From Lentibacillus amyloliquefaciens (GTDB lineage: Bacteria > Bacillota > Bacilli > Bacillales > Amphibacillaceae), in NCBI RefSeq assembly GCF_001307805.1, contig NZ_CP013862.1:2356001-2420000 (forward strand): a stretch of 64,000 bases of DNA. The letters are read 5' to 3'. The notes below the pieces were generated by a model. That model was not told where the DNA came from and searched no databases. It was given only the letters and a program-made list of their open reading frames with translations. The translations under genes and the position numbers were made by a program. Positions 1 to 64,000 of this stretch are shown here, piece by piece; position 1 is the stretch's first letter; each line of letters begins with the position of its first letter.

Positions 1-1
1 T

Positions 2-574
2 GAGACGAAAGAAGTTTTGACGCTTGCATATATGAACAAGGAATCGCTGAATAAGACACTTGATACCGGTGAAACATGGTTTTTCAGCAGAACTCGTCAG
101 GAACTCTGGCACAAAGGCGAAACATCCGGTAACCGGCAGCTTGTTAAGGAAATCCGCTTCGACTGTGATGCGGACTCCCTGCTGGTTAAAGTTAAATCGC
201 TTGGTCCGGCATGCCATACGGGAGAAAATTCATGTTTCTACAATACGCTGGAAGCACGTAACACACCTGAGGAGATGGGGTTGAATGAACTCGCTGCTCT
301 CATCAGCGAGCGCCGGCATGAAACAAAAGAAGACTCTTACACGACTTACCTGTTCCATGAGGGGATTGATAAAATCCTGAAAAAAATCGGTGAAGAAACA
401 AGCGAGGTCATTATCGGCGCCAAAAACAACGATCGTGAAGAAATGCAATGGGAAATTGCTGATCTGACTTACCACACACTCGTTCTGATGGAATTAATGG
501 GGGTTTCCATTTCTGATATTAAGCTGGAGCTCGCTAAACGCCATGCCGTAAAGGAAGACAATAGCAATGAATAA
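2..574 (+). CDS. hisI: Bifunctional phosphoribosyl-AMP cyclohydrolase / phosphoribosyl-ATP pyrophosphatase (5' end outside window)
   Basis: Catalyses two steps of histidine synthesis: hydrolysis of PR-ATP to PR-AMP (HisE part) and ring opening of PR-AMP (HisI part), in the cytoplasm. The reading frame is open to the window edge and reads [12 protein letters not shown], typical of residues 20-30 of HisI, so about 20 residues are missing upstream. The HisI part carries the DCDAD metal-binding stretch and the [10 protein letters not shown] zinc/active-site motif. The HisE part (from about residue 105 of the visible protein) has [13 protein letters not shown] and [13 protein letters not shown]. 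The stop overlaps the hisC start by 8 nt, so the two are translationally coupled. Gene fusion of I and E is normal in Bacillaceae. Confidence 0.95.
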
Positions 575-1646
575 TAAATTCTGGAGTGAAGCCGTTAAAC
601 GGACCGAACCCTACGTACCGGGGGAGCAGCTGAACGATCCGGATATCACTAAACTGAATACAAATGAAAACCCATACGGTCCGTCACCAGAGGTTACAGA
701 GGCTGTTGAGGCCGAACTCAAGCGAAAGCTGCACTTATATCCTCCCCCGGGAGCTGATCAGCTGCAGGAAGAAATAGCCCGTTATTATAAGCTTGATCAG
801 GATCATATCTTTATTGGAAATGGTTCAGATGAAGTCCTGGCATTTTCATTTATGGCTTTCTTTGAACAAAATGCCAAAATCCGATTTCCTGCCATTACGT
901 ACAGTTTTTATCCTGTATATGCTAAGCTTTTTAATATACCGTTTGAAAAAATACCGTTAAATCATGATTTCACAATTCCGGTTGAGGGTTTTTCCGGGGC
1001 TGAAGGCGGTGTTCTGATTGCCAATCCAAATGCGCCGACCGGATTATACTTAAATATTGAAGCCGTAGAGCAGATCGTACGGAGCAACCCGGATTGTGTT
1101 GTGATTATTGATGAAGCTTATATCGACTTTGCTCCCGCCTCGGCGGTTTCTCTGGTAACACGCTATCCTAACCTTCTGATCGTGCAGACAATGTCCAAAT
1201 CGCGTTCTCTTGCCGGTTTGCGGGTAGGATTTGCCATCGGGGATGCAGGTCTGATTGAAGCCCTGAACCGGATTAAAGATTCTTTTAACTCTTATACAAT
1301 TGACCGTCTGGCTATCGCCGGTGCCTCAGCTGCTGTAAAGGACGACCGCTATTTCCGTGAAACGACAGAGAAAATCGCCCGGACACGCGAATGGCTCATA
1401 CCGGAAATGAAAAAACGCGGATTCTATGTCACACCATCCCATGCTAATTTTATTTTTGTTTCGCATGAGCAGCTGCCGGCAGCGTCTCTTTATCATAAAC
1501 TTAAACAAAAAAAATTCCTGGTCCGGCATTTCAATAAACCGGAAATCGAAAATTACCTCCGGATAACCATTGGGACGGGTGAACAAATGACGCAATTCCT
1601 AAAGGCGCTGGATACCATTAACACTTCCTCAGGCAGACGCGAGTGA
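567..1646 (+). CDS. hisC: Histidinol-phosphate aminotransferase
   Basis: PLP-dependent class II aminotransferase that converts imidazole-acetol phosphate to histidinol phosphate. Its 359 residues match the usual family length. Visible landmarks are the N-terminal [12 protein letters not shown] substrate loop, IDEAYIDFA (PLP-binding Asp and Tyr), and [13 protein letters not shown], in which the Lys at about residue 211 is the Schiff-base lysine. It overlaps the end of hisI by 8 nt and is followed by a strong terminator, so it appears to be the last gene of a his operon that begins outside the window. The start is ATG inside the hisI end. Confidence 0.95.
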
Positions 1647-1683
1647 TGAGAACGGGACATCATAATAACGCCACCAAAACACA

Positions 1684-1718
1684 AAAAAGCCGGGTTTCAA
1701 CATGAAACCCGGCTTTTT
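1684..1718. terminator. Bidirectional rho-independent terminator
   Basis: A 12-bp GC-rich stem (AAGCCGGGTTTC / GAAACCCGGCTT) with a 5-nt loop has A-runs on one side and T-runs on the other. It can end both the his operon and the convergent lipoprotein gene. Confidence 0.9.
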
Positions 1719-1726
1719 AACTCGTA

Positions 1727-2500
1727 TTACAGATTGATTGTCACGTCTGCATCTTCACGGAGCTTATCAATAATCGTTTGGGCTGCTTCCGCTTCTTTTT
1801 GCTTTTTAACTTGTGATTCAAGATCTGATTTCATTTCATCAAATGAAGGAATCTCGGCTTGTTCGCCGCCTTCACTGCCTTGACTCATTTGTTCCCGCTG
1901 AGATTTGAACTGATCATAAGCTTGCTGCAGTTCCTCTTCGCTTGGCTTAGTATCACCTGATTCATCAGCAATCAATTTATCAACCTTAACCTGTGTTTTC
2001 ACTTGAGAGTTAATGTCTTCCTGTTTCATACCCTGTTCTTCGAGCGCTGAGATAAACTTGTCTTTCGATTCCATCCCGCTCTGCTGTGCTAACTCGGTAA
2101 GCTTTTCGTCGACTTCTTTGTCGGATGCTTCAAAATTACGATTTCCCGCTTCTTGGATAAGCAGCTCTGAACTAACCATACCTTCTGCTGTCTGTTGTTT
2201 AAGTTCATCCTGATTAAGTTCCTGTCCACTCATCTGGGATTGCATTGCCATTTGTTGAAACTGTCCTTCATAAGTGGTTTTAAATTCCTCTCCGGAAATT
2301 TCTTCACCATTTACTTCTGCTACAACGTCGGGAATACCTTCAAGGTCAGGTTCAGGCATTTGCTGTTGCTGCTGTGAGGCTTGTTCACTCTGACCTTCTC
2401 CGGAACCTTCTTCATTATTATTATCTTCAGAATCACCATTGCAAGCCGCCATTACGACAGCCAGCGCCAGCGTCATCATTAACATTACCAGCTTCTTCAT
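1727..2500 (-). CDS. SurA-N-domain (PrsA-like) lipoprotein
   Basis: Predicted extracytoplasmic lipoprotein related to SurA/PrsA foldases. It has a signal peptide (MKKLVMLMMTLALAVVMAAC) with the lipobox Cys at about residue 20. A Q/E/S-rich acidic linker follows, then a SurA N-terminal-like helical domain beginning VVAEVNGEEISGEEFK. No parvulin-type PPIase domain can be recognised after it, so this is a chaperone-like SurA-N protein rather than full PrsA. I chose the ATG at 2500 because GAGGG lies 11 nt upstream. The longer frame to 2518 would start inside that ribosome site. It converges on hisC across a shared terminator and seems monocistronic. Confidence 0.8.
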   Translation of the reverse strand: MKKLVMLMMTLALAVVMAACNGDSEDNNNEEGSGEGQSEQASQQQQQMPEPDLEGIPDVVAEVNGEEISGEEFKTTYEGQFQQMAMQSQMSGQELNQDELKQQTAEGMVSSELLIQEAGNRNFEASDKEVDEKLTELAQQSGMESKDKFISALEEQGMKQEDINSQVKTQVKVDKLIADESGDTKPSEEELQQAYDQFKSQREQMSQGSEGGEQAEIPSFDEMKSDLESQVKKQKEAEAAQTIIDKLREDADVTINL

Positions 2501-2806
2501 AAAATGCATGTCCCTCATTTCATATCATTGTTCTTTCATTCAAACATATTATGCCGGATTACCGCAACCTTTATTATAAAGACATTTTGGCTTTTCATCG
2601 TCACACCGGGATTCTTTCCTTTTTTAACATTTCAATTACAACTTTGCAGGATTTTTCTTTAAATCTGCCGTATTTTGGGGACGGTTTTTCAACAACCTCA
2701 GGGATAAAAACACTTTTCTAATCTTGCACCTTGCAATTAACCAGCTATAAGACCCGACTTATTGGGGGTTCATTCTATAATGGAAGAATTCTTAGAAAAA
2801 TTCAGG

Positions 2807-2834
2807 TTGACTGAAGTTAAAATTCTGGTATGCT
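2807..2834 (+). promoter_or_regulatory. Putative sigma-A promoter for the yclNOP-type genes
   Basis: TTGACT (2807-2812), a 16-bp spacer and TATGCT (2829-2834) form a plausible sigma-A promoter. It lies about 610 bp upstream of the first permease gene, directly before a Fur-like box, which mirrors the arrangement before the binding-protein gene at 6652-6715. The spacing to the gene is long because repeats are inserted between them. Confidence 0.5.
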
Positions 2835-2850
2835 TAAGCTAAGAACTAAT

Positions 2851-2869
2851 TGATAATGAATTTCATTCT
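2851..2869. promoter_or_regulatory. Putative Fur box (upstream copy)
   Basis: GATAATGAATTTCATTCTT starts one base into this interval (2852) and matches about 14 of 19 positions of the Bacillus Fur consensus. It is embedded in a longer dyad whose outer arms are CTAATT and AATTAG. It sits about 10-30 nt downstream of the predicted transcription start, where Fur would block transcription when iron is replete. Confidence 0.55.
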
Positions 2870-2965
2870 TAATTAGAATCGCTTAAAAATAATAGTAATT
2901 ATTATTTAAATTAAATTCAGGAAATTATGCCACAGACCTGCATTACACATCAGGCAGGGAACTTT

Positions 2966-3131
2966 TATAGAGGTTGTTCAAAAAGTCCGGTAAAAAAGAC
3001 ACTTCGAATTTCTTCGTTGGCTTGCTTTTTTAGTTCCTCACGTATTAACTGCATATACGTTCCGGTACCGGGAGCTTCGCCGCCTCGAACTTCTCCGTCC
3101 TTTTTTCCTCCTTTTTGAACACGCACTTATA
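2966..3131. mobile_element. MITE-like element with imperfect terminal inverted repeats
   Basis: The left end reads TATAGAGGTTGTTCAAAAAG and the inverted right end TATAAGTGCGTGTTCAAAAAG-like, each followed by a GG/A-rich stretch, giving roughly 30-bp imperfect terminal inverted repeats around about 105 bp. No transposase frame is present. It lies between the predicted Fur-type promoter and the siderophore permease gene. The class is inference from the ends and size. Confidence 0.5.
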
Positions 3132-3145
3132 GAGAAAAGTATTTT

Positions 3146-3304
3146 ATAAAGTGAATCTTCAATCAGTGGGGGTTTCTTTCTGCCCCACTGATTGTTAGAT
3201 GAACGAATCGGACATTTACCGGCAGCCACCTCCCCCACCTAATCTTCATCGTATTCGCGAACATTTATGGTGGGGGTCTTACTCCCAGTTACATGCGGGA
3301 TAAA
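3146..3304 (+). repeat. Dispersed structured repeat, copy R1
   Basis: Begins ATAAAGTGAATCTTC and ends CATGCGGGATAAA. The first hairpin is AATCAGTGGGG / CCCCACTGATT; the second is a CCCCCAC / GTGGGGG stem with a long loop. It belongs to the same family as copies near 6.2, 35.3, 49.1, 55.7 and 63.4 kb. It would lie in the 5' leader of the siderophore operon. Confidence 0.8.
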
Positions 3305-3445
3305 TATACGATACTAAATTATAGCACTTGTCTAGTAACATCTGTTTTCATAATGTTTGGCAAATACATCATGAAAACATAACACCTAATGATATCATTT
3401 TCATTTACGAGCCAGGAATAAACAAACAAGTTATGAGGTTTAAGT

Positions 3446-4405
3446 ATGAGACTATGGATATTAATAATTGTAACTATCATTCTGTCAGTGATATCGCTAT
3501 TTTTAGGTGCGATTGATATTAGCTTAAGTGACTTGCTCGATTTAGATTCGGATGAGCTGCAAATCTTTTTAACAAGCCGAGTGCCCCGGTTATTGGCAAT
3601 TATAATGGCAGGCGCAGGAATGAGTATAGCTGGTCTAATTATGCAGAGTTTAAGTCGAAATAAATTCGTATCTCCAACAACAGCCGGAACATTAGATGCC
3701 GCTAGACTGGGGATCATGATATCTATGCTGTTCATTACAAATGTCACGTACACACAGCAAATTATCTTCAGTTTCGCGTTCTCTTTAATAGGTACATTCC
3801 TTTTCATGCAAATTCTGGACCGTATTAAATTTAAAGACGTTATATTTGTTCCATTAATTGGGATTATGTATGGGAATATTCTAGGCTCGATTACTGTATT
3901 TTTCGGTTATGAAGCTGATATTCTCCAAAATCTTGAATCTTGGTTTATGGGCAGCTTCACATTAATTATTGATGGTCGTTATGAGTTGTTATATGTAAGT
4001 ATTCCAGCTGTGTTACTCGCTTATATTTATGCAAATAAATTTACTGTTGCTGGTATGGGAGAGGATTTTGCGAAGAACTTAGGGATGAGTTATAAGGTAG
4101 TTCTTAATTTAGGTCTTATTCTTGTCGCAGTTATTTCTACATCTGTCGTGTTAACTGTCGGCGTTATTCCGTTTTTAGGTCTTATTGTACCTAACATCGT
4201 ATCTATTTTTAAGGGAGATAACATTCGTAAAACAATACCTCTTACAATGGTAGTTGGGATTGCATTTTTATTAATTTGCGACATAATCGGTCGTATCATC
4301 GTATATCCGTATGAGATACCGGTAAACGTTACAGTGGCAGTAATTGGCAGTGCGATCTTCTTAATTTTGTTATTTAGGGGGAGAGCATATGCAAAGAAAT
4401 GGTAA
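3446..4405 (+). CDS. yclN: FecCD-type iron-siderophore ABC permease (YclN-like)
   Basis: Integral membrane subunit of a ferric-siderophore importer. It is 319 residues with about nine hydrophobic segments. It carries the FecCD signature LTSRVPRLLAIIMAGAGMSIAGLIMQ near residues 42-67 and the late TVGVIPFLGLIVPNIV motif, which contacts the ATPase. The order permease-permease-ATPase-binding protein is that of Bacillus subtilis yclNOPQ, the petrobactin importer; substrate specificity is inferred from this order only. The ATG follows a modest TGAGG site. The gene overlaps the next permease by 17 nt. Codon use is visibly more AT-rich than in the flanking his and housekeeping genes, which may indicate transfer. 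Confidence 0.85.
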   Translation: MRLWILIIVTIILSVISLFLGAIDISLSDLLDLDSDELQIFLTSRVPRLLAIIMAGAGMSIAGLIMQSLSRNKFVSPTTAGTLDAARLGIMISMLFITNVTYTQQIIFSFAFSLIGTFLFMQILDRIKFKDVIFVPLIGIMYGNILGSITVFFGYEADILQNLESWFMGSFTLIIDGRYELLYVSIPAVLLAYIYANKFTVAGMGEDFAKNLGMSYKVVLNLGLILVAVISTSVVLTVGVIPFLGLIVPNIVSIFKGDNIRKTIPLTMVVGIAFLLICDIIGRIIVYPYEIPVNVTVAVIGSAIFLILLFRGRAYAKKW

Positions 4406-5345
4406 GAGGTTGATTTTTTTAGCAGTACTAGCAATTGTTTGTGTTTTATTATATGCATTTTATGATATAAAGGGTGGTTTTGATTACGCTTTTCCAAGAC
4501 GTGTTATTCGTATAGCGGCAATGATGGTTACAGGGATAGCTATTTCTTATGCAACAGTTGCGTTCCATACCATTACACAAAACCGTATATTAACCCCTTC
4601 CATTATGGGGATTGACTCCATGTATGAAGTCGTGCAGACACTCATTTTCTTCTTGGCCGGATCTGCATCGATTTGGGTAGTCAATAACTATTTAAATTTT
4701 GGTGCTGCGCTTATTGCAATGGTTTTATTCGCGCTTATTTTATATCGGTTTCTATTCAGAACAAATAAATATCCAATCTATTTATTACTGCTAATTGGCA
4801 TAATTTTAGGAACGCTTCTCGGGAGTTTTGTAACGTTTCTCCAGGTTTTAATTGACCCTGTAGAATATATGAGCTTACAAACATTCTTATTTGCAAGTTT
4901 CATGGATGTTAAAGCAGAAGTTTTGTATATTGCGATTGCCATATTATTCGCTGCATTTATTTACGGCCATCGTATTATGAATCAGCTGAATGTTATGTCG
5001 CTTGGTCGTGAAAATGCTATCAATCTTGGTATTAATTACGACCGTTTGTTAATGAATGTTTTAATTTTAGCTTCGGTGTTGATTGCTACGTCAACAGCGT
5101 TAGTTGGCCCGATCACGTTCTTAGGTTTATTGGTAGCAAACTTGTCCTATCAATATTTGGTTACATATAAGCACTCAATCCTAATTTTAGGTGCAAGTCT
5201 TATAAGTATTATTGCGTTAGTAGGGGGACAATTTATTGTCGAGCATATATTTGAATTGCGTACGACTTTGAGTGTTATTATTAATTTCATTGGTGGTATT
5301 TACTTCATTTACTTATTATTAAAGGAAAGCAGGGCGATAAAATGA
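4389..5345 (+). CDS. yclO: Second FecCD-type iron-siderophore ABC permease (YclO-like)
   Basis: Second membrane half of the importer, 318 residues and about nine hydrophobic segments. Family motifs include FPRRVIRIAAMMVTGIAISY near residues 35-54 and the C-terminal ALVGPITFLGLLVANLSY. In this subfamily the two permeases pair as a heterodimer. The start lies within the end of yclN behind GGGGGAGAGC. The stop overlaps the ATPase start as ATGA, so the three genes are translationally coupled. It shares the AT-rich composition of its neighbours. Confidence 0.85.
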   Translation: MQRNGKRLIFLAVLAIVCVLLYAFYDIKGGFDYAFPRRVIRIAAMMVTGIAISYATVAFHTITQNRILTPSIMGIDSMYEVVQTLIFFLAGSASIWVVNNYLNFGAALIAMVLFALILYRFLFRTNKYPIYLLLLIGIILGTLLGSFVTFLQVLIDPVEYMSLQTFLFASFMDVKAEVLYIAIAILFAAFIYGHRIMNQLNVMSLGRENAINLGINYDRLLMNVLILASVLIATSTALVGPITFLGLLVANLSYQYLVTYKHSILILGASLISIIALVGGQFIVEHIFELRTTLSVIINFIGGIYFIYLLLKESRAIK

Positions 5346-6115
5346 TTGAAATCAAAGAGTTGACGAAGCGATTTGGTAAAAAAGATGTCGTGGATAAGGT
5401 TTCCATAAACATTAAGCCTGGGACGATAACGTCATTTATCGGTCCGAATGGAGCTGGAAAATCTACATTATTGTCAATGGTGAGCCGGTTTCTGGATTCT
5501 GATACCGGTGAAGTATTACTTGACCAAGAAAACGTTAGAAAATGGAAGTCGAATGAGTTTGCAAAACGTGTTTCAATTTTAAAACAATCCAACTTTTTAA
5601 ATGTACGTTTAACGGTACGTGAATTAATTTCATTTGGCCGTTACCCGTATTCTAAAGGCCGCTTGACAGCAGACGATGAAAAATTTGTAGATCAGGCTAT
5701 TGATTATATGAACTTACATGATATGGAGGATCAGTTGATTGATGAGTTATCCGGCGGACAGAAACAGCGTGCATTTATCGCGATGGTCATTGCTCAGGAT
5801 ACAGAATATATATTACTTGATGAGCCTTTAAACAACTTGGACATGAAGCATTCTGTGCAAATTATGAAAACGCTGCGTAAGCTTGTGAACGAGCTTGGTA
5901 AAACGGTTGTTATTGTTTTACATGATATTAATTTTGCATCCGTATATTCAGATCGTATTGCCGCGTTAAAGGACGGAATATTAGTGAAAAACGGTCCGAC
6001 ACAAGAAATTATTAATTCCGAAACCCTTCGTGAAATTTATGAAATGGATATACCAGTTCACGAACAGAACGACGGTTGTCGTATTTGTGTATATTTTAAT
6101 GCTCATGCAAATTAG
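5342..6115 (+). CDS. yclP: Iron-siderophore ABC transporter ATP-binding protein (YclP-like)
   Basis: Cytoplasmic ATPase that powers the FecCD permease pair. It is 257 residues with all nucleotide-binding motifs: Walker A GPNGAGKST (about residues 34-42), a Q-loop at KQSNF, signature LSGGQKQRAF, Walker B YILLDEPLNNLD and the switch histidine in VLHDINFA. It is the third gene of the coupled block and ends before a 640-bp gap that carries its own Fur-type promoter for the binding-protein gene. No clear hairpin-plus-T-run terminator is seen directly after it; the repeat at 6195 has strong hairpins that may partly serve. Confidence 0.9.
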   Translation: MIEIKELTKRFGKKDVVDKVSINIKPGTITSFIGPNGAGKSTLLSMVSRFLDSDTGEVLLDQENVRKWKSNEFAKRVSILKQSNFLNVRLTVRELISFGRYPYSKGRLTADDEKFVDQAIDYMNLHDMEDQLIDELSGGQKQRAFIAMVIAQDTEYILLDEPLNNLDMKHSVQIMKTLRKLVNELGKTVVIVLHDINFASVYSDRIAALKDGILVKNGPTQEIINSETLREIYEMDIPVHEQNDGCRICVYFNAHAN

Positions 6116-6194
6116 TCGAGAATTTGCACATATTAATAGATGTTAGTAACATTAAACACATTTTAATTCAAATTTTTTAAGCCTAACAGCCCGT

Positions 6195-6514
6195 ATAAAG
6201 TGAATCTTCAATCAGTGGGGGTTCTTTCTTCCCCCACTGATTGTTAGATGAACGAATCGGACATTTACTGGCAGCCATCCCCCCATCTAATCTTCATCGT
6301 ATACGCGAACATTTTTGGTGGGGGTCTTACTCGCATGAAAATCCACTGTTAGTTAGCACGAAAAATGGCTTCAGACTGCCAGATGGACTCGAAGTACTAA
6401 AGTAAGTCGACCTTATCCTCCAGCTGTATTAGCAGTATAGACAATATAAAATCAATTTCATCCTAATTGGTGAATCTTTGATTCATGGATGGCTGCCAGT
6501 TACATGCGGGATAA
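6195..6514 (+). repeat. Dispersed structured repeat, copy R2 (interrupted or double)
   Basis: The first part (6195-6332) is nearly identical to R1, including a perfect 12-bp stem AATCAGTGGGGG / CCCCCACTGATT. Compared with R1, about 163 bp (6333-6495) separate TCTTACTC from CAGTTACATGCGGGATAAAT. The end of that insert (GTGAATCTTTGATTC) looks like the start of another family member, so R2 may be two damaged copies in tandem. R1 and R2 are direct repeats flanking yclNOP. Confidence 0.75.
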
Positions 6515-6651
6515 ATGTAAAATCATTCGTTAGGTGCGGGCTGTTGTATAATAACCACAAAATTTACCAAACATCCTTTATTAAAGGTATTATACAACAA
6601 TGAAAATAGTTAAAATTTTGTGTAATTTACTAAAAAAAACCGTATAAAGTA

Positions 6652-6680
6652 TTGACGGGAATGATCAATAATTCTATAAT
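6652..6680 (+). promoter_or_regulatory. Sigma-A promoter of the siderophore-binding protein gene
   Basis: TTGACG (6652-6657), a 17-bp spacer and a perfect TATAAT (6675-6680). The transcription start is expected near 6687, just upstream of the Fur box. Confidence 0.85.
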
Positions 6681-6696
6681 AATTATAGCCTTAATT

Positions 6697-6715
6697 GATA
6701 ATGATTATCATTATT
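6697..6715. promoter_or_regulatory. Fur box
   Basis: GATAATGATTATCATTATT matches 17 of 19 positions of the Bacillus Fur consensus. It begins about 10 nt after the predicted transcription start, so iron-dependent repression of the binding-protein gene is expected. Confidence 0.9.
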
Positions 6716-6754
6716 GATTAAATGGCTAAAATGATATTAGGAGGAATAAATATT

Positions 6755-7801
6755 ATGCAAAAGAGAATATTACTTGGCATTACTTTTGCAATGCTAGTGC
6801 TCTTTCTTATAGCTTGTGGTTCTAATGAATCCGCTGATGAAGAAGGAAATACAGCTTCTTCCGGGGAAGGCACAACTGAAGAAGCTACAGATGAGAATGC
6901 AGAAGAAGCTGGTTCTACATATCCAATGACGGTTTCTTCAACGCTTTCTTCAAGGGAAAGCAGAGACGGAAGTACTTATAATTTTGAAGATATAAATTTG
7001 GAGTCCAAGCCTGAAAATATTGTTGTATTTGATTATGGTTTCTTAGATACACTGGATGCGCTTGGTGTTGAAGGAATTGTTGGGGTTCCTCAGGGTTCTA
7101 CCTTACCAACACACCTTGAAGATTACAATTCAGATGAGTATACAAATATCGGTACATTAAAAGAACCGTTGCTTGAAGACATTGCAGCATTAGAGCCAGA
7201 TGTAATCTTTATCTCCGGTCGTCAAGCTGCATTCTATGATCAATTAAAAGAAATTACGCCTAATGTCGTATTCGTGGGTACTGATCAAGAACAATATTGG
7301 GAATCATTTAAGTCTTCTGTAGATATAGCAGCGGAAATGTTCGGTAAACAAGAGGAAGCTGAAGAATATATGGCTGATTTAAATTCTAAAGTAGAAGAAA
7401 TCAATAACCTTGCTGGAAATTATAACTCAAGCTTAGTTACGTTGTACAATGAAGGTCAATTATCTGGATATTCGACCCCATCTCGCTTTGGGTACATTTA
7501 TGATGTATACGGATTCCAGCCGGTGACAAAAGATATCGAATCTTCAAGCCACGGTTCTAACTTTGGATATGAAGCAGTTTTAGAATTCGATTCAGAAGTA
7601 TTGTTTGTGATCGACCGTACTGCAGCTATTAGCGGTGATTCAAATATTGAATCTGACATGGAAAATGACATTATTAAACAAACTACAGCTTATCAAAATG
7701 ATCAAATTGTTTACTTAGACGGTCAACTATGGTACTTAGGTGGCGCCGGTTTACAATCTGAGCTTGCAAAAATGGAAGAAATATTAGCTGAATTGGAATA
7801 G
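6755..7801 (+). CDS. yclQ: Iron-siderophore substrate-binding lipoprotein (YclQ-like)
   Basis: Extracellular lipoprotein that captures the ferric siderophore and hands it to the permease pair. It is 348 residues: signal peptide with lipobox Cys near residue 21 (LFLIACGS), an acidic E/S/T-rich linker to about residue 55, then a periplasmic-binding-protein fold typical of the FepB/YclQ class (ENIVVFDYGFLDTLDALGV, EPDVIFISGRQ, LWYLGGAGLQSEL). I chose the ATG at 6755 because AGGAGG lies 10 nt upstream; the frame is open to 6722 without a ribosome site. Unlike the other three genes it has its own Fur-type promoter, allowing extra expression of the binding protein. A strong terminator follows. Confidence 0.88.
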   Translation: MQKRILLGITFAMLVLFLIACGSNESADEEGNTASSGEGTTEEATDENAEEAGSTYPMTVSSTLSSRESRDGSTYNFEDINLESKPENIVVFDYGFLDTLDALGVEGIVGVPQGSTLPTHLEDYNSDEYTNIGTLKEPLLEDIAALEPDVIFISGRQAAFYDQLKEITPNVVFVGTDQEQYWESFKSSVDIAAEMFGKQEEAEEYMADLNSKVEEINNLAGNYNSSLVTLYNEGQLSGYSTPSRFGYIYDVYGFQPVTKDIESSSHGSNFGYEAVLEFDSEVLFVIDRTAAISGDSNIESDMENDIIKQTTAYQNDQIVYLDGQLWYLGGAGLQSELAKMEEILAELE

Positions 7802-7816
7802 GTTAAATCCAATGTT

Positions 7817-7846
7817 AAAAAAGGCAGCCAAATGGTTGCCTTTTTT
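7817..7846 (+). terminator. Terminator after yclQ-like gene
   Basis: AAAAAAGGCAGCC / GGTTGCCTTTTTT stem with a short AAAT loop and a T-run. Confidence 0.9.
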
Positions 7847-8127
7847 GCAGGTTGGCAGTACATACATCTTTAGGGTGAAAATGCCGAATGCCCCCCCGCG
7901 CAGCCATTAAGCATTAGCTGACAAATAGTGCGTTGACTGTGAAGTAGTGTGCCAGGAATTTGAAGACAAACATTTAAACAAAGCTGATATCCCACGCTGG
8001 CAATTGGGGAATTCAAAACCGTGCCCATTGCAAAAGAACAATTATAGAATCAACTTACAGCGGCAAGACAAAATTAAAAACCTTTGAAAAGTCATATTAC
8101 TTCCCAAAGGTTCTTATAACGAGGATG
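7847..8127. other. Intergenic region with a possible gene remnant
   Basis: No start-to-stop gene is supported. On the plus strand, 7929 to about 8084 is an open stretch of about 50 codons with no start codon. It begins CVDCEVVCQEFEDKH and contains RWQLGNSKPCPLQKNNY. Three closely spaced Cys and a further Cys suggest the relic of a small metal-binding or thiol protein, but I do not recognise it. A C-run (CCCCCCC) is at about 7891-7897. A weak AGGTTCT-type inverted element precedes the next gene's end. Confidence 0.3.
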
Positions 8128-8853
8128 TTAATCTTCTTCTACGATTTCACAGCCTTCATCCGTACAATATGTTGTCTTGGATTTTTTAGGATTTAATGAT
8201 TGCAATACCGGTTCTTCTTTTTCTTCTTCCCATACTTTTTCAAGCACTTCCTTGAAAACTTCCTGCGGTTGGGCTCCGGAGACGGCATACTTTTCATTGA
8301 AAACGAAGAACGGAACGCCCTGCACGTCCAATTGTCTTGCCTGTTCTTCATCAGCACGCACATGAATGGCGTAATCATCAACCTTAAGCAAAGCTGTCAC
8401 ATCATCTTCATTCAGTCCTGTCTCTCCTGCAAGCTTAATCAATGTCGCTTGGTCGCTGATCAATTCGCCATCGGTAAAATATGCTTTTAAAAAGCGTTCA
8501 GTTATTTCTTTGCCTTTGCCTTTTTCAGCGGCGTATTTACTGACACGATGCGCGTCAAAAGTATTCGTATGCTGCATGGTGTCAAAATTGTACGTCAAGC
8601 CCGCTTCTGCCGCCTGCTCGCCAAGACTTTCATTCATGCTTTTTGCTTGTTCAAAAGGCATTCCTTTTTTAGCAGCCAGATATTCATGTATATTCTGATT
8701 CGGGTTAACTTCAGCTTCCGGATCCAGTTCATAGCTTTTATACTCTACTTCAATAGCATCACGCTCTGGAAATTGCTCGATTGCGGATTCCAGTCTCCGT
8801 TTGCCTATATAGCAAAATGGACATACAAAGTCTGACCATATCTCTATTTTCAT
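8128..8853 (-). CDS. DsbA-family oxidoreductase, FrnE-like
   Basis: Cytoplasmic thioredoxin-fold protein of the FrnE/DsbA class, 241 residues with no signal peptide. The active site CPFC lies at residues 11-14 (WSDFVCPFCYIG), and the cis-Pro loop reads VQGVPFFVF near residue 172. A C-terminal extension beyond the DsbA fold ends TTYCTDEGCEIVEED with two further Cys, which could form a second redox pair or a metal site. A good GAGGTG ribosome site precedes the ATG. It is separate from its neighbours. The exact substrate cannot be deduced; the family handles thiol-disulfide exchange or glutathione-like chemistry. Confidence 0.85.
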   Translation of the reverse strand: MKIEIWSDFVCPFCYIGKRRLESAIEQFPERDAIEVEYKSYELDPEAEVNPNQNIHEYLAAKKGMPFEQAKSMNESLGEQAAEAGLTYNFDTMQHTNTFDAHRVSKYAAEKGKGKEITERFLKAYFTDGELISDQATLIKLAGETGLNEDDVTALLKVDDYAIHVRADEEQARQLDVQGVPFFVFNEKYAVSGAQPQEVFKEVLEKVWEEEKEEPVLQSLNPKKSKTTYCTDEGCEIVEED

Positions 8854-8988
8854 TCTAACACCTCATTTCTTCCTGCTATTTTAGCACAAGGACAACGATT
8901 ACAATAAATGTTCTGCTTGACAATTCATCTTTGGCAAAGGTGAGAGAATGGCAAAGGGATCGGCTTAGTGGCCGACCCCCACTTTAGA

Positions 8989-9849
8989 CTATTGCTTGTC
9001 TTGTCCGTCAACAAAGCGGCCATAGTCAGGAACGGCCGTTTGATCAAACGTTTGAACAAGATATTTTAGCCCTTCAGTCAATGATTCTCCTTGCATCGCT
9101 GTGCCATGACCGGGTATGACTGTATCCGGATTTAATGCTTCCAGTTTATCCACTGATTTTTTCGCTGCTTGCCAGTCCGTTGTTAAGTAGCGCGGCGGGC
9201 CGTTCACTTCATCATTTTGTATCAGTACATTGTAAAACGAATCCTGTCTCACTGTAATAAATGCATCACCGGAAAGGAGCAATGAATCCTTTTCACGGTA
9301 GAATGATACATGTCCAGGGGTGTGGCCGGGCGTATGAATCCATTTCCAATCGTTAAGTCCCGGGATGGCACCATTGTCAGGGAGCGGCTGGACAGCATCC
9401 CCCAAATCAATGGGTTCATTCGGGTAAATTCCGGCTATTTTGGCTAAAAATCCTCCCTCAACCCCCGAATCAGGTTGTGGATAGTGCTTCTCACCAGTTA
9501 AATATGGCATTTCCAGTTTGTGCGCATATATGGGCACGTCCCACTCCCTCTCCAATTCGACCAGACCGCCAACATGATCGAAATGGCCATGCGTCAAGAT
9601 AATGGCAGATGGTTTGGTGTTTTCGCCGAATCGATCTTCCGCCTCCGAACGGATTTCATCTGCAGACCCCGGCAAACCTGCATCAACCAGCACCCAATCA
9701 CCTCTATCCGGATAGCCCAGAAATATAACATTGGCAATCTGATCAGTATAGTAATACACATCATTGATGACCTCCCGTCCCGAACCGCTTGTGATCGATG
9801 TCATCGGAATGAATTTATTGTCTTCAGGCTCATGCATTTCTTCATCCAT
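8989..9849 (-). CDS. MBL-fold metallohydrolase
   Basis: Metallo-beta-lactamase-fold hydrolase of 286 residues, cytoplasmic. It has the zinc-binding motif THGHFDHVGG (about residues 86-95), a later His in HTPGHTPGHVSFY, the bridging Asp in LLSGDAFITV and a last His in VIPGHGTAM. The overall layout resembles glyoxalase II/YflN-type hydrolases with an unknown ester or thioester substrate. AAAGGAGG lies 8 nt before the ATG. A second, unrelated MBL-fold gene is at 56775-57722. Confidence 0.85.
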   Translation of the reverse strand: MDEEMHEPEDNKFIPMTSITSGSGREVINDVYYYTDQIANVIFLGYPDRGDWVLVDAGLPGSADEIRSEAEDRFGENTKPSAIILTHGHFDHVGGLVELEREWDVPIYAHKLEMPYLTGEKHYPQPDSGVEGGFLAKIAGIYPNEPIDLGDAVQPLPDNGAIPGLNDWKWIHTPGHTPGHVSFYREKDSLLLSGDAFITVRQDSFYNVLIQNDEVNGPPRYLTTDWQAAKKSVDKLEALNPDTVIPGHGTAMQGESLTEGLKYLVQTFDQTAVPDYGRFVDGQDKQ

Positions 9850-9963
9850 ACAGAAAACCTCCTTTTAGCGTTAGTATTTGGAGATTTTCGGATTATAATC
9901 ATATTTGCAGATTATGCAATGTTAAAAAGCTGCTTACCCGTCCAGGTAAACAGCCTGCTGTGA

Positions 9964-11012
9964 CTATTCTTCCAAAAGTGATTTGCCCATAATAGAGACA
10001 CGTTTTGTGTTTTTCAGCTCATCAAGCGTTCTGGCACCTACACCAAACATCGTCATTTTCAGTTCCAGTTCAATCTGCTCCATCGTTTCAATGACAAGTT
10101 TATCTGATTCGGTTGCTGCCTCAAGCAGTTTTCTGGCAAAACCTATCACATCTGCCCCAATCGTCAGGGCTTTCGCAGCATCCATCCCGGTTTTCATCCC
10201 GCCACTGGAAACGAGCGGTACATCTTCCAATGCGCTTCTCACTGAAACGATGCAGTCTTTGGTCGGGATGCCCCAGTTATTGAAAGCTTCTGCCGCTGCC
10301 TTTTTCAGCGGGTCGTTCGAGCGGAGTTTTTCGACCTGGCTCCACGACGTTCCGCCGGCGCCTGCCACATCAATATAAGAAATGCCGGCATCATAAAGTT
10401 TTTTTGCAATGGTCCCGTCAATGCCAAACCCAACCTCTTTAGCGCCGACAGGGACATTCACCGTTGAACAGACTTCTTCAATCTTCGGCAGCAAACTTTC
10501 GAAGTTCAGGTCTCCCCCATCCTGTACGGCTTCCTGCAAGGGATTAAAATGCAGTACAATTGAATCGGCACCTGTAAGGTCAACAATACGCTGGCATTCT
10601 TCTGCCCCGTAGCCATAGTTCAGCTGCACCGCTCCGATATTGGCAATTAAAGGAACACTCGGTGCGTGCCTACGAATTAAAAATGATTCCTGATGCGCAT
10701 CACTTTCCAGAAGTGCCCTTGTAGAACCTAGAGCGACTGCCCATCCTTTTTCTTCTGCAGCTTTGGCCAGATTCTGGTTGATTTTCGCTGCCAGCTCCGA
10801 CCCCCTGTCATAGAACTGACAAGGAAAGGTGCATTTAATGGCTTATCAAGAAAACGGGTACTCGTCTCAATATCGGCAAAATTTATCTCCGGTAATGCAT
10901 TATGGATAAACGATATCCCTTCAAGTCCTGTTGATTTATTTACGCCTTCAACATTATCGGTTAAACAAAGCCGGATATGCTCCGTTTTCCGTTTATTAAT
11001 TCCTTCTTCCAT
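9964..11012 (-). pseudogene. fni: Type 2 isopentenyl-diphosphate delta-isomerase, frameshifted
   Basis: FMN-dependent isomerase that interconverts IPP and DMAPP for isoprenoid synthesis. The frame from 11012 reads NKRKTEHIRLCL ... NAPFLVSSMTGG and then shifts. The rest continues in another frame (SELAAKINQNLAKAAEEKG, ALGSTRALLES, then QLNYGYGAEECQRI to IMGKSLLEE). Adding one base in the run of five G (plus-strand CCCCC at 10801-10805) joins both halves into a normal protein of about 350 residues with the conserved SSMTGG, VGAKEVGFGI and AGAGGTSW motifs. Everything outside the lesion looks intact, so this is either a very recent inactivation or a sequencing error in a homopolymer. An AGGATG ribosome site precedes the start. 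Confidence 0.85.
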
Positions 11013-11165
11013 CACGATTCATCCTAACTTAAATGTCATTATCTTTATCATACCAATAATCAATCCCGAATAAAACAAATGAAACCATCTGGTGGAATAA
11101 TTGCAGTATCACCCTTCCCATTGATATACTTAATTCCTATCTATAACAGCCGGGGAGGCCAGTTA

Positions 11166-11705
11166 ATGAAACAAAAAGCAAAAGAATTTGCTGAAAGAGC
11201 CCATCAAGGCCAGACACGCAAGAGTTCAGGCGATCCTTATATCACACATCCCATTCGTGTTGCCAAGCGGCTGGAAGCGGCCGGTGCCAGTGACGAGCTT
11301 GTATGTGCCGGCTATTTGCACGACGTCGCAGAAGACACCTCTCACGAAATAGAGGATATTGAAAAGACGTTCGGCATTGAGGTTGCACGACTTGTGGCGA
11401 CTCATACAGAAGATAAATCAAAGACATGGCAAGAGCGCAAACAGCACACAATTGACACTGTCAAATTTGCCTCAAAAGACGTGAAATATCTGATCCTTGC
11501 TGATAAGTTGGACAACCTCTTGTCCATGGAACAGGAATATGCGCATCAAGGCGATGCATTATGGCATAACTTTAATGCTGGCTTTAATGAACAAAAATGG
11601 TATAACGAGTCGATCCTTAAGAATATGGAGACCGGTTTGGCTAAAGATGAGGTGCCAAGCTATTTTCAGGAATTTAAAGAGACAGTGAAGCGGGTGTTTG
11701 GATGA
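11166..11705 (+). CDS. HD-domain phosphohydrolase (ppGpp-hydrolase-like, MESH1/SpoT type)
   Basis: Stand-alone HD-domain protein of 179 residues. It has the RelA/SpoT hydrolase layout: AHQGQTRKSSGDPYITHPIRVA near the N-terminus, the HD pair in AGYLHDVAEDT (about residues 56-66) and LADKLDNL for the distal Asp. No synthetase or regulatory domain follows, so a small alarmone or nucleotide hydrolase role is suggested but not proven. The ATG at 11166 has GGGGAGG upstream; the frame is open further upstream to 11079 without a ribosome site. It diverges from the isomerase gene. Confidence 0.8.
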   Translation: MKQKAKEFAERAHQGQTRKSSGDPYITHPIRVAKRLEAAGASDELVCAGYLHDVAEDTSHEIEDIEKTFGIEVARLVATHTEDKSKTWQERKQHTIDTVKFASKDVKYLILADKLDNLLSMEQEYAHQGDALWHNFNAGFNEQKWYNESILKNMETGLAKDEVPSYFQEFKETVKRVFG

Positions 11706-11748
11706 CATTCTCGTTTCTGGACTAAATCCATTACTGAAGAGCTGACAC

Positions 11749-12036
11749 TCAATGTCGAAACTGGATGGGACAAACCGTTAAAAGGCCAACGGAATCGACA
11801 AACGGTTCCCATACTTCAGCGCTGTCATCATCAGCATCGATGCCAATAAACCCGATCATTGTCCCGCTTTCAACAGCAGCCACCATCTCTGAGTTGTCTT
11901 CTTCCATGGAATCCAAAATTTCTTCAGCATCTGTCCCACAAAAGCCTATACGATATTCGTTATGCTGGTTTAATTCTGCTATGAAATCTGCTGTATCTCC
12001 AGGTGAAATATCTTTTTGATTTATTAGTGTATGCAT
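11749..12036 (-). pseudogene. Truncated GNAT-type acetyltransferase remnant
   Basis: 95 residues with a good ribosome site (TAGGAGGG) and a start matching the N-terminal part of GNAT acetyltransferases of Firmicutes (HNEYRIGFCGTDAEEI, GTMIGFIGIDADDDSAEVWEPFV). The protein then ends after an unrelated tail (SVGLLTVCPIQFRH). The acetyl-CoA-binding half is missing, so the product is unlikely to be active. No continuation was found in other frames downstream. Confidence 0.55.
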
Positions 12037-12134
12037 GTGGATACCCTCCTACTGTTCTTCATTTATAATTTACGCACATCAGTTTTTTCCTGTTTTATAG
12101 CCGGAATTTAACTATTATGTCATCAATAATCCTG

Positions 12135-12173
12135 AAAAAAAGAAACACACGATTGATATTAATCATATGTTTC
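12135..12173 (-). terminator. Terminator of the YkvI-like gene
   Basis: On the minus strand GAAACATATGATT / AATCGTGTGTTTC forms a hairpin followed by a T-run. Two mismatches lie in the stem. Confidence 0.75.
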
Positions 12174-12219
12174 TCTTCATTAACATTTGCCTTTGTGTTG
12201 CTGAGTGACTATCCACTTG

Positions 12220-13278
12220 TTAGTTTAATTTGCCTTCTCTCCGCATTTTGAACGGCGCGACTATCAGCACAATAATCAATACGAGACCGAGGTAGCCGAT
12301 AAACGGATATAGGGAAGAAACGAGATCGGTAAACCCGACAAAGCTTGCCAAATAGCCGACAATAACCGTTATCGTGAAAAATATTTTGAATTTTTTTGTT
12401 CCAGGTTCGGTAAAACGTGTGCCGAAAGAATAGAACATGCTGATGCCTGTATTAAATATCATGGCGAATAACACAATCGACATGAGCACGCCTAAAAACG
12501 GCGATATGTCATTTACGATTCCGAGTGTCGGTAATTCCAGGCTGCCAACTTCTTCAATTTTAGCAAAAATAGCCAAATGACTTAATAAAATAATAACACC
12601 CAGTCCAAAACCGCCGGCTAAACCGCCCCATGCAGCCGTCTTCCGGTCCATTTCAGCAGTTCCTGTAACGATAGCCATTGAAGCGCCTACAGCCGTATTA
12701 AACGATACGTAATTGATGGCTGAGATAAACCAATTTGGCAGATTTGTATCATGCTCTCTTGCTACACTGTCCAGGTTAACAAAAGAGCCATCCATTGTAA
12801 GAAAACTGTAGATGGAAACGATAACAACAAATATAATCAAAAACGGCGTAATGCTGCTGATGATATTTACCACTCTGTCGATTTTCAGCATTCCGGTCAA
12901 AATGATAAGGATGCCTAACAACGTTGTCCCAATAACAATCGGAATGCCAAACTGTTGATTCAAATTTGAACCGGCTCCTGCTATCATGACAACCCCAACG
13001 CCAAACAACGTGAAAATAATTATGTAATCAATTATCAAGCCCAGAAAACGACCGCTGACGCCATAAATAACCTCTTTATGCGATGGTTTTTGTGAGCGGC
13101 TTCCAAGCCAAACGAGCATCATGCCAACATAAGCAAACAGAACAGTTGTCACAAACGCACCGGCAATGCCCCATAAGCCGAAACTGGTGAAGTACTGCAG
13201 GATTTCCTGACCCGAAGCAAGCCCCGCCCCGACAATGATTCCAATAAAAGCGCTTCCAATCTTAAGGATTTTTTTCAT
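12220..13278 (-). CDS. ykvI: YkvI-family membrane protein (putative transporter)
   Basis: Polytopic membrane protein of 352 residues with about ten hydrophobic segments, beginning KIGSAFIGIIVGAGLASGQEILQYFT. This glycine-rich first helix is typical of APC-superfamily amino-acid transporters and of the YkvI family. Conserved polar spots in the helices (NYVSFNTAVGASMAIVTGTAEMDRK) fit a substrate path. It is divergent from the adeR-ald pair, which makes an amino-acid or alanine-related substrate conceivable; this is inference only. An AAGGAGG site precedes the ATG. Confidence 0.7.
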   Translation of the reverse strand: MKKILKIGSAFIGIIVGAGLASGQEILQYFTSFGLWGIAGAFVTTVLFAYVGMMLVWLGSRSQKPSHKEVIYGVSGRFLGLIIDYIIIFTLFGVGVVMIAGAGSNLNQQFGIPIVIGTTLLGILIILTGMLKIDRVVNIISSITPFLIIFVVIVSIYSFLTMDGSFVNLDSVAREHDTNLPNWFISAINYVSFNTAVGASMAIVTGTAEMDRKTAAWGGLAGGFGLGVIILLSHLAIFAKIEEVGSLELPTLGIVNDISPFLGVLMSIVLFAMIFNTGISMFYSFGTRFTEPGTKKFKIFFTITVIVGYLASFVGFTDLVSSLYPFIGYLGLVLIIVLIVAPFKMRREGKLN

Positions 13279-13381
13279 ATGTTTTTTTGCCTCCTTAGAT
13301 GCCTGTATATCAAGTGTAGCAGAAAATAGTTTAAATCTTTTTGTTTATCAGCTAAAATATAAAGTATCACATTTGTTTATT

Positions 13382-13410
13382 TTCACAAATTGTGTTTGGA
13401 CCTATATAAT
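13382..13410 (+). promoter_or_regulatory. Sigma-A promoter of adeR
   Basis: TTCACA (13382-13387), a 17-bp spacer and TATAAT (13405-13410), 29 bp before the chosen start codon. Confidence 0.75.
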
Positions 13411-13438
13411 AAAGATCGCGCCGCCAAAGGAATGGTAT

Positions 13439-14692
13439 ATGATGAATGATACTTTAAACCACCCGGAAAAATTCAAACAGAAATTAAACGAGATGATTGA
13501 CTCGCCGGAGATGGTTGCAGACTATATTGCTGACGTGTTTGAATGTCCGATTACAATTGAAGACGCCAACCACCATGTCATCTCCTACAGCAAACATCAT
13601 GAAAACATTGATGAGGCGCGAATTTCCACGATTATGAACCGGAAAGTCCCAAATAAAGTGATAAACGGACTTTGGAAAAACGGCGTCATGCCCAAACTGA
13701 TTGATGATGATGATCCGGTTATCATTCCTGAAATTAAAGAAATCGGGCTTGGGAATCGTGTCGCTGTCTCAATTAGAAAAAAGAATCAAATTCTCGGCTT
13801 TATCTGGGCTCACACAGCTGATAAAAAACTTGGCAGCAAGGAGCTGGCATTTTTAAAAGAAGCTGCATTGCAAATTAAGACTTTTTTCTTGCAGCGGCAC
13901 CAGTCAAGCGAAAAAACCGAAGCGGGTTATATTGATTTTTTCTGGCAGCTGGTGACAGGAGATATAACGGAAACCAATCACATTTTTCAGAAAGCCAAGC
14001 AGTTTCATATGCATTTGGACGGCAAGCTGACTGTCGCTATCGTGCAATTTCCCAAACACATAACAGAGCGCGCCCAAAAACATGCTTACTATTTATCGAA
14101 AACCCAATTAAAGGTAAATGTCACGTCCCGACTGTTCGATGACAACAATTTCATTATGATTATCCGTTTGAAGAATGGCGAGCATGATATTAAGTCAGTT
14201 GAGCATTTTATTCAGGAGTTCATCGAAAAAATAAGCTCTCAGCTTGAAATCAGTGGAATCCATGGTGCTTCCGGGTTTATTTATAAAAGCCCCGTGCATC
14301 TCAAGGCTTCATACGAACAGGCGCTACAGGTCATCGATGTCAAACATAAATTTCCAAAAGAACTTAACAATCTGATTGCCTATGAAGATTTAGGCATTTA
14401 TGAGTTTATCGAAGACTTATCTGCTATCAGAAATAAAGTCAGTTATCAGAATCCGTATATCGAGCGGCTTCGCACGTATGATACGCAGCATAACACGTCA
14501 TTGCTCGCAACTTTATATGAATATCTTAAAGCTGATTCAAGTCCGCCTGAAGCAGCGAAAAAGCTTTTTATTCATCCCAATACAATGAACTATCGATTAA
14601 AACGGATCCGGGACATTGCAGAATTTAATCTCGATAATCCGTCCCAAAAAACGGCTATCTATCTTGATCTTCTAATTGAAAACCTTCAATAG
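13439..14692 (+). CDS. adeR: PucR-family regulator AdeR (activator of ald)
   Basis: Transcription factor of 417 residues. The first ~150 residues form a sensor-like domain (FECPITIEDANHHVISYS). The C-terminus is the PucR helix-turn-helix: TLYEYLKADSSPPEAAKKLF, HPNTMNYRLKRIRDI. In B. subtilis the PucR protein AdeR sits before ald and activates it in response to alanine; the same order here supports the name. I chose the ATG at 13439 because AAAGGA is 7 nt upstream; the frame extends to 13235 but would cross the ykvI start and the promoter. The gene diverges from ykvI. Confidence 0.85.
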   Translation: MMNDTLNHPEKFKQKLNEMIDSPEMVADYIADVFECPITIEDANHHVISYSKHHENIDEARISTIMNRKVPNKVINGLWKNGVMPKLIDDDDPVIIPEIKEIGLGNRVAVSIRKKNQILGFIWAHTADKKLGSKELAFLKEAALQIKTFFLQRHQSSEKTEAGYIDFFWQLVTGDITETNHIFQKAKQFHMHLDGKLTVAIVQFPKHITERAQKHAYYLSKTQLKVNVTSRLFDDNNFIMIIRLKNGEHDIKSVEHFIQEFIEKISSQLEISGIHGASGFIYKSPVHLKASYEQALQVIDVKHKFPKELNNLIAYEDLGIYEFIEDLSAIRNKVSYQNPYIERLRTYDTQHNTSLLATLYEYLKADSSPPEAAKKLFIHPNTMNYRLKRIRDIAEFNLDNPSQKTAIYLDLLIENLQ

Positions 14693-14696
14693 ATAC

Positions 14697-14718
14697 CGTT
14701 TGTGTGTATACACAAACG
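14697..14718. promoter_or_regulatory. Inverted repeat between adeR and ald (terminator or operator)
   Basis: CGTTTGTGT-GTAT-ACACAAACG is a perfect 9-bp dyad just after the adeR stop. A T-rich stretch follows (TTTTATTTTCATTTTTTT), so it can terminate adeR. It also lies about 95 bp before ald, where an AdeR site would be expected. The sequence alone does not decide between the two. Confidence 0.55.
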
Positions 14719-14810
14719 ATGGCTTTTATTTTCATTTTTTTGACTATAGTTTTCATCCCTCGAAAAAGGTATGATAGGAGTACAAATATGTTATCAAGGA
14801 GCTGATATGC

Positions 14811-15929
14811 GTGATTATCGGGGTACCTAAAGAGATTAAGAATAATGAAAACCGTGTAGCCATGACGCCTGCCGGTGTGGATAACTTAGTGAATGCCGGC
14901 CAGAAAGTCATTGTCGAACAAGACGCCGGAAACGGCAGCAATTTCACTGATGAAGAATACAGAGAAGCTGGTGCAGACATTTTTGAAAACGCTTCAGACG
15001 TCTGGGAAAAAGCAGAAATGATCATGAAGGTCAAAGAGCCGCTGTCCTCCGAATATAAGTACTTCCGTGAAGATTTAATCATACTCACATACCTGCATTT
15101 GGCTGCGGAACCTGATCTGGCCAAAGCGTTTGTTGAATCAGGTGTCACTGCTATCGCTTATGAAACAATTACGGTCAATGGCACTCTGCCGCTCTTAACA
15201 CCAATGAGCGAAGTGGCAGGAAAAATGTCAACTCAAATCGGCGCACGCTACTTGGAAAAATTACAAGGCGGAAAAGGCATTGTGCTTAACGGCATCCCCG
15301 GTGTTAACCGAGGAACAGTTACTGTGATCGGCGGCGGTGTCGTCGGCGAAAATGCTGCAAAAATCGCTGCCGGTTTCGGTGCAAATGTAAATATTCTCGA
15401 TCTGAATCCGGCGCGCTTGCGTGAATTGGATGGCATATTTGGATCAAGCGCTCAAACCCTTATGTCCAATCCATTTAACATCGCACAAGCCGTGAAGGAA
15501 TCAGACCTCGTTATCGGTTCAGTGCTCATCCCGGGAGCCAAAGCACCGAAACTGGTAACCGAAGAGATGGTGAAATCCATGCAACCGGGATCTGTCATCG
15601 TTGACGTTGCCATTGATCAGGGCGGTAACTTCGAAACAGTCGACCACCCGACAACACATGATGATCCAATTTATACAAAACATGATGTCCTGCATTACGC
15701 TGTTGCCAATATTCCCGGCGCTGTTCCGCGTACCGCAACAATCGGCTTAACAAACGTCACGGTGCCATATGCTGTACAGATCGCGAAAAAAGGTGTCGAC
15801 AAAGCCATTCAGGATAACCCGGCAATCGCCACCGGCATCAATGTGGCTAAAGGCAAAGTCACTTATGAAGCCGTTGCCCATGACTTAGGCTATGACTATG
15901 TTTCGGTTGAAGAGGCCATGCAAAAATAA
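14811..15929 (+). CDS. ald: Alanine dehydrogenase
   Basis: NAD-dependent oxidative deamination of L-alanine to pyruvate and ammonia, used for alanine catabolism and during sporulation. It is 372 residues, the normal family length. The N-terminus [21 protein letters not shown] contains the substrate-binding Arg/Lys; [10 protein letters not shown] and [12 protein letters not shown] follow with the catalytic Lys/His region; the Rossmann loop reads [20 protein letters not shown]. The start is GTG with AAGGAG 9 nt upstream. It lies directly downstream of adeR and has its own terminator. Confidence 0.97.
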
Positions 15930-15976
15930 GAATTGCTCAAAATTGAAATAGGCTGCAACCTATTTAGCCAAGAATA

Positions 15977-16019
15977 AAATGGTTCCAAACATCATTCTTT
16001 GATGAATGGAACCATTTTT
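15977..16019. terminator. Bidirectional terminator between ald and tag
   Basis: AAAATGGTTCCA / TGGAACCATTTTT arms, with a small inner hairpin (ATCATTC / GAATGAT-like) in the loop. Confidence 0.8.
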
Positions 16020-16029
16020 ATTATCTTCA

Positions 16030-16605
16030 TTATCTATTGATCTGCTCATAAAGAAAGCAGTTCCGTGTATGATCATTAACCAACCCGCCAGCCTGCATAA
16101 ATGCATAACAAATAGTTGGCCCAACAAACTTGAAACCGCGCTTTTTCAAGTCTTTACTCATTTGCTCTGATTCCCGTGTCGATGAAGGGACCTCAGCATG
16201 TTCAGCCCAGTCGTTTACAATCGGATCACCGCCCACAAATTGCCAGATATAATGGTCAAAACTGCCAAATTCACGCTGAATACGCAAAAAAGCCATGGCA
16301 TTGGTAATTACAGATTCTATTTTACGTCTGTTACGAATGATACGTTTGTCCTGGATAAGCTTATGAATTTTATCACTATCGAAATGAGCGACTCTTTCAG
16401 GGTCAAAGTTGTCAAAAACGGCCCTATAGTTTTCCCGGCGCTTAAGTATTGTAATCCAGCTCAATCCGGCCTGTGCACCCTCAAGCGAAAGCAATTCAAA
16501 TAGAAGCTGATCATCATGAACTGGTCTTCCCCATTCGTTATCATGATAATCAATATAAATCGGATCTTCGGTTACCCATGCACAACGATTCTGATTTTGG
16601 TTCAT
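16030..16605 (-). CDS. tag: DNA-3-methyladenine glycosylase I
   Basis: Base-excision repair enzyme that removes 3-methyladenine. It is 191 residues. Family features visible: the N-terminal RCAWVTEDPIYIDYHDNEWG (zinc-binding Cys and the YHDNEWG motif), EGAQAGLSWITILKRRENYR (catalytic region) and the C-terminal zinc ligands in ND(H)TRNC. I chose the ATG at 16605, one base after the sulfurtransferase stop, because AAAGGAAG lies upstream; the longer frame runs inside the previous gene. The two genes are co-transcribed. Confidence 0.95.
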   Translation of the reverse strand: MNQNQNRCAWVTEDPIYIDYHDNEWGRPVHDDQLLFELLSLEGAQAGLSWITILKRRENYRAVFDNFDPERVAHFDSDKIHKLIQDKRIIRNRRKIESVITNAMAFLRIQREFGSFDHYIWQFVGGDPIVNDWAEHAEVPSSTRESEQMSKDLKKRGFKFVGPTICYAFMQAGGLVNDHTRNCFLYEQINR

Positions 16606-16606
16606 C

Positions 16607-17449
16607 TCATTCTTCCTTTGTCTCAACGTTATTTTCTTCATAGGAAATCCAGTCACTGAAACTGCCCGGGTACAGTTTCACGTTCCGGAATCCGGCAGAC
16701 TTTAATGCGAGCACGTTCGGGCAAGCCGAAACACCTGAACCGCACGAAACGATTATTTCATCATCTTTGGACAAAGAGCTGAAGTGCTTTTCAAGTTCTG
16801 AATCGTCTTTCCATTTGCCCTTATCATCCAGAACATTCTTCCAAAAGAAATTTTTCGCACCGGGGATGTGTCCCGCTCTGATATAAAGAGGTTCCTTTTC
16901 ACCGAGGTAACGCTCTTTTGAACGTGAGTCGATAAGTGTTGCTGACTGGTTCTGCAGTTTTTCTTGGACTTCTTCAATATCAGCGACGTCATTTTCACGG
17001 TAGACTGGTTTAAATTCTTTTGCCTGAAGTGCCGGCACTTCAGTTGTAACACTGAAGCCAGCTTTCACCCATTGTTCAAACCCGCCGTCGAGCAAATGAA
17101 CGTCTTCATGTCCTGCATATTGCAAAAGCCACCAAAGTCGTGCAGCGAACATGTCATTCTTCTGATCATAAACGACAACGGTTGTGTCATGATCTATACC
17201 GATATTGCCCACTTTCGCAATAAACATCTCCATGTCTGGCAACGGATGGCTTCCTCCATGCTTAGCTGCCTTATCAGATAAATCCTTATTTAAATCCAGA
17301 TAAACCGCGTGCGGAATGTGCCCTTCCAAATAGGTTTTCCTCCCGGCGTCCGCATCCATTAAATCAAATCGCGTATCCACTACAACTGTCTTTTCCGAAT
17401 TGTTCTCCAGCCTGTCATTAAGCCATTCAGCACTGACAACTACAGACAT
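16607..17449 (-). CDS. Two-domain sulfurtransferase (rhodanese / mercaptopyruvate type)
   Basis: Cytoplasmic sulfurtransferase of 280 residues made of two rhodanese domains. The N-terminal domain (DTRFDLMDADAGRKTYLEGHIPHAVYLDL) is inactive. The C-terminal domain carries the active-site loop VSCGSGVSACP with the catalytic Cys at about residue 237. The loop CGSGVSA fits the mercaptopyruvate/thiosulfate sulfurtransferase group. It is the first gene of a pair with tag, and the coding regions nearly abut. GGAGGTTGCAGA precedes the ATG. Confidence 0.9.
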   Translation of the reverse strand: MSVVVSAEWLNDRLENNSEKTVVVDTRFDLMDADAGRKTYLEGHIPHAVYLDLNKDLSDKAAKHGGSHPLPDMEMFIAKVGNIGIDHDTTVVVYDQKNDMFAARLWWLLQYAGHEDVHLLDGGFEQWVKAGFSVTTEVPALQAKEFKPVYRENDVADIEEVQEKLQNQSATLIDSRSKERYLGEKEPLYIRAGHIPGAKNFFWKNVLDDKGKWKDDSELEKHFSSLSKDDEIIVSCGSGVSACPNVLALKSAGFRNVKLYPGSFSDWISYEENNVETKEE

Positions 17450-17638
17450 TCTGCAACCTCCTGTTTTAAAATTTTATCTGCTTCAACATCGTACAATGAT
17501 TACACTTTTAATTCTAACCGATGAACATGCCGATGAACAGCAGTAATTAATCTTCATTTTCAAACAAAATTAGTGATAATATAGAGGGACAAAGACTTTG
17601 TGCACATTATTCAAACATCAGAAGGAGCTGTATATATA

Positions 17639-18871
17639 ATGAAAAATGAGTTAATTGAACGCTTCACGCGATATGTCAAAATTGATACGCAATCGGACGA
17701 GGCAAATGAGGCCACGCCATCCACACCGGGACAGTTGGAACTGGCGAACTTGCTTGTGGATGAATTAAACGAAATCGGCATGACTTATGTCTCAATCGAT
17801 GACAATGGCTATGTCATGGCGACACTGCCGACCAACACCGATAAAGACCTCCCCACGATCGGCTTTTTAGCCCATGTCGACACAGCAACTGATTTCACCG
17901 GCAAGAATGTTAATCCGCAAATCGTGGAGAATTTCAGCGGAAGCGACCTGACATTAAACGCAGACAAGGGCATTGTCCTCTCTGCCAATGACTTCCCCGA
18001 ACTTTCGGGCTATAAAGGCCATACGCTAGTCACAACTGATGGCACAACGCTGCTTGGTGCCGATGATAAAGCCGGTATTACAGAGATTATGACCGCAATG
18101 TCTTACTTAATCAGTCATCCTGAAATCAAACACGGGAAAATCCGCGTCGCTTTCACACCTGATGAGGAAATCGGCCGCGGCCCCCATAAATTCGATGTGG
18201 AACAGTTCGCCGCTGATCATGCCTATACAATGGATGGCGGTCCACTGGGTGAACTGCAATATGAAAGCTTTAATGCTGCTGCTGCAAAGATCACCTTTCA
18301 CGGAAACAGTGTCCATCCAGGCACAGCAAAAAATAAAATGGTCAATGCCGGAAAAATGGCTGCTGAATTTATCAATAAAGTGCCGGAGCACGAAGCACCT
18401 GAGCATACAGCGCAATATGAAGGCTTTTACCATCTGCTCGAGATAAATGGTGATGTGGAACAAACCTCAATCTCCTATATCATCCGGGATTTTGATAAAG
18501 ACAATTTTGAAGCAAGAAAAGAAACAATCCGGCAATTCACCCGCGAAATTAATGGTAAATATGGTGAAGGATCAGCTGAAATTGCGATGAAAGATCAGTA
18601 TTACAACATGCGTGAAAAGATCGAACCTGTGAAAGAAATTGTGGATGTCGCCTATCAAGCAATGGAAAACCTTAACATCAAACCGCTTGTGAAGCCTGTC
18701 CGCGGCGGTACTGACGGCTCACAACTCTCCTATATGGGCTTGCCGACACCGAATATTTTCACTGGTGGTGAAAACTATCACGGAAAATATGAATATATTT
18801 CCATCGATAATATGGAACAAGCCACCAATGTGATTATCGAAATTTGCCGATTGTATGAGACAGAAGGATAA
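17639..18871 (+). CDS. pepT: Peptidase T (tripeptide aminopeptidase)
   Basis: Cytoplasmic M20-family zinc exopeptidase that removes the N-terminal residue of tripeptides. It is 410 residues. Metal and catalytic motifs visible are [13 protein letters not shown] (first His and Asp), [13 protein letters not shown] (bridging Asp), [10 protein letters not shown] (catalytic and metal Glu), TMDGGPLGE, and the last His in [13 protein letters not shown] chose the ATG at 17639 because AGAAGGAG is 10 nt upstream; an upstream GTG in frame lacks a site. It is monocistronic with a clear terminator. Confidence 0.95.
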
Positions 18872-18879
18872 TAAAAGCA

Positions 18880-18915
18880 AAAGTCAGGTCTGTTCTATAA
18901 AGGACCTGGCTTTTT
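18880..18915 (+). terminator. Terminator after pepT
   Basis: AAGTCAGGTC / GACCTGGCTTTTT stem with a T-run (one G-U pair). Confidence 0.85.
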
Positions 18916-19017
18916 GCGTCCATTAACGCTGAGAGCCCTAATTTGCCATAGACCATTTCAATTATGCCGTGTTATGATACAATTTGGAAAGCAAACGAAC
19001 GACAGGGAGCGTATTAG

Positions 19018-20034
19018 ATGTTCAAGAAAAGTCTTACAGCCGGGGCGGCATTGCTTTCGATACTCCTACTGATGGCAGCCTGCAGCAGCGGTTCAGAAGA
19101 TAAACAGACAGCGAGTTCTGCCCCGGAAGATGAAGCCAATAATCGCGACAAAACAACTGAAACGGTTAATGAACAGATTCAATTTCCCCAGGAGCACCTG
19201 CAGAAAACTGATGCAAACGATTCTGTCACAAGGCTGCAGGAAGCCCTGAACCAGATCGGCTACGATATAAATACGAACGGAAATTATGATAAAGACACAA
19301 CCTGGGCCATCACAGACTATCAAATGCAACAGGATGAACTTTCTGTCACTGGTATCTATGATGAAAAGACACGAAATGCATTGCAAGATACATTCGAAAA
19401 CGAGGAAACAGTTGAACCAGGCACAGGCCTTGAGAAAAAAGGCAGTGACTCCGGAGCCATCAGCAATCCACACGAGATTCTGGCGCTCGTCAACAAAGAA
19501 AATGCCTTGCCGGAAGGGTTTGAACCTTTAAACCTGGTTGTTCCGGAAGTTCGTTTTCCGTTTGAAGATTTCCTGCCTAAAAAACAAATGCGCGGAGTGG
19601 CAGCAACAGCTATGGAGGATATGTTTCAAGCAGCGGATGACGCAGGGCTTGGATTGTTTGCCCAGTCAGGGTACCGCTCTTTTGACCGACAGGATGCTAT
19701 TTTTGCTGCCAATGTTCAGGAACACGGTGAAGAAGCAGCCAATAACTTCAGTGCAAGACCCGGAGAAAGTGAACATCAGAGTGGTTTAACAATGGATGTG
19801 ACCAGTGAAGATGTTAATTTTCAGCTAACCACGGATTTCGGTGAAACCGATGAAGGCAAATGGCTGAAGCAGAACGCTGCTGACTATGGCTTTATCATTC
19901 GCTATCCAAAAGGCAAAGAAGCCATAACGCAATATCAGTATGAGCCATGGCATCTACGGTATGTCGGTGAAGAAGCAGCAACTGACATTATGGAACAAGA
20001 CATTACACTGGAAGAATATTTAGGCGAAAACTAA
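19018..20034 (+). CDS. Lipoprotein D-alanyl-D-alanine carboxypeptidase, VanY/M15 family, with peptidoglycan-binding domain
   Basis: Cell-wall-trimming enzyme of 338 residues. The signal peptide carries the lipobox LLLMAAC (Cys at about 21). A peptidoglycan-binding domain of the PG_binding_1 type spans roughly residues 68-120 (VTRLQEALNQIGYDINTNG, TTWAITDYQ). The C-terminal M15B domain has the zinc/catalytic motifs SGYRSFDRQ, GESEHQSGLTMDV and EPWHLRYVG. The ATG has AGGGAGC upstream. Monocistronic, followed by a terminator. Expected to remove terminal D-Ala from pentapeptide stems outside the membrane. Confidence 0.93.
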   Translation: MFKKSLTAGAALLSILLLMAACSSGSEDKQTASSAPEDEANNRDKTTETVNEQIQFPQEHLQKTDANDSVTRLQEALNQIGYDINTNGNYDKDTTWAITDYQMQQDELSVTGIYDEKTRNALQDTFENEETVEPGTGLEKKGSDSGAISNPHEILALVNKENALPEGFEPLNLVVPEVRFPFEDFLPKKQMRGVAATAMEDMFQAADDAGLGLFAQSGYRSFDRQDAIFAANVQEHGEEAANNFSARPGESEHQSGLTMDVTSEDVNFQLTTDFGETDEGKWLKQNAADYGFIIRYPKGKEAITQYQYEPWHLRYVGEEAATDIMEQDITLEEYLGEN

Positions 20035-20063
20035 GGCGCACAAACTGACTTGTGCGCCCTTTT
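20035..20063 (+). terminator. Terminator after the VanY-type gene
   Basis: GGCGCACAA / TTGTGCGCC perfect 9-bp stem, 6-nt loop, then CTTTT. Confidence 0.9.
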
Positions 20064-20124
20064 AATGTCTTTGTTTCTGTAGTCCGTTTTACCCGGGTCA
20101 TAAACTTCGTGACAGTCTTATCAC

Positions 20125-20577
20125 TTAAAATGGCTTTAGGACCATCAGTGCGATAATAATCAAAAACATTATATTTTCAATCCGCTCATAGAAAAAGAGT
20201 TTCTTGGACAGATCGTAATATTCTTCAGGAATATCATCTCCCTGATGTTCTTTCAGCAGATGTTTTACCGGTCTGGAGAGTGGCGATAAAATTGCCGGAC
20301 CGAAGCCGAGTGCGATCAGGTATAATACTAGACTCACAACATACCAGCCCCGGGTGAATAAAGATGGATTCAAAACGCCCATCCAGAGACCGGTTAAGAT
20401 GAGCAATGTTCCGCCCACCATCACAAAAATATGCAGCCGGTTCCTGATAACATAAGCATGCCTTAATTCCGTCATTGTATCAGCTTTGGTAACAATATAA
20501 ATCATGACAAATCCCGGCCCCAAGCCTAAAATGGCTGAAAACACATGTATAAAAACGAGAAAATCATAAAATGTCAT
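20125..20577 (-). CDS. DUF2269-family membrane protein
   Basis: Small integral membrane protein of 150 residues with four hydrophobic segments. It starts FYDFLVFIHVFSAILGLGPGFVMIY, and a His in the first helix is followed by GLGPGF, which is typical of the DUF2269 family. The function is unknown; conserved histidines in helices 1 and 2 (RNRLHIFVMVGG) might bind haem or a metal, which is inference. It is a single gene between the VanY-type gene and the kinase-like gene. GGTGGGAT precedes the ATG. Confidence 0.75.
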   Translation of the reverse strand: MTFYDFLVFIHVFSAILGLGPGFVMIYIVTKADTMTELRHAYVIRNRLHIFVMVGGTLLILTGLWMGVLNPSLFTRGWYVVSLVLYLIALGFGPAILSPLSRPVKHLLKEHQGDDIPEEYYDLSKKLFFYERIENIMFLIIIALMVLKPF

Positions 20578-20693
20578 TGGTTATCCCACCATTCATATCA
20601 TGTACTTCTATCATACATGATTCAACGCAGGCAATAATTGTGAGATTCGACACTATAACAGCATACTTTTTGACAACATTGTGTCCGGACCCG

Positions 20694-21557
20694 CTATCCG
20701 GCATACCGTTTCAAAATCGTGTCCACCGAGCGCCCGTATGCTTCACCGAACATATTCAAATGAACAAGTAAATAATACAGCTGATACAGCGGTTTAATAT
20801 CCTCATAATCCGGTGATAATGGGAAGTGTTCCTGATAAGCCCGGTAAAAGTCACTGGAATAACCGCCAAACACCTCAGTGAATGCCAATTCAAAATGACG
20901 GTCACCGTATAGGAATGACGGATCAATCACATATGGTTCGCCGCCGGGGCCACTCAGCCAGTTGCCGCCCCACAAATCACCGTGCAGATAAGATGGGTCT
21001 GCATCACCGGGAATCCACTTATCAAGATTATCGAGCAAAGTTTCCATGCGATCACGCCGCTTACCGGTCACTCTTCCCCTGTCGATACCCAGCTGTAATT
21101 GGAAAAGAAGACGCCGGTCCCGATAATAGTCCAGCCAGCTTGAAAACAGCCCGTTTGTCTGCGGAAGCGTTCCAATAAATGTATCGTCTTCAAAACCATG
21201 CTTCTCTCCAAATGTCTGATGCATGGCAGCAATACGTTCACCCAATTTCCAATCGGTATCCGCTGAAGCCGCCCCTTCAACCCATTCCATTACAAGGCAG
21301 GCATTGTTGCTTTCATCTGAATAAGTATACACTTCCGGTACGGCAATCGAGTTTGTTTCCCTGATCAGCGCCAGACCTTTTGCTTCAAGTTCAAAGAAGC
21401 GATCCGGTGCGTCCGGATGATATTTGATGAAATACTTCCGGTTATCGGTCTCCACAAAATAACTCTTGTTGATCGATCCGCCTGCTGCACGTTTAACCGA
21501 CTTCACATTGGAATGATCACCGGCCTGATGCAAGGCTTTTTCGATTAATTCATTCAC
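20694..21557 (-). CDS. Fructosamine kinase family protein
   Basis: Small-molecule kinase of the aminoglycoside-phosphotransferase fold, 287 residues. The N-lobe has AAGGSINKSYFVETDNRKYFIKYH with the ATP-binding Lys. The catalytic loop reads YLHGDLWGGNWL (about residues 190-201) and the metal-binding Asp lies in VIDPSFLYGDRHFELA. Members phosphorylate ketosamines such as fructose-lysine or ribulosamines, so a role in protein deglycation is likely. The start is GTG at 21557 with AAAGGAG 7 nt upstream. Confidence 0.9.
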   Translation of the reverse strand: MNELIEKALHQAGDHSNVKSVKRAAGGSINKSYFVETDNRKYFIKYHPDAPDRFFELEAKGLALIRETNSIAVPEVYTYSDESNNACLVMEWVEGAASADTDWKLGERIAAMHQTFGEKHGFEDDTFIGTLPQTNGLFSSWLDYYRDRRLLFQLQLGIDRGRVTGKRRDRMETLLDNLDKWIPGDADPSYLHGDLWGGNWLSGPGGEPYVIDPSFLYGDRHFELAFTEVFGGYSSDFYRAYQEHFPLSPDYEDIKPLYQLYYLLVHLNMFGEAYGRSVDTILKRYAG

Positions 21558-21601
21558 TGGAATACTCCTTTCATCACAAAACTAAAACATCAGCTGACTG
21601 A

Positions 21602-22054
21602 TTAAGAACGTTCTTTCCACAACTGCATTGGGTTTTCCTGACCGTCTTTTAACGGCATATGGACCATCTCCATCTGCCGCTCCCGTTTCGGCTTTTGCAG
21701 TTCTTCATAAATATCTTTTGCCTTGCCGAGACCTGACTCAACGGCATCCTCAGACGAGTTACAGTAATAAATCGTATCTATGCCTGCAAAATACATCGCT
21801 GTCAGACACATCGGACATGGCTCACCGCTGGCATACATCGTGTACCCCTGCAATACTTGTGAATGCATCATCTTTTGTACTTTGCGCATTGCCTGAATTT
21901 CAGCGTGTGCTGTGACGTCAAAACTTTTATGCAGTTCATTGACACCTTCAGCAACCTGTTTGCCATTCTTCACAAGAACAGCACCAAATGGCTCCCCGCC
22001 ATTGCGGACGTTCTCGGCTGCCAGTTCCACCGCCCGCTCCATAAATTGATCCAT
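21602..22054 (-). CDS. Nucleoside/guanine deaminase (CDA fold)
   Basis: Zinc-dependent deaminase of 150 residues. The motif TAHAEIQAMRKV (zinc His and proton-shuttle Glu) and GEPCPMCLTAMYFAGI (two zinc Cys) define the family. Overall layout and length are those of GuaD-type guanine deaminases (EPFGAVLVKNGK, C-terminal MQLWKERS), although tRNA-adenosine or other nucleoside deaminases are alternatives. I chose the ATG at 22054 (GGGAGGG 7 nt upstream) over the GTG one codon earlier. It lies 45 bp from the kinase-like gene in the same direction and may share a transcript. Confidence 0.85.
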   Translation of the reverse strand: MDQFMERAVELAAENVRNGGEPFGAVLVKNGKQVAEGVNELHKSFDVTAHAEIQAMRKVQKMMHSQVLQGYTMYASGEPCPMCLTAMYFAGIDTIYYCNSSEDAVESGLGKAKDIYEELQKPKRERQMEMVHMPLKDGQENPMQLWKERS

Positions 22055-22141
22055 CACACATCCCTCCCCTTGTTATGGTTATTGTCCAAAGTATAACAAA
22101 ACTGCTCAATAAATGATGCCTTAAAAGCTGTTTTCTAAACG

Positions 22142-22165
22142 GATGCCTGAGGACTTAGCCTTTGT
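22142..22165. repeat. Short dispersed repeat (copy 1 of 2)
   Basis: 24 bp beginning GATGCCTGAGGACTTAGCC are 22/24 identical to 49176-49199, where they adjoin another repeat. Function unknown. Confidence 0.5.
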
Positions 22166-22304
22166 AACCTGTTGCAGCGGAAAAAGCCCTCAGAATTAAT
22201 TATCGTTGCTTCTTTTAACCCTATCAGCTACAATCATAGTTGAAAACAATTATCAATTATGAACGTATAGATTAAATGCACTGTGACCAGAGGAGGAACA
22301 GTTT

Positions 22305-22865
22305 ATGGAAAAGACAAAACAGCCAACAGCCCTGCAACAGGTCATCCGCGACCGGCGTGCTGTGAAAAAGCATTATAATGATAAACATGTCTCAGAAGAA
22401 ACCGTTAAAGAGCTTCTGGCAGATGCTGTCTGGGCACCCACTCATGGCGTTCGTCAGCCCTGGCGGTTCATTTTCATCGGACCGGAAGAGACTGAAAACT
22501 TTGCTGAAAAAGTAGCCGCCACCTATCCGGAACACAGACAGCAAGACCGCTTTGAATATCTCAGCGAACCAACCGCTTTTCTGATCGTTGTCATGGAGGA
22601 ACCGGAAAGCCGCAAACAATGGGATGAAAATTTCGGTGCAACAGCCAGTATGATCCAAAACTTTTGGCTGCTTGCCTGGGAACAACAGCTGGGTATTGTC
22701 TGGAAAACCAATTCACACATTTATGATTCAAAGGTTAAAGCGCTTCTTGACGTTGGGGAAAATGAAAAAATCGTCGGCTTTCTCCATCTTGGCTATTTTG
22801 ATGAAAAACCTGCCAAAAAAGACCGTATATCAGCTGCAGAGAAGTTCACAAGGTTTGAAGGCTAG
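22305..22865 (+). CDS. Nitroreductase-family protein
   Basis: FMN-dependent oxidoreductase of 186 residues. It has IRDRRAVKKHYNDKHVSEETVKELL with the FMN-phosphate-binding Arg pair, WAPTHGVRQPWRFIFIG in the middle and GFLHLGYFDEKP near the end, the normal single-domain nitroreductase layout. The natural substrate (quinone, nitroaromatic or flavin-like compound) cannot be told. AGAGGAGG precedes the ATG by 8 nt. Single gene with its own terminator. Confidence 0.9.
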   Translation: MEKTKQPTALQQVIRDRRAVKKHYNDKHVSEETVKELLADAVWAPTHGVRQPWRFIFIGPEETENFAEKVAATYPEHRQQDRFEYLSEPTAFLIVVMEEPESRKQWDENFGATASMIQNFWLLAWEQQLGIVWKTNSHIYDSKVKALLDVGENEKIVGFLHLGYFDEKPAKKDRISAAEKFTRFEG

Positions 22866-22872
22866 CAAATTT

Positions 22873-22906
22873 AAAATAGGCTGTTCCATTAAGGAGCAGC
22901 CTATTT
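22873..22906 (+). terminator. Terminator after the nitroreductase gene
   Basis: AAATAGGCTG-TTCC / GGA-CAGCCTATTT hairpin, T-run short. Confidence 0.8.
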
Positions 22907-22908
22907 GT

Positions 22909-23028
22909 GCTGATGTATATGCGCTTCTGTTGATATTTGCGTTCTTCTGCTGATACATCCACTCTTATATTGATATTCCTGCTCTTCTGTTGTTATCTCC
23001 GCGCTTCTGCTGATTCATTCCCTTTTTG
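22909..23028. repeat. Degenerate 20-bp tandem array A1 (six units)
   Basis: Six units of exactly 20 bp start at 22909, 22929, 22949, 22969, 22989 and 23009. A typical unit is GTTGATATTTGCGTTCTTCT. Units differ by several bases but keep TGAT near the start and CTTCT near the end. The array fills the gap between the nitroreductase terminator and the ddl end. A second array of the same period and similar sequence is at 55659. Confidence 0.75.
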
Positions 23029-23042
23029 CTGTTAATCAGCAC

Positions 23043-24149
23043 CTATTCCTCATCCCAGACAGCGCTCTTTAAAAAGCTGTTCTTCTGATGACGATCGATT
23101 GCCAGCTCAATCAGCTGATCAATCAGCTCCGGATAAGTGATGCCGCTGAGCTCCCACAGCTTCGGATACATACTGATGCGGGTAAAGCCCGGCAGCGTAT
23201 TGACTTCATTCACGTAAACCTCGCCATCCTCTGTAAGGAAAAAATCGACACGGGCAAGCCCTTCACATTCAAGAATTCTGAATGCCTCGACTGCCGTTTT
23301 TTGCAGCTTCTCAGTTTCTTCACCCGTCAGTTCAGCCGGCATCTCCAGGATTGCACCGGTTTCATCAATATATTTGGATTCATACGAGTAAAATTCAGTC
23401 TGAGGCAAAATTTCACCCGGCACCGACGATTTTGGATCCTCATTGCCCAGAACTGCACACTCGATTTCCCGGCCTTTAAGTGTTTCTTCAATCACAATCT
23501 TTTGATCATACTGGAATGCCTGGTCAATCGCTTCAGCAAATTCTTCTTCCGTTGAAACCTTGCTCACACCGACAGAAGACCCCTGATTGGCCGGCTTGAT
23601 GAACATCGGTACGCCTACTTGCGCTTTTACCGAGGCAAAATCAATCTCACGACGTCTGGCACGTGAAAATGCCACGCCGTTTGCGACATGAATGCCTGCT
23701 GTCTTCAGCAATCGTTTGGCAATATCTTTATCCATGCAAATGGCCGAACCCAATACACTGGTTCCAACAAACGGCAGATTCGCTATCCGCATCATTCCCT
23801 GCAGACTGCCGTCCTCACCCAGCGTGCCGTGGACGATCGGAAATACCGCATCGAGCTGGTCCAGCATTCCTGCGTCGGCCGCCTTAATGAGCTGGTGGTT
23901 TGTTTCACCCGGCACGATAGCGACCGCCTCATTCGATTTATTCAATTGAATCAATTTCGGATTTTCTTCGTTAATCAGATAGGAAGATTCATCATTGATA
24001 TGCCACTTCCCCTGTTTATCGATCCCGAGTAAAACAACATCATATTTATCTTTATCAATTGCATCGACGATATTTTTGGCTGATTGCAATGACACTTCAT
24101 GCTCAGCCGACTTCCCGCCAAAAACAATCCCTACTTTTTTCTTCGGCAT
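23043..24149 (-). CDS. ddl: D-alanine-D-alanine ligase
   Basis: ATP-grasp ligase making the D-Ala-D-Ala dipeptide for peptidoglycan. It is 368 residues. It has the N-terminal VGIVFGGKSAEHEVSLQSA, VFPIVHGTLGEDGSLQG, the ATP-grasp loop FIKPANQGSSVGVSKV and the metal-binding end LARVDFFLTEDGEVYVNEVNTLPGFT. I chose the ATG at 24149 (GGGAG 8 nt upstream) instead of the longer frame to 24194, which has no site. The product is the D-Ala-D-Ala type expected in a vancomycin-sensitive wall. Single gene. Confidence 0.96.
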   Translation of the reverse strand: MPKKKVGIVFGGKSAEHEVSLQSAKNIVDAIDKDKYDVVLLGIDKQGKWHINDESSYLINEENPKLIQLNKSNEAVAIVPGETNHQLIKAADAGMLDQLDAVFPIVHGTLGEDGSLQGMMRIANLPFVGTSVLGSAICMDKDIAKRLLKTAGIHVANGVAFSRARRREIDFASVKAQVGVPMFIKPANQGSSVGVSKVSTEEEFAEAIDQAFQYDQKIVIEETLKGREIECAVLGNEDPKSSVPGEILPQTEFYSYESKYIDETGAILEMPAELTGEETEKLQKTAVEAFRILECEGLARVDFFLTEDGEVYVNEVNTLPGFTRISMYPKLWELSGITYPELIDQLIELAIDRHQKNSFLKSAVWDEE

Positions 24150-24240
24150 GTTCCAGAACTCCCTTTTAAATTGTATATATCTAAAATAGCACATGACAGC
24201 ATGTTTGAAACAGTATTTTTAAAATTTTATCAATAACCAC

Positions 24241-24269
24241 TTGACATATTAAGAAAACACCACTATGAT
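24241..24269 (+). promoter_or_regulatory. Sigma-A promoter of the trp operon
   Basis: TTGACA (24241-24246), 17-bp spacer, TATGAT (24264-24269). It lies just before the first T-box and is the only strong promoter I see before trpE. Confidence 0.88.
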
Positions 24270-24299
24270 GAATAACAATAATAAATTTCGAATCAGGCA

Positions 24300-24553
24300 A
24301 TGATGAAGAGTAGTAATTTGTCTTCTTCACTCAAGAGAGCCAGTGGCAGGTGCAAACTGGCGTGTCAGACAAATGAATGGACTTCTGAGCTTCCAGACCG
24401 AACCAATTTTGCAGTAGGCTTTGGCGACCGGGTCTCATCGTTACACGAGACACTATTGAGCATGCCTGCTTAATATGGCCAAAGTGAGCTGTTTTTCAGC
24501 TAATAAAGGTGGTACCACGGTTCCTCGTCCTTTTCGGATGGGGAACCTTTTTG
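24300..24553 (+). promoter_or_regulatory. Trp T-box riboswitch 1
   Basis: tRNA-sensing leader. The specifier codon UGG (24378-24380) lies in the typical GAA-UGG-AC context, and the T-box sequence AAGGTGGTACCACGG is at 24506-24520. The terminator is GGTTCC / GGAACC with an inner CGTCC/GGATG stem and a T-run (24519-24552). Uncharged tRNA-Trp should stabilise the antiterminator. A second complete Trp T-box follows, so transcription must pass two tRNA-Trp checks. Confidence 0.92.
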
Positions 24554-24651
24554 TATTTTAGCACAAATTGTCACGCTTTTCGTCTTCCAAGGATAGTAAA
24601 GCGGTTTTTCAAATTTATGTTGAAACGTGCGGATCTCCCGCTCATGTTGGT

Positions 24652-24682
24652 GTTTTGCACCTTCGTAAACTCGGTGCAAAAC
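24652..24682. repeat. Dispersed hairpin H, copy 1 (between the two T-boxes)
   Basis: GTTTTGCACC / GGTGCAAAAC perfect 10-bp stem with an 11-nt loop starting TTCG. A second copy is at 59397-59429. It is not part of either T-box fold. Confidence 0.7.
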
Positions 24683-24715
24683 CAGCTTCACTTTAAAACT
24701 GCATACATTAAATCG

Positions 24716-24993
24716 CCTGAGTAAGAGGAGTAAGCTTTTTTGAAGCACTAAAGAGAGCCGGTGGCGGTGAGATACCGGTACGTGGATCATTGCTGAATGG
24801 ACTTACAAGAGGTTTCCTGAATAACAGTACGGAAACCCGGTGCTCCGCCGTTATACGGATAGGATATGGGATTTGAAATTTTCCCGTATTCGAATAAGGA
24901 TGGAGATGTCTAATCGTCTCCAATAGAGGTGGCACCGCGGTCACAATCGTCCTCTGCATTCACATTTCATGTGTGTTTGCAGAGGATTTTTTA
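24716..24993 (+). promoter_or_regulatory. Trp T-box riboswitch 2
   Basis: A second T-box with specifier UGG at 24798-24800 (GAA-UGG-AC) and T-box AGAGGTGGCACCGCGG at 24925-24940. The terminator stem is TCCTCTGC / GCAGAGGA followed by TTTTTT (24950-24992). It ends 24 nt before the trpE start. Tandem Trp T-boxes are known before trp operons in some Bacillus species. Confidence 0.93.
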
Positions 24994-25016
24994 TTTTGAC
25001 GAAAGGAGTATTGACG

Positions 25017-26423
25017 ATGCAAACAAAAACACTTCCCTATAAGTACATCAAGTTGAACGCCGATACGCTAACGCCGATTGGGATCTTCGAGAACCTTTAT
25101 GGCAGGAAAAAGTTTTTACTTGAAAGCTCAATCCAGCATGAGGAAAAAGGCAAGTATTCCTTTATCGGAGCTGATCCTTTTCAGGAATTCAAAGGCAGTG
25201 ATGAGGAGACAAACATTATAAATCATGAACAAGGGACAGATAAAGACCGGAATGAACCTGTGTTAACCGCTTTCCAAAATGAAATTCCAAAAATGGACAT
25301 TGAACCTCCTTTCCCATTTTTTGGAGGGGCGGTCGGCTACATTGGCTATGATGCTATTCGCAGCTATGCAAACATTGGCGAAGCACTTCCTGATGAGATT
25401 GACATGCCCGATGTTCATCTGATGCTCTATCAAAACATTATTATTTATGACCATAGTGATGAATCGGTGTTTCTGGTCGCCACAAACCTTAACAATCAGC
25501 CGGAACACGTTCTTGATCAGCGTCTGGCCTCTTTAAAAAAAGCATTGATTCCATTTCCGACCACTGACGTCACAATTGATCAGGATGTTTTCTTTCACCC
25601 TGAAATGGATAGAGAACGCTTTATGGAAAACGTGGAATTGGCTAAGGAAAATATCAAAAACGGCGATATTTATCAGGTCGTATTATCCCAGCGAATGAAA
25701 GCCGAGATGCATGGAGATCCATTTATTTTTTACCGGAAGTTACGGAAAGCCAATCCATCACCATACATGTTTTATATCGATTTTGATGACTATGTCGTCC
25801 TCGGGGCATCCCCGGAAAGTTTAATTGAAACAAGCAGCCGGAACATCATGACAAATCCAATAGCAGGAACACGTCCCCGCGGCAATACAAAAGATGAGGA
25901 TGAAGCCCTGAGGAGCGAATTGATAACGGATAAAAAGGAAATCTCGGAACATGAAATGCTTGTTGATTTGAGCCGGGATGACTTTGCCAGGGTCTGTGAA
26001 CCCGATAGCATCACTGTGCCAGCTTATATGAAAGTGGAAAGCTATCAGCATGTGATGCACATAGTATCGGAAGTCCACGGTAAATTGGCTGAAGGTTATA
26101 CCAGTATCGATGCTCTGATTGCCTGTCTGCCTGCCGGGACGGTATCAGGATCACCAAGAACCCGCGCAATGCAACTGATTAATGAACTGGAAGATGTCAA
26201 GCGCGGGGTTTACAGTGGCGGCGTTGGATACATTAGCTTCAATTACAATCTGAACATAGCACTTGCGATTCGCTCACTGATCGTTAAAGACCGCCAGGCA
26301 TACCTACAGGCCGGCGCAGGCATTGTCAATGATTCAAACCCGGAAGCCGAGTACAACGAAACAATGCACAAGGCAAAAGCTTTAATGGCTGTTAAAGATT
26401 ATGAAGTGTCACATGAGGCGTAA
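25017..26423 (+). CDS. trpE: Anthranilate synthase component I
   Basis: Converts chorismate to anthranilate together with a glutaminase subunit. It is 468 residues. The feedback-inhibition motif LLESS lies near residue 36, and the catalytic chorismate-binding domain has ENIKNGDIYQVVLSQR, NPSPYMFYI, GSPRTRAM and YNETMHKAKA. No trpG is in the operon, so the glutaminase is probably the PabA/TrpG encoded elsewhere, as in B. subtilis. The ATG at 25017 has GAAAGGAG 8-9 nt upstream, directly after the second T-box terminator. First gene of the trp operon. Confidence 0.96.
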   Translation: MQTKTLPYKYIKLNADTLTPIGIFENLYGRKKFLLESSIQHEEKGKYSFIGADPFQEFKGSDEETNIINHEQGTDKDRNEPVLTAFQNEIPKMDIEPPFPFFGGAVGYIGYDAIRSYANIGEALPDEIDMPDVHLMLYQNIIIYDHSDESVFLVATNLNNQPEHVLDQRLASLKKALIPFPTTDVTIDQDVFFHPEMDRERFMENVELAKENIKNGDIYQVVLSQRMKAEMHGDPFIFYRKLRKANPSPYMFYIDFDDYVVLGASPESLIETSSRNIMTNPIAGTRPRGNTKDEDEALRSELITDKKEISEHEMLVDLSRDDFARVCEPDSITVPAYMKVESYQHVMHIVSEVHGKLAEGYTSIDALIACLPAGTVSGSPRTRAMQLINELEDVKRGVYSGGVGYISFNYNLNIALAIRSLIVKDRQAYLQAGAGIVNDSNPEAEYNETMHKAKALMAVKDYEVSHEA

Positions 26424-26454
26424 TTTTCACTTAATAATTTGGAGGGATTTTATC

Positions 26455-27480
26455 ATGAAGCATTATCTTGAAAAACTGCTCAAACAAGAAAACTTGACTT
26501 TGGAGGAAATGAAGGATGCTGCCACAACGTCATTTTCAGAGCACATCAGTGAAAGTGAACTTGCTGCATTTTTGACTGGATTACGGGCCAAAGGTGAAAC
26601 ACCTGAAGAAATCGCCGGGCTAGCTGAAGTGATCAGAACACAATCAAGCCAGACCACAAACGAATTAGCAAATGTGATGGATAACTGTGGTACCGGCGGA
26701 GACGGCTCACACAGTTTCAACATCAGCACAACAGCGGCGTTTGTGCTTGCCGGTGCCGGTGTTAAAGTTGCTAAGCACGGCAATCGCAGTGTTTCCAGTA
26801 AGACAGGAAGCGCTGATGTATTGGAGCATTTGGGCATATCCTTATCTTTTTCAAAGGAACATGTGGAAGAAATGATTCAGGAAAATAATATCGCCTTTCT
26901 TTATGCACCGCATGTCCTTCCCGGTATGAAGCGGTTTATGACCGTCCGGAAAAATTTGGGCATCCCAACAATCTTTAATCTGATCGGTCCGTTGACAAAT
27001 CCGGTCAATCTGGACACACAGCTATTGGGATCTTACCGGCGCGATATGCTGCCTGTGCTTGCCGAAACTCTCCACCAGCTCGGCCGTAAGCGTGCACTTG
27101 TCATCAACGGTGCAGGCTATATGGATGAAGCATCACTTGCCGGTGAAAACCATATTTCATTGATGGAAGAAGGAAAAGTCACGTCATTTACGCTTCACCC
27201 ATCCGAAGTTAATTTACCGGTATATGACAATAACGACATCCGGGGCGGTGACGCAAAAGATAACGCTGCTATTCTGCTGGACGTCTTAAACGGCAAGAAA
27301 GGCCCTTACTATGACACCGTTCTGCTCAATGCCGGCCTTGGCTTGTTTGCGGGTGGCGCAGCAACATCAATTAAAGATGGCATCAAGCAGGCCGAAGAAA
27401 GTATTCAAAGCGGCTCGGCCAAGGAAAAACTGCAGCGTTTGGCTGATTACAGCAGTAAAATCACAAGTGAGGCGATATAA
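26455..27480 (+). CDS. trpD: Anthranilate phosphoribosyltransferase
   Basis: Transfers phosphoribose from PRPP to anthranilate. It is 341 residues. Characteristic motifs are DNCGTGGDGSHSFNIST (PRPP-binding glycine loop), AKHGNRSVSSKTGSADVLE (anthranilate and PRPP site) and FNLIGPLTNP. I chose the ATG at 26455 (GGAGGG 7 nt upstream); the longer frame begins inside trpE. It ends one base before the trpC start. Second gene of the operon. Confidence 0.96.
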   Translation: MKHYLEKLLKQENLTLEEMKDAATTSFSEHISESELAAFLTGLRAKGETPEEIAGLAEVIRTQSSQTTNELANVMDNCGTGGDGSHSFNISTTAAFVLAGAGVKVAKHGNRSVSSKTGSADVLEHLGISLSFSKEHVEEMIQENNIAFLYAPHVLPGMKRFMTVRKNLGIPTIFNLIGPLTNPVNLDTQLLGSYRRDMLPVLAETLHQLGRKRALVINGAGYMDEASLAGENHISLMEEGKVTSFTLHPSEVNLPVYDNNDIRGGDAKDNAAILLDVLNGKKGPYYDTVLLNAGLGLFAGGAATSIKDGIKQAEESIQSGSAKEKLQRLADYSSKITSEAI

Positions 27481-27481
27481 C

Positions 27482-28273
27482 ATGACCATTTTAGATAAAA
27501 TTGTCCAGCAAAAGAAAAAAGAAGTTGAACAACTGAAAAAAAAGCCAATCCCTGAAGTCCAGCCGGCAACCGGCCAGGTACCATCCATTGCCCGGACGTT
27601 TCATAATACAGAACATATGAACATTATAGCCGAAATCAAACGGGCTTCCCCTTCCAAAGGGTCAATTGACCTCGATGTTGATCCGGTAAAGCAGGCAACA
27701 TTATATGCCTCAAATGGTGTCGGGGCCATATCGGTTCTAACCGATGAAACATTTTTTAAAGGCTCGATGGATGATCTTCGTGCCGTAAGTAAAATGGTAG
27801 ATGTCCCGCTGCTCTGTAAAGACTTTTTCATAGATGAGATACAAATTGATCATGCCAAAGCAGCAGGGGCATCAATCATTCTATTAATCGTGGCAGCTGT
27901 CTCGTCATCAAAATTGCGTGAACTGTACACATATGCAAAAGACCAGGGGCTCGATGTCCTTTGTGAAGTTCATGACGATGATGAAATGATAACAGCCATG
28001 GACTTAGATGCTGACATTATCGGTATCAACAACCGTAACCTGAAAACATTTGAAGTCGATTTGAGCACAACGGGATTGCTGGCATCAATGGTTACAAATC
28101 CTGAAACTATCCTGATCAGCGAAAGCGGGATTAAAACGCGTGAGGATGTTGCTCAAGCTGCCGGTAATGGAGCAAGCGCCGTCCTTGTCGGTGAAACCTT
28201 GATGCGTGCTGATGACTTGCCGAAAACGATCAGCGAGCTGCAAGTCCCCACTGAAGGAAGGAGTTCGGTCTGA
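27482..28273 (+). CDS. trpC: Indole-3-glycerol-phosphate synthase
   Basis: TIM-barrel enzyme that closes the indole ring from CdRP. It is 263 residues. Conserved stretches are IAEIKRASPSKGSI (catalytic Lys), LLCKDFFIDEIQID (second catalytic Lys), GINNRNLKTFEVD and SESGIKTREDV. The ATG lies one base after the trpD stop; the final A of its TGA is the first base of the trpF start, so translation is coupled on both sides. The upstream frame extension inside trpD is not real coding. Confidence 0.96.
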   Translation: MTILDKIVQQKKKEVEQLKKKPIPEVQPATGQVPSIARTFHNTEHMNIIAEIKRASPSKGSIDLDVDPVKQATLYASNGVGAISVLTDETFFKGSMDDLRAVSKMVDVPLLCKDFFIDEIQIDHAKAAGASIILLIVAAVSSSKLRELYTYAKDQGLDVLCEVHDDDEMITAMDLDADIIGINNRNLKTFEVDLSTTGLLASMVTNPETILISESGIKTREDVAQAAGNGASAVLVGETLMRADDLPKTISELQVPTEGRSSV

Positions 28274-28878
28274 TGTACGTTAAAATCTGCGGCATGACAA
28301 CGACGGAAGCAGCACAGGAGGCTGTCAGGTCCGGTGCGGATTTCATCGGATTCGTATTTGCACCGAGCAAACGGCAATTGACACCTGAAAAAGCGGCAGC
28401 CATCAGTAATGAACTCCCGTCATCAGCCAAGAAAGTCGGTATTTTTGTCAATGAAACGAAGGATACGATTATACAAACTGTTGAAACAGCTGGACTTGAT
28501 GTCATTCAGCTCCATGGCGATGAATCGGCGGCATTTGCTGAGTCGCTTCCACATCCTGTCATCAAAGCGTTCCGGATGGGAAAACATGACGCAGCCGAAA
28601 TACAGGCTTATCCGTGTGATTATTACCTGATCGACAGCCCCAGAGGTCCCAACCGAGGCGGGAATGGAACGACATTTGACTGGACCCGGTTGACCAATAG
28701 TGGTCTGGATCCTGAAAAAATGATTCTCGCCGGAGGACTGAATCCTGAAAATGTACAATCAGCGATTTTGACTGCCAAACCGGCGGGGGTGGACGTATCA
28801 AGCGGTGTTGAAACAGACGGCGCAAAGGACCTTAACAAAATCAGCCAATTTATCAATAACGGCAAAATGAAAGGATGA
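28273..28878 (+). CDS. trpF: Phosphoribosylanthranilate isomerase
   Basis: TIM-barrel isomerase that turns PRA into CdRP, the substrate of TrpC. It is 201 residues. The catalytic Cys lies in VKICGMTT (residue 6), and other conserved parts are [21 protein letters not shown], and the phosphate-binding [10 protein letters not shown] and VDVSSGVET. The start overlaps the trpC stop by one base. It ends just before the trpB start. Confidence 0.95.
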
Positions 28879-28883
28879 TCACG

Positions 28884-30089
28884 ATGACAGCCTATCAATT
28901 CCCGGATGCGGCAGGACGGTACGGGCAATTCGGCGGACGTTTTGTCCCTGAACTATTGATGCCGGCACTGCTTGAACTGGAGGAATCGTACAAATCGGCA
29001 ATGAATGATCCGGCTTTTATCAATGAACTTAACTACTATTTAAATGACTATGTCGGGCGGGAGACACCGCTGTTTCACGCCGAAAACCTCTCCCGCAAAC
29101 TCGGCGGGCCCTCCATTTACTTAAAACGCGAAGATTTGAATCACACAGGGGCACACAAAATCAATAATACCGTTGGCCAGGCGTTACTGACAAAACGAAT
29201 GGGCAAAAAGAAAGTTGTAGCCGAGACAGGTGCTGGTCAGCACGGTGTAGCAACTGCAACTGTTTGTGCCCTGCTTGGACTTGAATGTGTTGTTTTTATG
29301 GGCCAAGAGGACATCCGCCGGCAAAAACTGAACGTTTTCCGGATGGAACTGCTCGGCGCAAAGGTTGAAAGTGTTTCCCAGGGAAGCGGCACATTGAAAG
29401 ATGCGGTTAATGAGGCATTAAGGTACTGGGTCAGCCATGTGGAAGACACCCATTATATTATCGGTTCGGTTGTCGGCCCGCACCCATTTCCTAAAATGGT
29501 GCGCGATTTCCAGTCTGTCATTGGCAGGGAAACAAAGAGACAGCACCGGAATGCCACTGGACGACTGCCGGATGCGGTTATTGCCTGTGTCGGCGGCGGC
29601 AGCAATGCGATGGGCATGTTTCATCCATTTGTTGAGGATGAATCGGTTGATATGTACGGTGTGGAAGCTGGCGGCAGTGGTATCGAATCAAACAAACATG
29701 CTGCAACACTTTCAGCCGGAAGTGTCGGTCTATTGCATGGCACGATGACACATCTCTTGCAGGACTCACATGGGCAGATTGAAGAAGCCCACTCAATTTC
29801 TGCGGGGCTCGATTACCCCGGGGTGGGGCCTGAACACAGCCACCTTCATGACAGCGGACGGGTAACCTACACGTCAGTCACAGACGAAGAAGCCATCGAT
29901 GCCTTTAAGCTTCTATCCCAAACAGAAGGGATTATCCCGGCTTTGGAAAGTGCGCATGCTGTCGCATTTTCAGTGAAGCTGGCAAAGGAAATGGATGAAT
30001 CGGAATCGCTGGTCATTTGTTTATCCGGTCGTGGCGATAAGGATGTGGAGTCGGTGAAAGATGTATTGGGAGGGAACGCTGATGAGTAA
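28884..30089 (+). CDS. trpB: Tryptophan synthase beta subunit
   Basis: PLP enzyme that joins indole and serine in the alpha2-beta2 complex. It is 401 residues. It starts near [14 protein letters not shown]. The PLP Lys is in [11 protein letters not shown] (about residue 90), the phosphate loop is GGGSNAMG, and the end has LSGRGDKD. I chose the ATG at 28884, with AAAGG 9 nt upstream; an ATG nine bases earlier is too near the ribosome site. It overlaps trpA by 8 nt. Confidence 0.97.
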
Positions 30090-30912
30090 TCAATTTTTAG
30101 ATGAAACATTGAAAAACAAACGTTCAGCAGGTCAGAACATTGTTGTCCCATACATTATGGCCGGGGACGGCGGGCTTGATATCCTTGAAGAGCGATTGAT
30201 ATTTCTTGAAGAAAGCGGTGCGGCAGCTGTGGAACTTGGCATCCCATTTTCCGATCCGACCGCAGACGGCCCGACTATCCAAGATGCAGGACAGCGGTCT
30301 TTGAAAAACGGCACAACACTCAAGGGCGTTCTGGAGGCATTGGAAACGTTTAAAGAAAAACGGTCGATTCCGGTTATTTTGATGACCTATATCAATCCGG
30401 TGTTCGCATACGGTCCGGATAAATTTGCCGCAGACTGTGTGACTGCCGGCGTAAATGGTGTCATCATACCCGATTTGCCATTGGAAGAGGAGAGTCTGAT
30501 AGCTGATTCTCTCAAACAACATTCCATCTCCAATATTCGGCTGGCTGCCATGACGAGTCCTGATGAACGGCTAACTGAAATTGCCCGGCGTACAGAAGGT
30601 TTCCTCTATGCCGTCTCAGTCAAAGGAACAACCGGTGCGCGCACGTCACACGGCAGCAATGTCCAAGCTTATTTGCAAAATTTGCAAGGGATGACAGACA
30701 CCCCCGTGCTCGCGGGCTTCGGTGTGTCAACGCCTGAACAGGCACAAGACTTGTCCGCAAGCTGCGGGGGTGTCATTATCGGAAGCAGGATTGTCGATTG
30801 GTTTCATAAAGGGCAAACGAACGAGATTAAACAACTGATTCAAAATAGCGTTAAGACAAACCCGGCTGACACCACATCTTCTCAAAGGTCAGAGACCGGG
30901 AGTCAGTCTTGA
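30082..30912 (+). CDS. trpA: Tryptophan synthase alpha subunit, with a repeat-derived C-terminal tail
   Basis: Cleaves indole-glycerol phosphate to indole, which is channelled to TrpB. It is 276 residues. The catalytic Glu and Asp are in [15 protein letters not shown] (about residues 47-61), with further motifs [15 protein letters not shown] ([16 protein letters not shown]) and [12 protein letters not shown]. The ATG at 30082 has GGGAGGG upstream. The last ~19 residues ([19 protein letters not shown]) are unlike TrpA ends. They are encoded by a palindromic DNA repeat (30858-30918) that also occurs after yfhD. The natural stop has apparently been replaced; the core enzyme looks complete, so activity is probably kept. 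Confidence 0.95.
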
Positions 30913-30918
30913 AGAAAC
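30858..30918. repeat. Palindromic repeat P, copy 1 (in trpA 3' end)
   Basis: AAACCCGGCTGACACCACATC ... GGTCAGAGACCGGG ... AGTCAGTCTTGAAGAAA aligns with 63828-63888 at about 51 of 60 positions with one gap. The outer arms CCCGG / CCGGG and inner ACC / GGT pair into a hairpin. It supplies the final codons and the stop of trpA. Confidence 0.75.
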
Positions 30919-30962
30919 CGGCGAATTAGCTGATTTCATTGATGATATACGTCTCATCTTAT

Positions 30963-31017
30963 AAGAAAACCGCTGTCGCCCACGGGTACCTTTAGGCAGG
31001 TGGCAGCGGTCTTATTT
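30963..31017. terminator. Bidirectional terminator between trpA and the SHOCT gene
   Basis: AAGAAAACCGCTGTCGCC / GGTGGCAGCGGTCTTATT arms around a loop of about 20 nt, A-rich on the left and T-rich on the right. Confidence 0.8.
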
Positions 31018-31210
31018 ATTTCCCCTGCTTTTTCCGAGCTTTTTCGTATTCTTTCTCTGTGATCTCACCTTTTTCATAACGTTCTTTCATGATTTCCAGT
31101 GACGTACGTCTTCTTGTGCCTTTTCCCGCATTGAACCGGTAAAGAATGATTGCTATCATCACTACAATAACGATGCCCAAACCTAACCTGATATAACCCT
31201 CGGCAGTCAT
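31016..31210 (-). CDS. Small SHOCT-domain membrane protein
   Basis: 64 residues: one N-terminal membrane helix (LGLGIVIVVMIAIILYRF, about residues 8-25), a basic stretch KGTRRR, and a C-terminal SHOCT domain (SLEIMKERYEKGEITEKEYEKARKK). SHOCT modules are short oligomerisation or interaction domains; the role of this protein is unknown. The ATG at 31210 has an ideal GGAGGTGATC site; the longer frame to 31297 has none. Converges on trpA over a shared terminator. Confidence 0.85.
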   Translation of the reverse strand: MTAEGYIRLGLGIVIVVMIAIILYRFNAGKGTRRRTSLEIMKERYEKGEITEKEYEKARKKQGK

Positions 31211-31341
31211 GAGATCACCTCCGTAATTACTGTTCCCTGTACTTGCAAATTTAAGCATAGAAGAATTTCCAGTCAAATTCATTGCACAATAAAACAATTT
31301 ATATTACCATTTTTAATGGACTTAAAAGTTGCATGTAACAT

Positions 31342-31417
31342 GCTGGTGTGGCACAGTTGGCAGCGCGGCTCACTCGTAATGAGCAGGTCGGAGGTTCAAG
31401 TCCTCTCACCAGCACCA
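31342..31417 (+). tRNA. tRNA-Thr (anticodon CGT)
   Basis: Cloverleaf: acceptor GCTGGTG / CACCAGC, anticodon stem CTCA / TGAG with loop CTCGTAA (anticodon CGT at the centre), T-arm GGAGGTTCAAGTCCTC-like, encoded CCA at 31415-31417. Reads ACG codons. Confidence 0.95.
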
Positions 31418-31426
31418 TTTTTATTT

Positions 31427-31514
31427 GGAGGAGTACCCAAGTCCGGCTGAAGGGGACGCACTCGAAATGCGTTAGGGGTTAACGCCCGCGTGGGTTCGAA
31501 TCCCACCTCCTCCG
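31427..31514 (+). tRNA. tRNA-Ser (anticodon CGA)
   Basis: Long-variable-arm tRNA of 88 nt with acceptor GGAGGAG / CTCCTCC, anticodon loop CTCGAAA (anticodon CGA, reads UCG), a variable arm GGGGTTAACGCCC, and T-loop GTTCGAATC. CCA is not encoded. Only 9 nt separate it from tRNA-Thr, so they are likely co-transcribed. Confidence 0.95.
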
Positions 31515-31532
31515 TTTAATAACATTTAATGC

Positions 31533-31566
31533 AAAACTGTCGCTTGACTGGCGGCAGTTTAATCTT
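31533..31566 (+). terminator. Terminator after the tRNA pair
   Basis: AAACTGTCGC / GCGGCAGTTT stem with one mismatch, 7-nt loop, T-rich end. Confidence 0.7.
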
Positions 31567-31622
31567 TATTACAAAGGAAATTCTTAAAATAACTTAATTT
31601 GTAATACCCTGTCTGGCATAGC

Positions 31623-31653
31623 GGCGCAGTTCACCCTAACTGCGCCTTTTTTT
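31623..31653 (+). terminator. Second strong terminator
   Basis: GGCGCAGTT / AACTGCGCC perfect 9-bp stem, 6-nt loop, seven or more T. It may isolate the tRNA unit from the coat cluster. Confidence 0.88.
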
Positions 31654-31835
31654 ATCGTCTTACTCTCCCTGCCCTTTCCGCTGAATGACGATGGATTTCT
31701 GTCTCTTATATACCTATCATAGGATAATAGTCTATCGACGATTCATGATCCCTAAAAACATAGACAGCAATACAATCAAAAGTTGTCATTAGCCATAAAA
31801 TACACTAAAGCTTAAAGAAAGCAGGTGAAATTACG

Positions 31836-32054
31836 ATGGACGACAAGTCATCCAATCACAACGCTATCCCCGAAAAAGTTGCAAAAGTCATGGTTGATGA
31901 AATATTTCGGAAAAACAATGTAAACCCTGAAGAAATCAAAAATAATATGACGAATGACCAGAAAAAAATGCTGAAAGAAATGGTTGAAGATCTAAAAGAA
32001 CAGGTGGATCAATTTAACAAAGGAGAAAAAGATACGACGAAAACAGATGAATAG
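31836..32054 (+). CDS. Small acidic/lysine-rich protein of the spore-coat cluster
   Basis: 72 residues, soluble, highly charged, with a predicted helical middle (EKVAKVMVDEIFRKNNVNPEEIKNNMTNDQKKMLKEMVEDLKEQVDQF). I do not recognise the family. Its position before two CotX-domain genes, a sporulation-type -10 (CATAAAATA at 31794-31802), and its own terminator suggest a small spore-coat or crust component like those in cotVWXYZ clusters, but that is inference. The ribosome site is AGCAGGTG. Confidence 0.7.
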   Translation: MDDKSSNHNAIPEKVAKVMVDEIFRKNNVNPEEIKNNMTNDQKKMLKEMVEDLKEQVDQFNKGEKDTTKTDE

Positions 32055-32064
32055 GAGTCTATTA

Positions 32065-32097
32065 AAGAAAACACCCATTTGATAGGTGTTTTCTTTA
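32065..32097 (+). terminator. Terminator after the small coat-cluster gene
   Basis: AAAGAAAACACC / GGTGTTTTCTTT perfect 12-bp stem with a 9-nt loop. Confidence 0.9.
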
Positions 32098-32154
32098 ATT
32101 TTGGCAAAAAACGATAATTTAGTGAATGTGTACAATCTGATTAGTAGGAATATC

Positions 32155-32163
32155 CATAGAGTA
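32155..32163 (+). promoter_or_regulatory. Sigma-K-like -10 element before the first CotX gene
   Basis: CATAGAGTA fits the sigma-K -10 pattern CATANNNTA. A matching -35 at the expected distance is not clear (ACA lies about 20 nt upstream). Similar -10 elements precede 31836 (31794-31802) and 33528 (33495-33503). Confidence 0.35.
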
Positions 32164-32192
32164 ATATTAACTCAAGAAAGGAGTGTTAATAA

Positions 32193-32906
32193 ATGTCACC
32201 AAAGAGACACAGTACCATGAACCCCTTTGGCAACAAAAGCAAATACTTTTACCTTAGGGATAAACGAAAACGCCGTCATCAACACTGCTGTCAGGATTGC
32301 GGATCCAACGATTGTTCATTTGAATCCAACCAATGTGACAGATGCAGAGACGAATATAAGCAGCGTGACCAAAGAGAAGAACACAAACATGGCCATCACC
32401 ACCGCTGTCAGAGTTGTGGATCCAATGACTGTTCCTCTGAATCCAACCAATGTGACAGATGCAGGGATAAACAGACGCATCATAACCACCATAACCAGCA
32501 TGACCGCTTTGAAATGGTCGAGGTCGATTCGGGCGCACTTGCTTCACAGGATGCAAGTCAATATTCCTTTATGGATCAGGAATCAGCAGAATTGATTTGG
32601 GTAAAGGAATCCTGTGATATTAAGGTTGATTCAAGAGACACCCAGATCGGGCTTTCACTTCAGGCTAGTTTACAGCTGGCTATATCCCTGGTAGTGAATA
32701 TTGCCATTGCGGATTCAGCAAGAAGTGAAGCCATATCACAAGACCTTATGCAGTCTTTTGACTCCGACCAAATCAATAAACAAAAAATCTTCATCTATAA
32801 CACTAAAGACGCTAATGTAACTACGAGAGACACAGATCTGGCCATCAATATCCAAGTTCTGCTGCAATTGTTGCTAATGCTGGTTGTAATGATTGACGTT
32901 TTATAA
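32193..32906 (+). CDS. Spore coat protein with CotX domain and duplicated Cys/His-rich N-terminus
   Basis: 237 residues. Residues 31-51 and 71-90 are two copies of a module with the shared core CGSNDCS.ESNQCDRC; the His-rich segments HKHGHHH and HHNHHNQH lie before and after the second copy. This looks like a duplicated zinc- or metal-binding knuckle. The rest (about 110-237) is a CotX/CotV-type domain made of two similar halves, each with (V)DSRDTQIGLSLQASLQLA- or TTRDTDLAINIQVLLQLL-like stretches. CotX proteins self-assemble in the B. subtilis spore crust. AAAGGAG lies 9 nt before the ATG. The Cys/His-rich N-terminal extension is not in classical CotX. Confidence 0.88.
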   Translation: MSPKRHSTMNPFGNKSKYFYLRDKRKRRHQHCCQDCGSNDCSFESNQCDRCRDEYKQRDQREEHKHGHHHRCQSCGSNDCSSESNQCDRCRDKQTHHNHHNQHDRFEMVEVDSGALASQDASQYSFMDQESAELIWVKESCDIKVDSRDTQIGLSLQASLQLAISLVVNIAIADSARSEAISQDLMQSFDSDQINKQKIFIYNTKDANVTTRDTDLAINIQVLLQLLLMLVVMIDVL

Positions 32907-32930
32907 AAATAATGAAAGGAGTGGAAAATT

Positions 32931-33371
32931 ATGAGCCATATGACAAAAACGAAATGGCGTGCACTTGACCATTGTGATGGAACAAGTGACCAAAATGATG
33001 CAGACGTGATGCAAGATGCGAACCAGGCTGTGTCCAATCAGCAAATTTCAGATGAATGGATTATCATTAAGGACTCCGAGAATATTGATGTCACAACTAC
33101 CGACAGACAGGCCGCTGTCTCCTTACAGCTTGCTATTGAAGCAGCGATTGGAGCCGTTATCAATATTTCTGTTGGGAACGGACCACAATCAGATAACGTA
33201 ACACAAGGCATTAGACAAATGGTCAATACAAGACAAGGGAACCACCAAAAAACAATTGTTGAACAATCAAGGGATATTGAAATTACCACAAGGGACACAG
33301 ATGTAGCTGTGAATATCCAATTGTTATTCCAGATTCTCGCTGCAATTGTTGCCAGCCTGGATATTCTGTAA
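32931..33371 (+). CDS. Spore coat protein with CotX domain
   Basis: 146 residues, second CotX-type protein, 24 bp behind the first and preceded by GAAAGGAG. The N-terminal ~50 residues are polar and Asp/Gln-rich (DHCDGTSDQNDADVMQDANQ). The CotX domain again shows two halves: IDVTTTDRQAAVSLQLAIEA and IEITTRDTDVAVNIQLLFQI, alternating with hydrophobic runs. Likely an insoluble structural crust protein that polymerises with its neighbour. The two genes form one transcription unit. Confidence 0.88.
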   Translation: MSHMTKTKWRALDHCDGTSDQNDADVMQDANQAVSNQQISDEWIIIKDSENIDVTTTDRQAAVSLQLAIEAAIGAVINISVGNGPQSDNVTQGIRQMVNTRQGNHQKTIVEQSRDIEITTRDTDVAVNIQLLFQILAAIVASLDIL

Positions 33372-33403
33372 TGGTCTTAAAAGAATTTCTGGGGATGGGG
33401 AGT

Positions 33404-33477
33404 AAACCAAAGAAGCGGAGATATTTCATTTCCTCCTCCCCGGAGGTCTGTATTTCAAGTCCTACTTTGGTTTTTTA
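33404..33477 (+). terminator. Possible long-loop terminator after the CotX genes
   Basis: AAACCAAAG (33404-33412) pairs with CTTTGGTTTTTT; a loop of about 52 nt contains an inner CCTCCCCGGAGG hairpin. Weaker than typical terminators because of the loop. Confidence 0.5.
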
Positions 33478-33527
33478 TCAAAATAGGACAAGAGCATAAA
33501 ATATCGATAACGAAAGGAATGAATGAA

Positions 33528-33913
33528 ATGGTTAACCTGACAAACCGTCAACGAGGTCTGTTGCGTCTGGCCAATCAATTATCGCAAAACTTAGTTAATG
33601 ATAATACGGATAACGGTTTGAGCCACAACTTTTCAGTTGATTTACCGGGCGTTGACTTCGATGCCGGACTCAATCTGGATCTTGGCACAAATGATGAAAC
33701 AGATACCCCCGCTGACCCATCACCTTCGACACCTGAAACGCTAAGGGATGTGTTGCTGGAATTACAGAATGAACAAGTGGAGGTAACAACCCATTTGGCC
33801 CGGTAACCGGTACAGTCATTTCAGTTCAAAATGACTATGTTGTATTAGTTGAAGCCGATGGATCACAAGTGCTTATTCCATTCGCAAACATTGAATTGGT
33901 CAGTGAATTATAA
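33528..33913 (+). pseudogene. Coat-cluster protein with DUF2642-like C-terminus, frameshifted
   Basis: The frame from 33528 (MVNLTNRQRGLLRLANQLSQ; AAAGGA 9 nt upstream) is Asp/Pro/Thr-rich in the middle (DTPADPSPSTPETL). It runs into a stop at 33806 right after EQVEVTT. One extra base in the CCC run at about 33791 would let it continue as PFGPVTGTVISVQNDYVVL to a stop at 33911, giving about 128 residues. The recovered end resembles the beta-rich core of the next gene. So this is a frameshifted gene or a sequencing error. It sits between CotX genes and another small coat-cluster gene and has a sigma-K-like -10 (CATAAAATA) upstream. Confidence 0.65.
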
Positions 33914-33926
33914 AGGAGGAATTCAA

Positions 33927-34142
33927 ATGTTTCAGGATACGTTTGCAGCTGAATTAGCCACACGTATTGGTTCAAGAGTCGAAGTAGCTACCGACAACAA
34001 CTTGATAGAAGGCATCCTCTCCACCGTAACCGCAGATTTAGTTCTTGTTGTTGAGGTTAATGGTGGTTATGGGGAAAATACCACACTATACCTGTCAATA
34101 GATGCTATCAACTTCGTCCGCTTTCCTGCTGCAGCCGCTTAA
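33927..34142 (+). CDS. Small DUF2642-like protein of the coat cluster
   Basis: 71 residues, with AAAGGAGG 7 nt before the ATG. The sequence alternates hydrophobic and polar residues as in a small beta-barrel: IGSRVEVATDNNLIEGILSTV, DLVLVVEVNG, TLYLSIDAINFVRF. This fits the DUF2642 type often found near spore-coat genes, but the family call is by pattern only. It lies 14 bp after the restored end of the preceding gene, so they probably form one operon. Two terminators follow. Confidence 0.65.
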   Translation: MFQDTFAAELATRIGSRVEVATDNNLIEGILSTVTADLVLVVEVNGGYGENTTLYLSIDAINFVRFPAAAA

Positions 34143-34156
34143 ACCATTGTTTACCG

Positions 34157-34190
34157 ATACCCCGGCTTATTTACAGCCGGGGTATTTCCT
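34157..34190 (+). terminator. Terminator after the coat cluster
   Basis: ATACCCCGGCT / AGCCGGGGTAT perfect 11-bp stem, 8-nt loop. Confidence 0.9.
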
Positions 34191-34198
34191 TTGTAATA

Positions 34199-34237
34199 AA
34201 ACATCCCCGCTTGGAAATCCAAGGGGGATGTTTTGCT
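34199..34237. terminator. Bidirectional terminator before the glycan locus
   Basis: AAAACATCCCC-CTTGGA / TCCAAG-GGGATGTTTT arms with a very short loop. It can end the minus-strand oxidoreductase gene and back up the previous terminator. Confidence 0.85.
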
Positions 34238-34286
34238 GTTTCATTTTGTTTTAGCAATAAAATAATTTTACCCGGCATACAAATTG

Positions 34287-35225
34287 CTAATGAGGTGTAT
34301 CGATCGAATCCGTTATCTGATTAGCAATCATAAGTGCCCGCTTGCCATCTTCTCCGGAAACAGACGGCTCTGTGCCGGCCTTAATACAATTGATAAAATC
34401 CGTTAACTGGAGGAATAACGGCTGCACCGAATCCCCGACCTGTACCTTTTGCGAGAGCGAAATCGGATGATTGCCAGTTTCCTCGCTAAACGTTCGTGTT
34501 ACATTGATTTCATGGTTGAGTATATCTGCTTCAATAAATGCGCTCTCTGTCTGGATTTGTATGGTACGGACTTTTCTTCCTGACATGAAACTTGCAGTAA
34601 ATTGTGCAGTAACTCCTTGTGACGTTCTGATGACGGCAGCTGCATGTTTTGGTATATTTTTAATGACTTTCCCAAAAGCATTGACTTCCAGAGCATTACC
34701 CTGACACAATTCATTTAAAATATAGATATCATGAATCATTAAATCTTTCACAACGTCTACATGACTAAGCTTTGCATTTGCCGGACTTATTCTGTGAAAA
34801 GCTGCGCCGACTATAGATTCACCTTTGAGCAAATCCAGCAGTACCTGAATGAACGGATTGTATAGCTCGATATGTCCTGTCTGAAGTTTAACACCTGTTT
34901 CAAATGCTTTTTTGATTAAATGATCGGCATCTGCAACGGTAGCAGTCAGCGGTTTTTCCATCAGCATATGAACGTTGTGCCTGACACATTCCAAACCAAT
35001 CTCATAATGAAATTCAGTCGGTACTGCAATGCTCACAGCATCGACTGATTTGAGAAGGCCATCGACGGATTGAAACGGTTTAACATTATACTTTTGTGCA
35101 ACCTGACGCCTTTTCTGTACATCATCATCATAGATACCTATAAGCTGGCAATCATCATCCATCGATAAATACGTACGTACATGATTTTCTCCCATATTGC
35201 CAGTTCCAATCACACCGACTTTCAT
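34287..35225 (-). CDS. Gfo/Idh/MocA-family sugar-nucleotide oxidoreductase (WbpB/WlbA or GnnA-like)
   Basis: NAD-dependent dehydrogenase of 312 residues. The Rossmann motif is KVGVIGTGNMGENHVRTYL, and the family signature MEKPLT follows at about residue 92. In the WbpB/WlbA and GnnA groups the enzyme oxidises C3 of UDP-GlcNAc or UDP-GlcNAc-uronate, preparing it for a DegT aminotransferase. The locus contains the DegT gene (46230), the acetyltransferase (36465), a nucleotide-sugar dehydrogenase (44887) and a 2-epimerase (39585), which supports this role. ATG chosen at 35225 with GAGGAG 7 nt upstream. It is divergent from the rest of the cluster. Confidence 0.8.
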   Translation of the reverse strand: MKVGVIGTGNMGENHVRTYLSMDDDCQLIGIYDDDVQKRRQVAQKYNVKPFQSVDGLLKSVDAVSIAVPTEFHYEIGLECVRHNVHMLMEKPLTATVADADHLIKKAFETGVKLQTGHIELYNPFIQVLLDLLKGESIVGAAFHRISPANAKLSHVDVVKDLMIHDIYILNELCQGNALEVNAFGKVIKNIPKHAAAVIRTSQGVTAQFTASFMSGRKVRTIQIQTESAFIEADILNHEINVTRTFSEETGNHPISLSQKVQVGDSVQPLFLQLTDFINCIKAGTEPSVSGEDGKRALMIANQITDSIDTPH

Positions 35226-35255
35226 AGACAATCTCCTCTTTTTTTAAAATACTAA

Positions 35256-35433
35256 TTTATCCCGCCTTAACGGGTGGAAAAAGCACCCCACTGAATGAAG
35301 TTTTACTTTTCCACTCATCTAATGGACAGTAGACCGCCCAAGTACAGCGGCCAACTGTTCCTAAATGCCTGATTTGTTCAACTAACAATCAGTGAAGAAA
35401 ACCATTTCACTGAATGAAGTTTTACTTTATCTT
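35256..35433 (-). repeat. Dispersed structured repeat, copies R3a/R3b (minus orientation)
   Basis: Read on the minus strand: ATAAAGTAAAACTTCATTC ... TTCACTGATTGTTAGTTGAAC ... GGCATTTAGGAACAGTTGG form one copy. A shortened second copy (AAAAGTAAAACTTCATTCAG ... GGCGGGATAAA) follows head-to-tail. It fills most of the gap between the oxidoreductase and the CgeB-like gene. Confidence 0.8.
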
Positions 35434-35525
35434 ATGCGTCAGCTATAAAACGAGCTAGACTATCATACCAATCAGGAGAAAATTGGCCTCTGCCTGCAGA
35501 AATGCTTAGACGAGGAGGTGAAAGC

Positions 35526-36449
35526 TTGATTCATATTCTACTTATTGCCGAAGATACTTCAGAACATTTGAATAAAAACTTCTATTATTTGGAACAAGAA
35601 CTGGCGAAACAGGTTTATTTATCGTTGTGGCGAAAACCAGGTCATATCAGCTATATTTTAAAAAAGCTTTCAGGAACCCCTGATTTTATCCTGCTGTTAA
35701 ACGATCTGGACCAAAAAATGTACCCCATGATTAAAGGCCTTGCCCACATTGATATTCCAACAGGCTTATTTATCAATGATGTTCACCGCTTGACGAAGTT
35801 ACGGAAAAACTTCATTGAAAAAAATGACATTGATCGTCTATTTACCGTTGTACGGGAAAAATTTTTAACAACATATCCGGAGTTTGCAATGAAAATGGAA
35901 TGGCTTCCAAACTTTGTCAACACAACTCTCTATAAAGACTATGGCCTGGCTAAAGATATTAATCTATTAATGATGGGCGCCGTTAATGATATTTATCCAC
36001 TAAGGCGAACGATTCTTAATGCCTATCAGGGTGATGCCAATTTTATCTATCACAGTCACCCGGGGTATCGGTATTTTTCCAAAGAAGAAGAAAGCCAACA
36101 TTTTATCGGCCAAACGTATGCAAAAGAGCTCAACCGATCCAAGATTTTCTTCACTAGCCCATCGACATTGAATTACCCGGTTATCAAATATTTTGAGGTG
36201 CTTGCCTGCCGATCTCTTCTTCTGGCACCTGCATTTAAGGAACTGGAGGATTTAGGTTTTATCCCCAATTTTCACTTTATTCCGATAAACGAACACAACT
36301 TCAAAGAAAAGGCTGCATATTATTTAGCACAAGAAACAGAAAGACAACAAATTGCCGATCAAGGTTATCGTTTCGTTCATGAACGTCACACTGTTCAACA
36401 ACGGACAGAGCAGCTTATCAAACGCATCGAAAAAATACTTGAACAGTAA
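35526..36449 (+). CDS. CgeB-like glycosyltransferase
   Basis: 307 residues of GT-B type, resembling the CgeB/Glyco_trans_1_2 group. The C-terminal half carries ELNRSKIFFTSPSTLNYPVIKYFEVLACRSLLLAP, the nucleotide-sugar-binding region in which the acidic residue of F-E is conserved, and a closing HTVQQRTEQL helix. B. subtilis CgeB is a sporulation gene connected with the outermost spore layer. The start is TTG at 35526 with an excellent GAGGAGGTG site 6 nt upstream. It is the first gene of a plus-strand run, and the following acetyltransferase begins 15 bp after it. Confidence 0.8.
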   Translation: MIHILLIAEDTSEHLNKNFYYLEQELAKQVYLSLWRKPGHISYILKKLSGTPDFILLLNDLDQKMYPMIKGLAHIDIPTGLFINDVHRLTKLRKNFIEKNDIDRLFTVVREKFLTTYPEFAMKMEWLPNFVNTTLYKDYGLAKDINLLMMGAVNDIYPLRRTILNAYQGDANFIYHSHPGYRYFSKEEESQHFIGQTYAKELNRSKIFFTSPSTLNYPVIKYFEVLACRSLLLAPAFKELEDLGFIPNFHFIPINEHNFKEKAAYYLAQETERQQIADQGYRFVHERHTVQQRTEQLIKRIEKILEQ

Positions 36450-36464
36450 AATGGAGGGATTCAC

Positions 36465-37154
36465 TTGTCTTCCGTACCTGAAAGTACACAGCTCGGAAAA
36501 CATGTTGTTATAGAAGATAATGTAGTAATAGGAAAGAATGTCACGATTGGCCATAACACAACAATCCTGCAAGGGACCCAAATAGGTGATGATGTCACCA
36601 TTGGCAATAACTGTGTCCTTGGGATTAAAACGTCCGGAAACCAGCTGATGCGGAAAAAAGCTGACAAAGATGGCCGTCTGAATATCCAGTCCGGGTCAAG
36701 AATAGGGCATATAGCATCCATCTATACCGGAACCAACATTGGTAAAAATGTGTTCATCGGTGATCATGCGAGCATCAGAGAAAATGTGTCGGTTGGTGAT
36801 AAATCTGTGGTCGGCAGAGCTGCAATCGTTGAATTGAACAGTTTAATTGGAGACTCCTGCACCATTCAGACACTGGCATATGTAACAGGAGATACGACAT
36901 TGGAAGACAATGTCTTTATCGGCCCGTGTGTATCCATGTCGAATGATAAATATATGGGCGCTAAAAATTTCACCCTGAACGGACCGTATATTAAAACAGG
37001 AGCAAAAATCGGCAATAATGCATCATTGCTTCCTGGAATTACAGTTGGCCGCGACAGTATAATCGGCGCCGGCGCTGCTGTTACGAAGGATATAGAAGAT
37101 AATATAACAGCTGCAGGGGTTCCTGCTAAAAGGCTTAATCACAATGGTGACTAA
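36465..37154 (+). CDS. Hexapeptide-repeat acetyltransferase (WbpD/WlbB-like)
   Basis: 229 residues of left-handed beta-helix built from [IV]G-x4 hexapeptides (VVIEDNVVIGKNVTIGHNTTI ... VTIGNNCVLG and IGNNASLLPGITVGRDSIIGAGAAVTKDI). The closing AAGVPAKRL is typical. This layout matches acyltransferases that N-acetylate 3-amino sugars on UDP-GlcNAc-uronate (WbpD/WlbB), and the partner enzymes are in the locus. The start is TTG with GGAGGG 8 nt upstream. Longer than the 190-200 residues usual for WbpD, with an extra coil between residues 50 and 75. Substrate is inferred from context. Confidence 0.8.
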   Translation: MSSVPESTQLGKHVVIEDNVVIGKNVTIGHNTTILQGTQIGDDVTIGNNCVLGIKTSGNQLMRKKADKDGRLNIQSGSRIGHIASIYTGTNIGKNVFIGDHASIRENVSVGDKSVVGRAAIVELNSLIGDSCTIQTLAYVTGDTTLEDNVFIGPCVSMSNDKYMGAKNFTLNGPYIKTGAKIGNNASLLPGITVGRDSIIGAGAAVTKDIEDNITAAGVPAKRLNHNGD

Positions 37155-37237
37155 TAGCGTTGGACACCATTACTTCGCCGTAATACCCGACTCACTTTCT
37201 CAACAAGCAAACAAACCAGCAGGAAAGGTGGATTGTA

Positions 37238-38461
37238 ATGGCCAAAAAAGTTTGTATGGTTGTTGCTCACCATCCATTTACAGATGCCAGAATTTTTAAG
37301 AAAGAGGCAAAAAGCTTACAGAAAAAAGGCTATCATATCACCATGATTGTCCCGAGACAAAGCGGAAAATTGTTTGACATTGATGGCACCCCTTATCGAA
37401 AACAATTCCGAAATAAAGTTTTTACCTATGAAGGCATAAAAATTGTCACGTACCATTCCGAAAGCAGTCAAAAGGCATTAAGTACTGTATTAAGTAATGA
37501 AAGTGTCTGGGAAAGAAAAGGGTTTAATAACACCCTCACGCAGCTTGCCATTCAGGAAGACGCTGATATATACCATGCGCACGAGTATCTCTCGCTGTTT
37601 GCCGGAATTGGCATTAAGCGGCAGATGAAGAAAAAGAAAGGAAAAGATGTCAAATTAATATACGACAGTCATGAGTTGACGCCAGACCCTTTAGATCCAA
37701 GATATACTGAGGAACGAAGAGATCTTTTGAAACAAAAGCTTTTGACAATGCTTGATGAAGTTGATCATGTTATAACGGTTTCCCATTCGATTAAATCATG
37801 GTACTTATCCCATAAACCGGACCTGCCCGTTGACGTTATCTATAATTCTCCCCCGCTAGCTCAACATCATAAACCGAAAGCATATAACTCGAATGGGCTA
37901 ACGGTTGGCTACGAAGGTAATATTGACACCAGCCTGGGCGGAATGGAAAAGTTTCTCGACATTTCTGAATTATGTTCAAAAGAGTTGGATTTTGAATTCA
38001 AAATTATCGGAGGAAGCCGGTATGGCGATTCGATTAATATACCAACCAATCTGAAGCATCAAATCATGTTAACCGGATGGGTCGATTACCATGCGATTCC
38101 AAAGCAAATGCATGATATTGATGTGGGTATGGTCGATTTAGAAGGCGTCGAATACTCACTTAACCGGGACTATGCATTGCCGAATAAATTTTTCAGTTAT
38201 CTGAACAACGGTGTACCAGTGGTGGTTAATAAATGCAAAGAAATGAAGGAATTTATCAACAGACATCATTGCGGCTTTGTAATCGACAAAACGAATGCAA
38301 CATCACATGACTTTGCCGATGCCTTTCTTTCGCTTCACCAGGATAAAAACAAATTACAGCAAATGAGCCAAAATAGCCGTCATGTCATGGAAAAATTCTA
38401 TTCATGGGAAAACATGGAGAAACGGCTGTTCGCTATTTATCAATCACTTTTCGCAACATAA
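37238..38461 (+). CDS. GT4-type glycosyltransferase (paralogue A)
   Basis: 407 residues, GT-B fold. The N-terminal domain starts KVCMVVAHHPFTDARIFKKEAKSL and includes YHAHEYLSLFAGIGIKR and YDSHELTPDP; the C-terminal donor domain has PNKFFSYLNNGVPVVVNKC. It is the same length as, and clearly related to, the gene at 42540 (shared DARIFKKxAKSL, IYDSHEL, VIYNSPPLA, FFSYLNNGVPV). So the locus has duplicated a transferase, probably to add different sugars or linkages. GAAAGGTG precedes the ATG. Confidence 0.85.
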   Translation: MAKKVCMVVAHHPFTDARIFKKEAKSLQKKGYHITMIVPRQSGKLFDIDGTPYRKQFRNKVFTYEGIKIVTYHSESSQKALSTVLSNESVWERKGFNNTLTQLAIQEDADIYHAHEYLSLFAGIGIKRQMKKKKGKDVKLIYDSHELTPDPLDPRYTEERRDLLKQKLLTMLDEVDHVITVSHSIKSWYLSHKPDLPVDVIYNSPPLAQHHKPKAYNSNGLTVGYEGNIDTSLGGMEKFLDISELCSKELDFEFKIIGGSRYGDSINIPTNLKHQIMLTGWVDYHAIPKQMHDIDVGMVDLEGVEYSLNRDYALPNKFFSYLNNGVPVVVNKCKEMKEFINRHHCGFVIDKTNATSHDFADAFLSLHQDKNKLQQMSQNSRHVMEKFYSWENMEKRLFAIYQSLFAT

Positions 38462-38523
38462 ACATTTAATCCATGTAATCAATGTGCTGTTTTTTTACAA
38501 TACATGAAGGAAGGTGCAGCGTT

Positions 38524-39546
38524 TTGAAATCTGAACCGATTCGTAATATTAACGTAACCCTGCATGATGAGTTTGAGTTAGAAGGGAAAAAAATAGGTGA
38601 TGAGCTATTTATACCAGTTTCGTTAATCGACAAAGGATTAAATCTGGAAAAACAATGGAACGAAAAAACACAGACATTAAAGTTAAAGGAGACACATGCG
38701 AACGTGTTCGATATCAGCCATTACGACAGCATGGGAAATTACTTGCACTATGACAAAAATAAGGTAGAAAACTGGAATGTAACATTCACTCGCGAAGGAA
38801 TTCCCAAAACCATATACCCGCACGGTGCTTACTTTAACCCATCCACTATCGCTCAATACGGATTGCAGCATTACAGTCTATATTTAAAAACGAATGACGT
38901 ATCGAATAAGTATAAATTCCTGAAAGCAGCAGATTGGTTTGTAAATCACCAAGATTCCCATGGCGGCTGGGCCTATCAATTCAACCATGATTTCTTTCCA
39001 GACAGACTGAATAAACTGAAGGCACCATGGTATTCAGCAATTGGTTTGGGTATGGCTATGTCGGTTTTATCACGAGCATCGTTCCTGACAAAAAATAGCA
39101 AATACAGTTCATGTGCTTTAAAAGCCAAGATACTATTTAAAACCCCTTCTGCCGGAAATGGTGTGCTGGCTAAATTTGAAAACAAGTATCTATTCTATGA
39201 AGAATGTCCGACAGATCCGCCCAGTTATATTTTAAATGGGTTCATGTTTTCATTAATCGGATTATATGACTTATTCAAATCAACAGGCAATAGCGAGGCA
39301 AATTGGTTATATGACAAAGGAATTGCCACTTTGAAAAGAATGCTTCCACTCTACGATTTAGGACACCGGACAGCATATGATCTGACACATTATACAACTG
39401 ATGGCGGCTACCCGAACGTTGCCACCTGGGGGTATCATATTGGGCATATTCATTTGCTGGCTGCCATAAATTCGATTGAAAAAGATCTGAAAATGAACGA
39501 AGCCCTCCAAAGGTGGAAAGAATATTTAAAAGGAAAAACAATTTGA
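38524..39546 (+). CDS. D-glucuronyl C5-epimerase-like protein
   Basis: 340 residues. The C-terminal two thirds match the heparosan/heparan glucuronyl C5-epimerase domain: WFVNHQDSHGGWAYQFN, APWYSAIGLGMAMSVLSRAS, FYEECPTDPPSYILNGFMFSLIGLYDL and YDLTHYTTDGGYPNVATWGYHIGHIHLL. In that family the conserved Tyr and Glu residues and the PPSYILNG segment line the active site; the enzyme inverts C5 of a uronic acid within the polymer. No signal peptide or membrane anchor is seen, so it would act in the cytoplasm or inside the forming spore (mother cell). The start is TTG at 38524 with GAAGGAAGGTG 7 nt upstream. Its neighbours make uronic sugar nucleotides, the natural substrate class. Confidence 0.82.
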   Translation: MKSEPIRNINVTLHDEFELEGKKIGDELFIPVSLIDKGLNLEKQWNEKTQTLKLKETHANVFDISHYDSMGNYLHYDKNKVENWNVTFTREGIPKTIYPHGAYFNPSTIAQYGLQHYSLYLKTNDVSNKYKFLKAADWFVNHQDSHGGWAYQFNHDFFPDRLNKLKAPWYSAIGLGMAMSVLSRASFLTKNSKYSSCALKAKILFKTPSAGNGVLAKFENKYLFYEECPTDPPSYILNGFMFSLIGLYDLFKSTGNSEANWLYDKGIATLKRMLPLYDLGHRTAYDLTHYTTDGGYPNVATWGYHIGHIHLLAAINSIEKDLKMNEALQRWKEYLKGKTI

Positions 39547-39556
39547 ATAACCGTCG

Positions 39557-39597
39557 AAAAAAGCTGAGTGGATCTATATCCGGCTCAGCTTTTTTCA
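39557..39597. terminator. Bidirectional terminator between the C5-epimerase-like gene and wecB
   Basis: AAAAAAGCTGAG / CTCAGCTTTTTT perfect 12-bp stem with a 15-nt loop. The right arm includes the last codons and stop of wecB. Confidence 0.9.
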
Positions 39598-40670
39598 TGC
39601 CATTTCTTTACCAAAGTCTTTGCAATTTGGTGTGCAGCATGGCCGTCCCCGAAAATTGGCGGTGATTCTTCAGGTGTATGAAGTTTCATAACTTTATCCG
39701 CTATTGCCTCCTGATTCGCCCCTGCCAGCCGGTTCCATCCTGTTTCCACAGTTTCTGTCCATTCTGTTTCATCCCTCAGTGTGACACAAGGCACCTGAAG
39801 CATATACGCTTCCTTCTGCAACCCTCCGGAATCAGTCAAGATAATACTTGCTTTGGAAACAGCGCTCAACATGTCAAAATAGTTTAATGGCTCTACAATT
39901 TTAATATGAGGAGCATCGACTAAATCATTTAATTGGAATGCGTTAATTTTGTTTTTCGTTCTGGGATGCAATGGCAATACAGTCGTCTTCGCAAATCGCT
40001 GGAATACTTCAAGAATGGATTTGAGGCGCCTTGGGTCATCTGTGTTTTCCGCCCGATGAATCGTGACCAGGTAATAATTATTTTCGGATAACGATAAATC
40101 TTGCAGAATGGTGGATTGCTGTACAGCGTATGATCTAAAGTGGAGAACGGCATCATACATAATATCGCCGGTAACATATACACGCTCATTAATTCCTTCC
40201 CGTTTCAGGTTTTCAGCTGCCGCCGGAGAAGGACAGAACAGCCAGTCGGAAAGATGATCTGTCACCACCCGATTAACCTCTTCAGGCATTTTCCGGTTAA
40301 AACTGCGCAGCCCGGACTCTATATGGGCAACCGGAATATGCAGTTTTGATGCTGCCAGGCTTCCGGCAAGTGTGGAATTCGTATCGCCATATACCACGAC
40401 AATGTCCGGGTTAACGGAAATCATAACGTATTCCAGCTCTGATAGCATTTCCCCTGTTTGCTCCCCATGCGTTCCGGACCCAATCCCCAAATAATAGTCC
40501 GGTTCGGGAAGGTTCAACTGCTCAAAGAAGATATCGGACATACTGGCATCATAATGCTGCCCCGTATGAACAATGATTTCCTTCACTTCGGTATACGACT
40601 TCAAAGTTTTCGACAGCATGCAGGCCTTGATAAATTGTGGTCTGGCTCCAACAACCGTTAATATCCTCAT
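39585..40670 (-). CDS. wecB: Non-hydrolysing UDP-GlcNAc 2-epimerase (WecB/WbpI type)
   Basis: Interconverts UDP-GlcNAc-type and UDP-ManNAc-type sugars at C2. It is 361 residues. Motifs: VVGARPQFIKACML at the N-terminus, VVYGDTNSTLAGSLAA, HIESGLRSFNRKMPEEVNR (catalytic Glu and the His of HxE), VTIHRAENTD and ILTDSGGLQKEA near the UDP site. The close relative WbpI uses the diacetamido uronate; the other four Wbp-type genes in the locus make that substrate conceivable. Start ATG at 40670, overlapping the stop of the preceding epimerase/dehydratase as ATGA. AGAAGGA upstream. Confidence 0.9.
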   Translation of the reverse strand: MRILTVVGARPQFIKACMLSKTLKSYTEVKEIIVHTGQHYDASMSDIFFEQLNLPEPDYYLGIGSGTHGEQTGEMLSELEYVMISVNPDIVVVYGDTNSTLAGSLAASKLHIPVAHIESGLRSFNRKMPEEVNRVVTDHLSDWLFCPSPAAAENLKREGINERVYVTGDIMYDAVLHFRSYAVQQSTILQDLSLSENNYYLVTIHRAENTDDPRRLKSILEVFQRFAKTTVLPLHPRTKNKINAFQLNDLVDAPHIKIVEPLNYFDMLSAVSKASIILTDSGGLQKEAYMLQVPCVTLRDETEWTETVETGWNRLAGANQEAIADKVMKLHTPEESPPIFGDGHAAHQIAKTLVKKWHEKS

Positions 40671-41653
40671 ACGTCCTTCTCTTCTTTCGCAGCTCTTACC
40701 CAATCGACCGTATTGCTCACCCCGTCTTTAAAAGGGGTTTTATTATATTGGCCAATCATGTTGTGTAATTTATTGACTGAGGCTCTATGGCTTTGGACAT
40801 CTGCTGTCCGCTGGGGCTTTCTTAAAGTTTTCCCCTGGTAATTCATAACGCTTTCAATTGTTTCCACAACATATTGAATTGATAATTTTTGGTCCGTGGA
40901 GATATTAACGGATTCACCGCGAGACATAAATGTGAAAACTTTTATTGCCATATCAGCAGTATCTTCAACGTAAACATAATCTCTTGTCTGCTTGCCGTCT
41001 CCATGAATCTCAGGATAATCGTTTTCCAGGATTTTTTTGATGGTAATCGGGATAACACCGGCCATAGGTCCTGCAAAATTCTGCCGCGGACCATAATTAT
41101 TGAATGGCCGTACAATAAAGGCGTCCAGGCCAAACATTTTCACATATGTCCGAAGCATTAAATCCGCCGCAGCTTTTCCGGCTGCATAAGGTGTTTCAGG
41201 GTCAAGGGGATGCTCTTCATCCATGGGCTCGTACTGAGAGGAACCATATGCCTCCGAGGAGGAAAAGTGGCATAATGTCTGAAATTTCTTCTGCCGTTGA
41301 AACTCCAGCAGATTTTTTAAGACTTGCACATTGGTCAAAAACGTATTGGAAGGGTTGATAAATGAATAGTTCAATGGCTTTGTGGCGCAGTTGAAAACAA
41401 TATCAATCGCGTGCCTTTCGATAATATAACCCAGTGCTTCCTGATTTTCGGCATCATCCACATAGAACGTTGCACCATTCTTTAAGGCCTTCTTAATATT
41501 TGCCTTTTTCCCTATAAAGAGACTATCTACAATGACAACCTGATTTGCCCCTTCCTCTGCCAGCCTATCTGCCAGATGGCTTCCGATGAATCCGGCGCCA
41601 CCTACAACTAATACATTGCTATTTGTAATTGACTGTCGTTCCAATTCCTTCAT
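40667..41653 (-). CDS. NAD-dependent sugar-nucleotide epimerase/dehydratase
   Basis: Extended SDR of 328 residues. The Rossmann motif VLVVGGAGFIGSHLADRL, the catalytic Ser in HFSSSEAYGSSQ, YAAGKAAADL (Tyr-x3-Lys) and the substrate end RPFNNYGPRQ with DGKQTRDYVYVEDTA are all present, as in UDP-hexose 4-epimerases and dTDP-glucose 4,6-dehydratases; the two cannot be told apart by eye. The start is uncertain: an ATG at 41653 directly abuts AAAGGA, while a TTG at 41644 has better spacing. Middle gene of a minus-strand trio with the SDR (41667) and wecB. Confidence 0.85.
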   Translation of the reverse strand: MKELERQSITNSNVLVVGGAGFIGSHLADRLAEEGANQVVIVDSLFIGKKANIKKALKNGATFYVDDAENQEALGYIIERHAIDIVFNCATKPLNYSFINPSNTFLTNVQVLKNLLEFQRQKKFQTLCHFSSSEAYGSSQYEPMDEEHPLDPETPYAAGKAAADLMLRTYVKMFGLDAFIVRPFNNYGPRQNFAGPMAGVIPITIKKILENDYPEIHGDGKQTRDYVYVEDTADMAIKVFTFMSRGESVNISTDQKLSIQYVVETIESVMNYQGKTLRKPQRTADVQSHRASVNKLHNMIGQYNKTPFKDGVSNTVDWVRAAKEEKDV

Positions 41654-41666
41654 TCCTTTCAATTCG

Positions 41667-42425
41667 TTAAAAATTCAACCGGGACTGCCCGCCATCGACC
41701 GTGATCGTCGACCCTACTATCCAGGAAGCCTTATCAGACGCTAAAAACGCAGCCGTATGACCGATCTCTTCCGGTGTTCCAAGCCGTCCTGCCGGAATTT
41801 TTTCCCGGGCATAGTTTTTTAAATAATCCGGATTACGCTCAAGTCTCCGTTCCCATTCCTTATTGGGATGATAAACTGCACCGGGGGCAATGCCGACGAC
41901 CCGAACATTATCTTTAATGACCTCTGAACTGAATGATTTAGTAAAACTGATCAATGCAGCCTTAGAGGCATTATAGGAGGGCGAGCCACCGGACTCTTTC
42001 CCATATATGGACGAAATATTGATGATGACTCCCTTTTCACTTTCTATCATGCTATGACCCGCTAACTGACTTAAATGGACTGCCGATATCAAGTTTAATG
42101 CCATTGTGTCTTCAAATACACTAGGCGGCGTATTTACGATCGACGTGCCATGATTGGTCGCTGCATTGTTAACCAGTATGTCAATAGTATTAAAATCATC
42201 GATAAATTCAGCAATCAGCTGTTCTCTATCTTCGTGTTTTAATAGATCTTTCTGGTAGATTGTATGAAGACCCAGCTCTTTTTTTGTCTGCAAAAGTTCG
42301 GTGCGGGATCTGGCTGCAATGCCAACCTGTGCGCCTTCAGCGAGAAATGCCTGTGCAATTGCTTTTCCAATTCCTCTTGCTCCTCCGGTTACCAGCACCT
42401 TCTTTCCTTTGAGATTCAGCTCCAT
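41667..42425 (-). CDS. Short-chain dehydrogenase/reductase
   Basis: Classical SDR of 252 residues. Cofactor loop TGGARGIGKAIAQ, NNAATNHG, catalytic Ser in INISSIYG, and YNASKAALISF with Tyr-x3-Lys; the C-terminus ends VDGGQSRLNF as in FabG-type reductases. The substrate is unknown. In this position it may reduce a keto-sugar or make a lipid or polyol needed for the glycan, which is inference only. Starts the minus-strand trio; GAGGAG lies upstream of the ATG, 115 bp from the divergent glycosyltransferase. Confidence 0.85.
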   Translation of the reverse strand: MELNLKGKKVLVTGGARGIGKAIAQAFLAEGAQVGIAARSRTELLQTKKELGLHTIYQKDLLKHEDREQLIAEFIDDFNTIDILVNNAATNHGTSIVNTPPSVFEDTMALNLISAVHLSQLAGHSMIESEKGVIINISSIYGKESGGSPSYNASKAALISFTKSFSSEVIKDNVRVVGIAPGAVYHPNKEWERRLERNPDYLKNYAREKIPAGRLGTPEEIGHTAAFLASDKASWIVGSTITVDGGQSRLNF

Positions 42426-42539
42426 CTTCTCTCCTCCCCGAAATCAATGCTTTACACTTACTTTCCTAATTGTATGAATAAATCCGGAAAGTTGTTAATA
42501 CGTTAGCAGTAGTGCTTTAGCCAATTTCAGGAGGGAATC

Positions 42540-43763
42540 ATGGGAAAAAATGTCTGTTTCTTAGTGTCTGAACATCCGTTTTTAGACGCCAGGATTTTTA
42601 AAAAACAAGCAAAAAGCCTGTTGAAACAAGGATATGAAGTAACAATGGTCGTACCCAGAAGACAAGGATACCTGTTTGCTACAGATGGAAGTGTTTTTAA
42701 GGAGGCGTTTTTAAGTCAGACGTTTAGTCATGAAGGTATCAATGTTGTGACATATGAACAGTTGGAACTGGAGAAGCACATGAAAGCACTGTACCATCAC
42801 CTTCGTTCCGGGGACCATTCCCGTTACAATCATCCCCTGACAAGGATTGGCATTGATCAAAAGGCTGATATTTATCATGCACACGAGTTTATGTCATTAT
42901 ATGCAGGCATTGGAATCAAACGGGCTTTAACGGCAAGCGGAAGGCAATGCAAGTTGATCTATGACAGCCACGAATTAGAGCCCGATCCTTTGATTAATGA
43001 ACCCCGCAATACTCAAAATATTAAAAAGCAAATGCTAAAACTTATGCTAAGCGAACTTGACTATGTGATAACCGTATCGGAATCCATTAAGACATGGCAC
43101 CGCACCATAAATCCTCATGTGCCCATCGAAGTGATTTATAATTCTCCCCCTTTAGCATCCGAATACAACCCCGACAAGGGTGGCACTCAAGAAATTGTCC
43201 TCGGATATGAAGGGAGTTTGAATCGCAAAAGGGGCAATTTCCGAAAACTCATTCACATATTGAAGAAGTGCCAGCAGCATTTTCCAATGAAAGTCAAAAT
43301 CATTGGAGGAGGCAAGCATTTCGAAAGAGATTACCTCCAGCAACTGGACCCACACGTTAAAGAGAAAATTACGTATACTGGCTGGGTAAACTATGAAGCA
43401 ATTCCTGAAGCCATGAAAGATGTTGATATCGGATGGATCGACTTAGATGCTGCCAATTCCTTGAATAACCGCTTTGCGATGCCAAACAAGTTCTTCAGTT
43501 ATTTGAATAACGGTGTGCCGGTTATCGTCAATCAATGCACAGATATGGAAAATTTTATTGAAGCATATAATTGCGGCTACACTGTCAAAAAACAGCAAGC
43601 CACCGCCGAGGATTATGTGCGAACGCTGATCCATGCGGCATCAGACAGAAACAAAATCCGGGAGATGGGCTCGTCTGCACGCAACATCATGGAGACCATG
43701 TATAGCTGGGAACACATGGAGAAGCGGTTGTTCACTGTTTATCGTCAATTATCACAAGACTAG
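42540..43763 (+). CDS. GT4-type glycosyltransferase (paralogue B)
   Basis: 407 residues, the duplicate of the 37238 protein. It starts NVCFLVSEHPFLDARIFKKQAKSL and has IYHAHEFMSLYAGIGIKR, IYDSHELEPDPL, VIYNSPPLA and PNKFFSYLNNGVPVIVNQC at the donor site. The two copies share length and order of motifs but differ widely outside them, so the duplication is not recent. AGGAGGG is 5-6 nt before the ATG. It is followed by another transferase whose start lies 16 bp downstream. Confidence 0.85.
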   Translation: MGKNVCFLVSEHPFLDARIFKKQAKSLLKQGYEVTMVVPRRQGYLFATDGSVFKEAFLSQTFSHEGINVVTYEQLELEKHMKALYHHLRSGDHSRYNHPLTRIGIDQKADIYHAHEFMSLYAGIGIKRALTASGRQCKLIYDSHELEPDPLINEPRNTQNIKKQMLKLMLSELDYVITVSESIKTWHRTINPHVPIEVIYNSPPLASEYNPDKGGTQEIVLGYEGSLNRKRGNFRKLIHILKKCQQHFPMKVKIIGGGKHFERDYLQQLDPHVKEKITYTGWVNYEAIPEAMKDVDIGWIDLDAANSLNNRFAMPNKFFSYLNNGVPVIVNQCTDMENFIEAYNCGYTVKKQQATAEDYVRTLIHAASDRNKIREMGSSARNIMETMYSWEHMEKRLFTVYRQLSQD

Positions 43764-43778
43764 GAAAGGATGGTCACG

Positions 43779-44783
43779 ATGCGGGTATTACATTTGCCTT
43801 ATGGCTCGCCTATGATTGAATTGTCCAATGCACTGCGGTCAAAAGGCATTCAGTCGACATCATGCCATTTCAATGAACACCCGTTTGAATTCAAGCCTGA
43901 TATTTGTTTGCAGCTGAATACGCTGTCGAATCAGGAACAAACAAAAAAGCTGAAGCAATTTTTAAAGGAATCGATGCTTCAGTATGACATTTTTCATTTT
44001 CATTTCGGCGAAACTTTTTTTGCTGACAAAAGCGACCTAAAAATGCTGGAACGTGCCGGAAAGAAGATGGTTGTTCATCATCACGGTTCGGAAATCAGAC
44101 TTAAATCCGCTGCACAAACAAATAACCCTTACGTTCGGATAAAACCTGAATGGACTGAAGAAAAGATCAATCGACGTAACAGCACGCTGGCAAATTATAT
44201 CGCTCATGCGATTGTTCAGGATTATGAATTGGAATCATATATTAAAACTGCCTATAAACATGTCCACGTTATTCCACACACGATTGATGCCAATCAATAT
44301 ACACCACATTATCCATCCCCAAAAAACACACCTCCCCTTGTTGTACACGCTCCGTCATCTCGGCATATTAAAGGGACGGAATTCATCCTTAATGCAGTGA
44401 ACGAATTGAAGCGTTCAGGCTTATCATTCCAATTTCAATTAATTGAAGGCGTTTCGAATGAGGAAGCCAAAAATCTTATAGCCAAGGCAGATCTCGTCAT
44501 CGATCAGCTGCTTATTGGTGCCAGTGGTTATATCAGTTCGGAAGCCATGGCCTTTGGAAAACCTGTCATATGTTATATCAGACAGGATCTTGTATCAAAG
44601 TACCCGCGGGGGCTGCCTGTCGTCAATGCGAATCCCGATACCATAACCGCTGTTTTAAAAAATCTCCTCCAAAACCCGCAGAAATGGAAAGATCTCGGTA
44701 TAAAAGGAAGAAAATATATTGAAAAGCATCATCACGCTCCCATAGTGGCAAATCGCTATATTGACATTTATAAGAAGTTATAA
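43779..44783 (+). CDS. GT4/GT1-type glycosyltransferase
   Basis: 334 residues with a GT-B layout: N-terminal acceptor domain (RVLHLPYGSPMIELSNAL, FHFHFGETFFA, VVHHHGSEIR) and C-terminal donor domain (VVHAPSSRHIKGTEFILNAV, GASGYISSEAMAFGKPVICYI with the E-x7-E-like pair). The acceptor and sugar are unknown. ATG at 43779 with GAAAGGA 8 nt upstream; the frame extends to 43770. Operon with paralogue B; ends with a strong terminator. Confidence 0.82.
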   Translation: MRVLHLPYGSPMIELSNALRSKGIQSTSCHFNEHPFEFKPDICLQLNTLSNQEQTKKLKQFLKESMLQYDIFHFHFGETFFADKSDLKMLERAGKKMVVHHHGSEIRLKSAAQTNNPYVRIKPEWTEEKINRRNSTLANYIAHAIVQDYELESYIKTAYKHVHVIPHTIDANQYTPHYPSPKNTPPLVVHAPSSRHIKGTEFILNAVNELKRSGLSFQFQLIEGVSNEEAKNLIAKADLVIDQLLIGASGYISSEAMAFGKPVICYIRQDLVSKYPRGLPVVNANPDTITAVLKNLLQNPQKWKDLGIKGRKYIEKHHHAPIVANRYIDIYKKL

Positions 44784-44821
44784 GCAGTCCGGAAAACTAA
44801 GAATTGGACTGCTTATTTTTT
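44782..44821 (+). terminator. Terminator after the glycosyltransferase pair
   Basis: AAGCAGTCC / GGACTGCTT perfect 9-bp stem, 15-nt loop, then ATTTTTT. Confidence 0.9.
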
Positions 44822-44886
44822 AGAATCTCATTAGTCAGTCCAATCGTTACTACTTTCACTCCCATAGACTATACAATAAACATCTT

Positions 44887-46233
44887 ATGACGACAGAAAT
44901 GGGGTTTGACATCATCATGACAGGTTATAGCGCATCATTACCGAATGTAGCAGTCGTTGGTCTCGGCAAAATAGGTTTGACATTAGCCGCTGTCTTTGCC
45001 AATCATCGTTACAATGTTTTCGGTGCAGATATCAATCCCGATGTCGCAGCATCGGTAAACCAAGGTATATCCCACATTCAAAACGAGCCGGGATTGGACC
45101 GGCTGGTATTAACCGCTCATAAAAATAATACGTTATCAGCTACAACAAACACTGCCGAAGCTACAGCTCAGGCAGAGATTATCGTTGTAATCGTCCCAGT
45201 GTTAACAGACGAACAAAATCAGGTTGATTACCAATTGATTGATCGCGCAGTCGCGGAGATAGCCAAAGGCATTAAAAAAGATGCAATGGTTATTTTTGAA
45301 ACAACACTCCCGCCCGGAGATACCGAAAATCGGTTTGGTAAAAAAATAGAGGAAATTTCGGGGCTGCGTCCTGGCCGGGATTTTGATCTCGCATATAGTC
45401 CTGAACGCGTATATTCCAATCAGATTATTCACGATTTGGGACATTACCCGAAAGTTGTTGGAGGAATAAATGAAAAGAGTCTTAAAAGCGCTGCAGCCTT
45501 TTATAAAAATGCTCTTGGCTGTAAGTTAATTGAAGTTAGTTCACTGGTAACAGCTGAGTTTTCGAAGGTTGCCGAGTGCGTTTATCGCGATGTCAACATT
45601 GCGCTGGCCAACGAATTGGCCATGTTCGCAGAGGATAAAGGCGTCAGTATGGCTGAAGTGATAAGCGCCAGCAACAGCCAGCCCTACTCCAATATACACT
45701 CGCCCGGAATTGGCGTTGGGGGGCATTGTATTCCAATCTATCCCTATTTTTTTATTAACAAAGGATTAAGTACAGGTCTCACTCCATTATCGCGAGAAAT
45801 CAATGATAGCATGGCGGATTATGCCATTGGCAAAATCGAAAAACAGATCGGGTCATTAAAGAATAAAAATACCCTTATCCTTGGGTTATCGTATCGTGGA
45901 AATGTGAAGGAACCAACTAAATCAACCACACTAGTTCTTATTGACCGGATGCTGGAAAAAGGAGCAAACCCATTCGTTAACGATCCACTCTTTTCCGACC
46001 GGGAAATCAAACAGCACGGGGCTGCTCCGCTATCATTATATGATGACAACTGTTCAAAAATCGATGCTGTGATCCTGCAGTCATTTCATGAGGAATACAA
46101 CGAAATTGACTTTAGTCAATTCACAAACTGTCAGCTCGTTTTAGACGGAAGAAATAAACTGAACAGCCAGGAAATCTCACGGCTTGGGATAACGTATGAG
46201 TCGATCGGAAACCAAGGGAGGCAGTGCCCATGA
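44887..46233 (+). CDS. UDP-N-acetyl-hexosamine 6-dehydrogenase (WbpA/WecC-like)
   Basis: Four-electron NAD-dependent oxidation of the C6 hydroxyl of a UDP-HexNAc to a uronic acid. It is 448 residues. NAD loop VAVVGLGKIGLTLAAVFA, VSSLVTAEFSKVAECVYRDVNIA with the catalytic Lys region, the catalytic Cys in GIGVGGHCIPIYPYFF, and a C-terminal UDP-binding domain (ILGLSYRGNVKEPTKST). The N-acetyl-sugar type (WbpA/WecC/TviB) is supported by length and by the absence of GFGGSCFPKD typical of UDP-glucose dehydrogenase. The start is uncertain: there is no good ribosome site at 44887, and ATG at 44917 is an alternative. Translationally close to the DegT gene, which starts inside its end. Confidence 0.85.
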   Translation: MTTEMGFDIIMTGYSASLPNVAVVGLGKIGLTLAAVFANHRYNVFGADINPDVAASVNQGISHIQNEPGLDRLVLTAHKNNTLSATTNTAEATAQAEIIVVIVPVLTDEQNQVDYQLIDRAVAEIAKGIKKDAMVIFETTLPPGDTENRFGKKIEEISGLRPGRDFDLAYSPERVYSNQIIHDLGHYPKVVGGINEKSLKSAAAFYKNALGCKLIEVSSLVTAEFSKVAECVYRDVNIALANELAMFAEDKGVSMAEVISASNSQPYSNIHSPGIGVGGHCIPIYPYFFINKGLSTGLTPLSREINDSMADYAIGKIEKQIGSLKNKNTLILGLSYRGNVKEPTKSTTLVLIDRMLEKGANPFVNDPLFSDREIKQHGAAPLSLYDDNCSKIDAVILQSFHEEYNEIDFSQFTNCQLVLDGRNKLNSQEISRLGITYESIGNQGRQCP

Positions 46234-47354
46234 CACAGAATGAATGGAGTCATATACCAATGGTTGACTTAAAAAAAGAGCTGTCAATCATCCGATCACC
46301 TATACTAGAGGCGATCACCGATGTTTTAGACAGCGGTGACTATATACTGGGGGAAAAGGGCAAGCAGCTGGAAAAGGCTTCTGCCCAATATGTCGGTTCC
46401 ACTTATGCCATTGGAGCTGCAAGCGGAACTGACGCTTTAGCACTGTCTCTGAAATCTTTGGACATTGGACCGGGGGATGAAGTGATCACAACTCCTTTCA
46501 CCTTCTTTGCCACGGCAGAAGCGATTGTGCAAGTCGGTGCAAAGCCTGTTTTTGCTGATATTGAGGAAGAAACGTATAACATTGACCCGGACAGCATTGA
46601 GAAGGCAGTAACCACAGACACAAAGGCACTCATAGTTGTTCATTTGTATGGCAAGGCCGCAAATATGCAGGAGATTATGCAGGTTGCAGACAAATACGGG
46701 TTATGGGTGATTGAAGACGCCTGCCAGGCAATTGGCACAGAGTATAACAGCAAGCGAACAGGAGCAATTGGAGACATTGGCTGTTTCTCCTTCTTTCCAT
46801 CCAAAAACTTGGGTGCATTTGGGGATGCCGGGCTGGTGTCCACCAACCGCCGGAATATATATGAAAAGATTCTTCAGCTTCGAAACCATGGCAGCAAGGA
46901 GAAGTACTATCATTCAGAGATCGGGATGAATAGCAGGCTTGACGAAATGCAAGCAGCCATTCTGCTTGTGAAATTATATTATTTGGATATTTTCCTGCAT
47001 AACCGAATGGAAATCGCCAGAAGGTATACCGAAAGCCTGTCCCATCTTCTGAAAACACCGCCGATTGTCAAACATCGGGAGCATACGTTTCATCAATATT
47101 GCATTGAGTCTGATAAACGGGATGAACTTGCATTGGCTTTAAAACAAAATGGCATTGATTCAGCGATTTATTACCCTGTTCCATTGCACTTACAGCCAGC
47201 TTTCGACTATCTCGGTTATAACAAAGGAGATTTCCCGGTTGCTGAAAGAAAGGCCGAAAGAATAGTGGCACTTCCAATTTCTCCGATGCTATCTTTTCAA
47301 GAACAGAACTATATTATTAAAACGATAAAAGGTTTTCTGGAGAACAATGGCTAG
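46230..47354 (+). CDS. DegT/DnrJ/EryC1/StrS-family sugar aminotransferase (WbpE/WlbC-like)
   Basis: PLP-dependent transaminase that puts an amino group on a keto sugar nucleotide. It is 374 residues. Motifs: GDYILGEKGKQLEK, AIGAASGTDALALSL, ITTPFTFFATAEAI, VIEDACQAIGTEY (PLP Asp), GCFSFFPSKNLGAFGDAG (PLP Lys in SKN), and LRNHGSKEKYYH / GMNSRLDEMQAA. The motif HGS and SRLDE fit the WbpE/WlbC group that aminates C3. ATG at 46230 with GGGAGG 8-9 nt upstream. It overlaps the dehydrogenase by 4 nt, which supports sequential action. Confidence 0.9.
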   Translation: MTQNEWSHIPMVDLKKELSIIRSPILEAITDVLDSGDYILGEKGKQLEKASAQYVGSTYAIGAASGTDALALSLKSLDIGPGDEVITTPFTFFATAEAIVQVGAKPVFADIEEETYNIDPDSIEKAVTTDTKALIVVHLYGKAANMQEIMQVADKYGLWVIEDACQAIGTEYNSKRTGAIGDIGCFSFFPSKNLGAFGDAGLVSTNRRNIYEKILQLRNHGSKEKYYHSEIGMNSRLDEMQAAILLVKLYYLDIFLHNRMEIARRYTESLSHLLKTPPIVKHREHTFHQYCIESDKRDELALALKQNGIDSAIYYPVPLHLQPAFDYLGYNKGDFPVAERKAERIVALPISPMLSFQEQNYIIKTIKGFLENNG

Positions 47355-47371
47355 GAAATGCCATTGTTCTC
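47340..47371. terminator. Bidirectional hairpin at the convergent gene ends
   Basis: GAGAACAATGGC / GCCATTGTTCTC perfect 12-bp stem with an 8-nt loop that includes the aminotransferase stop codon. No T-run, so termination may be weak. Confidence 0.6.
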
Positions 47372-47375
47372 AACG

Positions 47376-48653
47376 CTATTCGAGTGTTTTCAGAAAACCA
47401 TTCCAGCTGGCAAGGTTTTGTTTAGTGATGCTTTTTTTATGTTCCCGTACATTATATACGGTGAAATCGCTATATTGAAATCGTCCTTTTTTTAATAGAC
47501 GGTTTAATACACTGACATCTTCATAAAGCCTGCCATCTGCAAAATCAATAACCGGAAAGCCGCCTTCTTTTTTTAACAAAGAGGTGCGGTAAATGCGTGG
47601 ACCGAGCGGAAAGCGGTAGGATAAAAGTTCCTTCTTTCCTCTAACAACAGTACCGTTGGCATGTCCTTTAAACATGACGTCATCTTGCAATTGTTTCCAT
47701 TTTCTGAGATTGCCGTACAGTACTGAGACATCCTCCGGCAAACCCGCCAAGTGTTTTTTGATGGTGGAAACAGCATCAGGATCAAGCCAGTCATCAGCAT
47801 CAAGCTCCAATATAAAATCAGATGTGACGTGTGGCAGCAATGCGTTTAAGGCTCTTGCTTTCCCTCCATTCTCTTTGCTGAACATTTTCACCCGAGAATG
47901 ACCACGATAACACTGAAGCCGCTGCTGTGTATTATCCATTGATCCATCATCCATGATAAGCAGCTGTTCCGCTTGTTCATTTTGCAGCAGGCAGGAGGCA
48001 GCAGCCGTTTGGACATATGCTTCCATATTGTAAGCTGACATGATAATCGAAAGGCTGGGATAATCAGAGGTTGTTTTTTCCAAATGATATTTTTGTATAA
48101 TTTTTTGTCTTTCAATCACATTCTTGGAGTTGTTTTTCCTGGTCTGTTTCACTAGATTCTCTTGAAAGTTTTTATGAGGCGATTTGACCGTAGCAAGCCA
48201 GGCTGAAAAAAGCGCCTCCTTAAATGGCAACTCGTAAGATAGCATAAAGGGATGCTGTCTTAGAAATAACGTGCGAACGAGTAAAGGCTGACGAGTCGAG
48301 ATGCCCCGGTTATATACAAACGTTCCTAAAACGGAATGATTCCCGGCTAATTGAAGGGAAGGAGACGTTAAGACAGCCGACAGATAATCAGTACCGCTCA
48401 GCAATAACACATAAGTCGTGTCGATCGTGTTGATGGTTTCCTGCAATACCTCCCCTTCGTCCTGTTTTTCAATCGAGACAAATCGAATCCGGTCAGACCA
48501 ATCAACATCAGGCACTTGCTTAAACGCACTCGCCCTTTGTTGAAAAACGATAACTGCATTTAGCCTGGAGCTAACCGATTTTAACGACACCAAAGCTTTT
48601 GAAAGTGCTGTCTGAACAGAATAATGAATTAGGATGGCGGTTATATCCCTCAA
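47376..48653 (-). CDS. GT2-family glycosyltransferase
   Basis: 425 residues. The N-terminal ~200 residues look like a diverged GT-A-like half (DITAILIHYSVQTALSKALVSLKS ... YVLLLSGTDYLSAVL). The C-terminal half is a clear GT2 domain: YPSLSIIMSAYNMEAYVQTAAASC, LLIMDDGSMDN and the DxD-type ELDADDWLDPDAV. So it may carry two transferase-like modules. The start is TTG at 48653 with GGAGGAG 5 nt upstream; the frame extends to 48710 without a site. It faces the aminotransferase gene over a hairpin and is the last gene of the glycan locus. Confidence 0.83.
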   Translation of the reverse strand: MRDITAILIHYSVQTALSKALVSLKSVSSRLNAVIVFQQRASAFKQVPDVDWSDRIRFVSIEKQDEGEVLQETINTIDTTYVLLLSGTDYLSAVLTSPSLQLAGNHSVLGTFVYNRGISTRQPLLVRTLFLRQHPFMLSYELPFKEALFSAWLATVKSPHKNFQENLVKQTRKNNSKNVIERQKIIQKYHLEKTTSDYPSLSIIMSAYNMEAYVQTAAASCLLQNEQAEQLLIMDDGSMDNTQQRLQCYRGHSRVKMFSKENGGKARALNALLPHVTSDFILELDADDWLDPDAVSTIKKHLAGLPEDVSVLYGNLRKWKQLQDDVMFKGHANGTVVRGKKELLSYRFPLGPRIYRTSLLKKEGGFPVIDFADGRLYEDVSVLNRLLKKGRFQYSDFTVYNVREHKKSITKQNLASWNGFLKTLE

Positions 48654-48943
48654 CTTGGCTCCTCCGATCAACTGAAACTTAGCAGGAGTACATATGACGT
48701 CCCTGTACATAATATGACTTGGGACGAATGCATATGCATTTTAAAGCACTCCTGCATTTACCGGGAAAGCTATAATCTGTGCCAATCACTTGGTAGAAAT
48801 GCCGATACGACCTGACGCGCTATGCATACTATATAGTAATCGATACAAGTCTTGTTGAGAGTTCATACCCATGAATTTTTACCCTTGGAAAGCCGTTTGA
48901 TCACCGGCTTTCCAATGCTTAAAATCACTTCCTGTCACTATAA
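48654..48943. other. Intergenic region with one hairpin
   Basis: No gene is supported. A perfect 11-bp inverted repeat TTGGAAAGCCG / CGGCTTTCCAA lies at 48885-48915 with a 9-nt loop and no T-run. It could be a weak terminator or a remnant palindrome. The rest has no recognisable feature. Confidence 0.5.
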
Positions 48944-49034
48944 TTAATGGTTTGTAAAACAACTTGGATCCCAGGATAAAAGATTTATTTTTTTGTAAGA
49001 TGGCCCGGCCACACACCTCCTAACCTGAAAAACG

Positions 49035-49075
49035 AAACAAACACCTGCTTCCCAATCAGAAGCAGGTGTTTGTTT
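49035..49075. terminator. Bidirectional terminator downstream of the ABC operon
   Basis: AAACAAACACCTGCTTC / GAAGCAGGTGTTTGTTT perfect 17-bp stem with a 7-nt loop. Confidence 0.92.
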
Positions 49076-49077
49076 AT

Positions 49078-49130
49078 CACGCATGTAACCCGCCAAAATA
49101 CGGCGGCTAACTGCCCCTAAATGCCCGAAT
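49078..49130 (-). repeat. Dispersed structured repeat, copy R4 (3' half only, minus orientation)
   Basis: Read on the minus strand: GGGCATTTAGGGGCAGTTAG ... CCGCCGTATTTTGGCGGGTTACATGCG, the second half of the repeat family. The first hairpin half is absent. It lies where the end of the ABC-operon gene would be. Confidence 0.7.
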
Positions 49131-49300
49131 CGGTTCGGGCCTGCAGGACGCGGGTTACGAAAGGCGCCCGCACACGATGCCCGAGTACTTAGCCTTTGTT
49201 CCCCTGATTCAGTATCAAGCATAAACAAGCTTTGAGGCGTGTTTCCCTGATAGTTTGCCTCTGTGAGCACATACAGCTTATCATTATTTTTTCCGAACAC
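49131..49300 (-). pseudogene. Decayed 3' end of the beta-propeller-like gene
   Basis: Directly after the in-frame TGA at 49301-49303 the same frame continues as VFGKNNDKLYVLTEANYQG and SLFMLDTESGEQ, which looks like one more blade of the upstream protein. It then runs into repeat sequence (49176-49199 and R4). So the gene has lost its original C-terminus through a nonsense codon plus insertion of repeats. Confidence 0.6.
49176..49199. repeat. Short dispersed repeat (copy 2 of 2)
   Basis: GATGCCCGAGTACTTAGCC and following bases are 22/24 identical to 22142-22165. It adjoins repeat R4. Confidence 0.5.
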
Positions 49301-50527
49301 TCATTGAACAGACATATCATAAATCAATAATGTATTTTCTTGATCAACAGATCCGTTGGTTGTCACTTCACCTTCGTATAAGACATCCCCGGATTCGGTA
49401 TCCATAACAATCAAATTTTGCGTACTTGCAGGATCATTCGGTCTCGTGAGTAAATACATTTTCCCATTGGCTATTTCAACAGCGGGGGTTGATTCCTGCT
49501 GCATGGCATCAATGTTTTCTGAAGGGATATCGAGTTTTCCTTCCACATTCCCTGTCTCGAAATTATACCGGGTGATTTCACTTATGTTGTCATCCGTAAA
49601 ATAAAGTGTGGTATTCTCGTAAAAAAGGTCGTCTTTACCTTTTAACGATTCAGGCAGCGCCAAGGATTTCTTCTCTCCCGTTTTGAGATTATATACAATA
49701 TATTCGTCCGCACCTTCATTCGAAATCTGTTCTGCAACATTGCCCTGTCTATTACTCGATTGCCGTACAACTGGTTCCGTCGTTTTAGCGAACAGGACAT
49801 AATTGTGATCGCCCAATATATCCGAACTGGCCAGCAGCCGCATAGAAACATTTGTGTTTTCATCCTGTTCTTCAGCAGATGCAATGGTGTCTTCTCCGGT
49901 TATTTCTTGTTCGGAAATGTCGATCTGATAAACGTATGTCGCATTTCCGCCATTTCGTAAATAGTTTTGCGTCATGACGTTTAATTCACCATCCAGCATT
50001 TGAACGTCTTCTATGATGACTGAATTGTACATTGCCCTGTTCGGTACCGGCATCGTAAATGATGTCGTTTCATCATCCGCCTTATCCAGAACAGAGATGT
50101 CAAATTCCATATCCCTGTCAGATCCTCGGACAGACTGATTTCGTACCCCGGCATATGCCAGGGTATCTTCTGTTTCCAAGTAGGAGGCAACGTTGCTGCG
50201 TTTACCGCGCATGAAGCTGCGATATTTTTCTTGCAGCTGACGGATTTCCTCGCTGTAGTAACCTCGCTGGATACGATCGAAAAATGACCGCTCCCCTTCA
50301 TAGGTTGACCCATCTGATGTCACCCGGACACCTGCACTGTTCATCCCGGATGCAACACTGTATTGTCCGTATAATGTAACAGGGTTTGCTTCCTTCTCGT
50401 CGCCCTTAACTTCTTTCATGACAACTTCCGGATATCTGCCGGCAGATAACGCTGACTGGACGTAAAATGTTCCAATGGTAAGAACGACAACTGTTATAAT
50501 GGCAATTAATTTTCCATATCGTCTCAT
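49301..50527 (-). CDS. Membrane-anchored protein of an ABC-transporter operon (beta-propeller-like), probably truncated
   Basis: 408 residues. One N-terminal membrane anchor (LIAIITVVVLTIGTFYVQSAL), then an extracellular domain rich in short beta repeats (ITRYNFETGNVEGKLDIPSE, IANGKMYLLTRPNDP, NLIVMDTESGDVLYEGEV), suggesting a propeller. The reading frame ends at a TGA, but homologous-looking sequence continues after it, so about one blade is missing. It is the last of four genes with a GntR regulator, an ATPase and a permease, and begins 13 bp after the permease stop behind GAGAGGGG. Function unknown; possibly a wall- or peptide-stress sensor. Confidence 0.65.
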   Translation of the reverse strand: MRRYGKLIAIITVVVLTIGTFYVQSALSAGRYPEVVMKEVKGDEKEANPVTLYGQYSVASGMNSAGVRVTSDGSTYEGERSFFDRIQRGYYSEEIRQLQEKYRSFMRGKRSNVASYLETEDTLAYAGVRNQSVRGSDRDMEFDISVLDKADDETTSFTMPVPNRAMYNSVIIEDVQMLDGELNVMTQNYLRNGGNATYVYQIDISEQEITGEDTIASAEEQDENTNVSMRLLASSDILGDHNYVLFAKTTEPVVRQSSNRQGNVAEQISNEGADEYIVYNLKTGEKKSLALPESLKGKDDLFYENTTLYFTDDNISEITRYNFETGNVEGKLDIPSENIDAMQQESTPAVEIANGKMYLLTRPNDPASTQNLIVMDTESGDVLYEGEVTTNGSVDQENTLLIYDMSVQ

Positions 50528-50540
50528 GTAATAACCCCTC

Positions 50541-51371
50541 TCATACCGTCACTTTTTTCTTCAGCAAGTAATTCCCCAGCCAAATCGACATAGCGGTCAC
50601 GATTAACCCCATTACGATTTGCAGACCGAGCGATTCAAGCGGGTACAAATAATTCCGGTTAAAAATAACCATATGCAGTTCAGGCAATACAAAAAGGATA
50701 ACTGAAACGGCAGTGTAGCCGATTCCGGCGAATATTCCTTTCCATTTGAAACTGCGCTCGAATAGAATGGCTGTAAACAGAATCGACACCGCCATGAATC
50801 CGGCACCATAATACAGGATGAATTCCGTAAACGTCTGTGGGACCAGTATTGCCAAGTAATCCCAGCTAATGATTTGGGAGATTGTCATATCCGCTCTGAA
50901 ATCAGCAGGCACCATCCACTTCAATACGCCGTTTTCCAAAGGCAGAATTATAAGCTGAACGGATACAAGTCCAAGTACCATTAAAACGATGGATGCCGCT
51001 TTTGACAGGTAAACATTCAGCCGTGCAGTCGGCAGCATCAGCAGCCGGTAGATGAACGTGTTTTTCCCGAACCAGTCGCGGTACCAGATCAGGAAAATAT
51101 AAAAACCTAATGCTGCAGCACAAAACGCAATCGGTCCCATAAACCACAAACTTCTGGCAACCTCCAAAAATGACATTTGCCCGTTCTGTTCAATAAATTG
51201 TGCCGGCGGAATCATATCCTCATAAATGGCTTCATTGGCTCTGCTCATATATTGATTTGCTTTCACGATCATTCCTGTCACCTGTACAATGACCGTCAGT
51301 ACAATCAGTGCAAGATAAACTTTCATAAAACGGCTTAATTCAAAGTTCAATAATTTCACAAAACGATTCAT
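50541..51371 (-). CDS. ABC-2-type transporter permease
   Basis: Membrane subunit of 276 residues with six hydrophobic segments. It begins VKLLNFELSRFMKVYLALIVLTVI; a larger extracytoplasmic loop follows the first helix (residues about 40-65), and GNYLLKKKVTV closes it. This is the usual shape of the permease that accompanies GntR/YtrA-type regulators. The start overlaps the ATPase stop as ATGA, with GGGAGGTG upstream, so the two are made together. Substrate unknown. Confidence 0.8.
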   Translation of the reverse strand: MNRFVKLLNFELSRFMKVYLALIVLTVIVQVTGMIVKANQYMSRANEAIYEDMIPPAQFIEQNGQMSFLEVARSLWFMGPIAFCAAALGFYIFLIWYRDWFGKNTFIYRLLMLPTARLNVYLSKAASIVLMVLGLVSVQLIILPLENGVLKWMVPADFRADMTISQIISWDYLAILVPQTFTEFILYYGAGFMAVSILFTAILFERSFKWKGIFAGIGYTAVSVILFVLPELHMVIFNRNYLYPLESLGLQIVMGLIVTAMSIWLGNYLLKKKVTV

Positions 51372-52057
51372 GGCTGATACACCTCCCGCATCACATCAAC
51401 AACTGACTTACCTTCTTCCTCTCTAACCTCTTCACTGTTGAATTGCTTTAACACTTTCCCGTCATCCAGAAGCACCACTTTATCAATCAAATGTTCAATG
51501 TCATTGATCTCGTGCGTCGTAATAATAACGCCTCGGTCTTCAACCAGGTGACTTGTAAACACCTCAGCAATCTGTTCCCGGCTGAAAATATCAATCCCGG
51601 AGAACGGTTCATCCATCAGCAAGTAGTCAACGTCCAATGCAAGTCCAAGGAGCAGATTAATTTTGGATCTGTTCCCTTTTGATAAATCATTGATTTTTTC
51701 ACTTTCCTTCAATTTGAAGAAATCCAGTAATTCCGTTGCGCGTTCCTGATTCCAGCTTTGATAAAAATCATTCATGAACTGCATCGCCTCAACTATGGTC
51801 ATGCTTGGCATCATGGTAATCGCATCCGGAATGAAGGTGATTTTTTCATAGCTACGTTTATCGATGGTTTCACCATTCATCAGGATCTGTCCGCCATTAA
51901 GTGGTGTCAGGTTCATAATCGCATTCAGTATCGTAGTCTTGCCGACGCCGTTTATGCCGATAATACAGGTGATCTCACCCTTTTCAGCGGTGAACGATAC
52001 ACCTTCAAGCACTTTTTTTCGGCCGAATTTTTTCTTAATGTCGTTTACCTCAATCAT
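51368..52057 (-). CDS. ABC transporter ATP-binding protein (YtrB-like)
   Basis: 229 residues. Walker A GINGVGKTT (with Ile-Asn instead of the usual Pro-Asn), Q-loop region FIPDAITMM, signature LSKGNRSKINLLLGLA (LSKGN in place of LSGGQ, common in this subfamily), Walker B YLLMDEPFSGID and switch His in ITTHEINDI. ATG at 52057 with AGGAGG 7 nt upstream; it overlaps the GntR gene by 8 nt. The longer frame to 52162 lies inside that gene. Energises the adjacent permease. Confidence 0.9.
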   Translation of the reverse strand: MIEVNDIKKKFGRKKVLEGVSFTAEKGEITCIIGINGVGKTTILNAIMNLTPLNGGQILMNGETIDKRSYEKITFIPDAITMMPSMTIVEAMQFMNDFYQSWNQERATELLDFFKLKESEKINDLSKGNRSKINLLLGLALDVDYLLMDEPFSGIDIFSREQIAEVFTSHLVEDRGVIITTHEINDIEHLIDKVVLLDDGKVLKQFNSEEVREEEGKSVVDVMREVYQP

Positions 52058-52442
52058 ACTTAACCTCCTTATCATCACGTTTGTCTTCATATTTTTCTTT
52101 AACGAGTTCCAGCACTTCCTCAACCGGAACATTAATTGATTGAGCCGAGTGGACAAAATCATCGACCGCTTCGGTGATCAATTCCTTTCGTACCGATTTG
52201 AGCACATTCTCATCCCGTGTTATTTTACTCGGCAAGTTTCTCTCCGTCGTAATCAAGCCTGCATCCTCCATTTCTTTATAAGCCCGCTGTGCAGTATTCG
52301 GATTTATTTTCAATCGATTTGCCAGCTCACGCCGTGACGGGATTTCCTGACCAGGTTCAAATGTGCCGGTCGCAATCCGTTCCTTAAAATGCCGGATAAC
52401 CTGCACATACACCGGGTCCCGCTTATTAAATGTTACATTCAT
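52050..52442 (-). CDS. GntR-family transcriptional regulator (YtrA subfamily)
   Basis: 130 residues. The winged helix DNA-binding domain is DPVYVQVIRHFKERIATGTFEPGQEIPSRRELANRLKINPNTAQRAYKEMEDAGLI-like (about residues 10-70); only a short C-terminal helical dimerisation part follows, which is the YtrA type. First gene of the four-gene operon. The operator-like palindrome at 52475-52498 lies 33 bp upstream of its start, so it probably represses its own operon. GGGAGC precedes the ATG at 52442. Confidence 0.9.
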   Translation of the reverse strand: MNVTFNKRDPVYVQVIRHFKERIATGTFEPGQEIPSRRELANRLKINPNTAQRAYKEMEDAGLITTERNLPSKITRDENVLKSVRKELITEAVDDFVHSAQSINVPVEEVLELVKEKYEDKRDDKEVKYD

Positions 52443-52474
52443 AATCACAGCTCCCATTTCTTCAGATGAACACG

Positions 52475-52498
52475 AGTGTATTAATAGGTTAATACACT
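52475..52498. promoter_or_regulatory. YtrA-type operator and promoter
   Basis: AGTGTATTAA-TAGG-TTAATACACT is a perfect 10-bp inverted repeat and fits GntR/YtrA sites. A related imperfect copy (ATGTATTAT-ATGG-TTAATACAC) lies at 52543-52564. On the minus strand TTGACT (52506-52501) sits directly before the perfect copy, which would cover the -10 region. Confidence 0.8.
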
Positions 52499-52739
52499 TT
52501 AGTCAAAAAAATGTGTATCAAGCGCACAATACATCCTATGCAATGTATTATATGGTTAATACACCTAAAAGTCAATAGCTGGGTTTAAATTCTGATTACC
52601 TTGAAGCCATTTTTCCTAAAGGCAGATTGTTTTCATGATGCTGTCTATTTTCAAGGCGGTCACAGCTTACTGTCAAAAAGCAAATCTCCAGCGTGTATGA
52701 TAAAATAGGCAGTACGAGTTTACTGAAAGGATGATTGAC

Positions 52740-53783
52740 ATGCCAAATGCCGTTAAACTGACATCGCTCTCCTCTAAAGGCGGCTGCGGATGCAAAATTG
52801 GTCCGGCCGAGCTTGAAAATGTTCTCCATTCGCTACCGCAATCAGTCACGAATCCTAATTTACTTGTCGGGCTTGATACAAGTGATGATGCGGGCGTCTA
52901 TAAGTTAACCGATGATCTTGCACTCGTGCAGACCGTCGACTTTTTCACACCGATTGTCGATGATCCATATGATTTTGGTCAGGTAGCTGCCGCCAATGCC
53001 ATCAGTGATGTGTATGCCATGGGCGGAACACCGATTACAGCGTTGAATATCGTGGCGTTCCCTATCACAACATTGGATGAAAGCATACTGGCTGAAATCT
53101 TGCGTGGTGCAGGTGATAAACTGAAAGAAGCCGGTGTCTCACTTGTGGGCGGTCATTCGATCGATGACCAGGAGCCAAAGTTTGGCCTTGCTGTTACAGG
53201 AACCGTTCACCCGGACGAGATCAAAGCGAATACCGGCGCCAAGCCAGGGGACAAGCTGATTTTGACAAAGCCAATCGGCGTCGGCATCATGAGCAGTTCC
53301 CTGAAAAGGGATTTGCTGAACCAGGATGAAATTGACCGGGTTACACGCGTTATGACAACGTTGAACAAAACTGCTTCCGAAACGATGAACGATTTCACAG
53401 TCAATGCCAGCACTGATGTGACCGGGTTCGGCTTACTCGGCCATGCTTCAGAAATAGCAGCTGGAAGTAATGTGGAAGTACAGATTGATTCAAAATCAGT
53501 CCCTGTCCTCCCGCGTGTGAAAGAACTTGCTGAGGGCGGTGTCATTCCTGGCGGCACAAAAAGTAATTTTAACCACATAAAAGACATTGTATCGTTCTCG
53601 GAAGAGCTTGATCAGCTGGATCAATATATACTGTGTGACGCGATTACTTCGGGTGGACTGCTCATTTCAGCAGACAGCAGTGATGCCGAATCTCTCCTTG
53701 CTGAATTGCAGAGAAAAGGTGTGGAAGCAGAAATTATAGGTGAGATTTCAGATGGCAATAATGGTCATATTACAGTCAATTAG
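52740..53783 (+). CDS. selD: Selenide, water dikinase
   Basis: Makes selenophosphate from selenide and ATP. It is 347 residues. The active-site segment SSKGGCGCKIGP (Cys form, no selenocysteine) is followed by LVGLDTSDDAGVYKL, LVQTVDFFTPIVDDPYDFGQVAAANAISDVYAMGG-like metal/ATP motifs and VGGHSIDD. ATG at 52740 chosen because AAAGGATG is 5-8 nt upstream. It is followed 18 bp later by mnmH, which uses selenophosphate, so the pair makes selenouridine in tRNA. No selA, selB or selC is present in the window. Confidence 0.95.
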   Translation: MPNAVKLTSLSSKGGCGCKIGPAELENVLHSLPQSVTNPNLLVGLDTSDDAGVYKLTDDLALVQTVDFFTPIVDDPYDFGQVAAANAISDVYAMGGTPITALNIVAFPITTLDESILAEILRGAGDKLKEAGVSLVGGHSIDDQEPKFGLAVTGTVHPDEIKANTGAKPGDKLILTKPIGVGIMSSSLKRDLLNQDEIDRVTRVMTTLNKTASETMNDFTVNASTDVTGFGLLGHASEIAAGSNVEVQIDSKSVPVLPRVKELAEGGVIPGGTKSNFNHIKDIVSFSEELDQLDQYILCDAITSGGLLISADSSDAESLLAELQRKGVEAEIIGEISDGNNGHITVN

Positions 53784-53801
53784 TCAGGAAGTGATGACAG
53801 T

Positions 53802-54857
53802 ATGTTTCATGACATAACGTTAGAAGAATTGCTTAAACAACAGCATAACGAAAACCACACGATCATTGATGTGCGTTCACCGAAAGAATATAACGAAACA
53901 ACCATACCGGGCAGCATCAACATTCCGGTGTTTTCAGATGAGGAACGTGCTGAAGTCGGCACGCTTTATAAACAGGTCGGCAAAGAAACGGCGAAAGAAC
54001 GCGGCCTGGAAATCATGTCTGCCAAACTTCCCGAATTCATTGCCAGGTTTCAGGAGATTGATACACCAAAGACTGTGTTCTGCTGGCGGGGCGGCATGCG
54101 CAGCAAAACGGCCGCCACAGTCGTTGACTTAATGGGAATTGATGTATCCCGTCTTCAAGGCGGCGTCCGGGCATACCGCCAATGGGTCGTGAGCGAACTG
54201 GAAAAAGCCGACTTCCCGCCTGATATTGTTGTGTTGAACGGCAATACCGGAACAGGCAAAACAACGCTTCTTCATCAACTGGCTGAAAAAGGTTATCCGG
54301 TCATCGATCTTGAGGGAATGGCCGGGCACAAAGGTTCCATTTTCGGACACATCGGGGTTGAACCCAATATCCAGAAAGAATTTGAGTCCCAGCTTGTGCA
54401 ATCAATGCGCAAATTGCGGGATGCGCCGTTTGTTTTAATTGAAGGTGAAAGCAAACGGATCGGCAAAGTCACAATGCCTGAATTTTTGTTTGATAAGAAA
54501 GAACAAAGCACACAGCTGTTCATCAATCTGCCGGTGGAACAACGTGTCCGGAACATTTTGGACGACTACCAGCCCTGGAATCAGCCGGAAAAATTCATCG
54601 AAGCATTCGATCGTATCAAAAAACGCATTCATACACCAGTTGCCAAACAGATTGATGAGGATTTAAAGGAAGAAAATTATCACCAGGCTATCCGGCTGCT
54701 GCTTGAATATTACTATGATCCGAAATATACACATATGTTCGAAAAATATCTGAAAGACAAAACAAAAATCTTTGAAACCACCGATATGGAAGGCGCCTTT
54801 TCAAAAATTGAAAATGAATTATTTAAGATGTATCCTCAAAAGGCAAAATCTATGTAA
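53802..54857 (+). CDS. mnmH: tRNA 2-selenouridine synthase
   Basis: Replaces sulfur at the wobble 2-thiouridine of certain tRNAs with selenium. It is 351 residues. An N-terminal rhodanese domain has the catalytic Cys in TVFCWRGGMRSKT (about residue 91); a C-terminal P-loop domain has VLNGNTGTGKTTLLHQL. This two-domain order is diagnostic. It follows selD in one operon, AGGAAGTGATG upstream of the ATG. The next gene is separated by about 100 bp. Confidence 0.96.
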   Translation: MFHDITLEELLKQQHNENHTIIDVRSPKEYNETTIPGSINIPVFSDEERAEVGTLYKQVGKETAKERGLEIMSAKLPEFIARFQEIDTPKTVFCWRGGMRSKTAATVVDLMGIDVSRLQGGVRAYRQWVVSELEKADFPPDIVVLNGNTGTGKTTLLHQLAEKGYPVIDLEGMAGHKGSIFGHIGVEPNIQKEFESQLVQSMRKLRDAPFVLIEGESKRIGKVTMPEFLFDKKEQSTQLFINLPVEQRVRNILDDYQPWNQPEKFIEAFDRIKKRIHTPVAKQIDEDLKEENYHQAIRLLLEYYYDPKYTHMFEKYLKDKTKIFETTDMEGAFSKIENELFKMYPQKAKSM

Positions 54858-54964
54858 TACATGAATTGAAATAGTGTGTTCATCTTCTGTTCATACGCAT
54901 GCCATATACTTAACATAGATATCGAATGACAGTTTGTTTATTTAACAAAAGGAGAGAGTTACTA

Positions 54965-55357
54965 TTGGAAAGACACAGTAAAGTTTTACTTAGATTTTCC
55001 GCTTTATTCGCCCTGCTGGGTGCTTTCATCGGTTCACATATGGCAGGTGCAGGCAGCCTGGCGTTTAAGACCGTGCACGCCCACATCCTGGTTGTCGGCT
55101 GGCTGACGCTATTTGCCTGGGCTGTTTATTATAAAATCTTCACCCCGGCCAAAACGATCATCGCCACACTGCATGTCTACTCAGCAATTATCGGTTCAAT
55201 CGGTCTGACTGCCGGTATGTGGCTCTATTATATTCGTCCGTTTGGCCTCGCTGATGGATTGGTGACGGTTTTCTTTATTGTCGGCGGCTCGATTCTGCTC
55301 TTGAGCTTTGCACTGTTTGCAGTTCTGACGTTTATGCGAACGGAAGACGGGGATTAA
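54965..55357 (+). CDS. Four-helix membrane protein with haem-copper-oxidase-like histidine motif
   Basis: 130 residues, four predicted membrane helices. The second helix reads VHAHILVVGWLTLFAWAVYY, which resembles the His-containing helix of cbb3/NorB-type oxidase subunit I; another His lies in ATLHVYSAIIGSIG. So it may bind haem or be a stand-alone relic of such a subunit; function unknown. The TTG at 54965 has AAAGGAGAG upstream; a longer frame to 54926 lacks a site. The following 577 bp carry no gene. Confidence 0.6.
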   Translation: MERHSKVLLRFSALFALLGAFIGSHMAGAGSLAFKTVHAHILVVGWLTLFAWAVYYKIFTPAKTIIATLHVYSAIIGSIGLTAGMWLYYIRPFGLADGLVTVFFIVGGSILLLSFALFAVLTFMRTEDGD

Positions 55358-55490
55358 TTGTTGTGAACTTGAGCGAAAATATTGTGAACTTCAGATTTTG
55401 TGACAGTTTGAGCCAAATTAAAAGCGGAAGAGCCCTTAAATATGAAAAAGCTTGTACCGCATATTCGCCTTAAAAATTGCAAAGAAGCAA

Positions 55491-55517
55491 TAAGCCGGGT
55501 AAGACCTGGCTTTTTTA
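55491..55517 (+). terminator. Terminator hairpin
   Basis: AAGCCGGGT / ACCTGGCTT with T-run, one G-T pair; about 130 bp after the four-helix membrane gene. Confidence 0.75.
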
Positions 55518-55658
55518 TTTTTAGGCTATTTTCTTAACTTTTGTTGTTCTTTAATCGTGCAGTTGATGTAAACTGCGACACAGATATTTCGTGAGCCTCT
55601 CTAGCGACTCAGCTGGAATATACATGGCCCTCGTCGTGTTGCAAGTGATGTCATTGAA

Positions 55659-55746
55659 GCCCATATTTCTATTCTCGGGCTGATATTTCCGTTCTCGAGC
55701 CCATGTTTCTCCTCTCGCGCCTATGTATCTGTTTTCCGGCCCATGC
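55659..55746. repeat. Degenerate 20-bp tandem array A2
   Basis: Units of exactly 20 bp start at 55659, 55679, 55699, 55719 and 55739 (the last partial). Typical unit: GCTGATATTTCCGTTCTCGA. It shares period and sequence with array A1 near 22.9 kb (about 15/20 between the best units). The array runs directly into repeat R5. Confidence 0.75.
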
Positions 55747-55813
55747 CCGATTCTGTTCAACTAACATTCAGCGGAAAAGTGCGCTCCGCTGAATGAAGTT
55801 TCACTTTATGGAT
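55743..55813 (-). repeat. Dispersed structured repeat, copy R5 (5' half only, minus orientation)
   Basis: Minus strand: ATAAAGTGAAACTTCATTC, then hairpin CAGCGGA / TCCGCTG, then TTAGTTGAACAGAATCGGG. The second half is missing and the junction leads into array A2. Confidence 0.75.
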
Positions 55814-55881
55814 TTTATGTCAAAAACAACGGACTTTTAGAAAGCAGCTTTTTTATGATTTTCAAATTGTATCGAACATTA

Positions 55882-55902
55882 AACCAAAATTTTGGTTATA
55901 AT
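55882..55902 (+). promoter_or_regulatory. Palindrome overlapping the promoter of the nucleotidyltransferase pair
   Basis: AACCAAAATTTTGGTT is a perfect 16-bp palindrome (55882-55897) that ends on the first base of TATAAT (55897-55902). It lies about 38 bp before the first gene and is well placed for autorepression. No convincing -35 is visible, so an activator or weak promoter is possible. Confidence 0.55.
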
Positions 55903-55934
55903 GATTATAATAACAAAATAAAGGTGGTGCTTTC

Positions 55935-56174
55935 ATGCGGTCAGCCAAAATAACTCGGATTAACAAAAACATCGCCAAAAACCGTAAAAAGGTTAACGCT
56001 CAATTGAATGAAGATCGAGCTAAAAATCCAAGAATCCGGCGTTCAAGACTACGATCAGAAGATGAACAAAAAACTTTAACCGAAATCACAAAGGCTAGTG
56101 TTGAGCGGGCTAAACGAGAAGGGAAAATGAAAATAATCGGTAATCGGAGGATGTATTATGATCCGTCTGAATGA
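55935..56174 (+). CDS. Small basic protein, putative antitoxin of the nucleotidyltransferase pair
   Basis: 79 residues, strongly basic at the N-terminus (ITRINKNIAKNRKKVNAQLNEDRAKNPRIRRSRLR) and with a helix ending in KREGKMKIIGNRRMYYDPSE. I do not recognise the family. It overlaps the nucleotidyltransferase gene by 17 nt, which shows coupling, and a palindrome sits in its promoter. This layout is common in toxin-antitoxin and AbiE-type modules, but no function is shown. Ribosome site AAAGGTGG, 8 nt before the ATG. Confidence 0.55.
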   Translation: MRSAKITRINKNIAKNRKKVNAQLNEDRAKNPRIRRSRLRSEDEQKTLTEITKASVERAKREGKMKIIGNRRMYYDPSE

Positions 56175-56743
56175 ATTGAAACAGCATTTTAAGGAACTCA
56201 ATTCTTTCTCAAAACATGAAAGGATGATACAAGTTTGCGGTCTATTAACAGCGTACTTCCAGCAAAAAAACATTCATCCGATAATCGTTGGCGGGTTATC
56301 TGTGGAGTTATATACAAGAAACAATTATACAACTTATGATATCGATTTAATAAGTGATGGACGTGATAAATTCGATAAATTGTTTACCAATGAACTCGGA
56401 TTTAACAAGGAAGGCCGAAGCTGGTACCACCAGGAATTAGAGATTTCCTTATCACCTTCCAAATAACCATTTGGAAGGTGATAAGGAAAAAGTCGTTGAA
56501 ATGGAATTAGAAAACGGGCTCATTATCTATGTAATCGGTGTCGAGGATCTGATTATTCACAGGCTTGAATCCGCCGTTGTTTCACATCCCAAGAATCCGA
56601 ATTGGACAGATGATTACCACTGGGCACAGCGAATGTTTCAAATCCACCAGGATGATTCCGAAATGATGGACATGAACTATATATTAGACGCAGCTCAAAA
56701 AGCACAGGTCGATCATATCATCAAAAAGTGGTTAAATAACTAA
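56158..56743 (+). pseudogene. AbiEii/DUF6036-like nucleotidyltransferase, split at a perfect palindrome
   Basis: The first frame (56158-56466) has the nucleotidyltransferase core IIVGGLSVELYTRNNYTTYDIDLISDG (the GG-S and D-x-D catalytic motif) and then stops. The second frame contains LEGDKEKVVEMELENGLIIYVIGVEDLIIHRLE and ends at 56743. A change of frame around 56450-56470 restores one protein of about 194 residues, as expected for this family of nucleotide-transfer toxins or resistance proteins. Exactly at the break lies a perfect 21-bp inverted repeat with a 4-bp loop (56444-56489), which may have caused the mutation. Coupled to the small upstream gene. Confidence 0.7.
56444..56489. repeat. 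Perfect 21-bp inverted repeat inside the nucleotidyltransferase gene
   Basis: Left arm 56444-56464 starts TTTCCTTATCACC; right arm 56469-56489 is its exact reverse complement; loop AACC. Such long perfect palindromes are unusual inside coding DNA and coincide with the frame break. Confidence 0.9.
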
Positions 56744-56774
56744 GTACCTGCCACCGCTCGTGACAGGCATTTAG

Positions 56775-57722
56775 TTATTGTTTTAGCTTTTTGAAGTAAT
56801 CAATGATACCAAGCGCGCAGACCTGCATATCCAAATTGAGTATAATATAGACATCATGGTCGGTCCGCAATCCTCTTATCGATAATTCACCTTTAACCTG
56901 CTCCAGCATGCGGGATGCCAGTACATCGTACCCTTTCCCTTCCGACACCGTTTCTTCACCGATATCAACAAAAATATCCAGCCATTCGGAAACTTGATCA
57001 AACGCTTGATTAACATTTTCCGTCATACCGAAATGCCCGTAATAAATCCTGTCCGGGCTCATATTGCGGATGCGGTCGATTGACGCACGCATGGCGTTCG
57101 GATCAAAATGATTCGGGGAAGTTGACGGCAAAAAGAAATCAATACCCTCATTAATCAGCTGTTGGTAGCGAATCCCAACTGTATCCCCGGTGAACAATCC
57201 ATTGCTGATCGGATCATAAATACTGAAATGATGCCGCGCATGGCCTGGTGTGTCCAGAAATTCCAATGTACAGTTACTGCCAATTTTAAGTTTCTTACCG
57301 TCCTCCTTAACGATCAGACGGTCTTCCGGCACTGGGATGATTGGATCAAATAACTCACTGAAGCTCTCACCATAGACACCTCTGGCTCCTGCAACAAGCT
57401 TTGTCGGATCCACCAAATGTCTGGCACCTTTCGGATGAACCACGACTGTGGCATTCGGACAATCCTGAAGGAGCAAGCCAGCCCCGCCGGCGTGATCAAG
57501 ATGCACATGTGTCACGATAATATACCTCACATCTTCCAAAGCGTAACCAAGTTCATCGAGGCCTTTTTTGATGTATTTCACTGAAGGGCTTGGTCCTGTT
57601 TCGATCAGCGTCAGGTCGTTTTCGTCAATCACATATGTACCTGTGCGCTCAGCTGCACCCAAATCAAATCCATCGATTAAGTGAATACGCTCATCCAGTT
57701 GAATCGGCTTTTTATCCTCCAT
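56775..57722 (-). CDS. MBL-fold metallohydrolase
   Basis: 315 residues, cytoplasmic. The zinc motif is VTHVHLDHAGG (about residues 73-83), followed by DTPGHARHHFSIYD, LFTGDTVGI and YYGHFGMTEN with the last His. It belongs to a long MBL group that acts on esters or cyclic compounds; the substrate is unknown and it is not closely related to the 8989 gene. I chose the ATG at 57722 (GGGGGGAG 5 nt upstream); a GTG two codons earlier is possible. A small hairpin CCTGCCAC / GTGACAGG lies before its stop. Confidence 0.85.
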   Translation of the reverse strand: MEDKKPIQLDERIHLIDGFDLGAAERTGTYVIDENDLTLIETGPSPSVKYIKKGLDELGYALEDVRYIIVTHVHLDHAGGAGLLLQDCPNATVVVHPKGARHLVDPTKLVAGARGVYGESFSELFDPIIPVPEDRLIVKEDGKKLKIGSNCTLEFLDTPGHARHHFSIYDPISNGLFTGDTVGIRYQQLINEGIDFFLPSTSPNHFDPNAMRASIDRIRNMSPDRIYYGHFGMTENVNQAFDQVSEWLDIFVDIGEETVSEGKGYDVLASRMLEQVKGELSIRGLRTDHDVYIILNLDMQVCALGIIDYFKKLKQ

Positions 57723-57797
57723 TTCCACTCCCCCCCTTCATCAGTTCCTCTCCATATTATACAACAATCCACCGGCAGAAAACGACTTTCAAAAAAG

Positions 57798-59093
57798 TTA
57801 TTTAAACCCATTTTTGTTCAAAAAGTCCACAATCCCTTCCATAAGTCCATCTGCCAGCGGTAAATCGGGATTACTGTAGGTTTCCATATTCCCCTGTTCA
57901 TCTTCCGGTGCATCTTTTAACACGTGATTCATTTTATCAAGAACCATTCGTTCAGCATCCGGCTTGGTTTCATGAAGCAATTCCGCTTCACTGTCTGCAA
58001 CTTGCAAATCACGGCCACCGCTAACAACAAGCACCGGCATCTCAAGTTCAGTGATTTCTTCGGCAGGATCATATTGCATCCATGACGCGATAAAATTCTG
58101 AACAGATGGTCTGAAGACACTTTGCAGTTCCTGGCTGACGTCTTTAACTTGTTTGCCTGCTCTCAGCTTTTCAAGAATTGGCTCCGCTTCCTGTAATGAC
58201 GCCTCAGACAGTTGGTTTTCCAGTTGATCATGAAGAACCTCATCAATCGAACGACCCGTACCGGCAAGTGAAATAAAGGCATCTGCATGCCCTTCCTGTG
58301 CAGCCAGCATGCCCACAAGTGAGCCCTGACTGTGTCCGATAATGCCTATGTCAGAAAAATCTTCACTCCGGGCAAGCAACTCAGTCCAGGCCGCCGCATC
58401 ATTCACAAATTGATTAAACTTGAGTTCATTTTCCGGAATGGAAGCTTCCAGGTTTTTTCCAACACCGCGCTTATCATAGCGCACACTGGCAATTCCATTT
58501 TCGGCTAATCCCTCAGCCAGTATTTTCAGACTGTTATTCGCTCCCTGAATGCCGGCTGAATTCCCGTTGCGGTCAGTCGGGCCTGACCCCGGGATAATCA
58601 GCATCACCGGGAAAGGGCCACTGCCATCAGGTTTCTCCAGCTCGCCGTAAAGTGTTCCTTCATTCGTTTCCACACTCAAGAAATTCTCATCATTTTCATC
58701 GACAGGACCACCTTTCGTTAACTTAAATGGAAACGTTTGCCCCTGTTGACTAAAATCACCTTCAATCACGTTATCCTTGAAAACCCCATCGAATGAAATC
58801 TGCTGTCCCTGTATTTCCATAAAAAAAGCGACATTTTCCCCATCAACATTAACCGAAGACAGGGGATAATCTTTAATGCCCTGAACTGGAATACTGATGG
58901 TCCCGGACCAGTCATTTTCGTTGGTTAGATTAACAATGATATCCAGCTGCTGCGCGGGAATTTCAATTGCTCCTGTCCATTTGCCATTCACAGCCGCACT
59001 CTCCTTAGATTTATTATTAGCATCACCATTGCACCCGGCAACCGCTGCCAGTATGAAAATAATCAAACATAAAATAAATGCTGATTGTCTCAC
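57798..59093 (-). CDS. Alpha/beta-hydrolase lipoprotein with N-terminal beta domain
   Basis: 431 residues, exported and lipid-anchored: signal peptide with lipobox VAGC (Cys at about 21). Residues ~35-135 form a beta-rich domain (GKWTGAIEIPAQQLDIIVNL, IEGDFSQQGQTFPFKL). The hydrolase domain starts at about 140, with oxyanion region IIPGSGPTDRNG, nucleophile elbow IGHSQGS (Ser), the acid in VVSGGRDLQV and His in DKMNHVLKD. Similar proteins are peptidase- or esterase-like with unknown substrates. The start is GTG with AGAGGGGGAT upstream. Confidence 0.88.
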   Translation of the reverse strand: MRQSAFILCLIIFILAAVAGCNGDANNKSKESAAVNGKWTGAIEIPAQQLDIIVNLTNENDWSGTISIPVQGIKDYPLSSVNVDGENVAFFMEIQGQQISFDGVFKDNVIEGDFSQQGQTFPFKLTKGGPVDENDENFLSVETNEGTLYGELEKPDGSGPFPVMLIIPGSGPTDRNGNSAGIQGANNSLKILAEGLAENGIASVRYDKRGVGKNLEASIPENELKFNQFVNDAAAWTELLARSEDFSDIGIIGHSQGSLVGMLAAQEGHADAFISLAGTGRSIDEVLHDQLENQLSEASLQEAEPILEKLRAGKQVKDVSQELQSVFRPSVQNFIASWMQYDPAEEITELEMPVLVVSGGRDLQVADSEAELLHETKPDAERMVLDKMNHVLKDAPEDEQGNMETYSNPDLPLADGLMEGIVDFLNKNGFK

Positions 59094-59186
59094 AGAAATA
59101 TCCCCCTCTGCATTTGCCGGTACTACGATAATGGGAAGCAGAAGGTTTCATAACTGAAAAAATGCTCCATAACTATGGTGGATGGT

Positions 59187-59396
59187 GGGCTTCTCGATCG
59201 TTTTGATGGGCTTCTCGATCGTTTTGATGGGCTTCTCGATCGTTTTGATGGGCTTCTCGATCGTTTTGATGGGCTTCTCGATCGTTTTGATGGGCTTCTC
59301 GATCGTTTTGATGGGCTTCTCGATCGTTTTGATGGGCTTCTCGATCGTTTTGATGGGCTTCTCGATCGTTTTGATGGGCTTCTCGATCGTTTTGAT
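59187..59396. repeat. Perfect 21-bp tandem array A3 (ten copies)
   Basis: Ten consecutive identical 21-bp units, each beginning GGGCTTCTCGATCG and ending TTTTGAT, total 210 bp. The unit length is a multiple of three and has no stops in any frame, so long false reading frames (GLLDRFD, GFSIVLM, KTIEKPI repeats) appear on both strands; none has a credible ribosome site. Each unit holds one CGATCG. Hairpin H follows immediately. Confidence 0.97.
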
Positions 59397-59429
59397 GTTT
59401 TGCACCTTCGCGTATGCTCGGTGCAAAAC
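59397..59429. repeat. Dispersed hairpin H, copy 2
   Basis: GTTTTGCACC / GGTGCAAAAC perfect 10-bp stem, loop starting TTCG. It matches copy 1 at 24652 (between the T-boxes); similarity extends downstream to CACTTTA. It could be a terminator-like end of the array. Confidence 0.75.
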
Positions 59430-59542
59430 ACCAAAATTAAACGCCACTTTATAAAAAATGGCAATAACAAACCGGCTATTCGATACATAATGAGCCAATT
59501 TCATACCAAAATAACAGTGAATACTTTTAGGAGGTTATGTTG

Positions 59543-60154
59543 ATGCAAAACCAGCAGCAAAATTTTACGGACACGACGCAACTGCCACCGCAGCAGCATT
59601 ATGGCGGACATGACATGTTTGATGGACATGAAGCTTTATCATCACTGACAGGTGCCATGGATCAATGCGTACTCTACGACCAATATATTCAGGATCCGGA
59701 ATTGCAGACAATGTCACAAAAGCACCGCGCTTTCTGCAACCAGCTGTATAACACCATCGTTGATACGTATCAATCCGGACAGGATCCGGCTGTCGATACC
59801 CAGTCCTATAAAATGGACCAGAACAATACTGTTACGTATGGCATGCAGCCTCCGTCACAGCCGTCAACACCTGTTCAGTCGGTGAGTGAAATCAATGACG
59901 AGAAGATTTCCGGCTTTATGATGGGTTCGCTGAAATCAGCTGCAACAGCATTTACAAGTGCTTCGCTGGAGATGACCAATCCCGTTATGCGTCGTGTGCT
60001 GGCAGACAGCGTTCCAAACTTAATTGAAATGGCCTATGAAGTATTCCTTTATCAAAACAAAAATCAATATTACCAAGTGCCTCAACTGCAGCAGCAGGAT
60101 ATGCAGGCATTTCAGCAAAGCTATGCACCAAGCCAGGGAACAATGCCGCACTAA
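59543..60154 (+). CDS. CotF-family spore coat protein
   Basis: 203 residues, Gln/Tyr/His-rich at both ends (QNQQQNFTDTTQLPPQQHYGGHD; YYQVPQLQQQDMQAFQQSY). The middle is a helical CotF-type (ferritin-like) domain: ALSSLTGAMDQCVLYDQYIQDPELQTMSQKHRAFCNQLYNTIVDTY, then DEKISGFMMGSLKSAATAFTSASLEMTNPVMRRVLADSVPNLIEMAYEVF in short form. CotF relatives are structural proteins of the spore coat. I chose the ATG at 59543 (AGGAGG 8 nt upstream). It ends with a strong terminator and is not near the CotX cluster. Confidence 0.9.
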   Translation: MQNQQQNFTDTTQLPPQQHYGGHDMFDGHEALSSLTGAMDQCVLYDQYIQDPELQTMSQKHRAFCNQLYNTIVDTYQSGQDPAVDTQSYKMDQNNTVTYGMQPPSQPSTPVQSVSEINDEKISGFMMGSLKSAATAFTSASLEMTNPVMRRVLADSVPNLIEMAYEVFLYQNKNQYYQVPQLQQQDMQAFQQSYAPSQGTMPH

Positions 60155-60169
60155 CTTAAGCGAGGTCAA

Positions 60170-60205
60170 AAAGAAGGAATCGGTAAAACAACCGATTCCT
60201 TCTTT
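60170..60205 (+). terminator. Terminator after the CotF-like gene
   Basis: AAGAAGGAATCGGT / ACCGATTCCTTCTT perfect 14-bp stem, 6-nt loop, T-rich end. Confidence 0.92.
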
Positions 60206-60249
60206 ATCGTGTTTTTAAGTTATTTGCTCTGACACTTTGGCCAATCATA

Positions 60250-60423
60250 TCAGTCGAGCAGACGATTGTTTTCATCGACGGACATGATGCGGGCGGAGCG
60301 GGAGATATCTTCAATATCACGTGTCCCGTCCCCATAACAAACACTGCATTGGTACTGCCACCCCTCATCATCAGAAAGCATACCTGTACCCTCACAGGCT
60401 TTGCACATATTATCGCGAGCCAT
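60250..60423 (-). CDS. 57-residue zinc-ribbon-like protein downstream of aconitase
   Basis: A short gene with AGGAGG 7 nt before its ATG at 60423. Its start lies 3 bp after the aconitase stop. The protein holds two CxxC pairs spaced like half of a DnaJ zinc-finger: MCKACEGTGMLSDDEG and QCSVCYGDG, then an acidic end IMSVDENNRLLD. A zinc knuckle is very likely; function is not known. Proteins of this size are often missed in annotation. Coupling to aconitase suggests a shared transcript, and perhaps a role in its assembly or oxidative-stress response, but that is speculation. Confidence 0.8.
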   Translation of the reverse strand: MARDNMCKACEGTGMLSDDEGWQYQCSVCYGDGTRDIEDISRSARIMSVDENNRLLD

Positions 60424-60426
60424 GAT

Positions 60427-62382
60427 TTATCCTCCTAACTGCTGACGGTCTTTTGCCCAATTGATAATGCCGCCTTTCAGCATGATCTCAATTTGACGTT
60501 CGGAAAGGCTGTGTCTGACATTGATTTGTTCATTCTTATCTTTGACATCAATTGAAAATTCATTCCCTTGCTGAATTTTATTCCGTAAATCGGTAAGCAC
60601 AAGGGTATCACCGGACGAGAGTAAATCATAATCTTCCTCGTTAACGAATGTCAGCGGCAGCACACCGAAGTTCACGAGGTTCTGCCAATGGATGCGTGCG
60701 AAATCCTTTACAAGTGCCACGCGCAAGCCCAAATATCTCGGTGCAAGTGCGGCATGCTCACGGCTGGACCCCTGACCATAGTTAAAACCGCCGACAAGGG
60801 CATGACCTCCCTCATCAACCGTTGTCTTCCCCCTCTTATAATACGTATCGTCGATAATTTCAAATGTAAATTTGCTGATTTCCGGCAAATTGCTCCGGTA
60901 TGGAAGCACACGGGCGCCACCAGCCAAAATCTCGTCAGTCGATATATTATCGGCCATTTTCAAAAGAATCGGCAGCTCCATATGATCAGGCATGGCATCC
61001 ATTTTAGGAATTGAAGCAATATTCGGTCCCTTATTCAGTTCTACCTCTGTTGCCTGTTCATATGGCAATGGCGCATCCAAGAGATTCATATTCGCCGTTG
61101 CGTGCTTTGGTTCCTTAATTTTGGGATAATCTGCTTCGATTGTGCGCGGGTCGGTTATTTTCCCTGTTAATGCTGATGCAGCTGCCGTTTCCGGACTGCA
61201 TAGAAAAACACTGTCTTCTCTCGTCCCGGAGCGGCCGGGAAAATTCCGCGGTGTCGTGCGCAAGCTGTTTCGGCCTGTTGCCGGCGCCTGTCCCATCCCG
61301 ATACAGCCATTGCACCCTGCCTGATGCATTCGTCCACCGGCTTGAAGGAGGCTTGCAACATGGCTTTCTTTTACCAGATCAGTCAGCATTTGACGTGATG
61401 TCGGATTAATATCAAATGACACGCCATCAGCAATCTGCTCGCCATCAACCATTTCTGCCGCTATCGCAAAATCCCGATACCCCGGGTTTGCAGATGACCC
61501 AATATATGACTGGTAAATCGGTTTGCCTGCCAGTTCTCTCACAGGGACAACATTTCCCGGGCTGGATGGTTTGGCAATAAGCGGTTCCAGTTCAGACAGA
61601 TCAACTTCTTCCAACACATCATACAATGCGTCTTTATCGGCCTCCAGTTCAATCCAATCATCTTCCCGGCCCTGCGCTTTCAAAAATCGCTTCACTTCTT
61701 TATCAGATGGGAAAATCGAGCCTGTTGCGCCAAGTTCCGCACCCATATTCGCAATCACGTGACGATCCATGGCACTTAACTTCTCAACTCCCGGGCCAAA
61801 ATACTCCATCACAAATCCGACCCCGCCTTTAACATCATGCCGGCGCAGCAGCTCAAGAATGACATCTTTAGCACTGACCCAGTAAGGCAGCTCGCCTGTC
61901 AGTTTGATGCCCCATACTTTCGGCATTTTCACATGAAATGGTTCACCGGCAATGGCCATCGCGACATCAATCCCGCCTGCCCCCATCGCAAGCATCCCCA
62001 TACACCCATTGGCACATGTGTGGCTGTCAGAACCAAGCAGCGTTTTCCCGGGCTTAGCCAGCCGCTGCATATGTACGGGATGACTAACCCCATTTCCCGG
62101 TCTGGAATAATACAGGCCAAACCGTTCTGTTGCACTTTGCAGAAACAGATGGTCATCAGGGTTCTTATTGTCTTCCTGAATTAGATTGTGATCGACATAC
62201 TGTGCTGAAGCCTCAGTCTTTGCCCTGTCCAATTCCATTGCCTCAAGCTCCAGCATGACCAGCGTTCCGGTTGCATCCTGTGTCAATGTTTGATCAATTT
62301 TCAGCCCAACTTCTTCACCAGGGGTCATTTCACCGGTGACAAGATGGTCCTTTATCAATTTCTGGGTGATATTCAGTGGCAT
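60427..62382 (-). CDS. Aconitate hydratase (short, about 650-residue type)
   Basis: Iron-sulfur enzyme for citrate-isocitrate conversion. It is 651 residues, shorter than the ~900-residue CitB. The swivel domain is at the C-terminus (ISTDEILAGGARVLPYRSNLPE, GGFNYGQGSSREHAALAPRYLG). The [4Fe-4S] Cys are in LGSDSHTCANGCMGM, GCNGCIGMG and neighbours, with the substrate loop GRSGTREDSVFLCSPETAAASALTG. The ATG at 62382 has AGGAGG 6 nt upstream; a longer frame has none. A CitB-type aconitase probably exists elsewhere in the genome. First gene of an operon with the small zinc-ribbon protein. Confidence 0.88.
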   Translation of the reverse strand: MPLNITQKLIKDHLVTGEMTPGEEVGLKIDQTLTQDATGTLVMLELEAMELDRAKTEASAQYVDHNLIQEDNKNPDDHLFLQSATERFGLYYSRPGNGVSHPVHMQRLAKPGKTLLGSDSHTCANGCMGMLAMGAGGIDVAMAIAGEPFHVKMPKVWGIKLTGELPYWVSAKDVILELLRRHDVKGGVGFVMEYFGPGVEKLSAMDRHVIANMGAELGATGSIFPSDKEVKRFLKAQGREDDWIELEADKDALYDVLEEVDLSELEPLIAKPSSPGNVVPVRELAGKPIYQSYIGSSANPGYRDFAIAAEMVDGEQIADGVSFDINPTSRQMLTDLVKESHVASLLQAGGRMHQAGCNGCIGMGQAPATGRNSLRTTPRNFPGRSGTREDSVFLCSPETAAASALTGKITDPRTIEADYPKIKEPKHATANMNLLDAPLPYEQATEVELNKGPNIASIPKMDAMPDHMELPILLKMADNISTDEILAGGARVLPYRSNLPEISKFTFEIIDDTYYKRGKTTVDEGGHALVGGFNYGQGSSREHAALAPRYLGLRVALVKDFARIHWQNLVNFGVLPLTFVNEEDYDLLSSGDTLVLTDLRNKIQQGNEFSIDVKDKNEQINVRHSLSERQIEIMLKGGIINWAKDRQQLGG

Positions 62383-62537
62383 CGAAATCCTCCTGTCAAG
62401 TTCTTTTCCATTAAAGTTTATACATAAGTATACTTTCGTAGTATATGAAAAAGACATATAATTATTTCATACATAGGTGAATCTTTTCAGGATTTTCCAC
62501 GTATTAGTTATTAACACTGTAAAAGGGGATGGAAAAC

Positions 62538-63338
62538 GTGAATAACCATGAAATTGATTACGAACTCCACGGGGATGACATGCAATTCGTCGAAGTTGAA
62601 CTCGACCCGCAGGAAACGGTGATTGCCGAGGCGGGCAGTCTTATGATGATGGATGAAGAAATCCAAATGGAAACGATATTTGGTGATGGAGCTTCCAACC
62701 AGGGCAGCGGGATTATGGGAAAACTGCTCGGTGCCGGAAAACGTGTCATTACCGGGGAAAGTCTGTTTATGACCACATTCACAAATGATGGAACCGGCAA
62801 AAAACACGTCTCCTTCGCTTCACCATTTCCGGGTAAAATTATGCCAATGGATTTAAGCGAGCTGAATGGCAAGCTGGTTTGCCAAAAAGATGCTTTTCTC
62901 GCTGCTGCCAAAGGTGTATCGGTCGGGGTTGAATTTCAGAAAAAAGCAGGCGTCGGCTTCTTCGGCGGTGAAGGCTTTATTATGCAAAAGCTTGAAGGTG
63001 ATGGCATGGCATTTGTCCATGCCGGGGGAACCATGCATAAAAAACAACTCGCACCCGGCGAGACACTTCGGGTTGATACAGGCTGCCTCGTTGCGATGAC
63101 ACAGGATATCAATTATGATGTCGCATTTGTCGGCGGTGTCAAAACAGCTTTATTCGGTGGAGAAGGACTGTTTTTTGCAACATTGCGCGGCCCTGGTACA
63201 GTTTGGGTGCAATCACTGCCGTTCAGCCGTCTCGCCAGCAGAGTGTTTGCTTCAGCCCCTCAGGAGGGCGGTTCTGACAAAGGTGAAGGAAGCATTGCCG
63301 GCGGATTATATAACCTGTTTGGCGGTGACCGGCGCTAA
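62538..63338 (+). CDS. TIGR00266/AIM24-family protein
   Basis: 266 residues, soluble, built from repeated beta-stretches, ending in a Gly-rich segment ([12 protein letters not shown]). Family features: [59 protein letters not shown] and [30 protein letters not shown]. The family fold is a beta-roll of unknown function, possibly protein or membrane binding. I prefer GTG at 62538 because AAAAGGGG lies about 9 nt upstream; the ATG at 62529 would touch that site. Repeat R6a begins at its stop codon. Confidence 0.85.
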
Positions 63339-63466
63339 TAAAGTGAAACTTCATTCAGATAAATTGGTTTTTATTTCTTTAAATGATTAGATGAACAGAA
63401 TCAGGCATTAAAGGACAGTTAACCACTGTTCTCAGACGGGTTACCGTTCTTTACATGCGGGATAAA
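63338..63466 (+). repeat. Dispersed structured repeat, copy R6a
   Basis: ATAAAGTGAAACTTCATTCAG ... ATGATTAGATGAACAGAATCAGGC ... GACAGTTAACCACTG / CGGGTTACCGTTC ... CATGCGGGATAAA in outline. Its last ATAAA is the first of R6b, so the two copies are exactly head-to-tail. Its first base is also the last base of the AIM24 stop codon. Confidence 0.85.
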
Positions 63467-63585
63467 GCGAAACTTTATTCAGTGGGATGCTCTTTCCCAC
63501 TGAATATTAGTAGAGCAGAATCGGACATTTAGGGACAGTTAACCGCCGTTCTCAGGCGGGTTACTGTCCTTTACATGCGGGATAA
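63462..63585 (+). repeat. Dispersed structured repeat, copy R6b
   Basis: Starts ATAAAGCGAAACTTTATTCAG, hairpin CAGTGGGA / TCCCACTG, then GACATTTAGGGACAGTTAAC, hairpin AACCGCC / GGCGGGTT, end CATGCGGGATAA. The best-conserved complete copy and a good model of the family. Confidence 0.88.
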
Positions 63586-63641
63586 TATCGGTGTTTTTCG
63601 CACATACTATCCGCGAAGCCATTTTGATTGAGGTGGATTGT

Positions 63642-63824
63642 ATGGGAAGAGATGAACATCGCACGAATCGCAGAGGAAGAGCTCGTCTGGCACAAACGCC
63701 GCAATATGCGAAAACGGACAGCAAAGCAGTTGAGTTTTCCGAGGAATTTGGTGATCACAACGACAAAATAGCTCAAGTCAGAAGACGTGCAGCTGAAAAA
63801 CGCGTAAAAAACAATAGATCCTGA
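63642..63824 (+). CDS. yfhD: YfhD-family small protein
   Basis: 60 residues, highly charged, starting MGRDEHRTNRRGRARLAQTP and continuing QYAKTDSKAVEFSEEFGDHND, then a basic helix AQVRRRAAEKRVKNNRS. The LxQTPxY and VEFSEEFxDHND pattern identifies YfhD, a small protein found in spore formers with no assigned function. The ATG at 63642 has GAGGTG 8 nt upstream; the frame reaches to 63591 without a site. Palindromic repeat P copy 2 follows its stop. Confidence 0.85.
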   Translation: MGRDEHRTNRRGRARLAQTPQYAKTDSKAVEFSEEFGDHNDKIAQVRRRAAEKRVKNNRS

Positions 63825-63827
63825 TAA

Positions 63828-63888
63828 AAACCCGGCTGCCACCTCGTCTTTTCAGAGGTCAGAAGCCGGGAAGTCAGACTTGAGGAAA
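63828..63888. repeat. Palindromic repeat P, copy 2 (after yfhD)
   Basis: AAACCCGGCTGCCACCTCGTC ... GAGGTCAGAAGCCGGGAAGTC. Outer arms CCCGGCT / AGCCGGG and inner CCACCTC / GAGGT-like pair into a strong hairpin. About 85 percent identical to the sequence forming the end of trpA (30858-30918). Here it lies 3 bp after the yfhD stop and may act as its terminator. Confidence 0.75.
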
Positions 63889-63924
63889 GTGCCCCCGACC
63901 CCCTGGGGCACTTTCTTTCATTTT
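63886..63924 (+). terminator. Terminator after yfhD
   Basis: AAAGTGCCCC / GGGGCACTTT perfect 10-bp stem, 9-nt loop, T-rich end. The last 70 bp of the window contain a GAAGGTGG ribosome site (63989-63996) whose gene would start outside. Confidence 0.88.
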
Positions 63925-64000
63925 AAAACCGCAATTTTGCCTAAGAGTCAGTCATCGTTTAAAATATCATATGAATACCTAAAAAAGAAGGTGGCAAGCA

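Follow-up and report, generated by a model that had tools for sequence, protein, structure and literature searches.

The chemistry of spore-surface glycans is known for few species. In Pseudomonas and Bordetella, the Wbp and Wlb genes lead to diacetamido-mannuronate O-antigens, and in animals a C5-epimerase of the heparan type matures heparan sulfate. A secondary cell-wall polymer containing diacetamido-uronates has reportedly been found in Bacillus stearothermophilus NRS 2004/3a, and one study (PMC12016494) is said to have displayed alginate epimerases on spores by engineering. For B. subtilis, the accessible text of PMC7439481 describes the sps/cge/yfn/ytc genes for the spore crust, of which sps leads to legionaminic acid. 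A single bacterial enzyme with heparan-type C5-epimerase activity is named in the accessible part of PMC13308652.

We analyzed a locus at positions 31,836–48,653 of a 64,000-nt stretch, referred to as the window, of the Lentibacillus amyloliquefaciens genome (GCF_001307805.1, contig NZ_CP013862.1, 2,356,001–2,420,000, forward strand). The host is a salt-loving spore-former. Sugar genes that lie beside crust genes in this locus probably coat the spores with an unusual acidic sugar. We regard it as a spore-crust glycan locus of a new variety, with its sugars, epimerase substrate and spore location as predictions. Five enzyme types are shared with the Wbp/Wlb genes; in contrast to these, the locus is spore-linked, lacks export genes, has an additional C5-epimerase, and contains a dehydrogenase and a Gfo protein not assignable to WbpA and WbpB. 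The B. stearothermophilus polymer, from a Gram-positive relative, would contain the same sugar class, but is reportedly part of the cell wall and not of the spore surface. Like the B. subtilis genes, the locus combines sugar-nucleotide enzymes and glycosyltransferases with CotX-type proteins; uronic acids and a C5-epimerase, unmentioned in the accessible text on the B. subtilis crust (PMC7439481), are both predicted here from genes. Among the literature matches listed, drawn mainly from outside the subscription journals, no paper was recognised as reporting spores that carry amino-uronic acids or have a C5-epimerase of their own. The locus predicts a further class of acidic spore sugar besides legionaminic acid.

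Coat and sugar genes of the locus

The original prediction described two CotX genes adjoining five glycosyltransferases and five types of sugar-nucleotide enzyme. Profile searches of each protein recovered all of these at the expected positions, the five enzyme types being Gfo/Idh/MocA, hexapeptide transferase, Epimerase_2, nucleotide-sugar dehydrogenase and DegT. However, three genes had been omitted: a homologue of the heparan-type D-glucuronyl C5-epimerase (38482–39546, + strand), an NAD-dependent epimerase/dehydratase (40667–41662, −) and an SDR-family reductase (41667–42425, −), the last two assigned by profile search. The enzyme genes of the window are full-length open frames that are conserved across genera.

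CotXa (32193–32906, +) and CotXb (32931–33371, +) each contained two Coat_X domains (PF07552; 123 and 126 bits, respectively, cut-off 27). The adjoining small protein S72 (31836–32054, +), which we take to resemble CotW, matched no Pfam family, and its profile found a match beside CotX in most CotX loci fetched. The small coat-cluster gene S95 (33519–33806, +) is shortened in the window compared with its longer relatives; frame inspection showed that the missing C-terminal part follows directly after it in a different frame and extends to ~33913. Its relative on a Priestia plasmid is annotated as YuzF family. The small protein S97 (33927–34142, +) is predicted to adopt an Sm-like fold (model pLDDT 82.3; top fold match 9bxa_E, E 1.2e-3) and matched DUF2642 weakly, below the cut-off. 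CotZ is encoded in the genome.

The glycosyltransferases comprise a CgeB-like enzyme (35502–36449, +; PF13524; UniRef label YkvP/CgeB on some relatives), GT4a (37238–38461, +; PF13439, PF13692), the GT4-type enzymes GT4b (42540–43763, +) and GT4c (43770–44783, +), both assigned by profile search, and GT2 (47376–48710, −; PF00535). GT2 bounds the cassette slot on its far side, where it is conserved, and adjoins S97 in cassette-free relatives; a similarity search returned no informative name for it. Profile searches of the window's cassette genes found no transporter gene, export family or clear membrane protein, which fits assembly within the cytosol of the mother cell. The G+C content was 41.8% in the cassette, 40.6% in the coat genes and 44.6% downstream, with no sharp step in base composition.

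Predicted pathway and the C5-epimerase homologue

The non-hydrolysing 2-epimerase of the UDP-GlcNAc3NAcA type (39585–40703, −; Epimerase_2) scored 403 bits against the solved UDP-2,3-diacetamido-2,3-dideoxy-glucuronate 2-epimerases (8sxv–8syh). Among UDP-GlcNAc 2-epimerase chains, 4neq, which is so named, reached 334 bits and the others at most 181; CapG reached 192. By sequence, the enzyme thus appeared clearly closest to the UDP-2,3-diacetamido-glucuronate 2-epimerases. Its real start is probably at ~40670, and the match to 8sxv begins at residue 12.

The Gfo, DegT, acetyltransferase and 6-dehydrogenase proteins seemed to match the diacetamido-uronate pathway less specifically. The Gfo/Idh/MocA oxidoreductase, a predicted sugar 3-dehydrogenase (34287–35231, −; PF01408), had the UDP-GlcNAc 3-dehydrogenase model NF040723 as its top NCBIfam model, at 203 bits and below the cut-off of 450. 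Its nearest solved chain was 7bvj, whose function is unstated, and no WbpB- or WlbA-labelled chain was present among the structure matches listed. The hexapeptide acetyltransferase (36465–37154, +) was nearest to 7s43 (80.5 bits), 7s3u and QdtC, with the WlbB-type chain 3mqg scoring lower (54.6 bits). The nucleotide-sugar 6-dehydrogenase (44887–46233, +) exceeded the cut-off of TIGR03026 at 331 bits, and its nearest named proteins were UDP-ManNAc dehydrogenases (archaeal model, 259 bits, below cut-off; 4r16). The original prediction of a set corresponding exactly to WbpA-B-E-D-I was supported in part: its direction holds, with the 2-epimerase assigned by sequence, but the dehydrogenase and the Gfo protein could not be assigned to WbpA and WbpB.

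The DegT aminotransferase (46224–47354, +) is predicted to be of the C3 type. Among solved structures, it scored higher against QdtB (316), WbpE (288) and NtdA (205), which presumably act at C3, than against perosamine synthetase (176), 6blg (168) and ArnB (157). Its top NCBIfam model was the 4-aminotransferase PseC, at 248 bits and below the cut-off of 423.5. Clustering with 4-aminotransferases, named beforehand as a result that would count against the pathway, was therefore opposed by the structures and favored by the PseC model, and a 4-aminotransferase seems the less likely reading.

The C5-epimerase homologue matched C5-epim_C (PF06662; E 1.4e-51, 175 bits, cut-off 23.3) and 4pw2 (198 bits), and the top eight fold matches of its predicted structure were all GLCE chains. 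Hand mapping from the alignment placed human E499, N510, Y560 and Y578 at E241, N252, Y299 and Y318, all conserved. In contrast, the human catalytic Tyr500 is replaced by Cys242 in the window, and each of the 19 loci L016–L034 also has Cys at this place; therefore, we make no claim of activity on plain GlcA. The protein has in common with vertebrate GLCE and the Bermanella C5-epimerase, as far as the latter are described in the accessible part of PMC13308652, the PF06662 domain, the fold and four of five catalytic residues. It differs from them in its bacterial spore locus, shorter length, Cys at Tyr500 and likely amino-sugar substrate. The genome encodes two further UDP-glucose-type dehydrogenases, through which plain GlcA may be supplied. 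The Tyr500-to-Cys change was rejected as a strict sign of a diacetamido substrate: the full set on the Priestia plasmid carries a Tyr-type epimerase, as do L039, L044 and L046, whose stretches also contain homologues of DegT and of the acetyltransferase. Furthermore, descent confounds the correlation of Cys with substrate because the Cys-type rows most resemble the window's protein. The analysis points to many C5-epimerases of bacteria that probably have amino-sugar uronates as substrates.

Gene content, families, conservation, linkage, promoter-like motifs and the lack of a transporter gene in the window's cassette were read directly. We consider it likely that the locus makes a crust glycan of diacetamido-uronates in the mother-cell cytosol during late sporulation, with C5 epimerisation after transfer and attachment to crust proteins; we infer the substrates and order of steps, the C5-epimerised product, the chain length, the attachment and the spore location. 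UDP-GlcNAc would be oxidised at C6 by the dehydrogenase, then oxidised and aminated at C3 by the Gfo and DegT proteins, and the 3-amino sugar would be N-acetylated by the acetyltransferase. The 2-epimerase would act at C2, so that the pathway would yield UDP-GlcNAc3NAcA and UDP-ManNAc3NAcA, and the NAD-epimerase/SDR pair may be the source of one further sugar. Chains would be assembled by the five glycosyltransferases. The C5-epimerase would alter the final sugar, inverting C5 of the transferred uronate residues to L-gulo- or L-ido-type acidic residues, and the chain may be joined to CotX or to the small S95/S97 proteins.

It is rather unlikely that the crust glycan consists of other sugars, with the 2-epimerase and a WecC-like dehydrogenase yielding UDP-ManNAcA, a 3-acetamido sugar made separately by the Gfo, DegT and acetyltransferase proteins, and GlcA or ManNAcA as the substrate of the C5-epimerase. 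The dehydrogenase matches to UDP-ManNAc dehydrogenases would agree with such a glycan, as would Bacillus pinisoli (L035), Pseudoalteromonas (L036) and Pleurocapsa (L037), where a C5-epimerase occurs with only a dehydrogenase and a distant 2-epimerase. However, bacterial UDP-GlcNAc 2-epimerases are far more distant from the window's 2-epimerase than the UDP-diNAcGlcA 2-epimerases are.

Linkage to CotX and probable cassette exchange

A core of seven genes (those for Gfo, the CgeB-like glycosyltransferase, the acetyltransferase, the two epimerases acting at C5 and C2, the dehydrogenase and a GT4) has stayed clustered in 16 of the 19 loci from Bacillales (L016–L034). A C5-epimerase of at least 62% identity was found in 10 of 100 relatives searched. 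Nine of these genomes had CotX on the same contig (within 5.5 kb in eight, at 16 kb in one), and the tenth is a genome without CotX. CotX was present in 42 of the 100 relatives, 33 of which had no close C5-epimerase, and was absent from 6 of the 19 related genomes. The cassette is often, not always, beside CotX. A chance neighbourhood was rejected on the co-occurrence of the core genes and the recurrence of the CotX linkage.

In sister species, the slot between S97 and the conserved GT2 was empty, and other sugar or sulfation sets were found in the same locus; a Priestia megaterium plasmid carried coat genes with the full sugar set. A GT2 tree with 17 rows and many weak branches (L034 was left out, its GT2 being incomplete in the stretch) required six changes of the cassette label (shuffled mean 5.7), at least three of them forced. 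A TrpB tree (seven rows) was unresolved, with only one change forced. The cassette has probably moved between genomes by exchange, suggesting that spore surfaces diversify via gene-cassette exchange, much like O-antigens. Gain and loss were indistinguishable on the GT2 tree, and GT2 itself may recombine with the cassette.

A broader reading is put forward tentatively, at somewhat less than even confidence. In halophilic Bacillales and related members of the order, the CotX locus may be a spore-surface "serotype" locus, in which a fixed frame of S72, CotX, S95, S97 and GT2 takes exchangeable glycan cassettes, both chromosomal and on plasmids. These would yield glycosaminoglycan-like acidic chains via C5-epimerised 2,3-diacetamido-uronates or sulfation, and the C5-epimerase of one lineage would have been reshaped (Tyr500 to Cys, rarely Ala/Ser) for amino-sugar uronates.

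Promoter motifs and predicted timing of expression

A motif scan identified sigma-K-like −10 motifs upstream of S72 (31794–31802, +), CotXa (32155–32163, +) and the dehydrogenase (44863–44871, +), and a −35/−10 pair upstream of the SDR unit (42468–42495, −); the Gfo and CgeB genes of the window itself lack such a motif. Across related loci, the motif was present in 46 of 183 regions upstream of coat and cassette genes (7.5 expected), compared with 4 of 119 for other genes of the same loci (3.8 expected). With a −35 AC, the counts were 28/183 (3.8 expected) and 0/119 (2.4 expected), respectively. Sigma-K itself is encoded in the genome (380 bits, cut-off 298.65). The motif enrichment suggests that the coat and cassette genes have predicted late mother-cell promoters, and it argues against purely vegetative expression, which the original prediction named as a finding that would contradict it.

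It is improbable that the cluster makes a vegetative cell-wall polymer or capsule and adjoins coat genes by accident, even though the cluster is present in genomes without CotX and Bacillus (Geobacillus) stearothermophilus reportedly has a diacetamido-uronic-acid wall polymer. TATAAT was not enriched before coat and cassette genes (14/183; 12.0 expected), while the control genes showed the reverse (15/119; 5.6 expected). Moreover, the cassette has no export gene, and the crust-gene linkage recurs, including on a plasmid. A degenerate or inactive locus, which the shortened S95 and a Gfo gene split in one genome (G054) might suggest, is very improbable against the full-length, conserved enzyme frames.

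GerE control of the whole cluster was unsupported, with boxes in 9 of 183 regions (7.1 expected) and no overall enrichment. A GerE box was present in 8 of 11 CotX regions.

Gene content and predicted sugar pathway of the locus

The genome containing the window is a single contig of 3.86 Mb and is close to Lentibacillus. Downstream of the trp genes, the small coat-cluster gene S72 (31836) is followed by two CotX genes (CotXa, 32193-32906; CotXb, 32931-33371), each with two Coat_X domains, the small genes S95 and S97, a 13-kb glycan cassette (34287-47354), and a glycosyltransferase gene, GT2, on the minus strand (47376-48710). S95 (33519-33913) is shortened by a frame change and is full length in relatives, either through a sequencing error or through a genuine loss. 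The N-terminal part of CotXa (32193-32600) carries a pair of almost identical Cys-rich stretches, CQDCGSNDC and CQSCGSNDC, spaced much as in a zinc ribbon.

Family searches found in the cassette all five enzyme types of the original prediction, namely the dehydrogenase (44887), Gfo/Idh/MocA oxidoreductase (34287), DegT aminotransferase (46224), acetyltransferase (36465), and 2-epimerase (39585). That gene list, however, had overlooked a D-glucuronyl C5-epimerase homologue (38482-39546; PF06662, E 1.4e-51), an NAD-dependent epimerase/dehydratase (40667-41662), and an SDR (41667-42425).

We compared the enzymes with solved structures and NCBIfam models. The 2-epimerase matched best the UDP-2,3-diacetamido-2,3-dideoxy-glucuronate 2-epimerases (403 bits), followed by 4neq, named UDP-GlcNAc 2-epimerase (334 bits), CapG (192 bits), and other UDP-GlcNAc 2-epimerases (at most 181 bits). 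For DegT, QdtB, WbpE, and NtdA scored above perosamine synthetase, 6blg, and ArnB, and the highest-scoring chain was 7b0d, an entry labelled glutamine--scyllo-inositol transaminase. The best NCBIfam model for DegT was PseC, a 4-aminotransferase, and that for the Gfo protein was UDP-GlcNAc 3-dehydrogenase, both below the cut-off. The best structure chain for the Gfo protein was 7bvj, an entry without a stated function; the acetyltransferase was nearest to 7s43, 7s3u, and QdtC, and the dehydrogenase to UDP-ManNAc dehydrogenases. The previously proposed diacetamido-uronate pathway agrees with the closest type of the 2-epimerase, whereas the best NCBIfam names for DegT (PseC) and the dehydrogenase (UDP-ManNAc type) lie elsewhere. 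As judged from sequence, the cassette enzymes are predicted to produce UDP-GlcNAc3NAcA and UDP-ManNAc3NAcA; the set may make one or two amino sugars, and its steps may run in more than one order. Wbp/Wlb O-antigen loci use such amino-uronate chemistry; the window locus would be alike in this respect but has a heparan-type epimerase in addition.

The C5-epimerase and its linkage to CotX

The C5-epimerase aligned with animal GLCE (198 bits to 4pw2). In a fold search with its AlphaFold2 model (mean pLDDT 81.8), the best eight PDB matches were GLCE chains (E 1e-20 to 2e-19), and the next match was at 2e-3. The catalytic residues of human GLCE are given as E499, Y500, N510, Y560, and Y578 in PMC13308652. 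By hand mapping on the 4pw2 alignment, the equivalents in the window protein are E241, Cys242, N252, Y299, and Y318. The Tyr500 place was Cys in all 19 Bacillales loci with a related C5-epimerase (L016-L034), and among 73 related proteins, 43 had C there and 25 had Y, with A and S in 2 each and a gap in 1. Tyr-type enzymes were found, for example, in loci of Bacillus pinisoli, Pseudoalteromonas, Pleurocapsa, and Desulfosporosinus, as well as on a Priestia plasmid bearing a full amino-uronate set. As a guess, Cys at this place would help to fit a bulkier substrate.

Scanning with an alignment of the C5-epimerase, we obtained 52 loci. In 16 of the 19 Bacillales loci, Gfo, the CgeB-like glycosyltransferase, acetyltransferase, C5-epimerase, 2-epimerase, dehydrogenase, and GT4 were all present; the L027 stretch was without Gfo and dehydrogenase, and L032 and L033 had partial sets. 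DegT falls outside the fetched stretch in some of these loci. S97 was found in 14 of the 19, and CotX within the stretch in nine. CotX was 16 kb off in L021, ~12.5 kb off in L023 provided that the contig is the same, and on a separate contig in L028; none was found inside 30 kb in L030, and none in the genomes of L020, L025, L029, L031, L032, and L033. L025 has CotZ upstream (136 bits). Among 100 relatives, 10 had a close C5-epimerase and 42 had CotX, with both sharing a contig in nine. The expected recurrence of CotX beside the enzyme set in other genomes was therefore observed (9/10 close genomes, same contig), although it was not universal, since 6/19 genomes lacked CotX.

A close 2-epimerase (>=62%) and a close DegT (>=64%) were found in those 10 genomes and in one more, G054, where CotX lies 6 kb from the 2-epimerase and the Gfo gene is split. 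No C5-epimerase was found genome-wide in G054, and no NAD-epimerase or SDR on the 20-kb contig of the 2-epimerase. Because of G054 and the gene distribution among the 100 relatives, the amino-uronate steps look like the core and C5-epimerisation like an addition.

Sigma-K-like motifs and the proposed site of assembly

From 21 loci (the window, L016-L034, and L075), we collected upstream regions 60 bases or longer, using a simple rule to call gene starts. Of 183 cassette and coat regions, 46 had CATANNNTA, which we take to be the sigma-K -10 motif, at 15-80 bases upstream of the start (7.5 in shuffles, sd 2.5), compared with 4 of the 119 regions belonging to other genes (expected 3.8); the regions share descent, so these counts are not independent. 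The looser CATANNNT was found in 75/183 (expected 20.8) and 12/119 (12.1), respectively. The motif with AC at -35 occurred in 28/183 cassette and coat regions (expected 3.8) versus 0/119 (2.4), whereas TATAAT occurred in 14/183 (12.0) versus 15/119 (5.6). By gene, CATANNNTA preceded S72 in 3/3, CotX in 8/11, Gfo in 13/19, the dehydrogenase in 12/17, S95 in 3/11, CgeB in 1/18, and SDR in 0/16 (9/16 with CATANNNT). In the window, it precedes S72, CotXa, S95, and the dehydrogenase, and SDR has the looser form plus the -35 element; the motif was not found upstream of Gfo (34287) or CgeB (35502). The genome encodes sigma-K (above the cut-off) and CotZ.

Family searches found no protein of any export family in the window's cassette, and only the N-terminal stretch of the dehydrogenase passed the hydropathy threshold for membrane segments. 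This near-absence fits glycan assembly in the mother-cell cytosol. The glycan would be built there, around the forming spore, with export genes possibly located elsewhere, and CotX, S95, or S97 are its likely acceptors. S97 (33927-34142) has an Sm-like fold in the predicted model; its best fold match, a weak one, was chain E of the Mnx complex of Bacillus sp. PL-12 (E 1.2e-3). That the product is an amino-uronate, that it has a C5-epimerised residue, and that it is located on the spore are all predictions. The locus would work like the crust glycan genes of B. subtilis, for which PMC7439481 reports legionaminic acid, the first nonulosonic acid to be found on spores.

Empty slots, other gene sets, and proposed cassette exchange

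S97 adjoins GT2, leaving the slot empty, in Lentibacillus halodurans (L071), G001 (L069), and Virgibacillus ndiopensis (L083). Beyond GT2, L. jeotgali (L072) carries a PF02719 dehydratase, a PF14667 reductase, a sulfotransferase, GT61, and a CgeB-like glycosyltransferase; in G009 (L073), the genes beyond GT2 encode a sulfotransferase, another GT2, and a distant 2-epimerase. In Virgibacillus sp. YIM 98842 (L079, 465-8573), S97 is directly followed by APS kinase, transporter, ATP-sulfurylase, sulfotransferase, and GT2 genes, which suggests a sulfated spore glycan. In V. phasianinus (L078, 4767-13530), a duplicated CotX/S95/S97 frame encloses two GT2s and a collagen-repeat gene. Neither S97 nor GT2 was found within the stretch in loci such as L070, L074, L080-L082, and L084-L088; the coat frame is thus not universal among CotX loci. 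In a GT2 tree with 17 rows, six changes of the cassette label are required, at least three of them forced.

Six Priestia plasmids carry a CgeB-like glycosyltransferase, and gene content was examined for three. On the 67.7-kb Priestia megaterium plasmid NZ_CP151784 (L098, L068), S72, CotX genes, GT2, S97, S95, and a full set form a whole island of crust and glycan genes; its C5-epimerase is distant and belongs to another lineage, and there are additional DegT and GNAT genes. The two other examined plasmids carry coat genes and sulfotransferase genes.
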